A stretch of DNA of 64,000 nt from Sphingobium sp. HWE2-09. Lineage in GTDB: Bacteria; Pseudomonadota; Alphaproteobacteria; Sphingomonadales; Sphingomonadaceae. A program made the translations under genes and the position numbers. The stretch is from the NCBI RefSeq assembly GCF_035989265.1, contig NZ_JAYKZX010000001.1, positions 789,501-853,500 of the forward strand. Direction: 5' to 3'. The notes beneath the pieces are model-generated. The model worked only from the letters and a program-made list of their open reading frames with translations. It ran no database searches and was not told the DNA's origin. Position 1 is the stretch's first letter, and the number at the start of each line of letters is the position of its first letter. Positions 1-64,000 of the stretch are shown piece after piece.

Positions 1-1771
1 AGCCAGCGTCGGTATAGGCATAGGTCGCAAAGATTTCGAACCCGGCGGGCAGCTTGGCGTTTATGTCGAACTCCACGCCCTGGCTCTTCGCCTCGCCCAC
101 CGCCACCGACAGGCCGGTCTGCAGATCGGCGGTCAGGACGTTGCTCTTCTTCATCTTGTAGAGCGACAATGTGCTGGTGATGCGGCCATCGGCCGTCACG
201 AACTTCGCGCCGACTTCATAGCTTTTGCTGATTTCCGGGGCGAAGGGATTGTTGCTCACATCGACGCCGCTGTTCGGCCGGAACCCCTTGCCATAGCTGG
301 CGTAGAAGGACAGGCTTTGCGTCGGTTCGAACACCAGACCCGCCATCGGGCTGAACTTGGTGTAGGACGCCGGATTGGTGGTCCCCAGGCGGTTGTCGAT
401 ATGCTGGCTGAAATCGTCATAACGACCGCCGAACCGAACCTTGATCTGTTCGGTAATCTCGATCTGGTCCTGTGCGTAGATCCCCCAAGCCTTCTGGATC
501 TCAGTAGAATTTTGGATAACGGTCGTCGGCGTGGGCGCTGCGATGTTATAATTGGGGTTGAAGATGTCGATCGAATAGGACTGGTCAGCGGCGGTTGGGC
601 GATACCGGGTCTGGAACGTATCTATCTTGAACCGGTCCCAATCGCCGCCGATGCGAATATTGTGGACGATCGATCCGGTATTCACCTTGCCGCTGATTTC
701 GCCGCGGAACACCAAATGGGTGGTGCTATAGTCGCGGTAACGGCGCTGGCGCGACAATGTCCGTCCGTCATTATCCAGACGCTGGCGGCCCAGCGCCAGT
801 TCCGGATCGCTTGAATAGCCCTCGAACGTCGTGTCCTTATAGCCCGCGCCCAACATCAACGTCCAATCGTCGTTGAAATCATGCTGATACTGCGCCTGAT
901 GGCCCAGCACGCCGATCTTGATCGGACCGTCATTGGGGTTGCCCAGAAAACGCGAATTGGGGATGGCGCCCAGCTTGTAGGTGGTGCCGCTCGCCGTAAC
1001 CGTCGGGATCGCCACCACACCGCGATCGAACGGCACCTCCTGCTTCACATATTCCAGTTCGTAGGTGAAAATGTCCTTGTCCGACAGCTTCAGCAAAACA
1101 GACGGCGTCAGGGTATATTTCTGTGTCTCGATCGTATCGCGGAAGCTGTCGGCCTGTTCGGACGATCCGTTGATGCGGATGGCGATGCTGTCGCTCAGTG
1201 GCAGATTATAGTCCGCCTCGACCCGATAGGTTTCGAAGCTGCCACCGGCGATGGCGAAATGGCCGCCTTCCTTGAAGGTCGGCTTCTTCGTCACGATGTT
1301 GACCGTGCCGCCCGGTTCACCCCGGCCGAACAGCGCGCCGTTCGGTCCCTTCAGCACTTCGATCCGCTCGACGTTCGATGCGTCGCGCGGGCCGCCATAG
1401 CCACGCCCGCCGTTAAAGCCGTTGACCAGGAAACCGCTCGGGAAATTCTCGTCGCCCGCAAAGCCGCGAATGGCGAAACTGTCCCACAGGCCGCCAAAAT
1501 TATTCTGCTTCGACACGCCGCTCGCCAGTTCCAGCGCGGTGTCGAGCCTGGTGATGTTGAGGTCGTTGAGCAGCTTGCCTTCCAGGAACTGGACCGCCTG
1601 CGGGATTTCCTTCACCGGCGTGTCGCCGAAATATTGGCGCTTCAGGCCGGTGACGACGATCGCGTCATCTTCGACTGCGGCGGCGGGTGCCTGCGCCTGT
1701 GCAGCGGACGATAATGTGATGGCGGCGGTACTGGCGACCAGCGCCAGTCGGAGAGCGGATGATGTGCGCAT
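1..1771 (-). CDS. TonB-dependent siderophore-type receptor, 3' end outside window
   Basis: An outer-membrane receptor of the FhuA/FpvA-like TonB class that would import a chelated metal with energy from TonB-ExbBD. Reading from the ATG at 1771 gives a signal peptide ending near AQAQA, a TonB-box-like stretch DDAIVVTG, then plug-domain signatures: SFAIRGF, NVERIEVLKGPNGALFGRGEPGG and VNIVTKKP. Beta-barrel segments follow with aromatic-rich strands such as RFGGRYDDFS and SFYASYGKGFRP, the latter typical of siderophore receptors. About 590 codons are present; the family is usually 690-750 residues, so the last part of the barrel lies left of position 1. Antisense open frames over this gene are shadows. 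Substrate cannot be read; the neighbouring metal operon makes a metal chelate plausible. Confidence 0.9.
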   Translation of the reverse strand, partial: MRTSSALRLALVASTAAITLSSAAQAQAPAAAVEDDAIVVTGLKRQYFGDTPVKEIPQAVQFLEGKLLNDLNITRLDTALELASGVSKQNNFGGLWDSFAIRGFAGDENFPSGFLVNGFNGGRGYGGPRDASNVERIEVLKGPNGALFGRGEPGGTVNIVTKKPTFKEGGHFAIAGGSFETYRVEADYNLPLSDSIAIRINGSSEQADSFRDTIETQKYTLTPSVLLKLSDKDIFTYELEYVKQEVPFDRGVVAIPTVTASGTTYKLGAIPNSRFLGNPNDGPIKIGVLGHQAQYQHDFNDDWTLMLGAGYKDTTFEGYSSDPELALGRQRLDNDGRTLSRQRRYRDYSTTHLVFRGEISGKVNTGSIVHNIRIGGDWDRFKIDTFQTRYRPTAADQSYSIDIFNPNYNIAAPTPTTVIQNSTEIQKAWGIYAQDQIEITEQIKVRFGGRYDDFSQHIDNRLGTTNPASYTKFSPMAGLVFEPTQSLSFYASYGKGFRPNSGVDVSNNPFAPEISKSYEVGAKFVTADGRITSTLSLYKMKKSNVLTADLQTGLSVAVGEAKSQGVEFDINAKLPAGFEIFATYAYTDAG

Positions 1772-2113
1772 GATGATATCCCCTTGTGAAGTCGCTGTTC
1801 CCGAATGTCCTGCGAAACGGGGACCGGCTGATCTGTTCTTCTGTCCCGGCGCGGACATTGCGTCCTGTCGTCGGGGGCCGGGCCTCGGGGTGTTCGATCA
1901 CCTCTTCTTGGGATCAAGGCTAGGTTGAGTTACGGTTATATTACGTCAAACTTGGCACATAGGACGGCGCAAAATTGTGAATCGCGCCACGCTACGGCAT
2001 GAAAATGCTGCGCGGCAGATATGGTCGTTACGGGTAGGAAACTGCCCCGGAAATGCCGGGAAATGGCCGCCTTCCCGGTTGGAAAGGCGGCCGTGCGACC
2101 CGTCGGCGCGGGA
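1772..2113. other. Intergenic region upstream of the TonB receptor
   Basis: No gene is supported here. The region must hold the promoter of the minus-strand receptor and the end of the neighbouring operon. An AT-rich stretch near 1925-1975 is the likeliest promoter zone. I could not find a convincing Fur-type palindrome or a clean -35/-10 pair. The only clear structure is the hairpin at 2065-2092, listed separately. Confidence 0.5.
2065..2092 (-). terminator. Hairpin after the DUF1624 gene
   Basis: GGCCGCCTT (2065-2073) pairs perfectly with AAGGCGGCC (2084-2092) around a 10-base loop, 22 bases past the stop codon of the minus-strand operon. On that strand it is followed by only a short run of T (ATTT), so it is a reasonable but not ideal intrinsic terminator. 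Confidence 0.5.
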
Positions 2114-3346
2114 TCACAGATATTTGAGCCACCATATGTCCTTGCGGCGCTGTTTCAGCTGCGCGAACCAGCGGGTGGGGAAGTAGAGCACGGGGATCAG
2201 GATGAAGACCCATATCCACACCCAGCGCAGATGATCGACGCCGAACACCGTGCCCTTGGTCGGCCCGTACAGCACCAGTGCGACATTGTAGATCAGTTTG
2301 AGCACATAGAGATGCAGTACATAATAGAACATCGGCGCGCCGCCCAACATCGCCAGATGCGGCATCGCCTTGCTGCTCTCGAACCGCTCGAACAATGCCA
2401 GCAACAGGCAGCCGGTGCCGATCGTGGGCATCAGGAACAGCAGCGACGGCGGATATTTGGTCAGCGCCAGAAAGCTCATCACGGTGCGCAGCGGCGTTTC
2501 CCCGACGAACCACGGCTTGTCGCCATAGACATTGCAATAACGGATCAGCACGAAACCGACGATCAAACCAAGCCCCAGCATCGCCAGCCGCCGAATGCGC
2601 GGCGCGGGATCGCTGCCGCGCGCAAACCATGGTCCGCACGCAAAGCCAAGCAGGATCACGCCGATCCACGGCAGGATCGGATAGGTCGTCTTGAACACCA
2701 TCCCGGCCAGTTCGAACTTCTCGCGCTGGTGCAGGATGGCCCAGGGAATGAAGAAGGGCGACTGCGCGGTCAGCCGGATCGGATCGAGCAGATTGTGCAG
2801 ACACACGATCGCCAGGCCCACGCCAAACTGCGCCGCACGCGGCAGGTGCAGCAACGCCGCCAGTGCGACCATGCTGATGCCGATCGCCCAGATCACCTGC
2901 AACCAGATCGCCGTCGGCGGAAAGGCGGGCGCCTGCGTCGGCCAGGCATAGCCGACCACGGTAAATTCCAGGACAATCAGGAACAGCCCGCGCTTCAGCA
3001 GAAATTCGGACACCTGCCCCTTGCTGTGCGACTGGCCGTAGAGCCACGCCGACAGACCAGTCAGCGCAACGAAGGTCGGCGCGCAGAAGGTTGACAGGAA
3101 ACGCGTGAAGAACAGCCCCGGATCGGTCGTGCTGGCATCGACCGGGTCGGTCACCTGCAAATGCAGAAACCACGTCTCGCGCACATGATCGACCAGCATG
3201 AACAGCATGACCAACCCGCGCAGCGCATCGATCGCGATCAGGCGGGTGCGCGCCCCGATCTTTTCCGCGGCACCCGCCGCAACCGGCCCTGTCGCCGCGG
3301 GGCTGAAACCGGATGTCAGGGGCGGCTGCCCCGCGATACTGTTCAT
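2114..3346 (-). CDS. DUF1624 (HGSNAT-type) multi-pass membrane protein
   Basis: An integral membrane protein with the DUF1624/HGSNAT catalytic-domain signature near its start (RLIAIDALRGLVMLFMLVDH), followed by about ten hydrophobic segments. Family members move acyl groups onto acceptors across membranes in a few studied cases, but most bacterial ones have no known role. I chose the ATG at 3346, preceded by AAAGGGACGAG; a GTG at 3376 that overlaps the stop codon of the upstream gene (GTGA) is the alternative and would add ten residues. It is the last gene of a tightly packed operon with a HupE/UreJ permease and a DUF4198 protein, which suggests a link to envelope metal handling, but this is only context. 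Confidence 0.8.
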   Translation of the reverse strand: MNSIAGQPPLTSGFSPAATGPVAAGAAEKIGARTRLIAIDALRGLVMLFMLVDHVRETWFLHLQVTDPVDASTTDPGLFFTRFLSTFCAPTFVALTGLSAWLYGQSHSKGQVSEFLLKRGLFLIVLEFTVVGYAWPTQAPAFPPTAIWLQVIWAIGISMVALAALLHLPRAAQFGVGLAIVCLHNLLDPIRLTAQSPFFIPWAILHQREKFELAGMVFKTTYPILPWIGVILLGFACGPWFARGSDPAPRIRRLAMLGLGLIVGFVLIRYCNVYGDKPWFVGETPLRTVMSFLALTKYPPSLLFLMPTIGTGCLLLALFERFESSKAMPHLAMLGGAPMFYYVLHLYVLKLIYNVALVLYGPTKGTVFGVDHLRWVWIWVFILIPVLYFPTRWFAQLKQRRKDIWWLKYL

Positions 3347-3372
3347 GTCGTCTCGTCCCTTTACCCTGCTCT

Positions 3373-3987
3373 TCACGCGCCCTTGGGCAGGAAGAGATCC
3401 TTATAGAAACCGACCGTCTTGACGGTCACGGTGACGGGCGTGTCGCCCTTGTTGCGGAAATACCAGCCATGAGTGCCGTCGAACGGCGCGGTGAAGTCGC
3501 CCCGGCCGCCGGTCAGTTCCAGTTCCTTCCAGTAATCGGTGAACGACCCGTCGGTCGCGCCGGTCTTCTCACCATGCATTTCGGCCTTCACCGGGCCGCC
3601 GGTCGACGCCCATTTGAAGATGAAACTGTCGCCCTTGACCATATGCGCCTTGACTTCCTGGCCGCTATGCGGTGCCAGCGTGACGGTCATCTCATCCTGC
3701 CGCCAGGCCGCCGACTTGGCGATGCTCGCCTTGGTCGGGATCGCGATGTCGCTTGGCGCGGCGGCGGCTTCCGGCGCAGGCGTGGCCTCTTCGGCTTCGC
3801 CCGCCACCATGCCGTTCAATCCGATCGCCGTGCCGACGCCGGTCGGATCGATGCCATATTCGGCCGGCAGCACGAACAGGGTGACGATGGCGATCGCCGC
3901 CAGCGCCGCGCCGCCGATCGCCTTGGCGAGCGTGGCGGGCGCGGGGCTTATGCGGACGGGCAGGGCGGATGCGTTCTGTACGGTCAT
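3373..3987 (-). CDS. Single-span membrane-anchored periplasmic protein
   Basis: This 204-residue protein has a short cytoplasmic N terminus, one membrane span at about residues 22-43, an Ala/Glu/Pro-rich linker (about 62-82) and a periplasmic domain. The domain carries His and Met positions (TLAPHSGQEVKAHMVKGD, AEMHGEKTGATDG, GTHGWYFRNKG) in a beta-rich context that looks cupredoxin-like by eye. Proteins of this type are annotated as transmembrane anchor proteins and recur next to HupE/UreJ genes. It starts one base after the HupE stop, with AAGGGG upstream, so translation is probably coupled. A role in presenting a metal to the permease is inference; the metal is unknown. Confidence 0.75.
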   Translation of the reverse strand: MTVQNASALPVRISPAPATLAKAIGGAALAAIAIVTLFVLPAEYGIDPTGVGTAIGLNGMVAGEAEEATPAPEAAAAPSDIAIPTKASIAKSAAWRQDEMTVTLAPHSGQEVKAHMVKGDSFIFKWASTGGPVKAEMHGEKTGATDGSFTDYWKELELTGGRGDFTAPFDGTHGWYFRNKGDTPVTVTVKTVGFYKDLFLPKGA

Positions 3988-3988
3988 G

Positions 3989-4720
3989 TCAAATCCCCTT
4001 GGATGTGAAGTAACCGGCTATTTGATAGCCGATGAGAACGAAGCCGGCGGTCATCAGCGCGGCGTTGGCGACGATCGCGCTGCGGTTGAAACTGGACGAC
4101 ATACGCCACAAGTTCATCAGCAACAGGATGAGCGCCAGCGCCATGAATTGGCCCAATTCGACCCCGATGTTGAAACTAATGAGATTATATATCATCCCGT
4201 CTTTTGCGAGTGTCAACTCCTGCAACTTGGTCGCTAGGCCAAAACCATGGAAGAAACCGAAGATCAGGACGGCTGCTTTGGGATTAGGCGACACGCCGAA
4301 CCAGGTCTTAAACCCGTCCAGATTGTCGATTGCCTTGTAAACCACGGACAGGCCGATGATCGCGTCGATCAGGAAGGGATTGGCGCGGATATCGAGCAGC
4401 ACGCCCAGTAGCAGCGTGGTGCTGTGCCCGATCGCGAATAGCGTCACATAGGCGCCGACATCCTTGAGCCGATAAAGGAAAAAGATGACCCCCGCCAGGA
4501 ACAGCAGATGATCATATCCGGTGACCATATGTTTGGCCCCCAGATACATATAGGGGATGATATTGATCCCCGACGCGCCTTCGATGAAGGCCTTGTCATT
4601 CTCATTGACGCCATGCGCCCAGAGCGTTGAACTCAGAAACGCTAGGGCAAGGCCTCCAAGCAGCAGCGCAACCCGCCGCATGGTTTTGGAAAGAAGCGGT
4701 GGGCGGATCGCACTGTGCAT
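3989..4720 (-). CDS. HupE/UreJ family metal permease
   Basis: A 243-residue membrane protein of the HupE/UreJ family, whose studied members are secondary nickel (or cobalt) permeases. It has an N-terminal signal-like segment (about 15-36), then YMYLGAKHMVTGYDHLLFLAGV, which contains the family's conserved GxxHxxxGxDHxxF-type histidine motif, a second histidine motif FAIGHSTTLLLG, and FGFFHGFGLATKLQ further on. Six or seven membrane spans are visible. The start has AAGGAC eight bases upstream. It sits between a periplasmic His-containing protein and a membrane-anchored protein, all in one direction with gaps of 1-28 bases. Nickel is the family default; copper or cobalt cannot be excluded. Confidence 0.88.
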   Translation of the reverse strand: MHSAIRPPLLSKTMRRVALLLGGLALAFLSSTLWAHGVNENDKAFIEGASGINIIPYMYLGAKHMVTGYDHLLFLAGVIFFLYRLKDVGAYVTLFAIGHSTTLLLGVLLDIRANPFLIDAIIGLSVVYKAIDNLDGFKTWFGVSPNPKAAVLIFGFFHGFGLATKLQELTLAKDGMIYNLISFNIGVELGQFMALALILLLMNLWRMSSSFNRSAIVANAALMTAGFVLIGYQIAGYFTSKGI

Positions 4721-4729
4721 GGCGTGTCC

Positions 4730-5110
4730 TTATTTGGCCTGGAAGGTGGCGAAGCTCTTGGCCCCGCTCTTGTCGATCAGCGCAACGACCAGCTTCGCGC
4801 CCTTGACGGTCTTGAAGCCCGCCGCGCTCAGCTTGTTGCCGCCTGCCGGTTTCAGCGCCGCTTCGGTCTTGGCGCCCGCGACGGTCTGGGTCAGCTTGGC
4901 GGTGAAGCTCGTAGCGACCAGCGGCTCATCCTCTTCGCTCAGGTAAACATCGACGCCCTTCGGACCGGCGACCAGTTCGAACATCGTCTCGCCGGTCATC
5001 TGGACCAGGCCGCCATGCTGCGGCTTCATGCTGCCATGGGCGTGCAGCATGGCAGGCGCGGCGATCAGGGCGATTGCGGTGATGCCGGCGCGGAAAAGAT
5101 CGGTCTTCAT
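4730..5110 (-). CDS. Small periplasmic protein of HupE operon
   Basis: A 126-residue secreted protein: signal peptide with cleavage near LHA-HG, then a mature domain starting HGSMKPQHGG, where two histidines and a methionine cluster at the new N terminus. The rest is a beta-rich domain with ELVAGPKGVDVYLSEEDEP and KPAGGNKLSAAGF. The start at 5110 is set by AGGAGAAT just upstream; a longer upstream reading to 5224 would run into the preceding gene and lacks a ribosome site. The HGG-ELV-VYL-PAGGN pattern recurs in small proteins beside metal transport genes, so it may bind metal and hand it to the HupE permease. I do not recognise a named family with certainty. Confidence 0.8.
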   Translation of the reverse strand: MKTDLFRAGITAIALIAAPAMLHAHGSMKPQHGGLVQMTGETMFELVAGPKGVDVYLSEEDEPLVATSFTAKLTQTVAGAKTEAALKPAGGNKLSAAGFKTVKGAKLVVALIDKSGAKSFATFQAK

Positions 5111-5138
5111 GGCTATTCTCCTGATGATGATGTGACTG

Positions 5139-5882
5139 TCATTCCGGCGCATGCGGCAGGACGAAGGACAGCGACGCACGATACTCCTCATGGTCCACCT
5201 TCTTGTCGCTGGTCGGCGCGACATATATGGCCATCAGCACGTTGATGCCCTGGTTGCGCAGCTTGACGGTGGCGGTGCCATCCGCGCCGGTCTTGGCTGG
5301 CGCGGCCTCGTCGGGATCGTTGACATAATCCTGCATCACGATCGCGCCCGCGACTGGCTTGCCCTTATAATAGACCCGCACCTTCATCGGCGCGCCCATC
5401 GTCTGGGGGATGGCAAGGTCGGCGGGAACCAACTGCAACATATGCCCCTCGAACAGCGGCACCGGCTTGGTCGGCACCTGGTTCAGATGGACGGCATATT
5501 TGAAATTATGTTCGGCCAGCGTCGCGTTGGGCACTTCGTCGCGCCCCTTATTGTGCCACTCGCCATCAGGCGTCTTGCTCCAATAGCCGTAGTCCATGAT
5601 CGCCGCGACTGCGGCGACCGGCTCGTCGCTGTCCACTACCGGGATCGCGCCGGCTTCGCGAAGGCGGGTGGCGACCGGCGCCCAGTCGCTGTCATAACCG
5701 GTGACCGCCTTGACCAGCGGCAGGCGCTTGACCGCATCCAGATCGTCGGCACCCACGCCATAGATCAGCGCCAGTTGCCGCGCGCGCTGTGCGAACCAGA
5801 TGCCATGGGCGCTGGCGGGAACGGCCATGGTGGCGAGGGTGACGGCGCCGATGGCGGCGGTGGCGAGGCGGGATAAGGCCAT
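5139..5882 (-). CDS. DUF4198 periplasmic protein, NikK-like
   Basis: A 247-residue secreted protein of the DUF4198 family, which includes the periplasmic part of some nickel/cobalt uptake systems. A signal peptide ends at VPASA, and the mature chain begins HGIWFAQR, so a histidine is exposed at the N terminus as in NikK-type proteins. The C-terminal half is an immunoglobulin-like carboxypeptidase-regulatory fold (MKVRVYYKGKPVAGAIV, TGADGTATVKL). The start has GAGGAGTT upstream. It is first in the five-gene minus-strand operon with the small periplasmic protein, HupE, the anchor protein and DUF1624. Metal delivery is inferred from family and context. Confidence 0.82.
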   Translation of the reverse strand: MALSRLATAAIGAVTLATMAVPASAHGIWFAQRARQLALIYGVGADDLDAVKRLPLVKAVTGYDSDWAPVATRLREAGAIPVVDSDEPVAAVAAIMDYGYWSKTPDGEWHNKGRDEVPNATLAEHNFKYAVHLNQVPTKPVPLFEGHMLQLVPADLAIPQTMGAPMKVRVYYKGKPVAGAIVMQDYVNDPDEAAPAKTGADGTATVKLRNQGINVLMAIYVAPTSDKKVDHEEYRASLSFVLPHAPE

Positions 5883-5989
5883 ATGCGAACTCCTCGATCA
5901 GGGGTTGTCCCCTGGCATCGAGGCTAGGATGGCTACACGAGCGATTGTTCCGAATATGGCAAATGATGGAGTGGAAAATATCAAAGAAG

Positions 5990-6024
5990 AAGGGCCGAAG
6001 ACGCATTTCGCGTCGTCGGCCCTT
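5990..6024 (-). terminator. Strong intrinsic terminator of the vanillin dehydrogenase gene
   Basis: AAGGGCCGA (5990-5998) pairs with TCGGCCCTT (6016-6024), and inside it GACGC (6000-6004) pairs with GCGTC (6010-6014) around a five-base loop; a single A/G mismatch separates the two stems. On the minus strand the stem is followed by a T-rich tract (TCTTCTTTGATATTTT). It lies 25 bases beyond the dehydrogenase stop codon. Confidence 0.85.
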
Positions 6025-6048
6025 GCTCATGTCACAAAGGAAAGACGG

Positions 6049-7467
6049 TCAGGCGTCTTCCAGCGCCACGATGTTGACGATATGCGCCTGGGTATATTCC
6101 AGCAGTCCTGCCTCGCCCAGTTCCGCGCCCAATCCCGACTGTTTCACGCCCCGGAACGGGATATTCGCATCGATCGCCAGATGCTGGTTCACCCATACCG
6201 TACCGGTGTCGATCTGCATCGCCACCTGCGTCGCGCGGGCGACATCCTTGCCCCATACCGTCCCTGCCAAGCCATAATCGCTATCGTTGGCGCGGGCGAT
6301 GACATCGGCGATATCGTCATATTTCAGCACCGGCAGCACCGGGCCGAACTGCTCCTCGCGCACCAGTGGCGCATCGTCGTCCAGGTCGCGCACGATCGTC
6401 GGGGCGATGAAATAGCCCGGCCGGTTCATTGCTTCGCCGCCCGACAATATCGTGCCGCGTTCCCGCGCGTCGGCGATCAGCGCATTGACCTTGTCGAACT
6501 GCATCTTGTTCTGCACCGGGCCGATCGTCGTCCCCTGCTTGGATCCGTCATCGACGATCGCCTCCTTGGCGAGCCGGGCCAGCTCATCGCAGAATTCGTC
6601 ATACATGGGCGCGGGCACATAAGCGCGCTTCACCGCGACGCAAATCTGCCCGGCATTGGTCATCGCGCCCTGATAGACTTTCTGCGCCACCTGCCGCGCA
6701 TCGACATCGTCCATCACGATCGCCGCGTCATTGCCACCCAGTTCCAGCGTCACGCGCTTCACCGTTCCTGCGGACGACGCCATCACCTTCTTGCCGGTCG
6801 CGGTCGATCCGGTGAAAGCGACCTTAGCGATATCGGCATGGCCGGTCAGCAACGGCCCCAGTTCATTCTGGTCGCACAGGATGTTGAGCACGCCCGCAGG
6901 CAGGATCTCTTGCGCCAGTTCGCCGAACAGCAAGGTGGTCAGCGGCGTCGTCGGCGCAGGCTTGGCGACCATCGTGTTGCCGGTCATCAATGCCGGACCC
7001 AGTTTGTTCATCAGCAGGATCAGCGGAAAATTCCATGGCGTGATCGACGCGACGACGCCCAACGGCGTGCGATGTTCGATCACCTTGTTGCCGCCTTCGT
7101 CCTTCAGAACCTTCGGCTCCACCCGCATCGCGGCAAAGGCGCGCAGGGTGAAGACGCTGCCCATAATCTCATAGCCCGCCTGGTCCAGCGGCTTGCCCTG
7201 CTCGCGCGTCAGCAGGCTGGCGAACTCGCCGATCCGCGCCTCCAGCGCATCGGCCAGCTGGCCCACCAGCGCGGCGCGCTCCTCCACCGGCGTCGCGGCC
7301 CAGCCGGGCTGCGCGCGCTTGGCGGCTGCAATCGCCCGTTCGGCCAGCGCTTCGTCGGCCTTGGGGCAGGCGGCGAAGGCCTGCGCCGTGGCCGGGTTCA
7401 CCACGTCGAACGTGCTGACGCCCTGCACCAGGTCGCCGTCGATCAGCATCCGATATTGATGATCCAT
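6049..7467 (-). CDS. vdh: NAD(P)-dependent aldehyde dehydrogenase, probable vanillin dehydrogenase
   Basis: A 472-residue aldehyde dehydrogenase. The NAD-binding region SITPWNFPLILLMNKLGPAL (141-160), the general base Glu in LELGGN (Glu242) and the nucleophile in NAGQICVAVKR (Cys276) are all present, so it should be active. The family oxidises aldehydes to acids; vanillin is the likely substrate because the gene is divergent from a MarR repressor and a feruloyl-CoA synthetase, whose pathway releases vanillin, and because it shares the 17-bp operator at 7555-7571. GGAGAGCG precedes the ATG. A strong terminator follows. Another aromatic aldehyde (4-hydroxybenzaldehyde, syringaldehyde) or coniferaldehyde is possible. 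Confidence 0.85.
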   Translation of the reverse strand: MDHQYRMLIDGDLVQGVSTFDVVNPATAQAFAACPKADEALAERAIAAAKRAQPGWAATPVEERAALVGQLADALEARIGEFASLLTREQGKPLDQAGYEIMGSVFTLRAFAAMRVEPKVLKDEGGNKVIEHRTPLGVVASITPWNFPLILLMNKLGPALMTGNTMVAKPAPTTPLTTLLFGELAQEILPAGVLNILCDQNELGPLLTGHADIAKVAFTGSTATGKKVMASSAGTVKRVTLELGGNDAAIVMDDVDARQVAQKVYQGAMTNAGQICVAVKRAYVPAPMYDEFCDELARLAKEAIVDDGSKQGTTIGPVQNKMQFDKVNALIADARERGTILSGGEAMNRPGYFIAPTIVRDLDDDAPLVREEQFGPVLPVLKYDDIADVIARANDSDYGLAGTVWGKDVARATQVAMQIDTGTVWVNQHLAIDANIPFRGVKQSGLGAELGEAGLLEYTQAHIVNIVALEDA

Positions 7468-7554
7468 GAGTCGCTCTCCATTATGGTTATCGTACTCCGA
7501 TCCGGACGGACACTTGGCTATCGCTTTCCGGAGCGGGGCACTCTATCCTGTATA

Positions 7555-7571
7555 TGTGCGCCTGGGATACA
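7555..7571 (-). promoter_or_regulatory. 17-bp putative FerC operator, copy 1
   Basis: Read on the minus strand this is TGTATCCCAGGCGCACA. It lies in the gap between the vanillin dehydrogenase gene (minus) and the MarR gene (plus), 87 bases upstream of the former and 26 upstream of the latter. It matches the three other copies at 8081, 16502 and 54220 in 12 to 15 of 17 positions, including the fixed TGT, the central C and GC, and the terminal ACA. Confidence 0.7.
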
Positions 7572-7597
7572 ATTTTGACAAGAGGATATCGCGCAGG

Positions 7598-8059
7598 ATG
7601 AAGAGTGGTGGGATGAATCAGGGAGCCGATCTCCAATCGCTCGTCGGCTATCGCGTCCAGCAGGCCAATTTGCTGATGGAAACCGATGCGCGGGCGGCTT
7701 TGTCGGACTTCGAACTGTCGCCAGCCAAGATGACTGCGCTGGCGCTCATCCGCGACAATCCCGGCTGCGACCAGACGACGCTCGGCCGGGCGCTCAGCAT
7801 CAACCGCTCCAGTGCGATGAAACTGGTGAACCTGCTGGCGGACAAGGGGCTGGTCGAACGGCAACCGGGGCGCGACCTACGCACCAACGCCCTGATGCTG
7901 TTGCCCGAAGGCGCGCGTCGGCTGGAAAAGATGTTCGCCATGGTACGACAGTCCGATGCCCGCATGACGGAAGGCTTAAGCGCCGATGAGATCGCAACCC
8001 TGTGCACCCTGCTCGATCGCCTAGGCCCGGCCTCACCAGTCGCGGATGACGAGGACTGA
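7598..8059 (+). CDS. ferC: MarR-family repressor of ferulate genes
   Basis: A winged-helix MarR regulator of about 153 residues. The DNA-binding part reads LSPAKMTALALIRDNPGCDQTTLGRALSINRSSAMKLV, then the wing LLADKGLVERQPGRDLRTNALML, with dimerisation helices on either side. It lies between a vanillin dehydrogenase and a feruloyl-CoA synthetase, the arrangement expected for FerC of Sphingobium sp. SYK-6, a MarR repressor of ferulate genes released by hydroxycinnamoyl-CoA. The 17-bp repeat at 7555, 8081, 16502 and 54220 is the natural candidate for its operator. The start is uncertain: ATG at 7598 or 7613 both have weak ribosome sites, and the open frame extends further upstream to 7466 but would then overlap the operator. 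Confidence 0.8.
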   Translation: MKSGGMNQGADLQSLVGYRVQQANLLMETDARAALSDFELSPAKMTALALIRDNPGCDQTTLGRALSINRSSAMKLVNLLADKGLVERQPGRDLRTNALMLLPEGARRLEKMFAMVRQSDARMTEGLSADEIATLCTLLDRLGPASPVADDED

Positions 8060-8070
8060 ACGACGCGGGC

Positions 8071-8099
8071 TTGCACAAACTGTATCATAGGCGCACAAT
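8071..8099 (+). promoter_or_regulatory. Promoter of ferA with overlapping 17-bp operator, copy 2
   Basis: TTGCAC (8071-8076) and CACAAT (8094-8099) are spaced 17 bases, a credible sigma-70 promoter for the synthetase gene. The operator TGTATCATAGGCGCACA (8081-8097) fills the spacer and overlaps the -10, so a bound repressor would block polymerase. Confidence 0.65.
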
Positions 8100-8156
8100 T
8101 GACGCGAACAAGCGGCCGATTCGACGGGACAGCGCCGCTGCGATGGAGAGATGCGC

Positions 8157-10298
8157 GTGACCGAAGCTGTTTGCCTGGATGGACCCGAAACCAATGGCGC
8201 GCGTACCCCTTCGCTTGACTGCCTGCTGCGCCCCCGCTCGGTCGCGATCGTCGGCGCCTCCGACAAGCCCGGCGCGCTGGGCGCCTCGGTGCTGGCGAAC
8301 CTGATCCGGCAGGGCTTCGATGGCGACATCCATCTGGTGAATCCCAAGCGCACGGAGATCGGCGGGCGCCCCTGCATCGCCTCGGTAGATGATCTCCCCA
8401 CAGCTGTCCATGTCGCTGTTCTCGCTATCCCCCGCGCGGGCGTGCTGGACGCGATGCGCGGCCTCGCCCGGCGCGGTGTCGGCGCGGCCGTCATCTTCTC
8501 CGCGGGCTTTGCGGAGGATGGGCCGCAGGGTCTGGCCGACCAGCAGGAAATCGGCCGCATCGCCCGCGAAAGCGGCATGGTGGTGGAAGGGCCAAATTGC
8601 CTGGGCCTCGTCAATTTCCGCGACAATGTCTCGCTGACCTTCATTGAAATGCCCGAAGCCCGCGCGCAGGGCGACCGCCGCGTCGGCATCGTCTCGCAAT
8701 CAGGCGCGATGGCCGCCGTGCTGGCGACGACCATGATCCATCGCGACGTGCCGCTCAGCTGCTACATCTCTACCGGCAATGAAGCCGCCAGCGGGATCGA
8801 GGATTATCTCGCCCATCTGGTCGATCAGCCCGACACCGCCGTCATCGCCCTTATTGCCGAGCATGTCCGCGACCCCGCCCGCTTCCTCAAAGCCGCGCGC
8901 GCCGCAAAGGCCGCGGGCAAGGCCGTCGTCCTGCTCCACCCCGGCCGCAGCGCGGCGGGCGCGGCCAGCGCGGCCACCCACACCGGCGCGATGGCGGGCG
9001 ACCATGCGGTCATGGCCGTTCACGTCCAGCGCGCCGGCGTCACCCTGGTCGACTCACTGGAGGAACTGGGCGACGTCGTCGAAATCCTCGCCCGGTCGCA
9101 AGGTGTGGGCGCAGGCGGCACCGGCGTCATCGCCGAATCCGGCGCGTTCAAGGCGATGATGCTCGACCTTGCCGAAAGCGTCGCCCTAGACCTGCCCATG
9201 CTCACCGACGCCGACAGCCCGTCCCTGCGCGCGGCGCTACCCGACTTCGTGCCCGTCACCAATCCGATGGACATCACCGCCCAGGGGCTGGTCGATCCCG
9301 GCCTCTATGGTCGCACGCTTGCCGCATTGGTGGAAGACCCGCGCATCGCGACCATCGTCCTTACCCTCATCCAGACCGACACCGGCACGTCCCACGTCAA
9401 GTTCAAGGCGGTGCTGGACGCATTGCGCACCTTGCAACCGACGAAGCCGATCATCGTCGGCGGCGTGGATGAAGGCGGCGGCGTCTTCGCGGACGATCTG
9501 GCCGCCTTGCGCGCGGCGGGCGTCACCTACCTGCCCACCGCCGAACGCGCGCTTCGGGCGCTGGCCCGCATCACCAACCATAGCAAGCGCGCCGAAGACA
9601 TCGCGCCGCTCGACGCCGATCCGGTCGCCGACCTCAGCCAGTCGGGCAGCAGCATTCCCGAATATCGGTCGAAGGCAATCATGGGCGCGCAGGGCATCGC
9701 CTTCCCCGCCTTCGAACTGGCCCAATCGGCCGAAGACGCCGTCGCCGCCGCAGATCGCCTCGGCTATCCCGTCGTCCTCAAAGCGCAATCGCCCGAACTG
9801 CCGCACAAGAGCGATGCGGGCGGCGTCATCATCAACCTGGCCGATGCCGCCGCCGTGGCGGCGGGCTGGGATCGGCTAATGGCCAACCTCGCCGCGTCGC
9901 GCCCCGACCTGTCGCTGGACGGCGTGTTGGTAGAGGGGATGGCGGCCAAGGGCGTCGAACTGATCGTCGGTGCGCGCAACGATCCGCATTGGGGACCGAC
10001 CATATTGGTGGGCTTTGGCGGCGTCGCGGCGGAATTGCTGCACGATGTCTGCCTGCTCCCGCCAGACCTGACCCGCGACGCCATCATCGCCGAAATACGC
10101 ACACTCCGCATGGCGCCGTTGCTCGACGGCTTCCGCGGCGCGCCCGCGATGGACATTGGCGCGGTCGCCGACATGGTCCAGCGCCTCGGCCAGATGGTCG
10201 CCGCCACGCCTGCCATCCGCGAGGTCGATCTCAACCCGGTGATCGTCTATCCGCAGGGACAGGGCGCCATCGCCCTGGACGCGCTGATCTCGCTTTGA
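8157..10298 (+). CDS. ferA: Feruloyl-CoA synthetase, ADP-forming acyl-CoA synthetase family
   Basis: About 713 residues in the layout of ADP-forming acyl-CoA synthetases with fused subunits: CoA-binding Rossmann domain (RSVAIVGASDKPGALG), ligase-CoA domains with GIVSQSGAMAA and GPNCLGLVN, the phospho-histidine region AATHTGAMAGDHAVM, and a C-terminal ATP-grasp domain (PVVLKAQSPELPHKSDAGGV; EGMAAKGVELIVGAR). SYK-6 FerA, which activates ferulate, p-coumarate and related acids, belongs to this unusual family rather than to the AMP-forming ligases. The neighbours (MarR repressor, vanillin dehydrogenase, shared operator with ferB) fit that. I prefer the GTG at 8157, seven bases after GGAGAG; the ATG at 8151 sits directly against that site. 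A strong hairpin follows. Confidence 0.85.
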   Translation: MTEAVCLDGPETNGARTPSLDCLLRPRSVAIVGASDKPGALGASVLANLIRQGFDGDIHLVNPKRTEIGGRPCIASVDDLPTAVHVAVLAIPRAGVLDAMRGLARRGVGAAVIFSAGFAEDGPQGLADQQEIGRIARESGMVVEGPNCLGLVNFRDNVSLTFIEMPEARAQGDRRVGIVSQSGAMAAVLATTMIHRDVPLSCYISTGNEAASGIEDYLAHLVDQPDTAVIALIAEHVRDPARFLKAARAAKAAGKAVVLLHPGRSAAGAASAATHTGAMAGDHAVMAVHVQRAGVTLVDSLEELGDVVEILARSQGVGAGGTGVIAESGAFKAMMLDLAESVALDLPMLTDADSPSLRAALPDFVPVTNPMDITAQGLVDPGLYGRTLAALVEDPRIATIVLTLIQTDTGTSHVKFKAVLDALRTLQPTKPIIVGGVDEGGGVFADDLAALRAAGVTYLPTAERALRALARITNHSKRAEDIAPLDADPVADLSQSGSSIPEYRSKAIMGAQGIAFPAFELAQSAEDAVAAADRLGYPVVLKAQSPELPHKSDAGGVIINLADAAAVAAGWDRLMANLAASRPDLSLDGVLVEGMAAKGVELIVGARNDPHWGPTILVGFGGVAAELLHDVCLLPPDLTRDAIIAEIRTLRMAPLLDGFRGAPAMDIGAVADMVQRLGQMVAATPAIREVDLNPVIVYPQGQGAIALDALISL

Positions 10299-10302
10299 AA
10301 CT

Positions 10303-10336
10303 CACCGTGCTCCCGCCCCTGCGCGGGAGCACGGTG
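10303..10336. terminator. Bidirectional terminator between ferA and DUF3237 gene
   Basis: CACCGTGCTCCCGC (10303-10316) pairs perfectly with GCGGGAGCACGGTG (10323-10336), a 14-bp stem with a six-base loop followed by CTTTAT. It lies between convergent genes and can serve both. Confidence 0.85.
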
Positions 10337-10345
10337 CTTTATGCC

Positions 10346-10849
10346 TCACGTCAGCGCATAATATCGCAGCACATTCCCATCCGCGCGCCGCTCCCCCACG
10401 CCGATGAACACATGCTTGGTCAGCCAGTCATGCTTCCCCACCGGGCATTCGAAACTGGGATTGCCGCGCAGATAATAATCCTGTTGCTCCACCGGCTGGC
10501 CGTCGCCGAACGCCCAGTCGCGCAGCCGCGCCATCGTGTCGGGCTTTCGCCCCCACAGAAAACCGCGATTGTTGAGCAGGATCAGCGTGCCATCCTCCTC
10601 CTCCAGCATATAACGCGCGTCGAACACCGCCACATCGTCCGGCCGGAAATAGGCATAGTCGCCGCCCGATCCCGGCACCGCCTTGCCTTTGATCCGCGGG
10701 CCTTCGAACGTCCCGCCATCGACATAGACGGCGCTGCGATTGCCGCCCATCGGCGTGTTGACGATGGTCTGCACTCGCGGAAACTGCAGCCGAACTTCCA
10801 TCGCGAATTCCAGCCGCGGATTGTCCAGCGTCGAAAACATGTCCATCAT
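10346..10849 (-). CDS. DUF3237 domain protein
   Basis: A 167-residue cytoplasmic protein covering a complete DUF3237 domain: YVDGGTFEGPRIKGKAVPGSGGDYAYFRPDD, then FDARYMLEEEDGTLILLNNRG, a glycine-rich segment, and a C-terminal YYLRGNPSFECPVGKHDWLTKHVFIGVGER in two pieces. No reaction is established for the family, although it often sits among aromatic or steroid catabolic genes. GGGGAG precedes the ATG. It follows an SDR gene by 13 bases and an NTF2-like gene, so these three form one minus-strand operon controlled from the divergent promoter near 12066. Confidence 0.8.
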   Translation of the reverse strand: MMDMFSTLDNPRLEFAMEVRLQFPRVQTIVNTPMGGNRSAVYVDGGTFEGPRIKGKAVPGSGGDYAYFRPDDVAVFDARYMLEEEDGTLILLNNRGFLWGRKPDTMARLRDWAFGDGQPVEQQDYYLRGNPSFECPVGKHDWLTKHVFIGVGERRADGNVLRYYALT

Positions 10850-10862
10850 GCTAACTCCCCAA

Positions 10863-11612
10863 TCACCCTAACTCTAGCGTTCCGCCATCGACAAAGAGAT
10901 TGGCAGCAGTGATAAAGCTGGCCTCGTCCGACGCCAGGAACAACACGGCGCGCGCGACCTCTTCCGCACGCCCCATGCGCTGCATCGGTACGGCGGCGAT
11001 CATCGCCTTGCGCATTGCGTCCACATCCGCCTCGCTCATGCCCGGATTGCGATGCAGCAACGGCGTCTCGATCGGGCCGGGACTGACCAGGTTGACGCGA
11101 ATGCCCTCGCGCACCAGTTCGCCCGCAATGACCTTCAGCGCCGCATACAGCCCGCCCTTGGCCGCGGCATAGGCGGTGTTGCCTGGCACGAACCCATGAC
11201 CCCCGATCGATCCCGTCGCGACGATCGATCCGCCCCGACCCATCAGCGCCAGCGCCTTCTGGATCGCGAACACGCATCCGCGCAGGTTCACGCCATGGAC
11301 ATGGTCCCAATCGTCGGGCGTCAGATCGCGGAACGGCGCAAAACCCCCGACGCCCGCATTGACGAACAGCGTGTCGATCCGCCCGTCCGCTGCCCCGATC
11401 GCGGAGATCACTGCGTCCATCGCATCCAGATCGGCAATGTCCGCGCGATAGCCTTTCGCGCCATCGATGCCCGCGACCGCCGCGTCGATGGTCGCCTGAT
11501 CGCGCCCGGTGATCCGCACGCGCGCGCCTTCCGCCGCAAAGGCCTGCGCGCTCGCCAGGCCGATGCCGCTATTGCCGCCGACGACCAGCACGACCTTGTC
11601 CCTGAACCGCAT
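10863..11612 (-). CDS. Short-chain dehydrogenase/reductase
   Basis: A 249-residue classical SDR. The nucleotide-binding motif VVGGNSGIGLA lies at about residues 9-19, NAGVGG in the middle, a Ser in ATGSIGG, and the catalytic pair in YAAAKGG. The C terminus ends FVDGGTLELG, usual for the family. CAGGAG sits eight bases before the ATG at 11612; an in-frame ATG six codons earlier lacks such a site. It lies between an NTF2-like gene (14-base gap) and a DUF3237 gene in one operon. An NAD-dependent alcohol oxidation of an aromatic side chain is plausible from the locus, but the substrate cannot be read from the sequence. Confidence 0.85.
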   Translation of the reverse strand: MRFRDKVVLVVGGNSGIGLASAQAFAAEGARVRITGRDQATIDAAVAGIDGAKGYRADIADLDAMDAVISAIGAADGRIDTLFVNAGVGGFAPFRDLTPDDWDHVHGVNLRGCVFAIQKALALMGRGGSIVATGSIGGHGFVPGNTAYAAAKGGLYAALKVIAGELVREGIRVNLVSPGPIETPLLHRNPGMSEADVDAMRKAMIAAVPMQRMGRAEEVARAVLFLASDEASFITAANLFVDGGTLELG

Positions 11613-11626
11613 GATGGTCTCCTGAC

Positions 11627-12016
11627 TCAAAAGGGCGAATGGGGATTGGGGCTATCGGTGGGCACGTCCTGCACCACGTCCCAATGTTCGACGATCATCC
11701 CGCCTGCGATGCGAAAGATATCCATCACCGCAAAGCCCGGATCGCCATCGAAGCGCCGCACATGATAATGGACGATCACATGGTCGCCATCGGCAAAGCG
11801 TCGCTTGATGTCGTGCACCGCATCGGGATTTTCCCCGCGCACCTTGCGCAGGAACGCCTTCAGCGGTGCCAGCCCGGTATCGACCCACTGGTTATGCTGA
11901 ATATAGTCCGGCGCGATGAAGCCGTCCGCCGCATCCGCGTCCATCGGTATCAGCACATGGTCGAACATCGCCTGCACCAGGTCCAGGTTGCGCTGTTCCT
12001 GCGGGGTATAGCCCAT
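11627..12016 (-). CDS. NTF2-like (SnoaL-type) protein
   Basis: A 129-residue single-domain protein of the NTF2-like superfamily. The pattern LDLVQAMFDHVL, FIAPDYIQHNQWVDTGLAPLKAFL, and FADGDHVIVHYHVRR ... AVMDIFRIAGGMIVEHWDVVQ is that of SnoaL-like cyclase/isomerase proteins, with His and Asp residues facing the cone. The start at 12016 is supported by AGGAGCGG; an upstream in-frame ATG has no ribosome site. First gene of the minus-strand operon with the SDR and DUF3237 genes; the TAACGATCGTTA palindrome lies 51 bases upstream, and another NTF2-like gene starts on the other side of it. Function unknown; lyase or isomerase chemistry is typical of the superfamily. Confidence 0.8.
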   Translation of the reverse strand: MGYTPQEQRNLDLVQAMFDHVLIPMDADAADGFIAPDYIQHNQWVDTGLAPLKAFLRKVRGENPDAVHDIKRRFADGDHVIVHYHVRRFDGDPGFAVMDIFRIAGGMIVEHWDVVQDVPTDSPNPHSPF

Positions 12017-12065
12017 ATCCGCTCCTGTCGTTTTCGCTGGCATTATCCCGCCATTTGGCTTTACG

Positions 12066-12079
12066 ATAACGATCGTTAT
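12066..12079. promoter_or_regulatory. Palindromic operator candidate, copy 1
   Basis: ATAACGATCGTTAT, a perfect 14-bp palindrome, sits between the divergent NTF2-like genes starting at 12016 (minus) and 12134 (plus). The 12-bp core TAACGATCGTTA recurs exactly at 16424 and 54321, and with one or two central changes at 58188, 61442 and 62989. Confidence 0.75.
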
Positions 12080-12133
12080 AAAAAGGGCAAGCGGGCATCG
12101 TAAAAATCTGCCCGGGAACAAGAGGAGAGGGTG

Positions 12134-12529
12134 ATGCAGCGTGCCGACTATGATCGCTATGCGCAGGCATTCAACGATCGCGATTACGACACCGTCTATG
12201 ATTTCTACGCCGACGGCGCGGCCATCCGTTTCTTCGGCGTGGATTTAGGTTCGCGCGCTGCGTTCAAGCGTTTCTACGCCTTCCTCCACGCCCATGTCAT
12301 CGAAACGCTAACGATCGAACGCTTCGCAGCCAGCGACACGCTCGTCGCGCTGGAAGGGATCATCCGGGTCGAAGGCATTCAGGATCTCGACGCCGCCACG
12401 CTGGCCGCGCGGGGGCTGGACCAGTTCGCTCCCATCGCCAAGGGGCAGGTCCAATCGATGCGCCAATATATCCATTATCATGTCGAAAACGGCCGCTTCA
12501 CCAGCGTGGGTTGCGCAATAATGGGGTGA
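12134..12529 (+). CDS. NTF2-like (SnoaL-type) protein
   Basis: A 131-residue NTF2-like protein, divergent from the one at 11627. It opens YDRYAQAFNDRDYDTVYDFYADGAAIRFFG, then AAFKRFYAFLHAHVIETLTIERF and a C-terminal RQYIHYHVENGRFTSVGCAIMG, which matches the fold's alternating helices and beta sheet. GAGGAGAGG stands directly before the start region; I chose the ATG at 12134, with a GTG at 12131 as the alternative. It is followed by a small inverted repeat and a MarR gene. The two NTF2-like proteins are clearly different in sequence, so this is not a recent tandem copy. Function unknown. Confidence 0.8.
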   Translation: MQRADYDRYAQAFNDRDYDTVYDFYADGAAIRFFGVDLGSRAAFKRFYAFLHAHVIETLTIERFAASDTLVALEGIIRVEGIQDLDAATLAARGLDQFAPIAKGQVQSMRQYIHYHVENGRFTSVGCAIMG

Positions 12530-12542
12530 ACGATCGCTCATG

Positions 12543-12565
12543 GGCAGCTTGACTTGCAAGCTGCC
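12543..12565 (+). promoter_or_regulatory. Inverted repeat upstream of second MarR gene
   Basis: GGCAGCTTG (12543-12551) and CAAGCTGCC (12557-12565) form a perfect 9-bp inverted repeat with a five-base centre. It ends two bases before the first possible start of the MarR gene and includes a TTGACT that could be a -35 element. This is the arrangement of an autoregulatory MarR operator; a hairpin ending the upstream gene is the alternative. Confidence 0.5.
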
Positions 12566-12567
12566 AG

Positions 12568-13128
12568 ATGCCCTATCGGAAAACCATGTCGAACAGCAGC
12601 CCGCCCAGTAAGCCCTCCGCGCCACATGCTGCCGAAACCAGCCCGGCCGATACGCTCCATCGCGTGCTGCGTCTGGCGAACAAGCTGATGGCGCCTTTCT
12701 CCACCTATTTGGAGCATCGGTACAAGATCAGCCTCAACGAATTTCGCCTGCTGATGCTGATCGGTCGCAACCCCCATACGGCCAGTCACGAACTGGCCGA
12801 AATGACCGGGGTCAATCCGATGAGCGTATCGCGCGCCGTCGCCGCGCTGCAGAAACATGGCCGCATCATGGTGGAGCGCGATCCGGGCAACAAGCGGCGC
12901 AAGACGCTGATCCTGACCGACGAAGGCCAACGGCTCTACGGCCTGATGCGCCCGCAGACGGACAAGGTGGCGACCTATCTCGTCTCCGATCTCGCCAGCA
13001 GGGAGGTCGATATGCTCAACCAATATCTCGATACGCTGGTCGACACGCTGGAGGCCGTGGACGCGGATGGCAACAGCCGCTTCCTTGAATTTACCCGACC
13101 CGAAGGCGAAGACGAACCCGCCACCTGA
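12568..13128 (+). CDS. MarR-family transcriptional regulator
   Basis: A MarR-type winged-helix protein of 180-186 residues. The first ~28 residues are Ser/Pro/Ala-rich and probably disordered. The domain follows: [37 protein letters not shown] in pieces, recognition helix in [20 protein letters not shown], and the wing [17 protein letters not shown]. Starts at 12568 and 12586 are both possible, neither with a good ribosome site. It is quite different from the ferulate repressor at 7598. Its target could be its own 12543-12565 repeat, the upstream NTF2-like gene, or the formaldehyde genes 75 bases downstream; the sequence does not decide. Confidence 0.82.
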
Positions 13129-13202
13129 TCCCCGATGGCGCGGCATGCTTTTGCCTGCACCATCCCACCTGTCCGGCACCAATCACATACGGGAGTATAG
13201 CC

Positions 13203-14315
13203 ATGAAGACCCGCGCCGCCGTCGCCTTCGAAGCGAAAAAGCCGCTTGAGATCGTAGAGGTCGATCTGGAAGGGCCGAAGGCCGGCGAAGTGCTGGTCGA
13301 GATCATGGCGACCGGCATCTGTCACACCGACGCCTATACGCTCGACGGCCTCGACAGCGAAGGCATCTTCCCCTCGATCCTGGGTCATGAAGGCGCAGGC
13401 ATCGTGCGCGAAGTCGGCCCTGGCGTCATCTCGGTCAAGCCCGGCGACCATGTCATCCCGCTCTACACGCCGGAATGCCGCCAGTGCAAAAGCTGCCTTT
13501 CGGGCAAGACGAATCTCTGCACCGCCATCCGCGCGACGCAGGGCAAGGGGCTGATGCCCGATGGCACGACCCGGTTCAGCTATAAGGGCCAGCCGATCTT
13601 CCATTATATGGGCTGCTCCACTTTCTCCAACTTCACCGTCCTGCCCGACATCGCGGTCGCCAAAATCCGTGAGGACGCGCCGTTCCAGTCCAGCTGCTAT
13701 ATCGGCTGTGGCGTGACGACGGGCGTCGGCGCGGTCATCAACACGGCCAAGGTGCAGGTGGGCGACAATGTCGTCATCTTCGGGCTGGGCGGTATCGGCC
13801 TCAACGTCATTCAAGGCGCGCGCTTGGCTGGCGCGAACAAGATCATCGGTGTCGACATTAATCCCGACCGCGAAGAATGGGGCCGCAAGTTCGGCATGAC
13901 CGACTTCCTCAATTCCAAAGGCCTGTCGCGCGAAGACACGGTGGCCAAGATCGTAGAGATGACCGACGGCGGCGCGGACTATACGTTCGACGCGACCGGC
14001 AATACCGAAGTGATGCGCACCGCGCTGGAAGCCTGCCATCGTGGCTGGGGCACGTCGATCATCATCGGCGTGGCCGAGGCTGGCAAGGAGATCACGACAC
14101 GCCCGTTCCAACTCGTCACCGGCCGCAACTGGCGCGGCACGGCGTTCGGCGGGGCCAAGGGCCGCACCGACGTGCCCAAGATTGTGGACATGTACATGAC
14201 CGGCAAGATCGAGATCGACCCGATGATTACTCACGTCATGGGTCTGGAGGATATCAACACCGCCTTCGACCTGATGCACGCAGGCGAATCCATCCGTTCG
14301 GTCGTGGTCTACTGA
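13203..14315 (+). CDS. frmA: S-(hydroxymethyl)glutathione dehydrogenase (class III alcohol dehydrogenase)
   Basis: A 370-residue zinc alcohol dehydrogenase of class III. It oxidises the spontaneous adduct of formaldehyde and glutathione to S-formylglutathione with NAD. Visible are the catalytic-zinc region [12 protein letters not shown] and LGHEGAGIV, the structural-zinc cysteines [17 protein letters not shown], the class III signature [12 protein letters not shown], and the NAD fold [21 protein letters not shown] precedes the ATG. The next gene, S-formylglutathione hydrolase, overlaps by one base (TGATG), so the two are translated together. In this locus formaldehyde may come from catabolism of methoxylated or lignin-derived aromatics; LigM-type demethylation itself passes the methyl group to tetrahydrofolate. 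Confidence 0.95.
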
Positions 14316-15160
14316 TGGAGACGGTCAGCACCAATCGCGCCTTCGGTGGCGTACAGGGCGTCTATAAACACGCCTCCACGGCCACGGGCACGGACATGAC
14401 CTTTTCGGTCTATGTGCCGCCACATGAAGCGGGCGCGACGCTTCCCGTCGTCTGGTATCTGTCCGGCCTCACCTGCACCCACGCCAATGTGACGGACAAG
14501 GGTGAATATCGGCGCCTCTGCGCGGAACTGGGCCTCATCTTCGTCGCCCCCGACACCTCGCCGCGGGGTGAGGGCGTGGCGGACGATCCCGACGGCGCCT
14601 ATGATTTCGGGCTGGGCGCGGGCTTCTATGTCGATGCGACGCAGCACCCCTTCGCGCCGCATTACCGGATGTGGACCTATGTCACGCAGGAACTGCCTGC
14701 GCTCCTCGCCGCGCATTTCCCTGCCGACATGGATCGCCAGTCGATCATGGGCCACTCCATGGGCGGCCATGGCGCACTCACCATCGGCCTGACCTTCCCT
14801 GATCGTTACAAGGCCGTCTCCGCCTTCGCGCCGATCGTCGCGCCCTCGCAAGTGCCCTGGGGACATAAGGCGCTGGGCGGCTATCTGGGCGACGACCGCG
14901 CAGCCTGGCGCAAGCATGACGCCGTCGCGCTGATAGAGGATGGCGCGCGGGTCGCCGACCTGCTGGTCGATCAAGGTGACGCCGACAATTTCCTCGCCGA
15001 ACAACTCAAGCCGCGTCTGCTGGAACAGGCCTGCACGGCCGCCGGCATCCCGCTCACGCTGCGTCTTCAGCCGGGCTACGACCATAGCTATTATACCATA
15101 TCGACCTTCATGGCCGATCATCTGCGCTGGCACGCCGCGCGGCTGACGCTGGACAGCTAG
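14315..15160 (+). CDS. frmB: S-formylglutathione hydrolase
   Basis: A 281-residue esterase-D-type hydrolase that splits S-formylglutathione into formate and glutathione, the second step after frmA. The nucleophile is the Ser of GHSMGGHGAL, the oxyanion side is YLSGLTCTHANVTDKG, and the catalytic Asp and His are in VDQGDADNFL and PGYDHSYYTIS. All are intact. The start is the ATG at 14315, sharing its A with the TGA of frmA. Length fits the family (about 280). No formate dehydrogenase gene is in the window. Confidence 0.95.
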   Translation: METVSTNRAFGGVQGVYKHASTATGTDMTFSVYVPPHEAGATLPVVWYLSGLTCTHANVTDKGEYRRLCAELGLIFVAPDTSPRGEGVADDPDGAYDFGLGAGFYVDATQHPFAPHYRMWTYVTQELPALLAAHFPADMDRQSIMGHSMGGHGALTIGLTFPDRYKAVSAFAPIVAPSQVPWGHKALGGYLGDDRAAWRKHDAVALIEDGARVADLLVDQGDADNFLAEQLKPRLLEQACTAAGIPLTLRLQPGYDHSYYTISTFMADHLRWHAARLTLDS

Positions 15161-15185
15161 ACCCTGGCGATGCAGCGCGGGACCA

Positions 15186-16397
15186 TCAACCCGCCTGCCT
15201 CCCGCCCAGCGCCAGCATCACCACCGCCATCAGCGTGAAGCTGCCACCCAGCAAAGCTGCCAGCGGCAGCACGGTCATCGACGGCAGCAGCGACACCGCG
15301 CCGCTCGCCAGCGCGGTGATCGCCAGTTGCAGCGTGCCGAGCAGCCCAGTCGCCGCGCCCGCTCCGCCGCCCGCGGCGTCCAGCGCGGAAATGGCGGCCG
15401 GGGTCAGGATCAGCCCCGCCAGCGCAAAAAGGAGCATAGCATAAAGTTGGAACGCGCCGATCGAGACGGCGAGTGCGACAGTTGCGAGCGCCAGCAGCGC
15501 CGTCGCCGCGATCGCGATCGTCGCCGCGCTAGACACCAGCCGCCGCGCACCCAGGCGGCGCATCATGGACGGCGCGAACTGGGTGGCGATGATCGACGTC
15601 ACGGCATTGAGCGCCAGCAACAGGCTATATTGATGCGCGGTGAGGCCAAAGCTCTGCGTATAGAGAAAGGGGGCCGCGGTGACGAAGGCGAAGGGAATGG
15701 TCGTCGCCAGTCCCGCCACCATCGTCCAACCTAGAAAGGCCGGAGCGGTCAGCAAGCGGCGATAGCTTTCCAGCACCGGCACTCTATGCAGCCGCCGTTC
15801 GGGCGGCAGCGATTCCGGCAGAAGCATGAGGACGGCGACCAGCGCTACGATACCGCCGCCCGCCAGCAACGCGAACAGCCCACGCCATGCCATGATCTGC
15901 AACAGGTAACTGCCCGCCAATGGCGCCAGGACCGGCGAAATACCGATGATCAGGAAGGTGAAGGCCATCAACTGCGCGGCGCGATGGCCGCTATGCCGAT
16001 CGCGGATCATCGCCCGCACGCTGGCCGTGCCCGCACATGCCCCCATGCCCTGCAGGAAACGGCAGGCGATCAACATGGGCAGGCTGGTCGCCAGGGCGCA
16101 GGCGATCGAGGCGACCGAAAACAGCGCTAGCCCGCCGATCAACGGCCGCCGCCGCCCGAACCGGTCTCCCAATGTGCCGAGCGGTATCTGCGCCAGCGCC
16201 AGACCCAGGAAGAAGGCGGACAGCGTGCGCTGCACCGCGCCGCTGTCTGCTGCCATCGCCCGCGCCATGCCCGGCATGGCAGGCAGATACAGGTCGATGG
16301 CGAAGGGACCGAGCGAAGACAGAAAGCCGAAGGCGATGCCCAGCAACAAGCTCGGTTCGCCCTCCGTCCGGTCGGTCGGGTCGTTGACGTGCGGCAT
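15186..16397 (-). CDS. MFS drug:proton antiporter, Bcr/CflA type
   Basis: A 403-residue 12-span transporter of the DHA1 branch. The family loop after helix 2, GTLGDRFGRRRPLIGGL, and the antiporter motif in helix 5 (MAFTFLIIGISPVLAPLAGSYL in pieces) are present, as is FLQGMGACAGTASVRAMIRD, typical of Bcr/CflA members, which export drugs or small metabolites. It is convergent with frmB, 25 bases apart. Its start region faces the aromatic-acid MFS gene at 16587, with one TAACGATCGTTA palindrome 26 bases upstream of this gene's start. Export of a toxic aromatic intermediate would fit, but this is inference. Confidence 0.85.
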   Translation of the reverse strand: MPHVNDPTDRTEGEPSLLLGIAFGFLSSLGPFAIDLYLPAMPGMARAMAADSGAVQRTLSAFFLGLALAQIPLGTLGDRFGRRRPLIGGLALFSVASIACALATSLPMLIACRFLQGMGACAGTASVRAMIRDRHSGHRAAQLMAFTFLIIGISPVLAPLAGSYLLQIMAWRGLFALLAGGGIVALVAVLMLLPESLPPERRLHRVPVLESYRRLLTAPAFLGWTMVAGLATTIPFAFVTAAPFLYTQSFGLTAHQYSLLLALNAVTSIIATQFAPSMMRRLGARRLVSSAATIAIAATALLALATVALAVSIGAFQLYAMLLFALAGLILTPAAISALDAAGGGAGAATGLLGTLQLAITALASGAVSLLPSMTVLPLAALLGGSFTLMAVVMLALGGRQAG

Positions 16398-16422
16398 CCT
16401 CTGCTTGTCCCTCGATCATTTA

Positions 16423-16436
16423 ATAACGATCGTTAT
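16423..16436. promoter_or_regulatory. Palindromic operator candidate, copy 2
   Basis: ATAACGATCGTTAT, identical over 14 bases to the copies at 12066 and 54320. It lies 26 bases before the start of the minus-strand MFS gene and about 150 before the plus-strand MFS gene. Confidence 0.75.
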
Positions 16437-16501
16437 ATTTATCGGGGGACTTCCACAAGCCCTGCCGTGCTGCCACCGCCCCTCGCTTTGGATTTGCATA
16501 A

Positions 16502-16518
16502 TGTGTCGTCAGCATACA
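16502..16518 (+). promoter_or_regulatory. 17-bp putative FerC operator, copy 3
   Basis: TGTGTCGTCAGCATACA, 69 bases upstream of the aromatic-acid MFS gene. TTGCAT (16494-16499) just before it could be a -35. It shares the TGT, TC, GC and ACA positions with the copies at 7555, 8081 and 54220 and is the most divergent of the four. Confidence 0.6.
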
Positions 16519-16586
16519 ATGTGGCGGGCGAGGGGGACGGCAGCCATCGGCGATCCAACCCCATAGGATGGAGAGGAACGCCGCCC

Positions 16587-17921
16587 ATGGCCGTCATACC
16601 GACAGCAATCCTGCCTGCCGACGACCCGCGCAGCATATTGGCCAGCCGCCCAATGCGTCTGCCCCAGATCGTGGCGATCGCCATCTGCTTCCTGCTCAAT
16701 GCGCTCGACGGCTTCGACATCCTGGCCGTGACCTTCGCCGCGCCCGGCATCGCGCGGCAATGGAGCGTCGGTCCCGGGGCGATCGGCCTGGTCGTATCGG
16801 CCGGGCTGGCGGGCATGGTGGTGGGATCGTTGACGCTGGGCCAGCTGGCCGACCGGATCGGCCGACGACCGCAAATCCTCCTCTGTCTCGCTATCATGGT
16901 TAGCGGCATGTTCGCCTCCGCTTTCGCGCCCAATGTCGTGGTCCTCTGCCTGTTACGGGCCTTCACTGGCCTTGGCCTCGGCGCCGTGCTGGCGGCGGTC
17001 AATGCCGCATCGGCGGAGTTCGCCAGCCGTCGCCGCCGCGACTTGGCGGTCAGCATCATGGCCGCGGGCTATCCGGTCGGCGGCATCCTCGGCGGCTGGG
17101 GCGCGGCCATGCTGTTGCGCAACCATGGCTGGGAATCGATCTTCCTGGCCGGGGCAGGGGCTACCGCTGTGATGGTGCCGCTGGTCCTGCTGTGCCTGCC
17201 TGAATCGGTCAGTTGGCTCGCCACCCGCCATGGTCCCGCCGCCCTGCCGCGCATCAACGCCATCATGCGTCGCCTCGGTCAGCCGGAGGCGGGGCAGGTG
17301 GCGATCGTGGACGAACCGCAAGCGTCGATGGGGCAGCTGTTTGGCCCCCGCTACCGCAGCACCACTATCGCCCTCATCGTCATGTACGGCCTGCACATGA
17401 TGACCTTCTATTATGCGCTGGGCTGGGCGCCCTCGCTGGTCGTGGCATTGGGCTTCGATCCGTCGCGCGCGAGCATCGTGTCGGTCTTCATGAACATGGG
17501 CGGCGCGATCGGCGGTTTGACGCTGGGCTTCCTGTCGCCGCGCCTGGGCCTGCGACCGCTGGTCATCTTCGGACTCGCCGGAGCGGCAGTGGCCGTCGCG
17601 GCCTTCGGCGCGGTGCCCGCCGCCATGGTCTGGCTCCAGATCGCCGCCTTCATCCTGGGCTTCCTAGCCAATGGATCGGTGGTCGGCCTCTACGCCCTTA
17701 TCGCCAACATCTATCCCACCACTCTGCGCGCGACGGGCACCGGCACAGTGATCGGCTTCGGGCGCATGGGCGCGGCGCTCGGCCCGTTCCTCGCCGGACA
17801 GTTGCTGGCGGCGGGGGCAGGGCGGGGCGCGACTTCGCTATTGCTGGCGCTGGGATCGGGCGTCGCCGCGCTCGTCCTGTTGCTCGCGCGGCTGCGCCTG
17901 GCCGATGAGGAAACGGGTTAG
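16587..17921 (+). CDS. MFS aromatic acid:proton symporter (AAHS type)
   Basis: A 444-residue 12-span transporter that resembles PcaK/VanK/BenK. Helix 1 carries LLNALDGFDILAVTFAAPGI, with the paired Asp residues of the DGFD motif that define aromatic-acid H+ symporters. The helix 2-3 loop GQLADRIGRRPQILL and the helix 8-9 loop are in place. GGAGAGGAACG precedes the ATG at 16587; a longer frame upstream to 16389 has no ribosome site and crosses both operators. With a FerC-type operator upstream, uptake of ferulate or a related hydroxycinnamate/vanillate is the best guess. Confidence 0.85.
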   Translation: MAVIPTAILPADDPRSILASRPMRLPQIVAIAICFLLNALDGFDILAVTFAAPGIARQWSVGPGAIGLVVSAGLAGMVVGSLTLGQLADRIGRRPQILLCLAIMVSGMFASAFAPNVVVLCLLRAFTGLGLGAVLAAVNAASAEFASRRRRDLAVSIMAAGYPVGGILGGWGAAMLLRNHGWESIFLAGAGATAVMVPLVLLCLPESVSWLATRHGPAALPRINAIMRRLGQPEAGQVAIVDEPQASMGQLFGPRYRSTTIALIVMYGLHMMTFYYALGWAPSLVVALGFDPSRASIVSVFMNMGGAIGGLTLGFLSPRLGLRPLVIFGLAGAAVAVAAFGAVPAAMVWLQIAAFILGFLANGSVVGLYALIANIYPTTLRATGTGTVIGFGRMGAALGPFLAGQLLAAGAGRGATSLLLALGSGVAALVLLLARLRLADEETG

Positions 17922-18016
17922 CGCCACCCATCTATATGCGCCATCCGGGCGACAAAGCCGCCCACCCCATATTCGCATCCCATCACCGCACTCACGCATT
18001 TTCTCACTGGCAAGCT

Positions 18017-18044
18017 ATGAAATATTCGTGTAGATGAAATATTC
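18017..18044 (+). repeat. Direct repeat ATGAAATATTC x2
   Basis: Two exact copies of ATGAAATATTC (18017-18027 and 18034-18044) with a 17-base period end directly at the start codon of the hydrolase gene. There is no purine-rich ribosome site in between, so the repeat is a candidate operator or an unusual initiation region. Confidence 0.55.
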
Positions 18045-18785
18045 ATGGATGCGAAATCATCAGAGCGCGATGGCACCGCCCCCCTCCTGATCCTGCCGGG
18101 ATTGCTCTGCGATTCCCGCATGTTCGGGGAAACACTGGCCGCCATCCCCGGCAGCGCCGTGGTGGACGGTTTCTACGCCGGTTGCGATCGAATCGACGCG
18201 ATGGCCGATTATGTCATCGCCCGCATGCCAGATCGCTGCGCCCTGCTGGGCCATTCGATGGGCGCGCGCGTCGCGCTCGAAGTGCTGCGCAAGGCGCCCG
18301 ATCGCGTCGAACGCCTCGCCCTGGTCGATACCGGCGTCCATCCCGTCAAGCCAGGTGAGCGCGAAGCCCGCTACCGCCTGCGCGACATCGGCCGGGACCA
18401 GGGCATGGGCGCACTCGTCAGCGCCTGGCTGCCGCCGATGATGGGCTTTGCCGGCCTGCGCAACGAAGCGCTGATGGACAGCCTCTACGCCATGGCACTC
18501 GCCGCGGGCTTGCCCACGTTCGAAGCGCAGATTGAAGCGCTGCTGCACCGCCCGTCGGTGGATACGCTGCTGCCCGCCATCGCCTGCCCCACCGTCGCGA
18601 TCGTCGGCCGTCAGGATCAATGGTCGCCGGTCGCCCAGCATGAAGCCATCGCCGCCGCCATTCCAGGCGCACAGCTGCGCGTCGTTGAACATGCCGGCCA
18701 TATGATGCCGGCCGAAGCGCCGCAGGCCTTCAACCAAGTCGTGCGGGACTGGCTCGCCATGCCCGCCCACGCCCTAATTTCGTGA
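18045..18785 (+). CDS. Alpha/beta-fold hydrolase
   Basis: A 246-residue alpha/beta hydrolase. The N-terminal strand and oxyanion segment LLILPGLLCDSRMFG, the nucleophile elbow LLGHSMGARVAL, the acid in IVGRQDQWSP and the catalytic His in EHAGHMMPAEAP are all visible, so the triad looks complete. Family members cleave esters, lactones or C-C bonds; no specific substrate can be named. It is 31 bases ahead of the LigM-like demethylase in the same direction, hence probably co-transcribed and possibly releasing a methoxylated acid from an ester. The start lacks a ribosome site and follows an 11-bp direct repeat. Confidence 0.82.
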   Translation: MDAKSSERDGTAPLLILPGLLCDSRMFGETLAAIPGSAVVDGFYAGCDRIDAMADYVIARMPDRCALLGHSMGARVALEVLRKAPDRVERLALVDTGVHPVKPGEREARYRLRDIGRDQGMGALVSAWLPPMMGFAGLRNEALMDSLYAMALAAGLPTFEAQIEALLHRPSVDTLLPAIACPTVAIVGRQDQWSPVAQHEAIAAAIPGAQLRVVEHAGHMMPAEAPQAFNQVVRDWLAMPAHALIS

Positions 18786-18816
18786 ACTTCCAGATCAAGT
18801 CGAAGGAGAGGTTTGA

Positions 18817-20217
18817 ATGACTGACAAGACCCTGCAGCAACTGCTCAATGAAAAGGGCGACATCGTTGAATTCCTGCGCAACCAGCAGGTCGGCCCCAAC
18901 GCCTATCCGGGCGTGCCGGGCGAATATAGCAATTGGCGCGACGAACAGCGCAGCTGGGCGGAAAGCTCGGTCCTGTTCAACCAGAGCTTCCACATGGTCG
19001 ATCTGCTCGTCACCGGTCCCGGCGCGTTTGACATGCTGGCCTATCTCGCCCCCAACAGCTTCAAGGGCTTCGTGCCGAACCGCGCCAAGCAGTTCGCCCC
19101 GGTCACGCCCGAAGGCTATGTGATCGGCGACGTCATCCTCTTCTATCTGGAAGAAGAAAAGTTCGAACTGGTCGGCCGCGCGCCCTCGATCGAATGGGTC
19201 GAATATTGGGCCTCAACCGGCAAGTGGGACGTGAAGGTGGAACGCGACGAACGCACCATCGCCCGCCCGATCGACAGCCAAGGCTATCGCCGCAATTATC
19301 GCTTCCAGCTGCAGGGGCCAAACGCCATGCCCGTGCTGGAAAAGGCGATGGGTCAGACCCCGCCAGACCTCAAATTCTTCCACATGGCGCCGATCATGAT
19401 CGCGGGCGTCGAAGTGCGCGCGCTGCGTCATGGCATGGCCGGCCAGCCCGGTTACGAACTGTTCGGTCCGTGGAAGGATTATGACACCGTCCGCAACGCG
19501 CTGATCGAAGCGGGCAAGGATCATGGTTTGACGCTGTGCGGCGGCCGCACCTATTCGTCCAACACGCTGGAATCCGGCTGGATCCCCTCGCCGCTGCCCG
19601 CCACCTATACCGGCGAAGGCTCGAAGGGCTTCCGTGAATGGGCGAGCGAAAACAGCTATGAAGGCAAATGCTCGCTCGGCGGCAGCTTTGTTTCCGACAA
19701 GATCGAAGACTATTATCTGAACCCGTGGGAGCTGGGCTATGGCATCATGGTTAAGTTCGACCATGATTTCGTCGGCCGCGAAGCGCTGGAAAAGATCAAG
19801 GATCAGCCGCACCGCCAGAAGGTGACGCTGGCCCTGGATAATGAGGATATCGTCCGCGTCATGAGCTCCATGCTCCAGACCGGCGACAAGGCGAAGTTCC
19901 TCGAATTCCCCAGCGCCGTTTACTGCATGCATCCCTATGATGCCGTGCTCAAGGACGGCAAGACGATCGGCTTGTCGACCTGGATCGGCTACACCATCAA
20001 CGCCGGTCGCTTCCTGGCGCTGGCGATGGTCGACGCCGAGTTCGCCGCACCCGGCACCGAAGTGACCCTGCTGTGGGGCGAACCCAATGGCGGCACGTCT
20101 AAGCCCACCGTCGAACCCCACGTCCAGACCGAAATCAAGGCGATCGTCTCCGCGGTCCCGTATTCGGAAGTCGCGCGCGATAATTACGCCGACGGCTGGC
20201 GCACCAAGGCCGCCTGA
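18817..20217 (+). CDS. ligM: Tetrahydrofolate-dependent vanillate/3-O-methylgallate O-demethylase (LigM/DesA family)
   Basis: A 466-residue aminomethyltransferase-fold protein matching the sphingomonad LigM/DesA family in length (about 470) and in its opening LQQLLNEKGDIVEFLRNQQVG and PGEYSNWRDEQRSWAESSVL. These enzymes move the methyl of an aryl methyl ether to tetrahydrofolate: LigM acts on vanillate and 3-O-methylgallate, DesA on syringate. GcvT-like parts are the central substrate pocket (GRTYSSNTLESGWIPSPLPATY) and the C-terminal barrel domain. GAAGGAGAGG precedes the ATG. A clear terminator follows. Given ferulate to vanillate genes in the same window, vanillate is the likely substrate; the choice between LigM and DesA needs alignment. 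Confidence 0.85.
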   Translation: MTDKTLQQLLNEKGDIVEFLRNQQVGPNAYPGVPGEYSNWRDEQRSWAESSVLFNQSFHMVDLLVTGPGAFDMLAYLAPNSFKGFVPNRAKQFAPVTPEGYVIGDVILFYLEEEKFELVGRAPSIEWVEYWASTGKWDVKVERDERTIARPIDSQGYRRNYRFQLQGPNAMPVLEKAMGQTPPDLKFFHMAPIMIAGVEVRALRHGMAGQPGYELFGPWKDYDTVRNALIEAGKDHGLTLCGGRTYSSNTLESGWIPSPLPATYTGEGSKGFREWASENSYEGKCSLGGSFVSDKIEDYYLNPWELGYGIMVKFDHDFVGREALEKIKDQPHRQKVTLALDNEDIVRVMSSMLQTGDKAKFLEFPSAVYCMHPYDAVLKDGKTIGLSTWIGYTINAGRFLALAMVDAEFAAPGTEVTLLWGEPNGGTSKPTVEPHVQTEIKAIVSAVPYSEVARDNYADGWRTKAA

Positions 20218-20244
20218 TCGGCTGATATCCCGAGCGGGGTGGAG

Positions 20245-20274
20245 CGGGGGATGCCGAAAGGCGTCCCCCGTTTT
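20245..20274 (+). terminator. Intrinsic terminator after the demethylase gene
   Basis: CGGGGGATGCC (20245-20255) pairs with GGCGTCCCCCG (20260-20270), one G-T wobble, with a GAAA tetraloop, followed by TTTT. Confidence 0.9.
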
Positions 20275-21789
<1,515 letters not shown>

Positions 21790-22114
21790 GCTTTGGGCAA
21801 CCCAAGGAAATCCGTGGAAGACGGGTGAGCGGAAATCGGCATCGGCCTATGCAAGATATCTAACAGCTATTCTTGGTGTGCACAGCCGACGGAAATGTCG
21901 CAAAGCTGCGGTCAAGCCCGATCCCTGCGATGCGACGCTGGTACAATGGCAGTTATCGCCGTAGGGGCGAGGCGCACTTTGGCGGGCTGAATGATATCTG
22001 CAACCGATGATGCGCAATCGATCCCGCTTGCGCCGCGGGGACTTCTGCAATCCCCTATATGCCGCTACATGTTGACCTGGACATGGCCGGGAGGCAGCAG
22101 TCATCGCGCGCATA
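21790..22114. other. 325-bp stretch without a supported gene
   Basis: No open frame with credible protein features. A GGGAGG at 22089-22094 may serve the channel gene downstream, though it is 20 bases from the first possible start. No terminator with a T run is seen after the MreB-like gene. Confidence 0.45.
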
Positions 22115-24487
22115 TTGCTATATTGCCTGAATGCCATGCTGTGCATCGCCGCTCTTGGCTCGGCTGCGGCTGCACAAACGGCGCCGGACGATTGGCGGTC
22201 AATCAATGCGTGGCGCAAGACGGCAGCCAATGCCGAACTGCTGCTCGATCTGCCCCTCGCCCGCCGCGACCAGGTGACCGAAGACAGCTGGGAAAATCTG
22301 CGGCTGGACCTGACGGTTCATCGCGAATTGGCCATGGCGCTGGCGGGGCGGGGCACGCTCAAGGGCCGGATCGCCAAAGCGCAACTGGCCGAACTGGATG
22401 CCGACCTACCCAAAGGGCAAAGCGAGCCAGCCTGGATCAAGCAGAGGCGGCATGTCCTGAACGAGAAAGTCGCGCTGGAGGATGGGCCGGCTATGGCCGC
22501 GCGCGACATCGAAGCGCGCAATGATGTGTTGATCCACGATATCGACCAGATCCTTCGGCAGAAGCGGCGACAAAAGCTGTTTATGCACGACCATCCTGTC
22601 CTGATGGCCGATAGCTGGATCGATGCCGCCGCGGATATACGTGCGGGCAGGATCAATGTCGGCGCCCGAACGGCGGTGCGACAGCCATACGCCGAACTCA
22701 TCGGCATTCCGTTGTCCGTTCGCCTTGCGATGATCGCTTTGATCGGCCTGATTGCCACATGGGTCGCAGCGCGATGCCGCCGGTCGGTCCGCACGGCTAT
22801 CGATCAGCGCAGCGTGCAGCATGAATCGCCGCGTAGCCGCCTTGGTCTGGCCTTTGCCCGTGACCTGCTCGACATCACCGTCCCCGCCGCTGTGCTGATG
22901 ATCCTGTTTGCCAGCGTCAGGCTGTTGACGGCTGATCTGCCTTTTCTGGCGGCGTTCAGCGGACAGATCATCCTGGCGGGCCTGACGGCCGTTTACGCAC
23001 GATGGTTGGGCCAAAGCCTGTTCGCTCCCGCCTTTCCCGCTGCTCAGCTGGTGCGGATCGCCGATGGCGGGACATATCGCGCGATCCGGCTGAAGACCCT
23101 GTTGGGCGTTGCGATCGCCGCCGATCAGATCGTCGATTATGGCGAGCAACAACCGGGCAATTCGTCTGCGCTGAGCGCATTGCTATCCTTCGCGATCGTC
23201 ATGTCTGCCAGCATCCTTATGTGGCGGCTGGCCCATGTGCTGAAGGGTGCGACCGGCGCACGATATGCGGATGACGATGGCAGGCACGGTGAATCCGCTG
23301 CGCGTTCGACCGACGCGGTTCAGCCCGCGCGACGGATGATGTCGGCGGCGGCGACCTTTGCCGCATTGGCGGCATTGGTGGGGTATGTCGCCTTGGCCCG
23401 TTATCTACTGACATCGACCTTGATGTCGCTTGCAGCGGCCTGCACGGCATTGTTCCTTTACCGATCCCTGACCGAAGCCAGCGACCTTCTGTTCCATCGC
23501 CAGGACAGTGCCGGATCACGCTATCTTCAACTGTTGCCGCTGGCGTTCGGCTTTATCCTGTTCATCGTGACGTTGCCGATCATCGCCATCATGTGGGGGT
23601 TCAGCGCGGAAAAGATCATCGACGCCATGCTGGCGCTGAAGAACGGTGTCGCGGTGGGTCAGATCCGCCTGTCGTTCGGCAGCGTGATGACGTTCGCTCT
23701 GGTTTTCCTGCTGGGTTATGCACTGACGCGCTGGTTGCAGCGGGTGCTGCATTATGCGGTGCTCGACCGGTTGCGCATAGAGGCTGGCGCACGCGCGGCG
23801 GTGCTTACCGGCTTTGGTTATCTGGGACTCACGCTGTCGGCGCTGGTGGCGATCACGGCAGCAGGCCTGGACCTGTCGAGCCTTGCCTTCATCGCGGGCG
23901 CCCTTTCGGTCGGGGTCGGCTTTGGCCTGCAATCGGTGGTCGCCAACTTCGTAAGCGGCATCATCCTGCTGATCGAACGGCCGATCAAGGTGGGCGACTG
24001 GATCGAGGTCGGCACCTATTCCGGCCATGTTCGCAAGATCGCCTTCCGCTCGACGCATATCGAGACGTTCGATCGGCACGAAGTCATCATACCCAATAGC
24101 GACCTGATATCGGGCAGCGTCACCAACCTGACCTATGCGGGCAGTCTGGGACGCATCACGCTGCCGGTCGGCATTGCCTATGGCAGCGATGTGGAAAGGG
24201 CGAGAAACATATTGCTCGACGTGCTGATCACGCATGAGCGCGTGCTGGACAGACCCGAACCCAGCGTCGTGCTGGAAACCCTGGGCGAAAGCGCGATCAA
24301 CCTCAAGGCGATGTGCTTCGTCGCCAATGTGAACCAGCGCCAGTCGGTACGGTCCGACCTGTATTTTGCGATCCTCCAGGCGCTGGGTGCAGCCGGGATC
24401 AGTATCCCTTTTCCACAGCGCGAAATATGGCTGCATGCCGATCCCGGGCGGCAGCCCGCAGCTATTCCGAGCGAAGACGCCTCATAG
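22115..24487 (+). CDS. Large MscS-family mechanosensitive channel
   Basis: A roughly 790-residue inner-membrane channel of the MscS superfamily with an N-terminal extension. After a signal peptide (cleavage near AAAAQ) comes a periplasmic helical domain of about 180 residues, as in DUF3772-containing channels, then about ten hydrophobic segments. The C-terminal third is the MscS core: pore helix region GALSVGVGFGLQSVVANFVSG, then IERPIKVGDWIEVG, IETFDRHEVIIPNSDL and the cytoplasmic alpha/beta domain. It should open under membrane tension to release solutes on hypo-osmotic shock. Start is uncertain: TTG at 22115 or ATG at 22136; both leave a usable signal peptide. Gene is alone between MreB-like and unknown secreted protein. 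Confidence 0.85.
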   Translation: MLYCLNAMLCIAALGSAAAAQTAPDDWRSINAWRKTAANAELLLDLPLARRDQVTEDSWENLRLDLTVHRELAMALAGRGTLKGRIAKAQLAELDADLPKGQSEPAWIKQRRHVLNEKVALEDGPAMAARDIEARNDVLIHDIDQILRQKRRQKLFMHDHPVLMADSWIDAAADIRAGRINVGARTAVRQPYAELIGIPLSVRLAMIALIGLIATWVAARCRRSVRTAIDQRSVQHESPRSRLGLAFARDLLDITVPAAVLMILFASVRLLTADLPFLAAFSGQIILAGLTAVYARWLGQSLFAPAFPAAQLVRIADGGTYRAIRLKTLLGVAIAADQIVDYGEQQPGNSSALSALLSFAIVMSASILMWRLAHVLKGATGARYADDDGRHGESAARSTDAVQPARRMMSAAATFAALAALVGYVALARYLLTSTLMSLAAACTALFLYRSLTEASDLLFHRQDSAGSRYLQLLPLAFGFILFIVTLPIIAIMWGFSAEKIIDAMLALKNGVAVGQIRLSFGSVMTFALVFLLGYALTRWLQRVLHYAVLDRLRIEAGARAAVLTGFGYLGLTLSALVAITAAGLDLSSLAFIAGALSVGVGFGLQSVVANFVSGIILLIERPIKVGDWIEVGTYSGHVRKIAFRSTHIETFDRHEVIIPNSDLISGSVTNLTYAGSLGRITLPVGIAYGSDVERARNILLDVLITHERVLDRPEPSVVLETLGESAINLKAMCFVANVNQRQSVRSDLYFAILQALGAAGISIPFPQREIWLHADPGRQPAAIPSEDAS

Positions 24488-24587
24488 ACGAACCCGGCAT
24501 CCACACGGGCAGCCTACGACAATGCGGTGAAAGCGAAGGTCGCAGGCGTACCGCGTAATCGTGGCGATACGTCTGCTGGGGTTATCC

Positions 24588-25424
24588 TCAAAAGCGGCGA
24601 TGATCTTCACCGTCGATCAGGTCGCAATTGCCGCGGAACCCATAGGGGTCGGTGCCCTGGATGCTGATCTGGCCGCTGCGCCGATTGATGGTGACGACCG
24701 GCTTGTTCAGTCCGTTGAGCCGGTATTTTGCCCGGATGACGTCCGGTCCCATATCGACGTCATAAAGATCCCACCAGCCGTCATCGCCACGGCTGTTGAT
24801 CGGCGGCACCAGCTTCTTGGGCAAGCGGATATGCCCGCCACCGGGCCAGAACTGCAGCGACACCGACGCATCGAACTGTTGCCCCGTCATCTCGGTGCGA
24901 TTGCCATAGTCGTAGCGCTTCGTCCGGCTGTTCCAGGCATAGCCATATGTGGTTGCGAATCCCGGCCGCTGTCCTTCGCCAAAGCAGACGAGACCCAAAT
25001 CGACATCCCGACCGGCGACCTGGTAGCGATCTCCGCCCCGGTCCCGGTCTTCGACATAAGTTGGCGACTGGCGCTGATTGGGGGAGGCATTGCCGTAACC
25101 ATAGCTGCTATTGCTGTTCGCGCTGCGGCGGTCTTCGCCTTGTCCACAATCGGGCGCGAGCGTCGATGTGATGGAATCATAGCGTCCGTTCATGGTAGCG
25201 ACGGTCACGCACTGTCGTTTCGCAGCATTCCACCAATAGGTATAGCTACGGTCGTCGCCTTTTTCGGTTTTGACCAGACTGTATCCACGCATCTGCATCT
25301 GGTTTTCCGCGCCAGGGGCGCGAGCACCGACAAGATCATCGAGCGCGGCGGGCGTCTGCGCGAACGTCGGGCCTGCCAGGACGGTCAAGGCTATAAAGGA
25401 CGCGGTAACGGTGATGGCCTTCAT
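24588..25424 (-). CDS. Secreted protein of unknown function
   Basis: A 278-residue protein with a clear signal peptide (cleavage near TFAQT) and GGGAAGGTG upstream of the ATG. I do not recognise a family. The mature chain has an N-terminal region RGYSLVKTEKGDDRSYTYWW with CVTVATMNGRYDSI, as in several proteobacterial secreted proteins; a low-complexity Ser/Asn/Tyr/Arg stretch (about 98-130); and a C-terminal beta-rich domain LQFWPGGGHIRLPKKLVPP with GGDDGWWDLYDVDMG-like aromatic-acid turns, ending CDLIDGEDHRRF. Three to four cysteines could form disulfides. It is convergent with the channel gene and separated from the porin gene by 182 bases. Confidence 0.7.
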   Translation of the reverse strand: MKAITVTASFIALTVLAGPTFAQTPAALDDLVGARAPGAENQMQMRGYSLVKTEKGDDRSYTYWWNAAKRQCVTVATMNGRYDSITSTLAPDCGQGEDRRSANSNSSYGYGNASPNQRQSPTYVEDRDRGGDRYQVAGRDVDLGLVCFGEGQRPGFATTYGYAWNSRTKRYDYGNRTEMTGQQFDASVSLQFWPGGGHIRLPKKLVPPINSRGDDGWWDLYDVDMGPDVIRAKYRLNGLNKPVVTINRRSGQISIQGTDPYGFRGNCDLIDGEDHRRF

Positions 25425-25566
25425 GTGACACCTTCCCTTCCATATCGCTCATCAACATATCACGGGCAGAATAGCTCCGCTTCATGGCTGTAGTACGACA
25501 AGATGGGTGGTCGTGACTACGCCTGATACTGTGTCGGGGATAGCGACACCTGTTCTTTATTGGCTC

Positions 25567-25588
25567 CGGCAAACAGACCTGTTTGCCG
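25567..25588 (-). terminator. Near-perfect palindrome after the porin gene
   Basis: CGGCAAACAG (25567-25576) and CTGTTTGCCG (25579-25588) form a perfect 10-bp inverted repeat with a two-base centre, 18 bases beyond the stop codon of the minus-strand porin. The following minus-strand sequence is only mildly T-rich, so a protein-binding palindrome is also possible. Confidence 0.55.
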
Positions 25589-25606
25589 ACCCTTGCAAAG
25601 GCGTCG

Positions 25607-27079
25607 TCAAAATCGAAAGCTCAACCACGTCGCCAGAAAGGCCGAGTTGCGATAACCGGCCCTCCTCAACACATCCTGCGCTTGAAGATATTCGGCCCGC
25701 GTGGTCAAGGTCAGCCTGGGCGATATGGAATAGACGATCTGCGCGCGGGCCAGTTGCGCCACCGCTTTGCCCGCGACCCGTTCCGTGCCGACATAGGGCG
25801 TGTAGTTGGCGCGGTAGACGGCGTCGCGGGCGTCGTCGCGCCAAGTGAATTGATATTCCAGACTGGCGCGCACGCCCTTGATCGGCTGGAACGAAACATT
25901 GGGCGCGACCGCGATCAGGTTGGTCGCGGTCAGGAACAGGCCGTAGCTGAAATAGATATTGTTGCCGAAGGGGGCATAGGCATTGCGCAGCGTGCCTTTG
26001 TCATAGCCGCCCCCGCCGCTGCCATAATCGACATGGATACCGACACGCGGTGCGCTCTTGTCCGCGCCCAGCCGGACCGTCTGCGCGGCAAAGGCCTGCC
26101 AGGCGCGGATCGGGCGATCGGCAAACTGGCCATATTGGTGGACCAGCGTCCAGTCGAGCGCGACCGGGCCGACATCGCCCCACAGGCGCGCGCCGGCATA
26201 ATGGCGCACGGCAGGTGATACGACGCCGCCCCATGTCCCCACCCGATTGCGCCGCCGCCAGTAGAAGGGATCGAAAAAGAGGGTCGATCCGCCCAGCCAA
26301 TGGGTGGGCAATACGAAGCCCGCTGACACGCCGCTGAACCGGCGGTTCTTGTCGGGCACATCGTCGCCAAGGCCGCCATTGCCCAGGTCGGTGGTTTCAA
26401 AATCGAACAGGGTCGCGCGCATGGTCGGCGTGCGCGCCCAGACGCGCGCGCCGTTCAGCACGAAGCGAATGGTGTTATTGTCCCGCTGGGAGATGAGCAG
26501 GTTGGGACCGTCGGTAAATTCCTGTCGACCGTAGCGGACGCCCAGATCGACGGCACCGATGCTGCCCTTGGCCTCCGCAAAATATTGCTGGCGCACGAAA
26601 TTGTTGCGGAGCGACCCGGACGGCGTGCCGACATTTTTTCCGGAAAGCTGACCATGGGCGATCTCGCCGTAGAAGCGCAGATGGTCGCCGATGTGGAGAT
26701 CCGCGCCACCCACGAGGCGGAGGATGTCCTGCCGCTGTTCCGGCCCTTCGATCAGTTGCGGGTTGCTGGTGAGGTTCATGCGCAGCCGCGCCTCTCCGCT
26801 GAGCGTCAGATAGATGTCGCCATCGTCATCGAGGGGGAGATATTTCAGTCGGTCGAGCATATCGTCGCGCTTGGCGGGGTCGCGATAAGCGCTCCAGTCC
26901 TCCGCCCAGCGGGAGAGGTTGTAGCCCTTCACCGTCGCGCCATCGCCTTGCGCGGCGGCGGGATAGGTTTGCGGGGCGGCGGCCTGAGCAGCGGGGGTCT
27001 GGGCAGCGGGGGTCTGGGCAGCGGCGGGCATCGCACAGGCGAGCGTCAGCGCGCCGCAGAGCAGGCGGGTCGTAAACAT
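25607..27079 (-). CDS. Alginate-export-family outer-membrane channel
   Basis: A 490-residue outer-membrane beta-barrel of the Alginate_exp (AlgE/OprD-neighbour) family. A signal peptide ends near AAAQT and is followed by a short tandem repeat of AAQTPAAQTPAAQ type (nucleotide repeat near 26985-27020). The mature barrel shows alternating strands, e.g. LTLSGEARLRMNLT, LGVRYGRQEF, NRRFSGVSAGFVLPT, and ends with a C-terminal phenylalanine (TWLSFRF), the usual Bam signal. The gene lies 61 bases after dctA in the same direction and likely shares its transcript, so passage of dicarboxylates or another small anionic substrate through the outer membrane is a reasonable inference; alginate itself is not indicated. 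Confidence 0.82.
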   Translation of the reverse strand: MFTTRLLCGALTLACAMPAAAQTPAAQTPAAQAAAPQTYPAAAQGDGATVKGYNLSRWAEDWSAYRDPAKRDDMLDRLKYLPLDDDGDIYLTLSGEARLRMNLTSNPQLIEGPEQRQDILRLVGGADLHIGDHLRFYGEIAHGQLSGKNVGTPSGSLRNNFVRQQYFAEAKGSIGAVDLGVRYGRQEFTDGPNLLISQRDNNTIRFVLNGARVWARTPTMRATLFDFETTDLGNGGLGDDVPDKNRRFSGVSAGFVLPTHWLGGSTLFFDPFYWRRRNRVGTWGGVVSPAVRHYAGARLWGDVGPVALDWTLVHQYGQFADRPIRAWQAFAAQTVRLGADKSAPRVGIHVDYGSGGGGYDKGTLRNAYAPFGNNIYFSYGLFLTATNLIAVAPNVSFQPIKGVRASLEYQFTWRDDARDAVYRANYTPYVGTERVAGKAVAQLARAQIVYSISPRLTLTTRAEYLQAQDVLRRAGYRNSAFLATWLSFRF

Positions 27080-27140
27080 GTGTGGACCGATCTGGTGAAG
27101 GGAGCGGCCGCGCGGCGGCGCGCCCCGCCCGATAAGGACG

Positions 27141-28487
27141 TCAGGCGGCGGTCAGCGCGGCCTGCGGCGAGGGGGCGGCGGCGACCGGGGCGGGCAGCCG
27201 CCCGTCGAGCGCGGCGTTCAGCTTCTCGCGGTCCAATCCGCCTTCCCAGCGGGCGACGACGATGGTGGCCACGGCGTTGCCGATGAAGTTGGTGAGGCTG
27301 CGGCACTCGCTCATGAAGCGATCGACGCCCAGGATCAGCGCCATGCCCGCGAGCGGCACGGTCGGCACGATCGAGAGCGTGGCGGCCAGCGTGATGAAGC
27401 CTGCGCCGGTGACCCCCGCCGCGCCTTTGGACGAGAGCATGGCGACGCCCAGCAACAGCAGTTCCTGTCCCAATGTCAGTTCCACACCGGTCGCCTGCGC
27501 AATGAACAGCGCGGCCAGCGTCATGTATATGTTCGTGCCGTCCAGGTTGAAGCTGTAGCCAGTCGGCACGACCAGCCCGACGATCGACTTTTCGCAGCCC
27601 GCCCGCTCCATCTTTTCGATGAGGTTGGGCAGCGCGGCTTCGGACGAGGATGTGCCCAGCACCAGCAGCAGTTCGGCTTTCAAGTAACGCAGCAGCTTGA
27701 AGATGGAAAAGCCGGTCAGGCGGGCGACCGTGCCCAGCACGACGACGACGAACAGCAGCGAGGTAAGGTAGAAGGTGGCGACCAGCGCGCCCAGATTGGC
27801 GAGGCTGCCGACGCCATATTTGCCGATGGTGAAGGCGATCGCCCCGAAAGCGCCGATGGGGGCGGCGCGCATCAGGATCGACACCAGTTTGAAGACGATG
27901 AGGCTGAGCCGTTCCAGGAAGCGTATGACCGGCGCGGCGGGTTCGCCGACCATGCTGATGGCGATGCCGAACAGGATGGCGACCAGCAGGATTTGCAGGA
28001 TGTTGCCGTCGGTAAAGGCGCTGACCAGCGTGGAGGGGATGACGCCCAACAGAAAGCCGGTGAGCGTGGATTCGTGCGCCTTGGCCGCGTAATCGGCGAC
28101 CGCGCCGCCATCGAGCGTGGCGGGGTCGATATTCATGCCCGCGCCCGGCTGCACGACATTGGCGACGATCAGGCCGACAATCAGCGCCAGCGTGGAGAAG
28201 GTCAGGAAATAGGCGAAGGCCTTGGCCGCGACGCGACCGACGGACCCCAGTTCCTTCATGCCCGCGATGCCGGTGACGATGGTAAGGAAGATGACCGGGG
28301 CGATGATCATCTTGACCAGCTTGATGAAACCGTCGCCCAGCGGCTTCATCGCTTCGCCATAAACGGGCCAGAAATGACCGAGCAGCGCGCCAAACAGGAT
28401 CGCGACCAGCACCTGCACATAGAGTTGCGAGGCAACGCCCTTGCGTCGGGGTGGCGGCGCGGATGCCGGAAAGGTCTGGTTGATCAT
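27141..28487 (-). CDS. dctA: C4-dicarboxylate:cation symporter DctA
   Basis: A 448-residue transporter of the glutamate/C4-dicarboxylate (GltP/DctA) family that imports succinate, fumarate and malate with protons or sodium. Signatures include [18 protein letters not shown], the serine-rich reentrant loop [17 protein letters not shown], and [18 protein letters not shown] with the DGT and NIY ligand positions, then [13 protein letters not shown]. The Ala/Pro-rich C-terminal tail is usual. It is divergent from dctB, and two TGTGGATTA-type inverted repeats lie between. A porin-like gene follows in the same operon. No -24/-12 sigma-54 promoter was found upstream, in contrast to rhizobial dctA. Confidence 0.95.
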
Positions 28488-28647
28488 AGCGGTTGCTCCA
28501 TCTCCATAGCCGCCGCTGGCTCAGTCTTTGCGGCCTTATGATGGTGCGGCGGATTTGTATCGGTGGCAAATAGGGGGAGGAAATCAGTCAACATACTGAT
28601 AATGATCATAAATATTTGATGGGCAGGACAATATTAGGTCTGTCGAT

Positions 28648-28663
28648 ATGTGGATTACCACAT
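28648..28663. promoter_or_regulatory. Putative DctD binding site 1
   Basis: ATGTGGATTACCACAT: the 5-bp arms TGTGG and CCACA flank ATTA (28649-28662), extended by A/T. It lies in the dctA-dctB gap and shares TGTGGATTAYCACA with the second site at 28679-28696 (read on the minus strand). Confidence 0.65.
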
Positions 28664-28678
28664 CGCATCGGTGCGTTT

Positions 28679-28696
28679 TGTGTGATAATCCACACA
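28679..28696. promoter_or_regulatory. Putative DctD binding site 2
   Basis: TGTGTGATAATCCACACA: TGTGTG and CACACA arms around six bases. It ends one base before the dctB start codon, so occupancy should affect dctB itself, implying autoregulation. Confidence 0.65.
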
Positions 28697-28697
28697 G

Positions 28698-30467
28698 ATG
28701 ATCCGCTTTCCATCCCTGCCCGTTTGGGTCCGGCGCCTGATCCCGCTGCTGCTCGCGATCATGGTGATCGGCGGGGCGGCGGCGTTGTTTGGCGATCGCT
28801 ATCATGCCGCGCTGCGGGCGCAGGCGATCGCGACGGAGCGGAACGAGACGACACAGCAGACCCGCGCGGTGCTGCGCCTGCTGGAATCGGAATTGCAGAA
28901 GTTTCGCCTGCTGCCCGTGGTGTTGGGCGAATATCCCGACCTGCGCGCCGCGCTGCGATCGGGCCGGGTGGACATGACGCTGAACGACAAGCTGGCGGTG
29001 TTGAAGGCCAAGACCGGGGCGGGCGCGATCTTTGCACTGGATCGGCATGGACGGACGATCGCGGCGTCCAACGCGCGCCTGCCCAGCAGTTTCGTCGGGC
29101 AGGATTATAGTTTTCGGCCCTATTATAGCGTCGGCTGGCGCAGGGGCGGGGGCGAATATTTCGCGCTGGGCACGGTCAGCCATCGTCCGGGCCTCTATCT
29201 GTCCCGCCGGATCGAGAGCAGCGACGGGCCGATCGGCGTGATCGTGGTGAAGGTCGAGTTCGCGGCGATCGAACGGACATGGCAGGACCGGCGCGCGCTC
29301 AGCTTCGTGGCCGACGGCAATGGCGTGCTGTTGCTGAGCAGCGATCCAGCGCTGCGGTTTCGGGCGTTGCGGGCGATCGATCCGGCACGCAAGGCGCAGA
29401 TCAAGCAGGCGCTGCAATTTGGCGGTGCGCCGTTGACGCCGCTGGGCATCGCGATCGGGACCGATGGCCTGACGCGGATGCCGGACGGATCGCAGGCGAT
29501 GACGGCGACGCTGGCCGTCCCGGTGCCGGGATGGCGGCTCTATCATATAGAGCCGCTGGATGGTGCGTTGCAGGGCGCGCGGCAACGGGCGGAGATTGCC
29601 GCCATACTGTTTGCGATCCTGCTGGCGTTGCTGCTGGCGGTGGCGGCCTGGGCGATCGTGCGGCGCGCGCGGGCGATGGAGGCACGTTCGGTGCTGGAGC
29701 GGGAAGTTGCGCTGCGGACACGGGATCTGGCGCGGGAAATGGATGCGCGGGTGAGCGCCGACCAGCGATACCGCCAGGCGCGCGAGGAGCTGGCCCATGC
29801 CAATCGGCTGGGCACGCTGGGCACGATTTCGGCTGGCGTCGCGCATGAGATCAACCAGCCGGTGGCGACGATCCGCACCTTTGCCGAAAATGCGTCCGCT
29901 TTTCTGGCCCGGGCGCAGCCCGAACAGGTCGCCACCAACCTGCGCGAGATCGTGGCGATGACCGACCGGATCGGCAGCATCACCGCGCAGCTGCGGCGCT
30001 ATGCGCGACGCGGCGTTGGCGAAATCGGCCCGGTATCGCTGGGGCTGGCCATCGATGGCGTGCGCCTGCTGGTGGGCGACCGGTTCCGAAGCGCGGGCGT
30101 GCGCATCGACCTGCCGAGGCCCGACCCCGCCCTGATGGTGCGGGCGGGGCGCGTGCGGCTGGAACAGGTGCTGGTCAATCTGCTGACCAATGCGCTGGAA
30201 GCGGTGCAGGGCCAGCCCGATCCATGGGTCATGGTCACGCTGGCGCAGGCGGATGGCCGGGTGATGCTGGACATTCGTGACAGCGGGACCGGGATCGATG
30301 CCGCCGTCGCGGATCAACTATTCATGCCCTTCGCCACGACGAAGGCTGGCGGGCTGGGGCTGGGCCTGCATATCGCGCGCGACATCATGGTCGAATTTGG
30401 CGGGTCGCTCGACCATGTGGCGGGCGACGACCACACCCTGTTCCGCATGACATTGGATGCCCTATGA
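28698..30467 (+). CDS. dctB: Sensor histidine kinase DctB
   Basis: A 589-residue membrane kinase. A first membrane span at about residues 11-32, a periplasmic tandem-PAS (dCACHE-like) sensor to about residue 290 with GRTIAASNARLPSSFVGQDYSFRPYY, typical of DctB, then a second span near 300-320 (AAILFAILLALLLAVAAWAIV). The cytoplasmic part has the H box SAGVAHEINQPVATIRTFAEN, N box LVNLLTNALEAV, and G boxes DSGTGID and GGLGLGLHIARDIM. It should sense C4-dicarboxylates and phosphorylate DctD, whose start overlaps its stop codon (ATGA). The start codon abuts an inverted-repeat operator and has no obvious ribosome site, which is odd. Confidence 0.92.
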   Translation: MIRFPSLPVWVRRLIPLLLAIMVIGGAAALFGDRYHAALRAQAIATERNETTQQTRAVLRLLESELQKFRLLPVVLGEYPDLRAALRSGRVDMTLNDKLAVLKAKTGAGAIFALDRHGRTIAASNARLPSSFVGQDYSFRPYYSVGWRRGGGEYFALGTVSHRPGLYLSRRIESSDGPIGVIVVKVEFAAIERTWQDRRALSFVADGNGVLLLSSDPALRFRALRAIDPARKAQIKQALQFGGAPLTPLGIAIGTDGLTRMPDGSQAMTATLAVPVPGWRLYHIEPLDGALQGARQRAEIAAILFAILLALLLAVAAWAIVRRARAMEARSVLEREVALRTRDLAREMDARVSADQRYRQAREELAHANRLGTLGTISAGVAHEINQPVATIRTFAENASAFLARAQPEQVATNLREIVAMTDRIGSITAQLRRYARRGVGEIGPVSLGLAIDGVRLLVGDRFRSAGVRIDLPRPDPALMVRAGRVRLEQVLVNLLTNALEAVQGQPDPWVMVTLAQADGRVMLDIRDSGTGIDAAVADQLFMPFATTKAGGLGLGLHIARDIMVEFGGSLDHVAGDDHTLFRMTLDAL

Positions 30468-31789
30468 GCGAATTGCCGATCCTGCTGGTCGATGACGACG
30501 AAGCGCTGCGCCATGCGCTGGTTCAGTCCTTTCAACTGGCCGACATGGCGGTGGAAGCCTTTGCCGATGGGGCGTCGGCGCTGGCGCGGCTGGACGCGGG
30601 GTTCGGCGGCGCGATCGTGTCGGACATTCGCATGCCGCGCATGGACGGCAACGAGCTGTTCAGGCGGGTCGCGGCGATCGATCATGAAATTCCTGTCATC
30701 CTGATGACGGGTCATGGCGACGTGCCAATGGCGGTTGCGGCGTTGAAGGCCGGGGTGTTCGATTTCATCGCCAAGCCCTTCGCCACCGATCATCTAGTCG
30801 CATCGGCACGGCGCGCGCTGGAGATGCGACGGCTAGTGCTCGACAATCGCCGGTTGCGCGCGGCGGCGGATGAAAGCGCGGGCGGCGAGCCATTGATCGG
30901 CGAGACGCCGGTGATGGTGCGGCTGCGCGAGAATATGCGACAGGTCGCCGATGCCGACGTCGACATATTGATCGAGGGGGAGACCGGCACGGGGAAGGAA
31001 CTGGTTGCGACGCTGCTCCACCGCTGGAGCCGCAGGCGCGGGCGTCCGTTCGTCGCGATCAACTGCGCGGCGTTGCCCGATGCGATCGCGGAGGTGGACC
31101 TGTTCGGTCAGGAAAGCGGGCGGACGCCGCATGCGCGCACGACCCAGTCGGGCCGCATCGCGCGCGCGAACAAGGGGTCGCTGTTCCTGGACGAGATCGA
31201 GAGCAGCCCGACATGGTTGCAGGGCGCGCTGCTGCGCGTGCTGGAGGAACGGGAAATCCTGCCCGTGGGGGCGGAGCAGCCGCAGGCGGTGGACTTGCGC
31301 GTGATCGCGGCGACCAAACCGGGGATCGAAGCGAGCGTCACCGAAGGCCGCTTTCGCGCCGACCTGCTCTATCGGCTGGACATGGTAAGGCTGCGCATCC
31401 CGCCATTGCGTGAGCGGCGGGCCGACGTGCCGTTGCTGTTCGGCTATCTGCTGCATCATGCGGCCGAGCAGATGAAGCGCGACGTGCCGCGTATCGGGCC
31501 GGACATTCAGGCCTATCTGGCCGATCATGACTGGCCCGGCAATGTGCGCGAACTGACCAATTTCGCCAAGCGGACGGTGCTGGGCATGCAGGCGGACGGT
31601 GCTGGTGACGGGCGCTTTCTCTCGCTCGCCCATCAGGTCGAACGGTTCGAAGCAGGGGTCATCCGCCAAGTGCTGGAGCGCGTCCAGGGCGACGCCCGAT
31701 CCGCCATGGCTGAGTTGCAGCTGCCGCGAAAAACCTTTTACGACAAACTCAATCGCCATGGCATCGAGATCGACGGTTATCGACCATGA
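30464..31789 (+). CDS. dctD: DctD-type response regulator with degenerate GAFTGA loop
   Basis: A 441-residue NtrC-family regulator: receiver domain with phospho-acceptor Asp54 (SDIRMPRMDG), AAA+ domain with Walker A EGETGTGKEL (171-180) and Walker B GSLFLDEIE, and a Fis-type helix-turn-helix at the end (LERVQGDARSAMAELQLPRKTFYDKL in two parts). The loop that contacts sigma-54, normally GAFTGA, reads GRTPHA here (219-224), so sigma-54 activation is doubtful; regulators such as HupR and TyrR also lack it and work with other promoters. It overlaps dctB by four bases. Target sites are probably the two repeats between dctA and dctB. Confidence 0.9.
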   Translation: MSELPILLVDDDEALRHALVQSFQLADMAVEAFADGASALARLDAGFGGAIVSDIRMPRMDGNELFRRVAAIDHEIPVILMTGHGDVPMAVAALKAGVFDFIAKPFATDHLVASARRALEMRRLVLDNRRLRAAADESAGGEPLIGETPVMVRLRENMRQVADADVDILIEGETGTGKELVATLLHRWSRRRGRPFVAINCAALPDAIAEVDLFGQESGRTPHARTTQSGRIARANKGSLFLDEIESSPTWLQGALLRVLEEREILPVGAEQPQAVDLRVIAATKPGIEASVTEGRFRADLLYRLDMVRLRIPPLRERRADVPLLFGYLLHHAAEQMKRDVPRIGPDIQAYLADHDWPGNVRELTNFAKRTVLGMQADGAGDGRFLSLAHQVERFEAGVIRQVLERVQGDARSAMAELQLPRKTFYDKLNRHGIEIDGYRP

Positions 31790-31954
31790 AGCGGTCAAGT
31801 CGGCCGTCGTTACAGTAGATCATTGGGCGGAAGCCACCGGAGGTTCATCAATAAAAATGATGGATTTCAATTTGATCAATTAATTTATCAAACGACGCGT
31901 GGCGATCTAAGGCGAATTGGTAAGGCCACAAGGGTCACCTCAGGAGAGGAATTT
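31790..31954. other. Intergenic region before TonB receptor, with TTTGAT/ATCAAA repeat
   Basis: An AT-rich leader in GC-rich surroundings. TTTGAT (31871-31876) and ATCAAA (31887-31892) form a 6-bp inverted repeat with a 10-base centre, a candidate operator or promoter region of the receptor-glucosidase pair. Confidence 0.4.
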
Positions 31955-34315
31955 ATGCTTCATCGTCTTGCCACCATCATATTGTCGTCCACCATGTTCA
32001 CGGCGCCCGCCATGGCGCAGGCGGTTAGCGACAATGCCGATGCCGGTCCGGGTGCAACGGAAATCGTGGTCACCGCTCAGCGCCGCGCGGAAAGCCTGCA
32101 ACGCGTGCCGGTCAGCGTCACTGCCGTATCGCAGGAAACGATCCGCTCGCAAAACCTCAACGATCTCACGCAAGTTTCGCGCGCCGCCCCTTCGCTGCAA
32201 GTGGGCACCGACAACTCCTTCGCCGTCCGCGGCGTCGGCACGCTGGCGTTCGCCGGTACGATCGACAGCAGCGTTGCGCTCGCCATTGACGAGGTCAATC
32301 TGGGCCGCCCGCTGCTCAACAGCCCGATGCTCAACGACATCGCACGCGTCGAAGTTTTGAACGGCCCGCAAGGCCTGTTGTTCGGCAAGAATGCGTCGGC
32401 CGGTTTGCTCAGCATCGTCACGACCCGCCCCAAGCTCGGCGAATATTCCAGTTCGACCAACATCGAAGCGGCCATGCGCTCGACGCCCGGGTCGGACGGC
32501 AATGCACCCGGCATCATTGTGCGCGAGACGCTGAACATCCCCGTGTCGGCCAATTCGGCGCTGCGCTTGAGCGGGCTGTATGCCTATCAGGAGCCGGGCA
32601 CGACCTATGTCGGCAAGCCCGATCCGGGCACGCGCCACGACCTCAATGCCCGCAGCTACTCGCTCAAGGCCAAATATCTGGCCGAACTGTCGGACAAGCT
32701 GACCCTCTATGTGATCGGCGATTACAACGAAAATCACGGCATCGCCGGTATTTTCGACAATAGCTATCGCCAGCTCGATCCCACCAGCCTGAACACCGCG
32801 CCGCTGGCCGCCGACGGGATTACCGCTGGTCGCGAAAATCTGAAGTTCGGCGGTGACGCCGACCAGTTTCGCGACATCAAGACGGGCGGTGCGCAGGGCC
32901 AGTTGAACTATCTGCTCGATTCGGGCGTGGAGATCAGCAACATCTTCGCCTGGCGCTTTTACACGCAGGATCAGGCGGTCGATGGCGATTATACCTCCTC
33001 CAACGGTCTGAACATCAATGCGACCCAGGGGCGGTATGACCAGTTTTCGAACGAGTTCCGCGTTGCCCTGCCTGCCGGGAACCGCCTGAGCGGCCAGGCT
33101 GGCCTCTACTGGTTCAAGTCCAAGCTCGACACCGCGCGCCAGCTGGGCGGCAACAGCTATCTGTCGGAAGCGGCCGCGGCAGCGTCGCCCTTCTGCGTCG
33201 GGCCGAACGCCGCCGCATCCTGCACCCGTATCAACGTGTCGCAGATCGGCAGCGACCGCGATTACATACTCGATACCGAGAGCTACGCCGCCTTCGGACA
33301 GCTGACCTATGACGTCACCGACGCGTTCAAGCTGATCGCGGGTGGCCGCGTGACGCATGACAAGATCGAAATGGACCTGTCGCAAAACCAGCTCAACTAT
33401 TTCCAGACGCTAAGCGGCCCGCGCGGCACCTACACGGCGGATTACAAGAACACCGATTTCAGCTGGAAGCTGGGCGCGCAATATCAGGCGACGCGCGACG
33501 TCATGTTCTATGGATTCTACGGTCGTGGTTATAAGGGGCCGGGCTTCAACGACAGCTTCCCCACCGCGACCGCCGACGTCGTCGTTCGGGAAGAAACGTC
33601 CAAGACCGGCGAAATCGGCATCAAGTCGAGTTTCTTCGATCGCCGTCTGACGCTCAACCTTTCGGCCTTCCATACCAAGTTCAACAATTTCCAAGTGCAG
33701 TCGTTCGAACCCACTCTGGCGACCTTCATCGTTCAGAACGCAGCGAAGGTCACGTCGAAGGGGATCGAGGCGCAGGTCATCGCTGCGCCGGTCACCGGCC
33801 TAACGATCAACGGTTCGGCATCGCTGCTGTCCTCGAAGTTCGACAGTTTTGCAGGCGCACAATGCTATCCGACGCAAACGACGAAGGGCTGTTCCGCAAC
33901 GGTCAGCACTTTCGATGCATCGGGCATGACGCTGCCGGCTGCGCCGAAATTCACCTCCACTTTGCAGGTGCAATATGAGGTCCAGACCGACGGCGACGTC
34001 AAACCCTTCATCCAGGGCAATTGGTATCATCGTTCGTCGATCAACTATGTCGTCAATCAGGCGCCGGGCGCGGGCATCGGCGCGATCGACATCTTCGGCG
34101 CGAGCCTGGGCGCGAAGATCGGCGATGGCATGCGCGTGTCGATCTTCTGCAAGAACTGCACGAACAAGATCAACCCGAGCGCAATCGGCATCGATTCGGG
34201 CGACACCAATGCGCGTAGCCCGCGCGGCGCCGCGACGCCCAAGCTGTCCTATACCCAGCAATGGGGGCTGGATTCGGTGCGGACGATTGGCCTGAACTTC
34301 GGCTTCGATTTCTAA
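31955..34315 (+). CDS. TonB-dependent receptor
   Basis: A 786-residue outer-membrane receptor. Signal peptide ends near AMAQA; the TonB box is EIVVTAQRRAESLQRVPVSV; the plug has FAVRGVGTLAF and RVEVLNGPQGLLFGKNASAG; and the barrel ends with a C-terminal phenylalanine (GLNFGFDF). AGGAGAGG precedes the ATG at 31955; the open frame continues upstream without a start of quality. The class is the sphingomonad type used for sugars, aromatic compounds and polyphenols rather than the siderophore type. The GH1 glucosidase gene begins 22 bases downstream, so the ligand is likely a beta-glycoside, possibly an aryl glucoside. Confidence 0.92.
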   Translation: MLHRLATIILSSTMFTAPAMAQAVSDNADAGPGATEIVVTAQRRAESLQRVPVSVTAVSQETIRSQNLNDLTQVSRAAPSLQVGTDNSFAVRGVGTLAFAGTIDSSVALAIDEVNLGRPLLNSPMLNDIARVEVLNGPQGLLFGKNASAGLLSIVTTRPKLGEYSSSTNIEAAMRSTPGSDGNAPGIIVRETLNIPVSANSALRLSGLYAYQEPGTTYVGKPDPGTRHDLNARSYSLKAKYLAELSDKLTLYVIGDYNENHGIAGIFDNSYRQLDPTSLNTAPLAADGITAGRENLKFGGDADQFRDIKTGGAQGQLNYLLDSGVEISNIFAWRFYTQDQAVDGDYTSSNGLNINATQGRYDQFSNEFRVALPAGNRLSGQAGLYWFKSKLDTARQLGGNSYLSEAAAAASPFCVGPNAAASCTRINVSQIGSDRDYILDTESYAAFGQLTYDVTDAFKLIAGGRVTHDKIEMDLSQNQLNYFQTLSGPRGTYTADYKNTDFSWKLGAQYQATRDVMFYGFYGRGYKGPGFNDSFPTATADVVVREETSKTGEIGIKSSFFDRRLTLNLSAFHTKFNNFQVQSFEPTLATFIVQNAAKVTSKGIEAQVIAAPVTGLTINGSASLLSSKFDSFAGAQCYPTQTTKGCSATVSTFDASGMTLPAAPKFTSTLQVQYEVQTDGDVKPFIQGNWYHRSSINYVVNQAPGAGIGAIDIFGASLGAKIGDGMRVSIFCKNCTNKINPSAIGIDSGDTNARSPRGAATPKLSYTQQWGLDSVRTIGLNFGFDF

Positions 34316-34337
34316 GCCAGCGTCCGGAGTTTAGCCC

Positions 34338-35672
34338 ATGTCGGACGCACCGTCTTCGTTCCCCATCGACCGGCGGCACCTTCTTGCCGCCGGCGCCGCG
34401 GCGGGGCTGGTCCATGCGCCCGCCGCCGCTGCGGCTCGGGTGACGAGGGTCCGTTTTCCGTCCGGCTTCCTGTGGGGTGCGGCCACGGCCGGGCATCAGG
34501 TCGAAGGCAACAATACGTCCAGCGACACATGGGTGATAGAACATATATCGCCCACGTCCTTCGCGCAGCCGTCCGGCGATGCGTGCGACAGCCTGCATCG
34601 CTGGCCGATGGACATGGACATTGTCCGCGACCTGCATCTCAACACCTATCGCTTCTCGATCGAATGGGCGCGGATCGAGCCAGAGCCGGGCCAGTTTTCG
34701 CTGGCGATGCTCGACCATTATAAAGCGATGATCGACGGCTGCCGCCAGCGAGGCCTGCATCCGGTCGTCACCTTCAACCATTTCACCTGCCCGCGCTGGT
34801 TCGCGATGCAGGGCGGGTGGACGAACCCGCAGGCTCCAGCGCTGTTCGCGCGCTATTGCGACAAGGCGGCACGGCATTTGGCCCCGGGCATTCACAGCGT
34901 CGTGACGCTCAATGAGCCGAACCTGATGGCACTGTTGCGCTACAAGCTGCCGCCCCAGGCCTTTGCCCGCAACGACGCCATCATGGCGGCGGCGGCGCGC
35001 GCCACCGGATCGGATCGGTTCGTCGCCCAGTTCATCGAGACATCGGCCCAGACCGACGCGATGCTGCCCATCATGATCGCGGCGCACCGCGAAGCGCGCA
35101 AGGCGATCAAGGCCGTGCGTGGCGACCTGCCGGTCGGGTTCAGCCTGGCGATGGAGGATGACCAGCCCTTCGGCGCGGACAGCCGGATCGCGGACAAGCG
35201 GGCTAAATGCTATGACGCATGGCTGCACGAAGCGCGCTCCAACGATTTTATCGGTGTCCAGAATTATGAACGCGCGCGCATCGACAATAAGGGGCAGATG
35301 AAACCGCCTGCGGGCGCGCCCTTAAGCACGCGCGGGGCCGAAATCTACCCGGCTTCGCTCGCGGGTGCAGTGCGCTATGCCTGGCAAACGGCAGGCGTCC
35401 CGATCCTGGTCACCGAACATGGCATCGGCACATCGGACGATACGCAACGGGCCGCCATGATCCCCGAAGCCCTGCGGCACCTGAAAGCCGCGATGGACGA
35501 TGGCATCACGGTGCTTGGCTATATCCACTGGTCCTTACTCGACAATTTCGAGTGGATATTCGGATATGAACCTAAATTCGGCCTCGTCGCCGTCGATCGT
35601 TCGACATTCCGGCGGTCGCCCAAAGCGTCGGCATCGATATTGGCCAAGATCGCCCGCGCGAACGGGCTTTAA
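34338..35672 (+). CDS. GH1 beta-glucosidase, exported
   Basis: A 444-residue glycoside hydrolase family 1 enzyme that removes a terminal beta-glucose (or related sugar). The family opening FPSGFLWGAATAGHQVEG, the acid/base Glu in TLNEPN and the nucleophile Glu in VTEHGIG are intact, as is the aglycone-side WSLLDNFEW. The N terminus has IDRRHLLAAGAAAG, a twin-arginine-like export signal with cleavage near AAAAA, unusual because many GH1 enzymes are cytoplasmic. GGAG lies ten bases before the ATG. Coupled to the TonB receptor upstream, it could open glucosides such as coniferin in the periplasm; the aglycone would then feed the phenylpropanoid route. That link is inference. Confidence 0.9.
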   Translation: MSDAPSSFPIDRRHLLAAGAAAGLVHAPAAAAARVTRVRFPSGFLWGAATAGHQVEGNNTSSDTWVIEHISPTSFAQPSGDACDSLHRWPMDMDIVRDLHLNTYRFSIEWARIEPEPGQFSLAMLDHYKAMIDGCRQRGLHPVVTFNHFTCPRWFAMQGGWTNPQAPALFARYCDKAARHLAPGIHSVVTLNEPNLMALLRYKLPPQAFARNDAIMAAAARATGSDRFVAQFIETSAQTDAMLPIMIAAHREARKAIKAVRGDLPVGFSLAMEDDQPFGADSRIADKRAKCYDAWLHEARSNDFIGVQNYERARIDNKGQMKPPAGAPLSTRGAEIYPASLAGAVRYAWQTAGVPILVTEHGIGTSDDTQRAAMIPEALRHLKAAMDDGITVLGYIHWSLLDNFEWIFGYEPKFGLVAVDRSTFRRSPKASASILAKIARANGL

Positions 35673-35765
35673 ACAGACTGCTTGGGATGAAGCGTGCATC
35701 GCGGGCGCGCGAGATCGCCACGCCCTATAGGATTGGCGCGTCACCCCGCGAAAATATGACCACCG

Positions 35766-38700
35766 TCATTGTCTCAAGATGGCGGCCAAGTCGGCCTGTC
35801 GAAACGGCTTGACGAGGCGGGGCAGTTCCGGCGCGATGCCATCGACATCGGCATAGCCCGAAACGATGAGCGGGCGCAGGTCAGGGAGTCGGCGCAACGC
35901 CTCCCGGGCCAATTCGGTGCCGTCCTTTCCGGACATGAGATGGTCGGTCACCAGAAGGTCCGGCTTCAACCCTTCATTCAGCAGCAACAGCGCCTCCTCT
36001 GCGGATCGCGCTTCGACCACTTCATACCCAAGGTCGATCAACATGTCGGCGGTGCTTGCCCGAACCACATCCTCGTCATCGACCAGCAGCACCCGTCCAG
36101 CGCCGGTGGAGGAGATGATGTCGCCAGCCCGTTCGATACGCGCGACATCGTCCTGTGTCGTTGGGAGCCAAAGTACCACAGTCGTGCCCAGGCCCGGCCG
36201 ACTGTCGATCGTCAACGCGCCGCCAAGCTGCGCCGCCAGACCATGCACCATCGACAGGCCAAGGCCGGTCCCCTTTCCGATGCCCTTGGTGGAAAAGAAG
36301 GGTTCGATCGCCCGCGTAAGGGTCTCCGCATCCATCCCGGTTCCGGTGTCCGACACGGATAGGCAAATATACTGGCCGGGCGAAAGACCAATTCTATGTC
36401 CCTTGGCGACGTCCTGGACATGGGCGGTGATGCTGAGGCGACCGCCAGTCGGCATCGCATCGCGTGCGTTTACGCTTAGATTCAACAAGGCCATTTCGAG
36501 CTGGTTCTGATCCGCCAGGGCGGCTGGCAGATTATTCCCCACATCGACGACCAGCTTGGTCTGCGGGCCTGATGTGCTGCCGATCAGTTCGGCCATGCCC
36601 GACACCAGTCCGGCGATGTCGATCGGCCGTGTTTGCAGTGGTTGGCGACGCGCAAACGCCAGCAGCCTTTGCACCAATGTGGTCGCGCGTTCGGCGGATT
36701 GCAGAGCGCCTGCGATCAGGCGCTGCTCGCGCTCGTTTCCGACGCCCTTGCGCTGCAGCATGTCCAGGCTGCCGACGATCGGCGTCAGCAGATTGTTGAA
36801 ATCATGCGCCACGCCGCCGGTCAGGCTGCCCATGGCCTCCATCTTCTGGCTCTGGCGCAAGGCTTCCTGCGCGCTCGCCAATTCCTGCTCGGCGCGCAAG
36901 CGATCAGAAATGTCGGTCGCCAAGTGAAAGGCGCCGACGACATGGCCCGCTTCATTCCTGAGCGGCGTATAATAGATTTCCCAAAAGGGTTGCCCATATT
37001 CCGGACGCCCGAACGTCTCGACCACCGTAAAGGCTTCACCTGCAAGCGCGCGCTTCATCTGCTGCCGCATCGCGGCGCTTTGTTCGGGGACGAACAGATC
37101 GGGGAATATATCACCCAACCGGGTGTCAAACCCGTTCACCCGGCGAAATTCATCATTATGCGCCTTGTTGAAAGCGATCAGTCTATAATCCTGGTCGAAA
37201 GCGCAGATCGGAAATGTGCTTGCCTCGATGATGTCGTGATAGAGCCGAATTTCCGCGGTGCGTTCAACAACCTGCCGCTCCAGTGTTTCATTGAGTTGCC
37301 GTAGCTTGTCCTCGACCGCCTTGCGTGCGCTGATATCATTAAAGAGTATCGCGACGCGATTTTGTCCCGGCGCGCCGGTCGGAAATGCGTGAACGTCGAA
37401 CCAACGCCCCATGGCTTGCGACCCGTTTTCGAAGCGGACGGCTTCGCCGCTGGCGGCCACTTTGCCGTAAAGTTCGAACCAATGCTGCTCCAGGTCGGGC
37501 ACCAGAATACTGGCCCAACGTCCTACGGCGTTGACCAGGCCTGTCTGTCGTTCGAAGGCAGGATTGCTCTCTACGAACCGGTAATCGACCGGACGATCCT
37601 GGTCGAACTTCATTTCTACGACGCAGAAGCCCACGTCCACCGCTTCGAACAGGGTACGGTATCGCGCTTCGCTTTCCCGTAGTCGCGCCTCCGCACCGAC
37701 GCGCTGCACATGCGACCAGCAGCGATCGACCCCGGCCTCGACAAGGGCGACCTCCTCATCGCGCCATGCGCGCGCGCGATCCTGGTGGACAGCCATCATC
37801 GCGACGAGCCGTCCGTCCTTGACGAGGGGGCAGCAGATGATGGCCTCAATCCCGATCGATCGGAACATGTCTCGCCCATCGGCCGGCGCCATTTCCCGCG
37901 CGACATCGGATATGACCAATGTCCGGCCGCTACGCATGTCCGCGGCCGCGCGCGACCCGAACAGATCGAGGCTGTATGTGCCCGCTGAACTCAATGTGCC
38001 GGGCGCGACGAAATCGTCACGGATGAAAAATCGGTCGTTGTCCGCATCCACATCGGCATAGGCGCAGCGTGACGCCTGCAGGGTGGTCGCGAGCAGTCTG
38101 GCCGCTGCGAGCATGGCGTCGGGCGCATCGGTCGCTGCCCGCAGCGCTTCGTCCAGTTCGCCCAAAAACCGCAATCTGGCTTCGCTGGCACGCAGCGCTT
38201 CCTCCGCCCGCTTGCGTTCGGTAATGTCGATCGCGGTGCCGATCATGCGGACGCACATGTCACTTTGGTCAAAAACGCCGCGGCCTTTGGCGGCGACCCA
38301 GCGGACCGTTCCGTCCTTGTTGCCGACCGTGCGATATTCGACATCGTAAAGCGCGCGCTGTTTGGGATCGCACGCGGCGTGATAAGCGGTTACGGTCTTG
38401 TCCCGATCATCGGGATGAATGCCTTCATAATAATCCTGCAGTGAAACCGGCGCATCGCCAGCGATGCCGAACATGGCTTTGACGATGGGCGGCCAGATCA
38501 TGATGTCATGGATCACGTCCACGTCCCAAAACCCGACCTCTGCGGCGTCCGTGGCCAGGCGCAGGCGTTCTTCGCTGATCGCCAGCGCCTGGCGGCTCTG
38601 CTGTCGTTCCGTCAGGTCGAGCATCGCGCCGATCATGCGTGTCGCCCGGTCGTCCTTGTCCCGGATGATATGACCGCGATCCAGAACGGACGCATAGCTG

Positions 38701-39578
38701 CCGTCACCGCGCAAAAAGCGATATTCGTCCTGCCAACTGCGCGCATCGCCATCGATCGCGGCGTGGATGCTGCGATCGATCCGGTCCCGATCATCGGCAT
38801 GGATATGGGCCAGCCACCAGTCGCCGGTCGTCCCGATGTCGCCGGGCGCAAAGCCGTAGCTTTCCTGAAGCGCGCCGTTCCAGATGACATTATTGGTCGC
38901 AAAGTCCCAGTCCCAGACCGCATCGTTCGTCGCACGGGCTGCGAGCGTATATCGTTCTTCGATCGCTTCGAGCGCGCGAACCGCGGCGCTGCGGTCGGCA
39001 ACGACCTGCGCCAATTCCGCCGCGCGGCGGGCCTGCTCGGCCAGCGCCTTGCGCAGTTCGAGTTGCGTCATCACCTGTCGCGCTAGGACTTCAAGCAGGT
39101 GGCGCTGTTGCTGAGTGATGCCTTGCGGACGGGCCTTCCGGTCCAGAACGCACAGGGTGCCGATCGGCAGACCGTCCGCGTTTTTCAACAGGGCGCCCGC
39201 GTAGAAGCGCAAACCGCCATCGACTGTGACAAGCGGATTGCAGGCAAACCGGTCGTCCTGGGTCATGTCCGGAACGACAAGAAACGCGTTCTGCAATATT
39301 GCGTGGGCGCAGACCGACACATCAAGCGGCAAGGAGCGGGTTCCGATGCCCACTTCGGCCTTGAACCATTGACGATCATGCGACACCAGATTGACCACGG
39401 CGATGGGAGCAGCGAAGGCCTCCGCGGCAAGCTGCGCTATCTCGTCGAAATCCGGTTCGACCGGCGTGTCGAGAATGGCATAGCTTTCCAGCGCCGCCAC
39501 ACGCTCCGCTTCCGACCAGCCTGGATATCCAGCTGGATCAAGGCCTTCGGGCGCTGCGCTATCACTGTTGATCGTCAT
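35766..39578 (-). CDS. Hybrid multi-sensor histidine kinase (GAF-PAS-GAF-PAS-HK-REC)
   Basis: A 1270-residue soluble-looking kinase without membrane spans. In order: GAF (about 30-170, PIAVVNLVSHDRQWFKAEVG), PAS/PAC (about 215-330), PAS/PAC (335-460), GAF (470-640), PAS (650-770), PAS/PAC (790-910, FPICAFDQDYRLIAFNKAHN), HisKA with H box GGVAHDFNNLLTPI, HATPase (LGLSMVHGLAAQLGGALTIDS), and a C-terminal receiver with VTDHLMSGKDG. The receiver suggests an internal phosphorelay; no separate output gene is nearby. The ligand cannot be read. A perfect TTGAT-N4-ATCAA box lies 57 bases upstream of the start. Confidence 0.88.
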   Translation of the reverse strand: MTINSDSAAPEGLDPAGYPGWSEAERVAALESYAILDTPVEPDFDEIAQLAAEAFAAPIAVVNLVSHDRQWFKAEVGIGTRSLPLDVSVCAHAILQNAFLVVPDMTQDDRFACNPLVTVDGGLRFYAGALLKNADGLPIGTLCVLDRKARPQGITQQQRHLLEVLARQVMTQLELRKALAEQARRAAELAQVVADRSAAVRALEAIEERYTLAARATNDAVWDWDFATNNVIWNGALQESYGFAPGDIGTTGDWWLAHIHADDRDRIDRSIHAAIDGDARSWQDEYRFLRGDGSYASVLDRGHIIRDKDDRATRMIGAMLDLTERQQSRQALAISEERLRLATDAAEVGFWDVDVIHDIMIWPPIVKAMFGIAGDAPVSLQDYYEGIHPDDRDKTVTAYHAACDPKQRALYDVEYRTVGNKDGTVRWVAAKGRGVFDQSDMCVRMIGTAIDITERKRAEEALRASEARLRFLGELDEALRAATDAPDAMLAAARLLATTLQASRCAYADVDADNDRFFIRDDFVAPGTLSSAGTYSLDLFGSRAAADMRSGRTLVISDVAREMAPADGRDMFRSIGIEAIICCPLVKDGRLVAMMAVHQDRARAWRDEEVALVEAGVDRCWSHVQRVGAEARLRESEARYRTLFEAVDVGFCVVEMKFDQDRPVDYRFVESNPAFERQTGLVNAVGRWASILVPDLEQHWFELYGKVAASGEAVRFENGSQAMGRWFDVHAFPTGAPGQNRVAILFNDISARKAVEDKLRQLNETLERQVVERTAEIRLYHDIIEASTFPICAFDQDYRLIAFNKAHNDEFRRVNGFDTRLGDIFPDLFVPEQSAAMRQQMKRALAGEAFTVVETFGRPEYGQPFWEIYYTPLRNEAGHVVGAFHLATDISDRLRAEQELASAQEALRQSQKMEAMGSLTGGVAHDFNNLLTPIVGSLDMLQRKGVGNEREQRLIAGALQSAERATTLVQRLLAFARRQPLQTRPIDIAGLVSGMAELIGSTSGPQTKLVVDVGNNLPAALADQNQLEMALLNLSVNARDAMPTGGRLSITAHVQDVAKGHRIGLSPGQYICLSVSDTGTGMDAETLTRAIEPFFSTKGIGKGTGLGLSMVHGLAAQLGGALTIDSRPGLGTTVVLWLPTTQDDVARIERAGDIISSTGAGRVLLVDDEDVVRASTADMLIDLGYEVVEARSAEEALLLLNEGLKPDLLVTDHLMSGKDGTELAREALRRLPDLRPLIVSGYADVDGIAPELPRLVKPFRQADLAAILRQ

Positions 39579-39634
39579 GGGTTTCCGCTAGCATTTCTCC
39601 GGCTGTCAAACACCCGTATTCTGCCGATATCAGC

Positions 39635-39648
39635 TTGATTTGCATCAA
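39635..39648. promoter_or_regulatory. FNR/FixK-type box upstream of hybrid kinase
   Basis: TTGATTTGCATCAA is an exact match to the FNR/Anr/FixK consensus TTGATNNNNATCAA. It is centred about 63 bases before the ATG of the minus-strand kinase gene and 77 bases from the stop of the LysR gene. Oxygen-dependent control of the kinase is the inference. Confidence 0.7.
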
Positions 39649-39724
39649 GAAGGCCGATGCCCCAGACGGCGTGATCTTCTTGCTCTTACAAAGCCGGGCG
39701 CCGTCATGCATGGTTGCGTGACCT

Positions 39725-40609
39725 CTAACGTAGCATTGCACCACCAATGGCGGCTGCTTTGATGGCAGAGGCATAACGCTGTAGGCACTGGCTATCCGCA
39801 CTGCGGCTCGCCGAAGCGGGGGCGGTTATCAGGCCGATGCGGCGTCGTTGATCGAAGCCGGACAGGTTCGGCATGGCAACTCCCGGCTGCGCGAAGCAAC
39901 GCGGCATGACGGTTATGCCAAGGCCCGCGCGCACCAGCGCTACGGACCGGTCGTCATTGGTCGTGCGCGCGGCAAAGAAGGGCCGGATGCCCCGCTGCGT
40001 GAAGAAGCGGCTGACATCGGACAGGGCTTCGCAATTTCTGCGCACGATCATTTGCGCATCCCGGACGTCTTCGGCTTCTACTATTTCGTGATGCGCCAGC
40101 GGGTGTTTGTCCGGCAATGCCAGAGCATAGCCTTCCTCGAACAGCATGTCCTGTTCGCGCGCATCGCTTCCTAAAACACCAATCACGACATCGACACGGC
40201 CGCGCTCCAACCGGGGCAGCAGGTCGCGCATACGGCCTTCCACGACTTCGAGCCGCTCGCCGTCCACGCTGCACGCCTGTTGGGTCGCCGCCTCCATCCA
40301 GGGTGATGGCAACGTGGAGACGATGCCGATGCGGATCAGCTTCACCTTCTGATCGACCGCCATCGCCTGCATGGCTTTGGCAAACTCCGCCTCGATCCGC
40401 CGGGCATGGGGCGCAAAGGTCGCGCCGAAGCTGGTCAGTTCTACGCGGCGATTGGTCCGGTGGAACAGCATATGGCCGACGATCGTCTCCAGCTTCGATA
40501 TGCCGACCGATAGCGTGGGCTGCGACACACGGCATTGCTGGGCCGCCCGCGAGAAATTTCCCAGGTCCATGACGGCCAGGAAATATTGCACCAGATAGCG
40601 CTCGATCAT
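39725..40609 (-). CDS. LysR-family regulator
   Basis: A 294-residue LysR protein. The helix-turn-helix is LGNFSRAAQQCRVSQPTLSVGISKLE and the linker is RTNRRVELTSFGATF; the rest is the two-lobed effector domain (RIGIVSTLPSP, VDVVIGVLG). I use the ATG at 40609 (MIERYLVQYFLAV); an in-frame ATG three codons earlier is possible. It is divergent from the isovaleryl-CoA dehydrogenase operon, with a symmetric ATAGAT-N3-ATCTAT box over its own start region, so it probably regulates that operon and itself. MerR-type LiuR is the usual regulator in proteobacterial leucine operons, so a LysR is a variation. Confidence 0.87.
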   Translation of the reverse strand: MIERYLVQYFLAVMDLGNFSRAAQQCRVSQPTLSVGISKLETIVGHMLFHRTNRRVELTSFGATFAPHARRIEAEFAKAMQAMAVDQKVKLIRIGIVSTLPSPWMEAATQQACSVDGERLEVVEGRMRDLLPRLERGRVDVVIGVLGSDAREQDMLFEEGYALALPDKHPLAHHEIVEAEDVRDAQMIVRRNCEALSDVSRFFTQRGIRPFFAARTTNDDRSVALVRAGLGITVMPRCFAQPGVAMPNLSGFDQRRRIGLITAPASASRSADSQCLQRYASAIKAAAIGGAMLR

Positions 40610-40630
40610 AGATACCATCTATTATATGAT
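40605..40630. promoter_or_regulatory. LysR box between LysR gene and leucine operon
   Basis: ATAGATACCATCTAT (40608-40622) is a perfect 6-3-6 inverted repeat with the T-N11-A form; an outer pair ATCATA (40605) and TATGAT (40625-40630) extends the symmetry. It covers the LysR start codon and lies 75-100 bases before the dehydrogenase start. Confidence 0.65.
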
Positions 40631-40704
40631 TTAGGTCGGGTCAATTTTTCAAGCCCGCCTCGAACTGCTATCATGCCATGATTAAGATAGAATGGGAGAG
40701 GCCA

Positions 40705-41862
40705 GTGACGCCCGATTTCGATTTCGCGCTCGGTGAAAATGCCGACATGATCCGCGACACGACGGCGCGCTTCGCCGCCGACCGGATCGCGCCGCTCGCC
40801 GTCAAGATCGATGCGGAGGACTGGTTCCCGCGTGATGAACTTTGGACCGAAATGGGCGCGCTTGGCCTGCACGGGATCACGGTAGAGGAGGAATGGGGCG
40901 GTCTTGGCCTTGGCTATCTGGAACATGTGCTGGCGTGCGAGGAAGTCAGCCGCGCATCGGCCTCGATCGGCCTCAGCTATGGCGCGCATTCCAATCTCTG
41001 CGTCAATCAGATCCGCCGTTGGGGCAATGACGAGCAGAAGGCCAAATATCTGCCGAAGCTGATTTCGGGCGAACATGTCGGGTCGCTCGCCATGTCGGAG
41101 GCGGGGGCCGGTTCCGATGTCATGTCGATGAAGCTGAGGGCACTGGAAACCGACGGCGGCTATGTCTTGGACGGCACGAAATTCTGGATCACCAATGCGG
41201 CCTATGCGGACACGCTGGTCGTCTATGCCAGGACCGGCGAAGGTAGCAGGGGCGTCACCGCCTTTCTGATCGAAAAGGGGATGCCCGGCTTTTCCATCGG
41301 GCAGAAGATCGACAAGGTTGGGATGCGCGGATCGCCGACGGCCGAACTGGTGTTCGATGGCTGCGAAGTCCCGCGCGACAATATCATGGGGCCGTTGAAC
41401 GGCGGCGCGAAAGTGCTGATGAGCGGTCTGGATTACGAACGCACCGTGCTGGCCGGTATCCAGCTCGGCATCATGCAGGCCTGCCTCGACACCGTCATCC
41501 CCTATGTCCGCGATCGCAAGCAATTTGGCCAACCGATCGGCAGCTTCCAGCTGATGCAGGCGAAGATCGCCGACATGTATGTCGCGCTCAACTCCGCCCG
41601 CGCCTATGTCTATGCGGTGGCGAAAAGCTGCGACGCAGGCAGGACCACGCGGTTCGACGCAGCCGGCGCGATCCTGCTGGCAAGCGAAAATGCGGTCCGC
41701 GTCGCGCTGGAGGCGGTGCAGGCGCTGGGCGGCGCGGGCTATACCAGGGACTGGCCGGTGGAGCGATTCATGCGTGACGCCAAGCTGCTCGACATCGGCG
41801 CTGGCACCAATGAAATCCGCCGCATGTTGATCGGCCGCGAACTGATCGGCGCTTCGCAATGA
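40705..41862 (+). CDS. liuA: Isovaleryl-CoA dehydrogenase
   Basis: A 385-residue acyl-CoA dehydrogenase that oxidises isovaleryl-CoA to 3-methylcrotonyl-CoA with FAD. Family features include [15 protein letters not shown] (substrate/FAD loop), [16 protein letters not shown], the [19 protein letters not shown] region that carries the base in isovaleryl-CoA enzymes, and the C-terminal [23 protein letters not shown] take the GTG at 40705, four bases after GGGAGAGG, rather than the ATG at 40678, which has no ribosome site and places that sequence inside the gene. Next gene overlaps by four bases (ATGA). The identity is reinforced by the following methylcrotonyl-CoA carboxylase genes. Confidence 0.92.
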
Positions 41863-43460
41863 GCGGATCGGTCCTGGACACGGCGCTATCGCCGGACAGC
41901 GAAGCATTTCGCGCCAATGCCGCGCATAATCGCGCACTGGCCGATCGATTGCGCGCGGATGTGGCCGCAGCAGCGCTGGGCGGCGGGGCAGTGGCGCGCG
42001 AACGCCATGTCGGTCGCGGCAAGCTGTTGCCGCGCGACCGGGTCGAAAATCTGCTCGATATCGGCAGTCCGTTCCTGGAAATCGGGCAGCTGGCCGCCAA
42101 CGGCCTCTATGGTGATGAAGTCGCGGGCGGCGGGATCGTCGCGGGTATCGGGCGCGTGGCAGGCCGCCAGGTGATGATCGCTGCCAATGACGCAACGGTA
42201 AAGGGTGGCACCTACTTCCCAATGACGGTGAAGAAGCATTTGCGGGCGCAGGAAATCGCGCTCGAAAATCATCTGCCCTGCATTTATCTGGTCGACAGCG
42301 GCGGCGCCAACCTGCCGCATCAGGCGGAGGTTTTCCCCGACCGCGACCATTTCGGCCGTATCTTCTATAACCAGGCGCAGATGTCGGCACGCGGCATCCC
42401 GCAGATCGCCTGCGTCATGGGCAGCTGCACGGCGGGCGGTGCCTATGTGCCTGCCATGTCGGATGAAACGGTCATCGTCCGCAACCAGGGTACGATCTTC
42501 CTGGCGGGTCCGCCCTTGGTGCAGGCTGCCACGGGCGAAGTCATCAGCGCGGAGGATTTGGGCGGCGGCGATCTGCATGGCCGCAAGTCGGGCGTGGTCG
42601 ATCATGTCGCCGACAGTGACGATCATGCGCTCAGCATCGTGCGCGACATCGTCTCCACCCTTTCGCCGCAGGCCACGCCGCCGGTTAATCTCCAGGAGCC
42701 GATGCCTCCTAAATATGACCCGGCCGAACTCTACGGCATCATCCCTCAGGATGTCCGCGCGCCCTATGACGTGCGCGAAGTGATCGCCCGCATCGTCGAC
42801 GGCAGCGCCTTTCATGAGTTCAAGGCGCTCTACGGCACGACCCTGGTCTGCGGTTTCGCCCATATCTGGGGGATGCCGGTCGCAATCCTCGCCAATAATG
42901 GCGTCCTGTTCAGCGAAAGCGCGGTCAAGGGCGCCCATTTCATCGAACTGGCCTGCCAGCGGCGCATTCCCCTGCTGTTCCTCCAGAATATCTCCGGATT
43001 CATGGTCGGGGGCAAATATGAAGCGGAAGGGATCGCCAAACATGGCGCCAAGCTCGTCACTGCGGTCGCCACGGCGCAGGTGCCCAAGATCACCGTGCTG
43101 ATCGGCGGCAGCTTTGGCGCGGGCAATTATGGCATGTGCGGCCGTGCCTATCAGCCGCGCTTCCTTTTCAGCTGGCCCAACAGCCGGATTTCGGTGATGG
43201 GCGGAGAACAGGCCGCATCGGTGCTGTCGACCGTCCATCGCGACGCGAAAAGCTGGAGCGCAGAGCAGGCCGAAGCCTTCAAAGCACCCATACGCGAGAA
43301 ATATGAGCAGGAGGGTAATCCCTGGTATGCCACGGCGCGGCTATGGGACGATGGTATCATCGACCCGGCCCAGACCCGCGACGTGCTCGGCCTCGCCTTC
43401 GCGGCTGCCCTTAACGCTCCCATTCCCGAACGCCCGTCGTTCGGGCTGTTCCGGATGTGA
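41859..43460 (+). CDS. liuB: Methylcrotonyl-CoA carboxylase, carboxyltransferase subunit
   Basis: A 533-residue biotin-dependent carboxyltransferase. It moves CO2 from carboxybiotin to 3-methylcrotonyl-CoA to give 3-methylglutaconyl-CoA. The crotonase-type oxyanion regions [29 protein letters not shown] (in parts) and [20 protein letters not shown], and the signature [15 protein letters not shown], are those of MCC beta chains, including the GRIFYNQA stretch that separates MCC from propionyl-CoA carboxylase. Length matches. Starts inside the stop codon of liuA and ends with GTGA shared with liuD, so the operon is translationally coupled. Confidence 0.94.
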
Positions 43461-43465
43461 CGCGC

Positions 43466-45316
43466 ATGATCCAGGCCCTTCTCATCGCCAATCGCGGCGA
43501 AATCGCCTGCCGCGTCATCCGGACCGCGCGTCGTCTGGGCATCCGCACCATCGCGGTCTATTCCGATGCGGATGCGCATGCGCTGCATGTCGCGCTCGCT
43601 GATGAGGCCGTGCATATCGGCGCTGCGCCGGTGCGCGAAAGCTATTTGCTGGGTGACCGGATTATCGCTGCGGCGCAGGAAACCGGGGCGGAGGCGATCC
43701 ATCCGGGCTATGGCTTCCTGTCGGAAAATGCCGACTTCGCGCAGGCGGTCCTTAACGCTGGCATCATCTGGGTCGGCCCCGATCCCGCCAGCATCACCGC
43801 CATGGGCCTGAAGGACGCGGCCAAGGCGCTGATGGCCGATGCAGGCGTGCCGGTCACGCCGGGCTATATGGGCGAAAATCAGGACGCGGATCATCTGGCG
43901 CAGCAGGCGGCGGCGATCGGCTATCCCGTCCTGATCAAGGCGGTGGCCGGTGGCGGTGGCAAGGGGATGCGACTGGTCGATCAGCCATCCGATTTCGCCG
44001 ACGCGCTGCTTTCCTGCCAGCGTGAGGCGTCGTCGTCGTTCGGCAATGCCCATGTGCTGATCGAAAAATATATTCAGCGCCCCCGCCATATCGAAGTGCA
44101 GATATTCGGCGACCGCCACGCTAATATCGTCCATCTGTTCGAACGCGACTGTTCGCTCCAGCGCCGCCATCAAAAAGTGATCGAAGAAGCGCCCGCACCC
44201 GGCATGGATGCGCAAACGCGCGAGGCATTGTGCGCCGCCGCCGTCCGCGCCGCCAAGGCGGTCGACTATGTCGGCGCAGGCACGATCGAGTTCATCGCTG
44301 ACGCATCGGAAGGGCTGCGCGCCGATCGCATTTGGTTCATGGAAATGAACACGCGGCTCCAGGTCGAACATCCGGTGACCGAAGCGATCACCGGCCAGGA
44401 TCTGGTCGAATGGCAGCTACGCGTGGCATCGGGCGAGCCGCTTCCCTGCAAACAGGACGAACTCGCCATCTCCGGCTGGGCGATGGAAGCGCGCCTCTAT
44501 GCCGAAGATCCTGCCAAGGGCTTTCTGCCGTCGATCGGACGGCTCGACGCCTTCGATCTGGGCGACAGCGTGCGCGTGGATACCGGCGTTGCTGAGGGCG
44601 CGACCATCTCGCCCTATTATGATCCGATGATCGCAAAGCTGATCGCCCATGGCGACACGCGCGACGCGGCGCGCATCGCGCTGGCCGCGGCGCTGGACCG
44701 GTCGGTGGTCTGGCCGTTGCGCACCAATGCCGGTTTCCTAGTCAAGGCGCTGGCCCATCCCGATTTCGCGGCGGGTGACGTCGATACTGGTCTGATCGCG
44801 CGAGCAGGGGAGGCGCTGATGCCTGCCACCTTGCCAAGCGAAGCCGCATTGACCCGCGCCAGCGCCAGTATCAGTGGTACGGGCGCGCTGGCGGGCTTTC
44901 GTCTCAACGGCGCACGAAGGCGCACCGGTCACGTCCTGGTTGATGGTCAACCCGTCGATGTCATGGTCGGCAAGGGCGGCAGGACGCTGGCCGAACCACC
45001 CCAGGCGCAGCGCCTGGTCACGGAACATGGCCGTAGCTGGCAGGTGACGGCCTGGCGTGCGGCACCGGCCGGGGCTGCTGCGGCGGGCGACGGCGCGATC
45101 CTGGCGCCCATGCCCGGCCGCATCATCGCGGTGGCAGTGACAAAGGGCGACAAGGTGACAAAGGGCCAGAAACTCGTCACCCTGGAAGCCATGAAGATGG
45201 AACATGGGCTGACCGCCCCCTTCGATGGCATGGTGGAAGACATGCCGCACGCGCAGGGCGCTCAGGTGCAAGAGGGGACGTTGCTGGTCCGGATCGTGGC
45301 GGAGGAAGAGGCATGA
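43466..45316 (+). CDS. liuD: Methylcrotonyl-CoA carboxylase, biotin carboxylase/biotin carrier subunit
   Basis: A 616-residue alpha chain. N-terminal biotin carboxylase domain (ALLIANRGEIACRVIRTAR; ATP-grasp loop AVAGGGGKGMRLV; active-site EMNTRLQVEHPVTE), the BT middle domain, and a C-terminal biotinyl domain with LEAMKMEHGL, whose Lys carries biotin, and MPGRIIAVAVTKGDKV. It carboxylates biotin with ATP and bicarbonate for the liuB partner. I prefer the ATG at 43466; a GTG at 43457 overlaps the liuB stop (GTGA) and would add three residues. The MaoC-type gene overlaps its end by four bases. Confidence 0.94.
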   Translation: MIQALLIANRGEIACRVIRTARRLGIRTIAVYSDADAHALHVALADEAVHIGAAPVRESYLLGDRIIAAAQETGAEAIHPGYGFLSENADFAQAVLNAGIIWVGPDPASITAMGLKDAAKALMADAGVPVTPGYMGENQDADHLAQQAAAIGYPVLIKAVAGGGGKGMRLVDQPSDFADALLSCQREASSSFGNAHVLIEKYIQRPRHIEVQIFGDRHANIVHLFERDCSLQRRHQKVIEEAPAPGMDAQTREALCAAAVRAAKAVDYVGAGTIEFIADASEGLRADRIWFMEMNTRLQVEHPVTEAITGQDLVEWQLRVASGEPLPCKQDELAISGWAMEARLYAEDPAKGFLPSIGRLDAFDLGDSVRVDTGVAEGATISPYYDPMIAKLIAHGDTRDAARIALAAALDRSVVWPLRTNAGFLVKALAHPDFAAGDVDTGLIARAGEALMPATLPSEAALTRASASISGTGALAGFRLNGARRRTGHVLVDGQPVDVMVGKGGRTLAEPPQAQRLVTEHGRSWQVTAWRAAPAGAAAAGDGAILAPMPGRIIAVAVTKGDKVTKGQKLVTLEAMKMEHGLTAPFDGMVEDMPHAQGAQVQEGTLLVRIVAEEEA

Positions 45317-45765
45317 GCGGGCGCTATTATGACGAATGGCAGGTCGGCGACCGCGTCACGCACCCGATCCGCCGAACCGTCACCGAGACGGACAATCTTC
45401 TCTTCTCTTGCATGACCCATAATCCGCAGCCCCTGCATATCGACCGGCAAGCGGCGGAGGCCAGCGAGTTCGGCCAGATCCTCGTCAACGGCACCTTCAC
45501 CTTTTCGTTGATGATCGGCCTGTCGGTCGGGGAAACGACCTTGGGCACGCTGGTCGCCAATCTGGGCTATGACAAGCTGGTCATGCCCAAGCCGGTCTTC
45601 ATCGGCGACACGATGCATGCGACCAGCGAAGTGATGGAACTGCGCGAGAGCCGATCGCGCCCGACCGCCGGTCTCGTCACGTTCCGCCATGAACTCATCA
45701 ACCAGCGGGATGAGATCGTCTGCCAATGCCTGCGCACCGCGCTGCTGCAGCGCAAGCCGATATGA
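45313..45765 (+). CDS. MaoC-type hydratase, probable methylglutaconyl-CoA hydratase
   Basis: A 150-residue single hot-dog MaoC-domain protein. The hydratase-2 motif appears as TDNLLFSCMTHNPQPLHID, with the Asp/His dyad (here the first position varied to Asn-Pro-His) and the following ILVNGTFTFSLMIGLSVGETT. It sits where most leucine operons carry a crotonase-type methylglutaconyl-CoA hydratase (LiuC), so it likely hydrates 3-methylglutaconyl-CoA, giving the (R)-HMG-CoA enantiomer as proposed for the mycobacterial Rv2499c. Start and stop overlap both neighbours by four bases (ATGA), which leaves little doubt that it belongs to this pathway. Confidence 0.85.
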   Translation: MSGRYYDEWQVGDRVTHPIRRTVTETDNLLFSCMTHNPQPLHIDRQAAEASEFGQILVNGTFTFSLMIGLSVGETTLGTLVANLGYDKLVMPKPVFIGDTMHATSEVMELRESRSRPTAGLVTFRHELINQRDEIVCQCLRTALLQRKPI

Positions 45766-46595
45766 GGCTGCGCTCGCTGCTGTTCGTGCCGGGCGATCGG
45801 CCAGAGCGCTTTGCCAAGGCGGCGGCGAGCGGGGCCGACGCGATGATCCTGGACCTTGAGGATTCGGTTTCTCACGGCAGCAGGGGGAAGGCGCGCGATG
45901 CCGTCGCAGACTATCTCGCTATCCCCGCGGCCACCAAGCGCTTCGTTCGGATCAATCCGGTCGATGGCGGTTGGCTTGATGATGATTTCGCGGCGGCAAG
46001 GGGCGCCGACGGCATCATGCTGCCCAAGGCGGAGGGTGCGCAGACCATTCGCCTGATCCTGTCGCGTCTGTCCGGGGCGATGAAGATCCTGCCCATAGCC
46101 ACCGAAACGCCGCAGTCGATTTTCGGCCTGGGCAGCTATGGCGAGATTGCGGACCATCTGTGCGGCCTCACCTGGGGCGCAGAAGATCTGCCTGCCGCGA
46201 TTGGCGCTGCCGGTAGCCGCCATGCCGATGGCAGCTATACCAACCCCTATGCAATGGTGCGCAGCCTGGCCTTGTTCGGCGCCCATGCCGCTGGCGTCGC
46301 AGCGATCGAAACCGTCTATCCCGCGATCAAGGACGAACAGGGGCTGGCAGCCTATGCAGCCCGCGGCGCTTTCGACGGGTTCACTGGTATGATGGCGCTT
46401 CATCCGCTACAGGTGCCGATCATCAACCACGCTTTCACGCCGACGGCGGAACAGATCGATCATGCGCGCCGGGTGATCGATGCTTTCTCCCAGATGCCGG
46501 AGGCAGGCGTGCTGATGCTCGACGGCAGGATGATCGACGCCCCGCACCTTGCGCAGGCCAGGAAGATCATGGCGCGCGCCGGGTTGACGCCGTAG
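45762..46595 (+). CDS. CitE-like CoA-ester lyase (HpcH/HpaI family)
   Basis: A 277-residue CitE-like TIM-barrel lyase: FVPGDRPERFAKAAASGADAMILDLEDSV holds the conserved Arg and the metal-binding Glu-Asp region; KRFVRINPVDGGW, GIMLPKAEGAQT, and LPIATETPQSIFGLGSY complete the active site. No citrate lyase subunits are near. The gene order matches mycobacterial accA1-accD1-fadE19-Rv2499c-citE, in which the lyase Rv2498c cleaves (R)-HMG-CoA and citramalyl-CoA. An ordinary HMG-CoA lyase is missing from this operon, so this protein most likely performs that step. Start at 45762 overlaps the MaoC stop (ATGA). Confidence 0.87.
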   Translation: MRLRSLLFVPGDRPERFAKAAASGADAMILDLEDSVSHGSRGKARDAVADYLAIPAATKRFVRINPVDGGWLDDDFAAARGADGIMLPKAEGAQTIRLILSRLSGAMKILPIATETPQSIFGLGSYGEIADHLCGLTWGAEDLPAAIGAAGSRHADGSYTNPYAMVRSLALFGAHAAGVAAIETVYPAIKDEQGLAAYAARGAFDGFTGMMALHPLQVPIINHAFTPTAEQIDHARRVIDAFSQMPEAGVLMLDGRMIDAPHLAQARKIMARAGLTP

Positions 46596-46651
46596 TCGCA
46601 GGTCCAACGCGTCAATTCTTCACGTCTCATTCAGACGCTCTTTACAAATTT

Positions 46652-46711
46652 TACCAATCGGTACAGAAAGCGGTTGACGCCAGCCGCCTCCTGATTATAT
46701 ACCGATAAGTA
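46652..46711 (+). promoter_or_regulatory. Promoter and paired operators of the RND efflux operon
   Basis: TTGACG (46674-46679) and TATATA (46696-46701), 16 bases apart, form a good sigma-70 promoter. TACCAATCGGTA (46652-46663) lies before the -35 and TACCGATAAGTA (46700-46711) overlaps the end of the -10; they agree at eight of twelve positions and are 48 bases apart. That is the layout of a TetR/AcrR-type repressor with two sites. No such regulator gene is adjacent. The rest of the 366-base gap to 46962 holds no supported gene. Confidence 0.65.
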
Positions 46712-46961
46712 TGAAATCCAGTCGAGGCCGCGCCTCACAGGAGGCTCCATGCTTATTTCGTGTATCCAATAATAGAGTGACATAAAAGAACGGCCGTTTC
46801 GGCGCGCCGGATCTGCATCAACGTCTGGTCATGGAAGGACAGCGCGCATTCGCTGTCTTGCATGGCTTCGCGCATCCTGTGGCCGTCACGGTTCGGGAGA
46901 GGATCGTGCACGTCCCAATCGGACGGCGCGGCCGGGTTTGCGCGCAATCAGGGGATTGAAC

Positions 46962-47363
46962 ATGGCTTATATCGATTTTGCCCAGCCGCTGCCTGCGGCG
47001 GGGGACGGCAACGCCTTGCCGGTCGTCCGCGACCGGATCATGAAAACCGCCACCAGCTTTTCGGCGACGGAATGGCAGATCGTGCAACTGGCCCGGCGCG
47101 ACGGCTTGGCGTCGTTGCGCGGGCCGGGCCTCTGGACGCGATTCAAGACGCTGGTCTTTGGGCCGCAACCGCATTTCCGGCTCGCCAGCGCCCGGCTCGA
47201 AGCGCTGCGCCATCTCGCCGTGGAGGCGTGGCATAACGGTTTCGCCGTGCGCCCGTCAACGATCACCGCTTTCCGTGAGGCCGGATTCAGCGAAGCACAG
47301 CTTGAATTGCTGCTGTCCGCGATCACCGCCGCGCGTCATGGCATCAAAGGGACTTTAGCATGA
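46962..47363 (+). CDS. Hypothetical protein, first gene of RND operon
   Basis: A 133-residue soluble, helix-rich protein that I do not recognise. No signal peptide or membrane span. It has NALPVVRDRIMKTATSFSATEWQIVQLARRDGLASL, then a basic/Phe-rich middle LWTRFKTLVFGPQPHFRLASARLEALR and a helical C-terminal half (TITAFREAGFSEAQLELLLSAI). The start at 46962 is the first ATG after CAGGGGATT. Its last codons overlap the adaptor gene (ATGA), so it belongs to the efflux operon and may be a regulatory or assembly accessory. ATG at 46938 is less likely. Confidence 0.65.
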   Translation: MAYIDFAQPLPAAGDGNALPVVRDRIMKTATSFSATEWQIVQLARRDGLASLRGPGLWTRFKTLVFGPQPHFRLASARLEALRHLAVEAWHNGFAVRPSTITAFREAGFSEAQLELLLSAITAARHGIKGTLA

Positions 47364-48631
47364 ACATGATCACCAGGATCGACGGTGACACGCCGGTCGA
47401 AGCCGCTGTTTCCGGCGGCAAGGCCCGGCGCTGGCGTGGACGTCATGTCGCCTGGGCGGCGCTTGCCCTGGCGGTCGTCGGCGGCGTGGCGTGGAAATAT
47501 GGCGGGCAACCGCAGGCTCAGGCGTCGGCCGCGCCGGTCGTGACCGTGGGTATCGCCGCGCCATTGATGCGACATGTGGTCCAGTGGGACGATTATGTCG
47601 GCCGCTTCGCCCCCAGCCAGACCGTCGACGTCCGGCCGCGCGTATCGGGACCGGTGACGGCGATCCATTTCCATGATGGCGATATCGTGCGCAAGGGGCA
47701 GCTGCTCTTCACGCTCGACCAGCGCCCCTTCCTCGCCGCGCTGGCCGAAGCCCGCGCCAATGTCGCCAGCGCGCGCAGCGGACTGCGACTGGCGCGGGCG
47801 GACTATGCCCGCGTCCAGCGCCTGACCGGCGACGAAGCGGTGTCGGCCAGCGAGATCGACACGCTGCGCGCGCGCTTGCAGGCGGCGCACGCTGCCCTGG
47901 CGGCGGCCGACGCTCGCGCCCGGACGCGCGCCCTGGACGTCGAGTTCACCTTGATCCGCGCGCCGATCGCCGGTCGCGTTTCCGATCGCAAGGTCGATAT
48001 CGGCAATCTGGTATCGGGGGCGGAGGGCGCTGGTGCCAGTCTGCTCACCACCATCAATGCGCTCGATCCCATCTATTTCAGCTTCGACGCGTCCGAAGCC
48101 CTGTTTCTGAAGTCGCAGCGCGACCATGCGGACGGCGCCAGCGCCGAAGTGGAAGTGCGCTTGCAGGATGAAACCGATTATCGCTGGAAAGGCCGCCTCG
48201 ATTTCACCGACAATGGCCTTGATCCCCGGTCTGGCACCATTCGAGGACGCGCCGTGCTGCACAATCCTGACCTGTTCCTGACTCCCGGTTTGTTCGGCAA
48301 TATGCGCCTGTCCAGCGGTGGCAAGGTCAACGCCATGCTGGTGCCGGACGACGTGATCCAGTCCGATCAGGCGCTCAAGAGTGTGCTGGTGGTCGGTCGC
48401 GACGATGTGGTCGCCGCCAAGCCAGTCCAGTTGGGGCCGCTGGTGGATGGGCTGCGGATCATCCGTTCGGGCCTGTCGCCGCAGGACAAGGTCGTCGTGA
48501 CGAATGCCCAGGCCGCCATGCCCGGCACGAAGGTCGCGACCCGCAACGCACCGATCAAGGCGACCCCGGCACCGATCACGCTGACCGACAGCGCCGCCCC
48601 GGTGGCGTCTCAGGCGACGTTCGAGCGGTAA
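47360..48631 (+). CDS. RND efflux periplasmic adaptor (MexE/AcrA type)
   Basis: A 423-residue membrane fusion protein. A transmembrane or signal-anchor segment at about 32-50 (HVAWAALALAVVGGVAWKYGG), the split lipoyl domain (VDVRPRVSGPVTAIHFHDGDIVRKGQLLFTLDQ in parts), an alpha-helical hairpin of about 70 residues with Ala/Arg-rich coiled coil, the second lipoyl half FTLIRAPIAGRVSDRKVDIGNLV, a beta-barrel domain and an Ala/Pro/Thr-rich tail. It connects the RND pump to the outer-membrane channel. Overlaps the upstream hypothetical gene by four bases. MexE/MexC-like by its short linker DQRPF, but the precise subtype is not decided. Confidence 0.9.
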   Translation: MNMITRIDGDTPVEAAVSGGKARRWRGRHVAWAALALAVVGGVAWKYGGQPQAQASAAPVVTVGIAAPLMRHVVQWDDYVGRFAPSQTVDVRPRVSGPVTAIHFHDGDIVRKGQLLFTLDQRPFLAALAEARANVASARSGLRLARADYARVQRLTGDEAVSASEIDTLRARLQAAHAALAAADARARTRALDVEFTLIRAPIAGRVSDRKVDIGNLVSGAEGAGASLLTTINALDPIYFSFDASEALFLKSQRDHADGASAEVEVRLQDETDYRWKGRLDFTDNGLDPRSGTIRGRAVLHNPDLFLTPGLFGNMRLSSGGKVNAMLVPDDVIQSDQALKSVLVVGRDDVVAAKPVQLGPLVDGLRIIRSGLSPQDKVVVTNAQAAMPGTKVATRNAPIKATPAPITLTDSAAPVASQATFER

Positions 48632-48664
48632 CGCAGCCGCTTCCTCGTCGAATGTCTTTGCCCG

Positions 48665-48684
48665 CGATCCGACCCGTCGGATCG
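48665..48684 (+). repeat. Hairpin between adaptor and pump genes
   Basis: CGATCCGAC (48665-48673) and GTCGGATCG (48676-48684) form a perfect 9-bp inverted repeat with a two-base centre in the 91-base gap inside the operon. There is no T run, so it is not an intrinsic terminator; RNA processing or protein binding are options. Confidence 0.6.
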
Positions 48685-48722
48685 TGCGGCCCCCCTTTCG
48701 CTTTTCGCAAAGGACTTGCCCG

Positions 48723-51700
48723 ATGCGCTTTTCGCGCTTTTTCATCGACCGGCCGATCTTCGCCGCGGTCATCGCGGTGGTCATCACCGTCATCGGCGCG
48801 CTCGCCTTTATCGGCCTGCCCGTCAGCCAATATCCCGACATCGTGCCGCCCACGGTCACGGTCGTCGCCCAATATCCCGGCGCATCCGCCGAAACGGTGG
48901 CGTCCACCGTGGCGGCCCCGATCGAGCAGGAAATCAACGGCGTCGATGACATGCTCTATCAGAGCAGCCAGTCGACCGGCGATGGCAAGGTGACGATCAC
49001 CGTCACCTTCAAGATCGGCACTGATCTGGATGCAGCCCAGGTGCTGGTCCAGAACCGCGTCGCCGTCGCCGTCCCGCGCCTGCCTGAAGAGGTGCAGCGG
49101 CTGGGTGTGGTGACGCGCAAGACGACGCCCGAATTTCTGATGGTGGTCAATCTCCAGTCGCCGGACGGCACGTTCGACCGCAACTATCTGTCCAACTATG
49201 CGCTGACCCAGGTTCGCGACCGGCTGGCTAGGCTTGACGGCGTGGGTGACGTGCAACTGTTCGGATCGCGCGATTATGCAATGCGGGTTTGGATCGATCC
49301 GGGCCGCGCCGCCGCCATGGACCTGACGGCAGGGGAGATCGTATCGGCCTTGCGCGCGCAGAATGTCCAGGTGTCGGCTGGCGCGATCGGCCAGCCGCCT
49401 TATGACCGGGGCGAAGCCTTCCAGCTCGGCGTCGAGATGCAGGGTCGCCTGACATCGCCCGACCAGTTTTCCAACATCGTAGTCCGCACGGACGGCAACG
49501 GTCATCAGGTCCGCGTGCGCGACGTCGCACGCGTCGAACTGGGCGCGCAGGATTATGCGATCAACACCTATCTGTCGAACAAGCCCACCGTCGTCATCGC
49601 GGTGATGCAGCGCCCCGGCTCCAACGCGCTCGACGCGGCGGAACATGTGAAGGCGGAGATGGACCAGCTGTCCAAGCGTTTCCCCAAGGGGCTGGAATAT
49701 AGCGTCATCTACAACCCGACCGAATTTATCAGCCAGTCGATCGACGCGGTCTATCAGACCCTGTTCGAAGCCGTGCTGCTCGTCGTCCTTGTGATCCTCG
49801 TCTTCCTGCAGAACTGGCGCGCGGCGATCATCCCGATCATCGCCATCCCGGTATCGCTGATCGGTACGGCGACGATCCTGGCGGGCCTGGGCTATTCGCT
49901 CAACAATCTGTCGCTGTTCGGACTGGTGCTGGCGATCGGCATCGTCGTCGATGACGCCATCGTGGTGGTCGAAAATGTCGAGCGCAATATCGGTCGGGGC
50001 ATGTCTCCTCTGGAGGCGGCGCGCACGTCGATGGACGAAGTGTCGGGCGCACTGGTGGCGATCGTGCTGGTGCTGTGCGCCGTATTCGTGCCGACGCTGT
50101 TCATCACCGGCATTTCAGGCGCCTTCTACCAGCAGTTCGCCGTCACCATATCGACCGCGACCATCATTTCGCTGATCCTGTCTCTCACCCTGTCTCCCGC
50201 CGCCGCGGCCTTGTTGCTGCACGCGAAACATGGTCCGCGCGACCGCAGCCACGATCCGCTCTGGCGGCAGAAGCTGGGCGTGGCAGCTGACGCCTTCAAT
50301 CATGGCTTCGACCGGATGAGCGAGCGCTATGCCCGCCTCACCCGCTGGCTGGTTGCCCGGCCCAAGAAGATGCTGGCGACCTATGCCGGGTTGATCGTCG
50401 CGACGGCGGGCCTGTTCTGGGTGACGCCTGCAGGCTTCATCCCCTCGCAGGACCAGGGTTATTTCCTGGCGGTCGTGCAACTGCCGTCCGGCGCCTCGCT
50501 CGAACGCACCGACAAGGTGACGCGCGAAGTGGCGGACAAGATCCTGCCGATCAAGGGGCTGCGCGGCGCGGTGATGTTCGCCGGTTTCGATGGTCCGTCG
50601 CAGACCGCCGCGCCCAATTCCGCCGCTATCTATTTCCCGTTCAACAGCTTTGCCGAACGCAAGAAGGAAGGCGTGACCTATGCCGGGATCATGGCGGCGG
50701 CGAACAAGGCGGTCGCAGGCTATGACAAGGCGCGCATCCTGCTCCTCCCGCCGCCGGTGATTCAGGGCATAGGATCGGGCAGCGGCTATCGCCTGATGCT
50801 GGAGGACCGGCAGGATCGCGGCTATGCCGCGCTGAACAAGCAGGCTGGCGATTTCATCGGCAAGGCCAACCAGACGCCCGGCCTCGCCATGATCTATACC
50901 CTGTTCGACGTCAGCACGCCGCGCATCTTCGCCGATGTCGATCGGGCCAAGGCCGATCTGCTAGGCGTGCCGCCGGAACGTGTGTTCGAAGCGATGCAGG
51001 TCTATCTGGGGTCCGCTTTCGTCAACGACTTCAACCTGCTGGGCCGCACCTATCGCGTCACGGCGCAGGCGGATGCGCAGCATCGTGGGACTGTGGCCGA
51101 CATCGCCAATCTCAAGACCCGGTCCAACGCCGGGGGCATGGTGCCGATCGGGTCGGTATCGACCTTTCGCGACAAGACCGGCCCCTATCGCGTCGTCCGC
51201 TACAATCTGATGCCCGCGGTGGAGATCGACGGCGACACGGCGCCCGGCTATTCGTCCGGTCAATCGCTGACGACCATCGACAAGATGACGGCGGCGCTGC
51301 CTGATGGCTATGCCAGTGAATGGACCGGCATCGCCTTTCAACAGAAGAGCGCGGGCAACACCGCCGGTATCGTCTTCGGCATGGCCGTCTTCTTCGTCTT
51401 CCTGGTGCTGGCGGCGCAATATGAAAGCCTGACGCTGCCACTGGCGATCATCCTGATCGTGCCGATGTGCCTCTTCGCCGCGATGCTGGGCATCAACCTG
51501 CGGGGGATGGACAATAATATCCTGACGCAGATCGGCCTGGTCGTACTGATCGCCCTGGCGGCCAAGAACGCCATTTTGGTGGTGGAATTCGCCAAGCAGG
51601 CGGAGGAGGAACAGGGGCTGTCGCCGGTCGAGGCGGCGGTGCAGGCGGCGCAGACGCGGCTTCGCCCGATCCTGATGACCAGCTTCGCCTTCATCCTGGG

Positions 51701-51905
51701 CGCGGTGCCACTGGTGATCGCGACAGGCGCGGGGGCGGAACTGCGGCAAGCGCTGGGCACCGCCGTGTTCTTCGGCATGACCGGGGTCACCGCCTTCGGC
51801 CTGCTCTTCACCCCTACCTTCTACGTCGTGTGCCGTGCGCTGGGCGATCGTTTCGCCCGCCGCCGGCGTCCAGAGGCCGACGCTGCCTTGCAGCCGGCCG
51901 AATGA
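48723..51905 (+). CDS. RND efflux pump, HAE1 family
   Basis: A 1060-residue proton-driven inner-membrane pump of the AcrB/MexF type. It opens MRFSRFFIDRPIFAAVIAVV, has the Pro/Tyr porter signature SQYPDIVPPTVTVVAQYPGAS, and the helix-4 relay GLVLAIGIVVDDAIVVVENVERN with the paired Asp residues, plus the helix-10/11 GLVVLIALAAKNAILVVEFAKQ containing the relay Lys. Two large periplasmic loops give the porter and docking domains. Substrates are likely amphiphilic drugs or toxic aromatics. Start at 48723 matches the family; an upstream in-frame ATG adds thirteen unlikely residues. Confidence 0.95.
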   Translation: MRFSRFFIDRPIFAAVIAVVITVIGALAFIGLPVSQYPDIVPPTVTVVAQYPGASAETVASTVAAPIEQEINGVDDMLYQSSQSTGDGKVTITVTFKIGTDLDAAQVLVQNRVAVAVPRLPEEVQRLGVVTRKTTPEFLMVVNLQSPDGTFDRNYLSNYALTQVRDRLARLDGVGDVQLFGSRDYAMRVWIDPGRAAAMDLTAGEIVSALRAQNVQVSAGAIGQPPYDRGEAFQLGVEMQGRLTSPDQFSNIVVRTDGNGHQVRVRDVARVELGAQDYAINTYLSNKPTVVIAVMQRPGSNALDAAEHVKAEMDQLSKRFPKGLEYSVIYNPTEFISQSIDAVYQTLFEAVLLVVLVILVFLQNWRAAIIPIIAIPVSLIGTATILAGLGYSLNNLSLFGLVLAIGIVVDDAIVVVENVERNIGRGMSPLEAARTSMDEVSGALVAIVLVLCAVFVPTLFITGISGAFYQQFAVTISTATIISLILSLTLSPAAAALLLHAKHGPRDRSHDPLWRQKLGVAADAFNHGFDRMSERYARLTRWLVARPKKMLATYAGLIVATAGLFWVTPAGFIPSQDQGYFLAVVQLPSGASLERTDKVTREVADKILPIKGLRGAVMFAGFDGPSQTAAPNSAAIYFPFNSFAERKKEGVTYAGIMAAANKAVAGYDKARILLLPPPVIQGIGSGSGYRLMLEDRQDRGYAALNKQAGDFIGKANQTPGLAMIYTLFDVSTPRIFADVDRAKADLLGVPPERVFEAMQVYLGSAFVNDFNLLGRTYRVTAQADAQHRGTVADIANLKTRSNAGGMVPIGSVSTFRDKTGPYRVVRYNLMPAVEIDGDTAPGYSSGQSLTTIDKMTAALPDGYASEWTGIAFQQKSAGNTAGIVFGMAVFFVFLVLAAQYESLTLPLAIILIVPMCLFAAMLGINLRGMDNNILTQIGLVVLIALAAKNAILVVEFAKQAEEEQGLSPVEAAVQAAQTRLRPILMTSFAFILGAVPLVIATGAGAELRQALGTAVFFGMTGVTAFGLLFTPTFYVVCRALGDRFARRRRPEADAALQPAE

Positions 51906-51916
51906 GGAACAGAGAT

Positions 51917-53329
51917 ATGACACGGACCTTCATCCCCCTATTGCTAGGTGCCAGCGCCCTGACGGCTTGCGCCGCCGGGCCGGACTATCACGTGCCCGCT
52001 ACCCCGATCACCGCCGCCGCCCCGTTTATCGGCGCGGCGAACCCGGCGGTCAGTCGCGCTACGACCCAGGATCGCTGGTGGACGCTCTACGGCGACCCGC
52101 TGCTCGACACGCTGGTCGGCGACGCGCTGGCCGCCAACACCGACATTCGCGTCGCCGTGGCGCGGATCGAGCGGGCGCGCGCCTCGCTGCGGGGCGCGAA
52201 ATCCGATCGCCTGCCGCAAAGCAGCCTGGGGGCGTCGGGCACCTATAACCGGACGTCGGCGGCGCAATCGCTGCCGGGTATCGACCGGGAAAACTGGGTG
52301 CTCGATGGCGGGCTGGACCTGTCCTACGAAGTCGATCTGTTCGGCCGGATAAAGCGCGGCGTGGAAGCGGCGCGCGGTGATCTGGCCGCCGTGCAGGCGG
52401 ATGCGGACGGGGTAAGGGTTGCAGTGATAGCCGATACGGTGCGCGCCTATCTGGACGTCACGGCCACGGCCGAACGGCTGGCGGTGGCGCAACGGACGGT
52501 CGGACTGCTCGATCAGTCGATCCGCATCACCAGCGCCCGTTTCGATGTGGGTCGGTCGGACCGGCTGGACATCATTCGCGTTACCACGCTGCGCGATCAG
52601 CAGAAAGCCGCGATCCCCTCGCTTCAGGCGGATCGCGACGCCGCCCTCTTCCGGTTGGCGACGCTGACTGGGCGGACGCCGCAGCAATTGCCTGACGCCG
52701 TGCGCGCCGCGACCCGCACGCCGCAACTGACGCAGCCGATTCCGGTCGGCGACGGGCAGGCGCTGCTGGCGCGGCGGCCGGATGTGCGCGCAGCGGAACG
52801 GCGGCTGGCGGCGGACACTGCGCGGATCGGCGTGGCGACGGCGGACCTTTATCCCCGCATTACGCTTGGCGCATCGGTCGGCACCACGGCGTTGGGTGGT
52901 GGCAACCTGCTGGGCGGCGGGCCGCTCAACTGGGTGCTGGGACCGTTGATCAGCTGGGCCTTCCCCAACAGGCAAGCAATCCGCGCCCGCATCGGCGCGG
53001 CGAAGGCCGACGGCGCGGCTTCGCTCGCGACTTTCGACGGCACGGTGTTGCAGGCGCTGGAGGAAAGCGAACGCGCTTTATCCGCCTACGCCCATGCGAT
53101 CGAACGGGCGCAGATATTGACCGCCGCGCGGGACGAAGCGGCCCGGGCGGCCCGGATCAGCCTGGCGCGCCAGCGCGAAGGGCGGGTCGATTTCCTGACC
53201 GTGCTGGACGCCCAGCGCACGCTCGCCGGCACCGAAACCGATCTGGCGACCGCGACACGCGCCTTGTCCTTTGCGCAGGTCGATCTGTTCCGGGCCTTGG
53301 GCGGTGGGTGGGGTCAGGGCGCGGCCTGA
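51917..53329 (+). CDS. Outer-membrane efflux lipoprotein (NodT/OprM type)
   Basis: A 470-residue TolC-like channel. A lipoprotein signal ends SALTAC, Cys18 being the acylation site, followed by the NodT-type GPDYHVPATPI. Two repeats of long helices with Ala/Arg-rich coiled coils follow (DTLVGDALAANTDIRVAVARIERARASLRGA in parts; ALLARRPDVRAAERRLAAD), with beta segments such as DLYPRITLGASVG. It completes the tripartite pump. ATG at 51917 is set by GAGGAACAG. Its stop codon lies in the left arm of a hairpin shared with convergent ferB. Confidence 0.93.
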   Translation: MTRTFIPLLLGASALTACAAGPDYHVPATPITAAAPFIGAANPAVSRATTQDRWWTLYGDPLLDTLVGDALAANTDIRVAVARIERARASLRGAKSDRLPQSSLGASGTYNRTSAAQSLPGIDRENWVLDGGLDLSYEVDLFGRIKRGVEAARGDLAAVQADADGVRVAVIADTVRAYLDVTATAERLAVAQRTVGLLDQSIRITSARFDVGRSDRLDIIRVTTLRDQQKAAIPSLQADRDAALFRLATLTGRTPQQLPDAVRAATRTPQLTQPIPVGDGQALLARRPDVRAAERRLAADTARIGVATADLYPRITLGASVGTTALGGGNLLGGGPLNWVLGPLISWAFPNRQAIRARIGAAKADGAASLATFDGTVLQALEESERALSAYAHAIERAQILTAARDEAARAARISLARQREGRVDFLTVLDAQRTLAGTETDLATATRALSFAQVDLFRALGGGWGQGAA

Positions 53330-53348
53330 CCCCGCATATTGTCAGGCC
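53323..53348. terminator. Bidirectional hairpin between efflux operon and ferB
   Basis: GGCCTGAC (53323-53330) pairs with GTCAGGCC (53341-53348) around a ten-base loop. The arms contain the stop codons of both convergent genes. No strong T run follows, so termination strength is uncertain. Confidence 0.55.
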
Positions 53349-54178
53349 TGGGTCTTCGACTTCGTTAGATCATAGGCGCCCAGACCTGGCTTGTAGCTCT
53401 TTTCATCGATGAACTGGCGAATGCCTTCCTTGCGGCCTTCGCTCTTGTCGTGGAAATTGGCCGCTTCCTGCATCCGGACCAGATAATCCTCCGCCTCGTC
53501 ATAGGTCATGGTGCCCACGCGGCGCACCGCATCCTTGGCGAATTTCAGCGCCACCGGATTCTTCTTCAACAGCATCTCGGCCACTTGAGTGGTCCGAGCC
53601 TTGAGCTGCTCCAGCGGCACGCTTTCATTGACCAGCCGCATCGTCGCCGCCGCCTTGCCGTCGATCAGGTCGCCGGTCAGCGTCAGCCACATGGCGTCGC
53701 GCATCGGCAGCAGGTCGACCACCACCTTGGTCACGCCACCGCCGGGCAATATACCCCAGTTGATCTCGGACAGACCGAATTGCGCCTCGTCCGCGCAGAT
53801 GGCGAGGTCGCAGGCGAAGAGCGGGCCGAACCCGCCGCCAAAGCACCAGCCGTTGACCATAGCGACGGTCGGCTTGTTGTACCAGCGCAGGCGGCGGAAC
53901 CAGCCATAGCTCTCCGCCTGCGACTTGCGCACGCCGCGCAGACCTTGCGACTCGGTTTCCCGGAAATATTCCTTCAGGTCCATGCCCGCCGACCAGGCCG
54001 TGCCTTCGCCGCCCAGCACCAGCACGCCGACATCGTCGCGATATTCCAGTTCGTCCAGCACTTCCATCATGCGGCGGTTGAGCGTCGGACTCATCGCGTT
54101 GCGCTTGGCGGGCCGAGCGAAATTCACCCAGGCGATGCGGTCTTCGATATGTACCGAAACGACGTCCTGCTCTTCCAT
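53342..54178 (-). CDS. ferB: Feruloyl-CoA hydratase/lyase (vanillin-forming)
   Basis: A 278-residue crotonase of the p-hydroxycinnamoyl-CoA hydratase/lyase type, which hydrates feruloyl-CoA and splits it into vanillin and acetyl-CoA. Diagnostic stretches are TAWSAGMDLKEYFRE, VNGWCFGGGFGPLFACDLA, and FGLSEINWGILPGG, whose Glu138 corresponds to the catalytic Glu143 of the Pseudomonas enzyme; the C-terminal DDKSIKPGL-like segment reads DEKSYKPGLGAYD. AAGGAG lies seven bases before the ATG at 54178. Unlike SYK-6, where ferB and ferA are adjacent, it is 44 kb from ferA here, but a nearly identical 17-bp operator precedes both. Confidence 0.9.
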   Translation of the reverse strand: MEEQDVVSVHIEDRIAWVNFARPAKRNAMSPTLNRRMMEVLDELEYRDDVGVLVLGGEGTAWSAGMDLKEYFRETESQGLRGVRKSQAESYGWFRRLRWYNKPTVAMVNGWCFGGGFGPLFACDLAICADEAQFGLSEINWGILPGGGVTKVVVDLLPMRDAMWLTLTGDLIDGKAAATMRLVNESVPLEQLKARTTQVAEMLLKKNPVALKFAKDAVRRVGTMTYDEAEDYLVRMQEAANFHDKSEGRKEGIRQFIDEKSYKPGLGAYDLTKSKTQA

Positions 54179-54219
54179 CATCCTGCTCCTTTGGCCCGCA
54201 GCTTGCTTGCACTGCAATA

Positions 54220-54236
54220 TGTATCATAGGCATACA
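54220..54236 (+). promoter_or_regulatory. 17-bp putative FerC operator, copy 4
   Basis: TGTATCATAGGCATACA, a symmetric TGTAT-N7-ATACA element 42 bases upstream of ferB. It differs from the ferA copy at 8081 by only two bases (AT for GC at positions 13-14). Confidence 0.75.
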
Positions 54237-54319
54237 ATATGGAGGGCGCAGCAGACAAGGCATTTTTACGATCGGATTGCAGCGCTGGCGGCTTGACAAC
54301 TGCTCCGTCCAGACAGATG

Positions 54320-54333
54320 ATAACGATCGTTAT
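54320..54333. promoter_or_regulatory. Palindromic operator candidate, copy 3
   Basis: ATAACGATCGTTAT, 38 bases before the SDR start, with TTGACA (54293-54298) upstream so that it would overlap the -10 region of a plus-strand promoter. Identical to the copies at 12066 and 16423. The FerC-type operator is 84 bases away, so the divergent region carries two different sites. Confidence 0.75.
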
Positions 54334-54370
54334 TAAATAGAAACCGGCTCGACCGGCGAAGCGAGGCGAG

Positions 54371-55125
54371 ATGGATGTGCAGGGCAAAACGGCGCTCGTC
54401 ACCGGCGGCGCTTCCGGGTTGGGCGCCGCACTGGTGTCTCACTTGCTGTCCGCAGGCGCACATGTTGTGGTCCTGGACGTGCAGATCAGCACCGCGCCCG
54501 GCGTGCAGTCTTTCCTCTGCGATATCACCGACGAGGCTGCAGTCGCCACGGCGATGGCGCAGGTCGGCCCGTTATCGATCCTGGCTAATATGGCCGGGAT
54601 CGGCGGCATCGGCTCGATCGCCACGCCGACGGGACCGGGCGATGTCGCGGCTTTTCGCCGGGTGATCGACGTCAATCTGCTGGGCGCGGTGCATGTGACC
54701 GCTCATGCCGCCCACCGCATGATCGGCAATGCGCCCGACGGTGCCGATCGCGAGCGGGGCGTGATCCTCAACGCCTGCTCCATCGCCTCGTTCGAAGGGC
54801 AGGAGGGTATGGGCGCCTATGGCGCGTCCAAAGCGGCGCTCGCCGCGCTGACCCTCATCTGGGCGCGCGACCTGTCGCGCCATGCGATCCGCTGCGTCGG
54901 GATCGCGCCTGGTTTCTTCGCCACCCCCATGACGGCATCCATGCCTGCCCCCTGGTCGAGGAACTGGTGGGCGGCATGGAATTTCCCCGCCGGGCTGGCA
55001 CGGCGGAGGAGTGTGCCGACGCGGCCATGTTCCTGATCCGCAATCCGATGATCAATGCCGAAATATTGCGCCTCGACGGCGGCGCACGTCCGCCCGCGCG
55101 CACGCGCTGGACCGCGGCGGCCTGA
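54371..55125 (+). pseudogene. SDR, coniferyl-alcohol-dehydrogenase-like, frameshifted near the C terminus
   Basis: A classical SDR with TGGASGLGAA, NMAGIGG and the catalytic YGASKAA. The intact frame runs to about 54947 (PGFFATPMTASMPA) and then breaks: as written it continues in a foreign frame to a stop at 55034-55036, but the proper C terminus, LVEELVGGMEFPRRAGTAEECADAAMFL and LRLDGGARPP, is encoded in the next frame from about 54951 to the stop at 55123. Adding one base in the C-run at 54948-54952 (for example restoring a His codon) rejoins the frames to 251 residues. Length and neighbours (PCMH-type hydroxylase, ferB) fit CalA-like coniferyl alcohol dehydrogenase. It may be a true mutation or a sequencing error. 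Confidence 0.8.
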
Positions 55126-55156
55126 TCCGTTTTTTCAACACAAGGCAGACAGACAC

Positions 55157-56689
55157 ATGGCCTCCACTCTTCCCCCCGCCACCATTGCCGCCTTTGCGGC
55201 GATCGTCGGCAAGGATCATGTCTTCTTCGAAGAAGCCGACCAGGCCAGCTATCAGGACAAGTTCGCGATAGACGATGCGCGCCATCATCCTGCAGGCGCC
55301 GTCGCGCCGGCCACGGTCGAGGAAATCCAGGCGATCGTCCGCATCGCCGCCGAACGAAGCGTGGCGCTATGGCCGATCAGCCGGGGCAAGAATCTGGGGT
55401 ATGGCGGCTCCGCGCCGTTGCTGTCGGGATCGGTCGTCTTGGACCTCAGCCGCATGAAGAAGATCGACTATGATGAGGTGAACGGCACGGTGCTGCTGGA
55501 GCCGGGGGTGGGCTTTTACGACCTGTATGATTTCCTGAAGTCGAAGGGCATGAAGCACTGGCTGTCGGTGCCAGGCAACAGTTGGGGGTCGGTGGTCGGT
55601 AACGCCCTGGACCGCGGCGTGGGCTATACCCCCTATGGCGAACATGCGACGCGCATCTGCGGCGTGGAAGCCGTGATGGCCGATGGGTTGGTCGTGCGCA
55701 CCGGCATGGGCGCGCTGGATGGCGCGCCGACATGGCAGCTCTATCGGTTCGGCTTTGGTCCCGGCTGGGATCAGATGTTCGTCCAGTCTAATTTCGGCAT
55801 CGTTACCAAGATGGGCCTGTGGCTGATGCCGGCGCCTGAATCGCTGATGGGCATGGACCTAGAGTTCGACCGGCCGGAGGATTTGGGGCCGCTGATCGAC
55901 GCGATCGGACCGCTGCGGCGTGAAGGGTTGTTGCAGCAATCGCCGACCATCGGCAACTGGCTGCGCGCCGCCGCCGTCGTCACGACCCGCGACCAGTGGA
56001 CCGACAAGCCCGGTGCGTTGCCCGACGATGTGATCGCGGCGATCCGCAAGAAATTCAACGTCGGCTGGTGGGGCGTCAGCCTGCGCCTCTATGGCCGGGA
56101 CTCGGTCAACAAGGCCGCCTATGCGATATTGGAACAGGAGATGGGCAAGCTCAAACCCCTGTCGCTGCGGCCCACCGTCTGGAAGACGGGCGAACCGCTG
56201 GAGGCGACCGGCTGGACCGGCACGCCGCTCACCATGCCGATGCAGAACGCCAACTGGCACGGTGGACGGGGTGGTCATATCGGCTTTTCCCCGATCCTGC
56301 CGCAATCGGGCGCAGCGGCCCAAGCTCAGTTCCAGCGCACCTATGCCCGCTACAAGGAATATGGAATGGATTATCAGGCCAGCTTCGCCTTTGGCGAACG
56401 CCATCTGATCAACGTCAACGCCGTGCTGATCAACAAGGATGATCCCGATCTCATGGACCGGGTCGACCCCTTCCTCAAACATCTGATCGCGGATGCCAAG
56501 AGCCAGGGTTATGGCGAATATCGCACCCATCTCGACTATATGGACGCGGTCGCAGGCACCTATGACTATAACAAAGGGGCGCTCGCAACCTTGAACCGCA
56601 AGGTGAAGGATGCGCTTGATCCCAAGGGCGTGATCGCGCCCGGCAAGAGCGGTATCTGGCCCAGCGCCCGGATGGGAGGGAAAGGCTGA
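55157..56689 (+). CDS. FAD-dependent 4-alkylphenol hydroxylase, PCMH/eugenol hydroxylase flavoprotein subunit
   Basis: A 510-residue VAO/PCMH-family flavoprotein. FAD-binding domain: PISRGKNLGYGGSAP and VLLEPGVGFYDLYDFL, then NALDRGVGYTPYGEH. The C-terminal half carries the family segments GEYRTHLDYMD and KDALDPKGVIAPGKSGIWP, as in p-cresol methylhydroxylase, vanillyl-alcohol oxidase and eugenol hydroxylase. A cytochrome c gene begins in its stop codon, so electrons go to cytochrome rather than oxygen, the PchFC/EhyBA or pinoresinol-hydroxylase arrangement. It should convert a 4-alkylphenol to a quinone methide that adds water. With ferA, ferB and an SDR nearby, eugenol to coniferyl alcohol is the leading guess. 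The covalent flavin residue cannot be assigned without alignment. A frame upstream of 55157 is not used. Confidence 0.88.
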   Translation: MASTLPPATIAAFAAIVGKDHVFFEEADQASYQDKFAIDDARHHPAGAVAPATVEEIQAIVRIAAERSVALWPISRGKNLGYGGSAPLLSGSVVLDLSRMKKIDYDEVNGTVLLEPGVGFYDLYDFLKSKGMKHWLSVPGNSWGSVVGNALDRGVGYTPYGEHATRICGVEAVMADGLVVRTGMGALDGAPTWQLYRFGFGPGWDQMFVQSNFGIVTKMGLWLMPAPESLMGMDLEFDRPEDLGPLIDAIGPLRREGLLQQSPTIGNWLRAAAVVTTRDQWTDKPGALPDDVIAAIRKKFNVGWWGVSLRLYGRDSVNKAAYAILEQEMGKLKPLSLRPTVWKTGEPLEATGWTGTPLTMPMQNANWHGGRGGHIGFSPILPQSGAAAQAQFQRTYARYKEYGMDYQASFAFGERHLINVNAVLINKDDPDLMDRVDPFLKHLIADAKSQGYGEYRTHLDYMDAVAGTYDYNKGALATLNRKVKDALDPKGVIAPGKSGIWPSARMGGKG

Positions 56690-57084
56690 TGCGTCGTCCG
56701 ACGATCGCGCTCGCCGCCGCTATGCTGGTCCTGGCGGGTGCCGCCTGCGGCCGGGCGAGCGAATCGCCGACGCAAGCACCGAAGGGACCGCCACCCTTAC
56801 CCGCGCCGGAAACGCTGTCGTCTCGTCCGGCTGCCGGACCGGGCGAGAAATTGTATCTTGCAAAATGCGCGATGTGCCATGGTCCTGGGGGGATGGGAAC
56901 AGGGCTGCTGGCGCGGCGGACCGAGCAGCCATTGCTGGAGAAGCGCACCGACCTGACCGTCGACTATGTCGTGCAGGCCGCGCGCATGGGCATAGGCAAT
57001 ATGCCCGCCATACCGCGCGGCGAAGTCAGCGATGCCGAACTGCAATTGATTGCGGAGCATCTGGCTAAAGGAGCCAAGCCATGA
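56689..57084 (+). CDS. Cytochrome c subunit of the 4-alkylphenol hydroxylase
   Basis: A 131-residue c-type cytochrome. Signal peptide with a lipobox (LAGAAC, Cys20), a Pro-rich linker, heme site CAMCH (Cys60-His64) and the probable axial Met in IGNMPAIP. The size and position fit PchC/EhyA, which accepts electrons from the flavoprotein. Its ATG shares an A with the TGA of the flavoprotein gene, and the next gene overlaps it by four bases. Being a predicted lipoprotein, it may hold the complex at the membrane. Confidence 0.9.
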   Translation: MRRPTIALAAAMLVLAGAACGRASESPTQAPKGPPPLPAPETLSSRPAAGPGEKLYLAKCAMCHGPGGMGTGLLARRTEQPLLEKRTDLTVDYVVQAARMGIGNMPAIPRGEVSDAELQLIAEHLAKGAKP

Positions 57085-57590
57085 TCGGCCTGTCGCGCCG
57101 GGGCTTTCTGACAAGTGCGGCCGTGGCATCGACCCTGCTGGCGGCCGATGGGGTTCGAGCCGGTACGCCACCATTATTGCTGCACGATCCCGCGCTCCCC
57201 GCCGGGCGACGCTTCGCCGCGCGCATAGAGAGGCTGGGCGGCCAAGCGGTGGCGTTGGAGGGTGATCGGGTTCGGCAGATACAAGCGGCGCTTGCCTATG
57301 CACCCGTTGCGCTGTTCGCAGTGACGCAGCGGAGCGACGAACTATTGGTAGGCGAAATCGCAGCGGAACATGGCTATCGCCGTATAGCCCTTGTGCGACA
57401 TGCTCAGGACGGCCGGATGACTGCGCGCTGCATGGCGGAAGGCAAGACAATCGGCGCCCTGGCGCATTTTGCCGGGACAGGCTGGCCGGAAGCATTTGCA
57501 GATATGGCGCTGGACAAGATCGGACAATGCCCTGCCGTGTCAGACGGGAATATCGAGCCAGCGTTCAGTTGGGTAATGATCCGGGGCTAA
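57081..57590 (+). CDS. Tat-exported protein of unknown function
   Basis: A 169-residue protein with a twin-arginine signal (LSRRGFLTSAAV) cleaved near VRAGT. The mature part has a Rossmann-like outline (PLLLHDPALPAGRRFAARIERLGGQAVALEGD) and VALFAVTQRSDELLVGEIAAEHGY. It is translationally coupled to the cytochrome gene (ATGA), so it is part of the hydroxylase operon, perhaps for assembly or flavin insertion. I know no function for it. No cofactor motif or catalytic signature is visible. Confidence 0.7.
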   Translation: MIGLSRRGFLTSAAVASTLLAADGVRAGTPPLLLHDPALPAGRRFAARIERLGGQAVALEGDRVRQIQAALAYAPVALFAVTQRSDELLVGEIAAEHGYRRIALVRHAQDGRMTARCMAEGKTIGALAHFAGTGWPEAFADMALDKIGQCPAVSDGNIEPAFSWVMIRG

Positions 57591-57650
57591 ACGCTGTCGG
57601 TCGAGACGCTGTTGGCAGCGTGCCAACGCTTCTCGACCGATTAAATCCGC

Positions 57651-58148
57651 TTAGCGCTTGATGATCAGCGAATCCGGCCGCTTGCGCGGCACCCATTCAC
57701 CGCGGCCGGGAAAATTCTTGAGGATTTCCCCATCCCACAATCGCACCGTGCGGCGCTGGAATCGCCACTGGCCGTCGGCTTCCTTGATGGCGTGATCGTC
57801 ATACCACCCGGCAAAACGCAGCAGATAGGGAGGTTCGCCGTCGCATTCCGTGACGAAGGCGAAGGAGCGCATGGTGCAACTCCCGTCATCTTGCGGCCGA
57901 TATTGAGTTTGCGTGACATGATGCTGACGACCGGGGAAGCCGGGCGCATTGCGATAATGTTCGGCGATGCCGCGAATGCCAGCATGACCTTCCCAGATAT
58001 CGGGATCGTCGAAAACTTCCTCCACCATCCGTGCGTCCGGCGTGAAGCAGGCGACCAGCGCGTCCACATCGCCGGTATCCAGCGCCCAGCTATAGGCGGC
58101 GATCAGGTCTTGGAGCGCAATCCTGTCCTCGATCGGAAGGGAAGGCAT
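57651..58148 (-). CDS. NTF2-like protein, candidate LdpA-type lyase
   Basis: A 165-residue SnoaL/NTF2-like protein: IALQDLIAAYSWALDTGDVDALVACFTPDARMVEE gives the N-terminal helices, and HHVTQTQYRPQDDG, GWYDDHAIKEADGQWRFQRRTVRLWDG the sheet. Length and pattern match bacterial aromatic NTF2-like enzymes. GAGGAGAG precedes the ATG at 58148. Divergent from an NmrA-PQQ-ADH pair, with the TAACATTCGTTA palindrome between. Sphingomonads use an NTF2-like enzyme (LdpA) to turn a diarylpropane into lignostilbene with release of formaldehyde; a lignostilbene-dioxygenase-like gene lies 3.3 kb away, so such a role is worth testing. Direct evidence is absent. Confidence 0.75.
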   Translation of the reverse strand: MPSLPIEDRIALQDLIAAYSWALDTGDVDALVACFTPDARMVEEVFDDPDIWEGHAGIRGIAEHYRNAPGFPGRQHHVTQTQYRPQDDGSCTMRSFAFVTECDGEPPYLLRFAGWYDDHAIKEADGQWRFQRRTVRLWDGEILKNFPGRGEWVPRKRPDSLIIKR

Positions 58149-58187
58149 GATGGGTCTCTCCTCAAGTTCTTTGGCTTGACGACATAA

Positions 58188-58199
58188 TAACATTCGTTA
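58188..58199. promoter_or_regulatory. Palindromic operator candidate, copy 4 (variant)
   Basis: TAACATTCGTTA here, TAACGAATGTTA on the minus strand: one base away from TAACGAACGTTA. It is embedded in a longer AT-rich near-palindrome (58184-58206) between the divergent genes starting at 58148 and 58245. Confidence 0.65.
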
Positions 58200-58244
58200 C
58201 TATTATCTGCAACAAGACGACAGATCGCGCAAGTGAGAGGACGC

Positions 58245-59159
58245 ATGGCGAAGATCATTATTTCGGGCGCGTCGGGCGCCTTCGGACGGGCGGCCGCCCT
58301 GTTGCTGCTCGACAAGGTCGCGCCGCGCGATGTCATCCTGCTGACGCGGACACCCGAAAAACTGGCGGATCTTGCTGCCCGTGGCGCTGATGTGCGCTTT
58401 GCCGATTTCGACGATCCTGCCTCGCTAGGCCCGGCCATGACGGGCGGCGACAGGATGTTGTTGATCAGCACTGCGCGGGTCGGCACCCGGGTCGGCCAGC
58501 ATCGCAACGCCGTGGAAGCCGCGGTCGCGGCAGGCGTAGGGCATATCGTCTATACATCGATCATTGCAGCCGATGCGCCCGGCAATCCGGCGATCGTCAA
58601 GAACGACCATCGTGCGACGGAGGAAATCATCGAGGCATCCGGCGCAGCCTGGACGCATTTGCGCGACAGCCAATATGCCGAAGCGATCGCGGGGCCGATG
58701 ACTATCCCTGCGCTGATGGCGGGGGGCAAGCCCGACAATTGCGGCGACGGCACGGTCGCTTTCGTCAGCCGCAACGATTGCGTCGCCACCGCCGTTGGCG
58801 TGCTGACGCAGGCGGGCCATGAGAATAAGGCCTATGTACTGACGGGGCCGGACCTCATTACCATACCGATGGCGATGGCGATGGCGAGCCGGATCGCAGG
58901 CAAGCCGATCCGGGTCGAAGCGGTCGATGACGACGCGATGTTCGCTTATTTCGACGCACTGGGCGCGCCGCGCCACGCTTCCGACATCCTGCCCGACGGA
59001 CCCATCCCCTGGTCCAGCGACGATATGGTGACCTTCGGTCAATCGATCCGTGAAGGCTATTTCGCCGAAAAGACCGAATGGGTCGAACGGATCACCGGTC
59101 GCAAACCTGCCAGCCTGTACGATGTGATGCTGGCGCATAAGGGAAGCTGGCCGCTGTGA
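58245..59159 (+). CDS. NmrA-type NAD(P)-binding reductase
   Basis: A 304-residue atypical SDR of the NmrA/isoflavone-reductase-like group: IIISGASGAFGRAAALLLL is the nucleotide-binding start, followed by RTPEKLADLAARGADVRFADF, a cofactor-specificity region with Arg as in NADPH-using relatives. There is no YxxxK pair. Relatives include plant pinoresinol reductases and the sphingomonad PinZ, and also regulatory NmrA proteins. ATG at 58245 follows GAGAGG; GTG at 58233 is possible. The stop overlaps the PQQ dehydrogenase start (GTGA). A reductive step on a lignan or phenylpropanoid is possible, but substrate is unknown. Confidence 0.8.
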   Translation: MAKIIISGASGAFGRAAALLLLDKVAPRDVILLTRTPEKLADLAARGADVRFADFDDPASLGPAMTGGDRMLLISTARVGTRVGQHRNAVEAAVAAGVGHIVYTSIIAADAPGNPAIVKNDHRATEEIIEASGAAWTHLRDSQYAEAIAGPMTIPALMAGGKPDNCGDGTVAFVSRNDCVATAVGVLTQAGHENKAYVLTGPDLITIPMAMAMASRIAGKPIRVEAVDDDAMFAYFDALGAPRHASDILPDGPIPWSSDDMVTFGQSIREGYFAEKTEWVERITGRKPASLYDVMLAHKGSWPL

Positions 59160-61339
59160 GGAACGCGATACTGGCGATGGCCGGGCTGTTGGCGCTGGTC
59201 GGCTGCGCATCGGGCGGACGCGATGTCGGCGCCGGTGACGATTGGCCCTATACCGGCGGCGATGTCGGGGGCAGCCATCATTCGCGCCTGACCGATATCG
59301 ACAAGGGCAATGCGGGCCGGCTGGGCCTGGCCTGGTCCTATGATTTGAACACCAATCGCGTACAGGAAGCGACGCCGGTGGTGATCGATGGCGTCATGTA
59401 TAGCAGCGGCAATTTGGGCCGGGTCTATGCGCTGGACGCCGCGACCGGCAAGCCGCTCTGGACCTTCGAGCCGGAGGTGGACATGCAGGCGAACCGGTCC
59501 GCCTGCTGCGACCAGGCCAATCGCGGCGTCGCCGTCGCCAATGGCAAGGTGATGGTCGGCGCGCTGGACGGCATGCTCTATGCGCTGGATGCGAAGACCG
59601 GCAAAATCCTCTGGAAAGTCGACACGGTGGTCGATCACAGCCGCGGCTATACCAGCACCGGCGCGCCCGAAGTGGCGGGCGACCTGGTCCTCATCGGCAA
59701 TGCCGGTGCCGAATATGATACGCGCGGCTATGTGACGGCCTATCGTATCGCCGATGGCGGGCAGGCCTGGCGCTTCTACACCGTGCCGCACGATCCGGCG
59801 AAGGGGCCGCAAGAGGGAAAGGCGCTCGACGTCGCGCTCAAGACGTGGGACGCCAAGAGCCGCTGGGATATTGGCGGCGGTGGTACGGTCTGGGACGCGA
59901 TCAATTATGATCCCAAATATGGCACCGTCTATATTGGCGTCGGCAATGGCGGCCCCTATTCGATCGCGACCCGATCGCCCAAGGGCGGCACCAATCTCTA
60001 CCTCTCCTCCATCGTCGCGCTGGACGCGAAGAGCGGGGCGGTGAAGTGGCATTATCAGGAAACGCCCGGCGACAGCTGGGACTTCACGGCGACCCAGCCG
60101 ATGGTGCTGACCGACATGGAAGTGGACGGCAAGGTCCGCCCGGTCATCCTGCATTCGCCCAAAAACGGCTATCTGTTCGTGCTGGACCGCGAAACCGGCA
60201 AGCCGCTGCGGGTGAACGCCCTGGTGCGGACGAACTGGGCCAAGGGGTTCGACAAGAATGGCGTGCCGCAGATGACGCCGGAGCGTACGGACTTCTGGAA
60301 CGGGCCGCGCATCATCTATCCCGCGTCGGCGGGCGCGCGCAACTGGTATCCGGCGGCCTATGACGCGGAACGCAAAAGCTATTATGCCCATGTGCTGGAC
60401 ATGGGGAACCTCATGTTCACGGTGCCGCCCGGTACGCCGGCACAACCCCGGCGACCCAAAGCGCTTAACGTCCAGACGACGCTGATCTTCACGCCGCAAT
60501 TGCAGGCTGTGCTGCCGACCCTGCCGCCTGCGATCAGGGCGCAGGTGGAAAAGCTGCCGGAAATGCAGTGGGTGAAGGACAAGCCCTATAGCAGCGAACT
60601 GCGCGCGATCGACCCGCTGACTGGCAAGGCGCGCTGGGCGGTGCCGACGGAGGGATGGCAGGACCGGATGGGTGTGCTGTCGACCGCATCTGGTCTGATC
60701 GTCCATGGCACGATCGGCGGCAAGCTGATCGTGCGGGACGCCGACAATGGCACGCTGATCAAAGCGATCGACACCGGCAGTTCGATCATGGCGGCGCCCA
60801 TGACCTATCGGGTGAAGGGCGTGCAATATATCGCGGTCGCGGCGGGTTTTGGGGGTGGCGGTTGGGGTTATGTGCCGCGCTATTCGGCAGCCTACCGCAA
60901 TGGCAACGCCAATCGCATCCTGGTGTTCAAACTGGATGGCGGGCCGGTGACGCAGCCGACGCCGTTGCCGCCGATGGTACCGGCATCCGCGCCGCCCGCG
61001 CAGAAGCCCGGCGTGACGCCTGCGGTCCTGGCGAAGGGGCAGGGGTTGTTTTTCCAGAATTGCGCCATCTGCCACAGCAATCAGTTGCGCTCCACCGCGC
61101 CCGACCTGCGGCGGATGCAACCGGCGACGCATGACGTCTTCAACCAGATCGTGCGGGACGGGTTGCTGCTGCCCAATGGCATGCCGCGCTGGGACGATCT
61201 GCTCAGCGTGGACGATGTCGATGCCATCCATGCCTGGCTGATCGCCGAACAGGGACCGTTGCGGGAACGGGAGCTGAAACTCAAGGCCGCGGGCAAGCCG
61301 ATCGATGCGCCCAGCGCCGCCATCATGTCCAATTTCTAG
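59156..61339 (+). CDS. PQQ-dependent quinohemoprotein alcohol dehydrogenase, lipoprotein
   Basis: A 727-residue quinohemoprotein: eight-bladed PQQ propeller plus a C-terminal cytochrome c domain (CAICH at 636-640). Signal peptide with lipobox LVGC (Cys17). The adjacent-cysteine disulfide (Cys117-Cys118 in SACCDQ) and the catalytic Asp in GDSWDFTA are present. Two positions after this Asp is Thr, not the extra Asp of lanthanide-dependent XoxF-type enzymes, so a calcium enzyme is predicted. It starts with GTG sharing bases with the NmrA stop. It probably oxidises a periplasmic aromatic alcohol (vanillyl or coniferyl type) and passes electrons to its heme. Confidence 0.92.
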   Translation: MRNAILAMAGLLALVGCASGGRDVGAGDDWPYTGGDVGGSHHSRLTDIDKGNAGRLGLAWSYDLNTNRVQEATPVVIDGVMYSSGNLGRVYALDAATGKPLWTFEPEVDMQANRSACCDQANRGVAVANGKVMVGALDGMLYALDAKTGKILWKVDTVVDHSRGYTSTGAPEVAGDLVLIGNAGAEYDTRGYVTAYRIADGGQAWRFYTVPHDPAKGPQEGKALDVALKTWDAKSRWDIGGGGTVWDAINYDPKYGTVYIGVGNGGPYSIATRSPKGGTNLYLSSIVALDAKSGAVKWHYQETPGDSWDFTATQPMVLTDMEVDGKVRPVILHSPKNGYLFVLDRETGKPLRVNALVRTNWAKGFDKNGVPQMTPERTDFWNGPRIIYPASAGARNWYPAAYDAERKSYYAHVLDMGNLMFTVPPGTPAQPRRPKALNVQTTLIFTPQLQAVLPTLPPAIRAQVEKLPEMQWVKDKPYSSELRAIDPLTGKARWAVPTEGWQDRMGVLSTASGLIVHGTIGGKLIVRDADNGTLIKAIDTGSSIMAAPMTYRVKGVQYIAVAAGFGGGGWGYVPRYSAAYRNGNANRILVFKLDGGPVTQPTPLPPMVPASAPPAQKPGVTPAVLAKGQGLFFQNCAICHSNQLRSTAPDLRRMQPATHDVFNQIVRDGLLLPNGMPRWDDLLSVDDVDAIHAWLIAEQGPLRERELKLKAAGKPIDAPSAAIMSNF

Positions 61340-61441
61340 CGGTGACGATGCGACGGCGCGCCGTGACGTGAGACAGGGATGGCGACAGTTGTGAGCGATT
61401 AACACCGGCCGGTCGCGGGCATTCCAGCCTTGATATTATAA

Positions 61442-61453
61442 TAACGAACGTTA
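61442..61453. promoter_or_regulatory. Palindromic operator candidate, copy 5
   Basis: TAACGAACGTTA, 33 bases before the carotenoid-oxygenase-type gene. TTGATA (61430-61435) and CATATA (61455-61460) flank it as possible promoter elements. No other feature is seen in this 147-base gap. Confidence 0.7.
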
Positions 61454-61486
61454 GCATATAAATGAGACGATAAGGAGCGAGAGGCC

Positions 61487-62962
61487 ATGTCAGCCTACCC
61501 CCAGACGATCCATTTTACCGGGCTGAATACGCCCGTCGGCATCGAATGGTCTGTCCGCAATCTGGATGTCGTAGGTACGATGCCCGCAGAGATAGACGGC
61601 GCCTTTTTCCGGGCCGTGCCGGACCCTGCCCATGCGCCGATGTTCGCCGACGATATCGTCCTGTCCGGCGATGGCATGATCTCGAAATTCACCATCCATG
61701 ACGGCCAGGTGGATTATGCGATCCGTTATGTCGAAACCGAGCGATACCGATTGGAAAAGGATTCGCGGCGCGCGCTGTTCGGTCAATATCGCAATCCCTT
61801 CACCGACGATCCGGCCGTGGCGGGGCGCGACCGTACCGTCGCCAATACTACGCCGGTCTGGCATGGCGGGCGGCTGTTCATGACCAAGGAGGACGGCTTT
61901 GGCTACGAGATCGATCCCGATACGCTGGAGACGATCGGCCGCTGGAACTATCATGGCGCCTTCACGTCGCAGACCTTCACCGCGCACCCCCGCGTCGATC
62001 CGGACACCGGCGAAATGTTCTTCTTCGGCTATGAAGCCGACGGGCTATGTTCGACCAGGGTCGCCTATGGCGTGGCGGATCGTGACGGCCATTTGTTGCG
62101 CGAACAATGGTTCGACCAGCCCTATTGTTCGTCCATCCATGATTTCGCGATCACGCAGACCTATGCGATTTTCCCGATCTTCCCCACGACCGCCGACGTC
62201 GACCGGTTGAAGGCGGGCGGCGCGCACTGGGCGCACCAGCAGGATCTGGACAGCTGGGTCGGCATCATGCCGCGCCATGGCGGTGTCGAGGATATGCGCT
62301 GGTTCAAGGGGCGGGCGGGCGTGTCCGCCTTCCACATCGTCAACGCCTATGACGATGGCGATCTCGTCCATCTCGACCTCTGCCTGTCGGACACGAATGC
62401 GTTCGGTTTCATGCGCGAAGCAGGCGGCATCCAGCGCGACCAGCGGGAGATACAGGGCGGGCTGACGCGCTGGACCTTCGACCTGTCGAAAGAGGGTGAC
62501 ACTTATGAAGAGCGGCTGATCGGCCCGCCGGGCGACATGCCGCGCCTGCGCGATGCCGACCAGGGGAGGCCCTATCGATCGGCCTGGTATCTGTCGATGA
62601 ACCCACAGGGTGGGCCGCCATTGCCGGGCGGGCCGGTCGGCTTCGCGTTCAATGCGCTGTTGCAGATCGAGCCGGGCAATGGCCGCATCGACATGATGGG
62701 GCTGGATTTCGGCATGGCGATCAGCGAGCCGGTCCATGTCCCGGCGCAGGCGCCCGACCATGCGGGATGGTTGCTGATGGTCGTGGACCGACAGGCGACG
62801 GAGACGGATTTCCGGTCCGAACTGTGGGTGGTGGACGCCGGGGCGATCGCCGCTGGACCAGTTGCGCGCGTGCCGATGCCCTTGCCGATGCGGGCGCAGG
62901 TGCATGGCGTGTGGGTTTCGGCGGCGCATCTGGCCGAGGCCCGCACCCGCAAGCCAGCCTGA
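61487..62962 (+). CDS. Carotenoid-cleavage-oxygenase family enzyme, lignostilbene dioxygenase/isoeugenol monooxygenase type
   Basis: A 491-residue non-heme iron oxygenase that splits an alkene bond next to a phenol. The four iron-binding histidines are visible: FTAHPRV (His167), SSIHDFA (His218), AFHIVNAY (His283) and QVHGVWV (His473). Tyr101 (in FGQYRNP) and Lys134 (in MTKEDG) correspond in number and context to the residues by which bacterial lignostilbene dioxygenases hold the substrate's 4-hydroxyl group, so a 4-hydroxystilbene or isoeugenol-type substrate is likely and carotenoids unlikely. Either would yield vanillin for the pathway here. GGAGCGAGAGG precedes the ATG. The Phe59 of lignostilbene dioxygenases appears as Leu. 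Confidence 0.9.
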   Translation: MSAYPQTIHFTGLNTPVGIEWSVRNLDVVGTMPAEIDGAFFRAVPDPAHAPMFADDIVLSGDGMISKFTIHDGQVDYAIRYVETERYRLEKDSRRALFGQYRNPFTDDPAVAGRDRTVANTTPVWHGGRLFMTKEDGFGYEIDPDTLETIGRWNYHGAFTSQTFTAHPRVDPDTGEMFFFGYEADGLCSTRVAYGVADRDGHLLREQWFDQPYCSSIHDFAITQTYAIFPIFPTTADVDRLKAGGAHWAHQQDLDSWVGIMPRHGGVEDMRWFKGRAGVSAFHIVNAYDDGDLVHLDLCLSDTNAFGFMREAGGIQRDQREIQGGLTRWTFDLSKEGDTYEERLIGPPGDMPRLRDADQGRPYRSAWYLSMNPQGGPPLPGGPVGFAFNALLQIEPGNGRIDMMGLDFGMAISEPVHVPAQAPDHAGWLLMVVDRQATETDFRSELWVVDAGAIAAGPVARVPMPLPMRAQVHGVWVSAAHLAEARTRKPA

Positions 62963-62976
62963 CCCGGACACGCCCC

Positions 62977-63007
62977 TTGACAATATAGTAACGAACGTTA
63001 GTAATAA
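62977..63007 (+). promoter_or_regulatory. Promoter of TonB receptor with palindromic operator copy 6
   Basis: TTGACA (62977-62982) and TAATAA (63002-63007) are spaced 19 bases. TAACGAACGTTA (62989-63000) occupies the spacer, a classic repressor position. The remaining bases to 63192 contain no supported gene and form a long leader. Confidence 0.7.
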
Positions 63008-63192
63008 GGTGGAGAGGCGGGCCACGGCCCTATTCTCCAACGAAGACCGTAAAGCACGAACCGGCTGCTGAAACGGGCGAGAGGATGACTGCGGAAGGCA
63101 GGCGAACAACGCCGCCCCGAACGGACCTGCGACCGGCAGGAGCGACAGCATCTTCTCCATGCCCGATGCCGCCATAGAGGGAGAAAATCAGG

Positions 63193-64000
63193 ATGTCCGA
63201 TTGGAAGCGCACGATCAGGGGCCATGTGGCGGGATGGACGCTGGCGACCGCGATGATGGCCGCGCCAGCGCTGGCGCAGGATGCGCCCGCGGCAGGCGAA
63301 GGGGCCGCCCCGAAGCCGGCACAGGCGCCCGAACAGGCCGCAGGCACCGCCGACATCATCGTCACGGCCCAGTTCCGCGCGCAGAATTTGCAGGATACGC
63401 CGATCGCGATCACGGCCGTGTCGGCCGATACGTTGGCGGCGCGCAGCCAGACCAGCGTCACCGACCTTGGCCAGTTCGCGCCCAACGTGGCGCTGGCGCC
63501 TGCGACCAGCATTCAGGGCAATGCCGTCGCCGCCTTCATCCGCGGCGTCGGCCAGCTCGACGCCAGTTTCGCGCTGGAGCCGGGCGTCGGCATCTATATC
63601 GACGATATCTATTATGGCACGACCTTTGGCGCGGTCATGGACCTGACCGATCTGGAGCGGGTCGAAGTGCTGCGCGGACCACAGGGCACGCTGGCGGGCA
63701 AGAATAGCGTCGGCGGCGCGGTGAAGCTGTTCAGCAAGAAGCCGGATGCGACGCCGGGCGGTTTCGTCGAGGCGACCTATGGCCGGTTCGACCGGCTGGA
63801 ACTGCGCGGCAGCGCCAATGTCCCCTTGACCGACGATCTGTTCCTGCGCGTGTCGGGCGTGTCGAAGAATGTCGATGGCTATATGAAGCTGCTCGACTAT
63901 GGCTGCGTGAACCCGGCGTCCGGCATTCCGTCCAGCAGCGGCAACAAGAATTGCCGGATCGGCACCGAAGGCGGGATCGACGTGATGGCGCTGCGTGCCG
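63193..64000 (+). CDS. TonB-dependent receptor, 3' end outside window
   Basis: The first 269 codons of an outer-membrane receptor: signal peptide ending ALAQD, Ala/Pro linker, TonB box DIIVTAQFRAQNLQDTPIAI, plug motifs FIRGVGQLDASFALEPGVG with YIDDIYYG and RVEVLRGPQGTLAGKNSVGG, and the first barrel strands. This IYIDDIYYG subclass is the one common in sphingomonads for aromatic compounds. Its promoter carries the same palindrome as the lignostilbene-dioxygenase-type gene, so it probably imports the substrate of that block. GGGAGAAAATC precedes the ATG. Confidence 0.9.
   Translation, partial: MSDWKRTIRGHVAGWTLATAMMAAPALAQDAPAAGEGAAPKPAQAPEQAAGTADIIVTAQFRAQNLQDTPIAITAVSADTLAARSQTSVTDLGQFAPNVALAPATSIQGNAVAAFIRGVGQLDASFALEPGVGIYIDDIYYGTTFGAVMDLTDLERVEVLRGPQGTLAGKNSVGGAVKLFSKKPDATPGGFVEATYGRFDRLELRGSANVPLTDDLFLRVSGVSKNVDGYMKLLDYGCVNPASGIPSSSGNKNCRIGTEGGIDVMALRA

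What the first reader, a model, noticed from the sequence alone, without database searches (positions are those of the whole stretch)
12066..63000. Six copies of a TAACGAWYGTTA palindrome mark an apparent second regulon
The palindrome occurs exactly as TAACGATCGTTA at 12067, 16424 and 54321 and as TAACGAACGTTA or TAACGAATGTTA at 61442, 62989 and 58188 (minus). Every copy is intergenic and within about 200 bases of a gene start: two NTF2-like genes, both MFS genes, ferB/SDR, NTF2-like/NmrA-PQQ, the lignostilbene-dioxygenase-type gene and a TonB receptor. A 12-mer of this kind is not expected even once in 64 kb by chance. In two promoters it sits between -35 and -10. No TetR/GntR-type gene is in the window, so the regulator is unknown.
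Basis: seen in the sequence. Interest (0 to 1): 0.88.

Follow-up and report, generated by a model that had tools for sequence, protein, structure and literature searches.

The report
MarR switch for lignin-dimer catabolism genes
Six copies of one short palindrome sit in the promoters of genes for breaking down lignin-derived dimers in a Sphingobium, and comparison with relatives points to a MarR-type repressor encoded in the same stretch of DNA as the protein that reads them.

Summary
TAACGAWCGTTA occurs five times in the 4.44-Mb genome, all five in this window; the sixth site (58188) has one mismatch. All six are promoter-proximal.

The window encodes a MarR-family protein (12568-13128, +), second gene behind the 12067 site. 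Of 94 genomes of the genus, the 25 holding this MarR are exactly the 25 with four or more TAACGNNCGTTA copies. TAAC-N4-GTTA lies within 700 bp upstream of the MarR gene in 63 of 74 relatives' loci; eleven letter-permuted palindromes give 0 of 74 each. The site stays with MarR while its neighbour genes change. Sites overlap predicted core promoters, which fits repression.

Genes behind the sites include a lignostilbene dioxygenase (75% to SYK-6 LsdF, the PinU counterpart), NmrA (PinZ-like), VAO flavoprotein plus cytochrome c, DUF3237 (PinX/PhcG-like), NTF2-like proteins, MFS transporters and a TonB receptor: a dimer-catabolic regulon, probably pinoresinol-like. Binding, repression, inducer and exact substrate are inferred. 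I found no regulator named in the passages read on the pin pathway. New member of a known kind.

The parts
12067..12078 (+). operator TAACGATCGTTA between NTF2b (leftward) and NTF2a-MarR (rightward)
16424..16435 (+). operator TAACGATCGTTA between two divergent MFS genes
54321..54332 (+). operator TAACGATCGTTA between ferB (leftward) and SDR-VAO-cytochrome c (rightward)
58188..58199 (-). operator TAACGAATGTTA (one mismatch) between NTF2c (leftward) and NmrA-PQQ dehydrogenase (rightward)
61442..61453 (+). operator TAACGAACGTTA before the lignostilbene dioxygenase gene
62989..63000 (+). operator TAACGAACGTTA before the TonB receptor gene
12568..13128 (+). MarR-family regulator, proposed reader of the sites (alternative start 12586)
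   Evidence: PF01047 44.4 bits, cut-off 24.6
12134..12529 (+). NTF2a (SnoaL_2), first gene of the MarR operon
11627..12016 (-). NTF2b (SnoaL-like), leftward from 12067
10863..11612 (-). SDR, behind NTF2b
10346..10846 (-). DUF3237 protein (PinX/PhcF/PhcG family)
   Evidence: PMC12607616 passage
15186..16397 (-). MFS transporter
16467..17921 (+). MFS transporter, aromatic acid/H+ symporter-like (TIGR00895 below cut-off); start uncertain
53342..54178 (-). p-hydroxycinnamoyl-CoA hydratase/lyase (ferB)
   Evidence: NF006588 465.4 bits, cut-off 276
54371..55036 (+). SDR
55157..56689 (+). VAO / cresol-dehydrogenase type flavoprotein (PinW-like)
56689..57084 (+). cytochrome c (PinV-like by position)
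57651..58148 (-). NTF2c (SnoaL_4); not at the LdpA place in SYK-6
58245..59159 (+). NmrA-type reductase (PinZ-like, 49% to the SYK-6 gene at the PinZ place)
59156..61339 (+). PQQ dehydrogenase with cytochrome c domain
61487..62962 (+). lignostilbene dioxygenase (75% to SYK-6 LsdF)
63193..64000 (+). TonB-dependent receptor; runs past the window end

Best explanation
The six palindromes are operators of one MarR-family repressor, encoded at 12568-13128. A dimer binds a site of about 20 bp (AYNN-TAACGWWCGTTA-NNRT) that overlaps the core promoter and keeps RNA polymerase off. A compound of the pathway releases it, so that uptake and breakdown genes for lignin-derived dimers, most likely beta-beta-linked pinoresinol-like ones, and the regulator's own operon are switched on together. 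Shown by sequence: site positions, restriction to this genome region, co-occurrence with the MarR gene, sites in front of the MarR gene, overlap with predicted promoters. Inferred: physical binding, repression rather than activation, the inducer, the substrate.
For: MarR domain above cut-off. Motif and MarR gene in the same 25 of 94 genus genomes; in the family three or more sites in 31 of 36 genomes with and 11 of 361 without MarR. Site within 700 bp upstream of MarR in 63 of 74 loci, 0 of 74 for each of 11 permuted palindromes, in several gene arrangements. Sites before NmrA 25 of 26, MFS1 21 of 23, NTF2c 25 of 30, LSD 32 of 46, against 0 of 18-32 for six neighbouring families. Promoter hexamers at fixed distances: TATAAT-like at +10 (56), TTGACA-like at -28 (32) and -12 (19).
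Against: No binding or expression data. MarR, motif and gene cluster travel together, so co-occurrence alone does not prove that this protein binds. 11 of 74 loci lack an exact site before MarR; four of them (L031, L033, L037, L061) lack even a one-mismatch site in the last 400 bp. 11 family genomes without a found MarR have three or more sites. An IclR gene is in 23 of 74 loci. No promoter was found at 16424. On the substrate: the window's flavoprotein is 76% identical to a SYK-6 protein although the review table lists no PinW in SYK-6, so it need not be PinW; NmrA is only 49% to the PinZ-place gene; no GMC-type PinY was seen in the window; LY transposon data showed no fitness effect for transporters (PMC12607616).
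Confidence: 0.82

Rival explanations
1. The sites are read by the other MarR-family gene of the window (7598-8059), a FerC/CouR-like regulator beside a feruloyl-CoA-synthetase-like gene.
For: It is also MarR-family, with CouR as best solved relative; MarR proteins often bind such palindromes (family knowledge).
Against: 0 of 17 family members in the loci have a TAACN4GTTA site near the start, 12 of 17 have an ATACAAT element there instead; it was found in only 17 of the 75 sequences clustered (74 loci and the window), while the palindromes occur in most loci.
Confidence: 0.04
2. An unlinked or other regulator (for example the IclR gene found in many relatives, or one elsewhere on the genome) reads the sites and MarR is itself only a target.
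For: IclR in 23 of 74 loci. A MarR gene can be a passive member of another regulator's regulon. Not all HTH families of the genome or all window genes were scanned; 30464-31789 begins like a response regulator by eye.
Against: A homologue of the L016 IclR protein is not in the window or about 19 kb on either side (weak hits only, E 0.4 or more); 1 of 23 IclR genes has a site before it. The site remains with MarR through different gene arrangements.
Confidence: 0.1
3. The MarR protein binds the sites but acts as an activator, or the repeats are a promoter feature without a dedicated regulator.
For: Sites lie at fixed distance from promoter hexamers.
Against: Overlap with the core promoter favours repression (family knowledge); motif copies are confined to genomes with the MarR gene and to this region, which a general promoter element would not be.
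Confidence: 0.03
4. Chance repeats.
For: Promoters are A+T-richer than the 63% GC window (for the GC value; the rest is general knowledge), so TA-rich words are commoner there.
Against: 6 seen against 0.43 expected; 0 of 74 for each permuted word; conserved at orthologous genes.
Confidence: 0.01

Closest known systems
DesR of Sphingobium sp. SYK-6 (MarR repressor of desB, ligM, desR; PMC6888825, abstract and passages read)
   Same: MarR-family, self-regulated, inverted repeats in promoters of lignin-aromatic catabolic genes
   Different: Operator GTTTGTGTCACATAC type and effectors vanillate/syringate; here TAACG-N2-CGTTA and dimer genes
Saro_0803 of Novosphingobium aromaticivorans (MarR repressor of nov1, released by resveratrol; PMC10046596, abstract and passages read)
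   Same: MarR regulator of a lignostilbene-dioxygenase gene, site between -35 and -10
   Different: Inverted repeat GCAATA------TATTGC; window MarR scores 29.1 on its NCBIfam model, cut-off 200
FerC (SYK-6) and CouR (MarR regulators of hydroxycinnamate catabolism; CouR PMC4737184 seen as listing and abstract start, FerC as reference only)
   Same: MarR family, aromatic catabolism
   Different: The window has a separate FerC/CouR-like gene (7598-8059) with another motif
pin pinoresinol pathway of Novosphingobium rhizosphaerae LY (PMC12607616, section 7 and passages read; PMC12997858, section 6 and passages read)
   Same: Dioxygenase, NmrA reductase, DUF3237 protein and flavoprotein-cytochrome pair of the same families
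   Different: No GMC-type PinY seen in the window, a PQQ dehydrogenase follows the NmrA gene; different gene order; no regulator named in what I read

Membership tests
MarR family | MarR winged-helix domain above the curated cut-off | tested here: met
   PF01047 44.4 bits, cut-off 24.6; PF12802 39.6, cut-off 27
MarR family | palindromic operator in own promoter and target promoters | tested here: met
   63 of 74 loci before MarR; targets; binding itself not tested
MarR family | dimer binds operator, ligand releases it | not testable with these tools
   needs EMSA or footprint
Saro_0803 group | NCBIfam NF053777 score at or above 200 | tested here: not met
   29.1 bits
HpaR group | TIGR02337 score at or above 121.2 | tested here: not met
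   39 bits
pin (pinoresinol) cluster | PinU-type dioxygenase | tested here: met
   75% to the SYK-6 LSD that is sixth by coordinate, taken as LsdF, paired with PinU in PMC12997858; the protein also passes the NOV2 model, which that table pairs with LsdA (54% here)
pin (pinoresinol) cluster | PinX-type DUF3237 decarboxylase | tested here: inconclusive
   66% to the place of SLG_07290, 85% to the gene beside SYK-6 MarR, 47 and 42% at the PhcG/PhcF place
pin (pinoresinol) cluster | PinZ-type reductase | tested here: inconclusive
   49% to the SYK-6 gene at the PinZ place, place interpolated
pin (pinoresinol) cluster | PinW/PinV flavocytochrome | tested here: inconclusive
   right families and order; SYK-6 has a 76% homologue though the table lists none for PinW
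pin (pinoresinol) cluster | GMC-type PinY | tested here: inconclusive
   not among the window genes scanned; not all window genes or the genome were scanned; GMC genes in 27 of the 75 sequences clustered
LdpA (DGPD formaldehyde lyase) | NTF2c matches SYK-6 at the LdpA place (SLG_12650, about 1.378 Mb by interpolation) | tested here: not met
   eight SYK-6 matches, none there

The most novel reading that the evidence does not exclude
One MarR repressor with a nearly fixed operator is the common switch for catabolism of beta-beta-linked dilignols across Sphingomonadales, reaching single Hyphomonas and Caulobacteraceae MAGs (L056, L034), and its operator marks unassigned pathway members such as NTF2c and a 290-residue protein with no Pfam family.
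Probability: 0.55. Interest if true: 0.62.

Novelty: new member of a known kind. Interest (0 to 1): 0.55.

Why it matters
The pinoresinol pathway was worked out genetically in 2025, and the passages I read name no regulator. A repressor-operator pair would allow controlled expression of dimer catabolism for lignin use, gives a candidate biosensor, and the operator can be used to find missing enzymes and transporters of such pathways in other genomes.

Tried and rejected
TetR/GntR regulator: not needed once MarR was found. The FerC/CouR-like MarR at 7598-8059 and the IclR gene of relatives were tested and set aside. NTF2c as LdpA: not borne out. Rfam: no match in the window. Structure prediction and viral-contig scans were not run. 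The inducer cannot be named from sequence.

Dropped or limited rows: locus L090 (28% match, Limosilactobacillus) was left out, so 74 of 75 loci were used; the 41% match in G127 was counted as no MarR (37 tallied, 36 used); site-gene clusters numbered above 14 were left out of the promoter-geometry count. The sites were found with TAAC[GA]NN[CT]GTTA, so the fixed letters in the frequencies come from the pattern; only the flanks (A at -3 in 82%, G at -2 in 0%) and the variable positions inform. One search scored eight candidates for most genomes, so a few MarR genes may be missed. Family counts were made by eye; genus counts were checked by script. ORF calls were by simple rules. Not all window genes were scanned with Pfam.

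Full report
CHECK. TAACGNNCGTTA with up to one mismatch gives 6 in the window against a shuffled mean of 0.43. The genome has 4,437,520 bases in 3 contigs; the window is C1:789501-853500. TAACGAWCGTTA occurs five times in it, all in the window; allowing one mismatch adds 58188 and six places outside. TAACGNNCGTTA occurs seven times, five in the window. So the exact motif is confined to about 51 kb of 4.4 Mb, and each site is promoter-proximal.

THE REGULATOR. A MarR-family gene lies at 12568-13128 (PF01047 44.4 bits, cut-off 24.6), behind NTF2a (12134-12529) and the site at 12067. A protein search gave 859 relatives at E up to 0.001 among 983 candidates, 120 listed. An alignment of 25 sequences (A1) brought 75 loci; L090 is a 28% match and was left out, leaving 74.

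TEST 1, CO-OCCURRENCE. Of 94 genomes of the genus, own included, 25 hold the MarR at E up to 1e-20. The same 25 hold four to eight TAACGNNCGTTA copies; the other 69 hold none to three, mean 0.52. In 397 genomes of the family, 31 of 36 with the MarR and 11 of 361 without it hold three or more; the two sets share 11 genomes of the genus. Genomes are related and the gene cluster travels with both, so the Fisher values are not independent evidence, and this shows linkage, not binding.

TEST 2, OWN PROMOTER. TAACN4GTTA lies within 700 bp upstream of the MarR gene in 63 of 74 loci; each of the eleven other palindromes made from permutations of the same letters gives 0 of 74. Of the 11 misses, seven have a one-mismatch site within 400 bp and four (L031, L033, L037, L061) have none. 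Neighbours of the site vary over the 63: LSD divergent from MarR 25, plus 3 with the right-hand gene unassigned; NTF2a directly behind the site, as in the window, 18; DUF3237 on the left 3, including SYK-6; left gene unassigned 11; other 3.

TEST 3, TARGETS. Members with a site within 300 bp upstream, or up to 100 bp inside the longest ORF: NmrA 25 of 26, MFS1 21 of 23, NTF2c 25 of 30, NTF2b 26 of 35, LSD 32 of 46, GMC 20 of 30, c290 23 of 35, NTF2a 35 of 56, MarR 36 of 67, MFS-aromatic 18 of 54, SDR 23 of 76, VAO 12 of 47, ALDH 7 of 45, DUF3237 4 of 50, tannase 4 of 19, PQQ dehydrogenase 2 of 15, Meth_synt_2 2 of 22, abhydrolase 1 of 14, IclR 1 of 23; SnoaL4_149, c156, DUF1097, ferA-like, c350 and GcvT 0 of 32, 28, 25, 21, 20 and 18. 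The low values for VAO and DUF3237 fit genes inside operons, which I did not test.

GEOMETRY. Over 332 oriented site-gene pairs, TTGACA-like hexamers (5 of 6 or better) peak at -28 (32) and -12 (19) from the first base of the palindrome, TATAAT-like ones at +10 (56). In the window, 12067, 58188, 61442 and 62989 (rightward) have a TTG-type hexamer at -12 and 54321 has TTGACA at -28; nothing was found at 16424. Flanking bases extend the site to AYNN-TAACGWWCGTTA-NNRT. A protein there would cover the core promoter, which fits repression.

OTHER REGULATORS. The genome has 23 MarR-domain matches, 21 above cut-off, two in the window. The second, 7598-8059, has CouR as best solved relative. Its second-best SYK-6 match (33%; best 32% by E-value at 843210) lies where ferBA are expected by interpolation. 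None of 17 family members has a TAACN4GTTA site near it; 12 of 17 have an ATACAAT element. An IclR gene is in 23 of 74 loci, and only weak hits (E 0.4 or more) appear in the window and the flanks L008 and L009. Other HTH families were not scanned genome-wide.

WHAT IS REGULATED. The LSD passes the NOV2 model (883.6 bits, cut-off 650). SYK-6 shows eight LSD matches; in coordinate order they fit LsdB, C, A, D, E, F, G, H by their SLG numbers, and the best (75%) is the sixth, LsdF (SLG_27970), which PMC12997858 pairs with PinU. That table pairs NOV2 with LsdA, which is 54% here, so the model name and the closest SYK-6 relative disagree. The DUF3237 protein is 85% to the gene divergent from the SYK-6 MarR and 66% to the place of SLG_07290, listed as pinX homologue. 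NmrA is 49% to the gene at the PinZ place. The flavoprotein is of the VAO/cresol-dehydrogenase family and a cytochrome c follows, as described for PinW and PinV. But SYK-6 has a 76% homologue beside its own MarR gene although the table lists no PinW there; so the set is pin-like, not proven pin. NTF2c has no match at the LdpA place. The SLG assignments rest on order and interpolation, and G027 = SYK-6 on equal coordinates.

LITERATURE. PMC12607616: section 7 and passages; MarR and TetR do not occur, 'regulator' once, as 'regulatory limitations'. PMC12997858: outline, section 6, passages. PMC10046596, PMC6888825, PMC8191317, PMC11837543, PMC10866074, PMC13273656: passages only. Searches: MarR+lignostilbene+Sphingobium 0 papers; MarR+pinoresinol+Novosphingobium 3, by title not on this; MarR+lignin+sphingomonad+regulon 3, of which PheR was checked and is an IclR-type repressor; the palindrome 1, a soybean paper. 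Subscription papers are not covered.

VERDICT. A real, conserved regulon; the window's MarR protein is the likely reader; mode of action, inducer and substrate are inferred. New member of a known kind.

Noticed in passing
7565-7577, 16512-16524, 54230-54242: A second shared element around ATACAAT (GCATACAATRTGG at 16512 and 54230, GGATACAATTTTG before the FerC/CouR-like MarR gene), conserved before that gene in 12 of 17 family members; probably that regulator's own operator. Two promoters carry both elements.
   Followed up: partly
L068:6515-8101 (SYK-6): A VAO flavoprotein gene 76% identical to the window's, with a palindrome before it, although the review table lists no PinW homologue in SYK-6.
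   Followed up: partly
L051:13598-14470: A family of about 290 residues without Pfam match, in 35 of the 75 sequences clustered, 23 of 35 with the palindrome before it, in SYK-6 too.
   Followed up: no
L053:3145-3915 and 22 other loci: An IclR-type regulator gene lies in 23 of 74 relatives' loci, not in the window; its targets are unknown.
   Followed up: partly
G000:C3:3235654-3237598: A second lignostilbene dioxygenase (48%) with a DUF3237 gene beside it on the large replicon, perhaps a separate dimer pathway.
   Followed up: no
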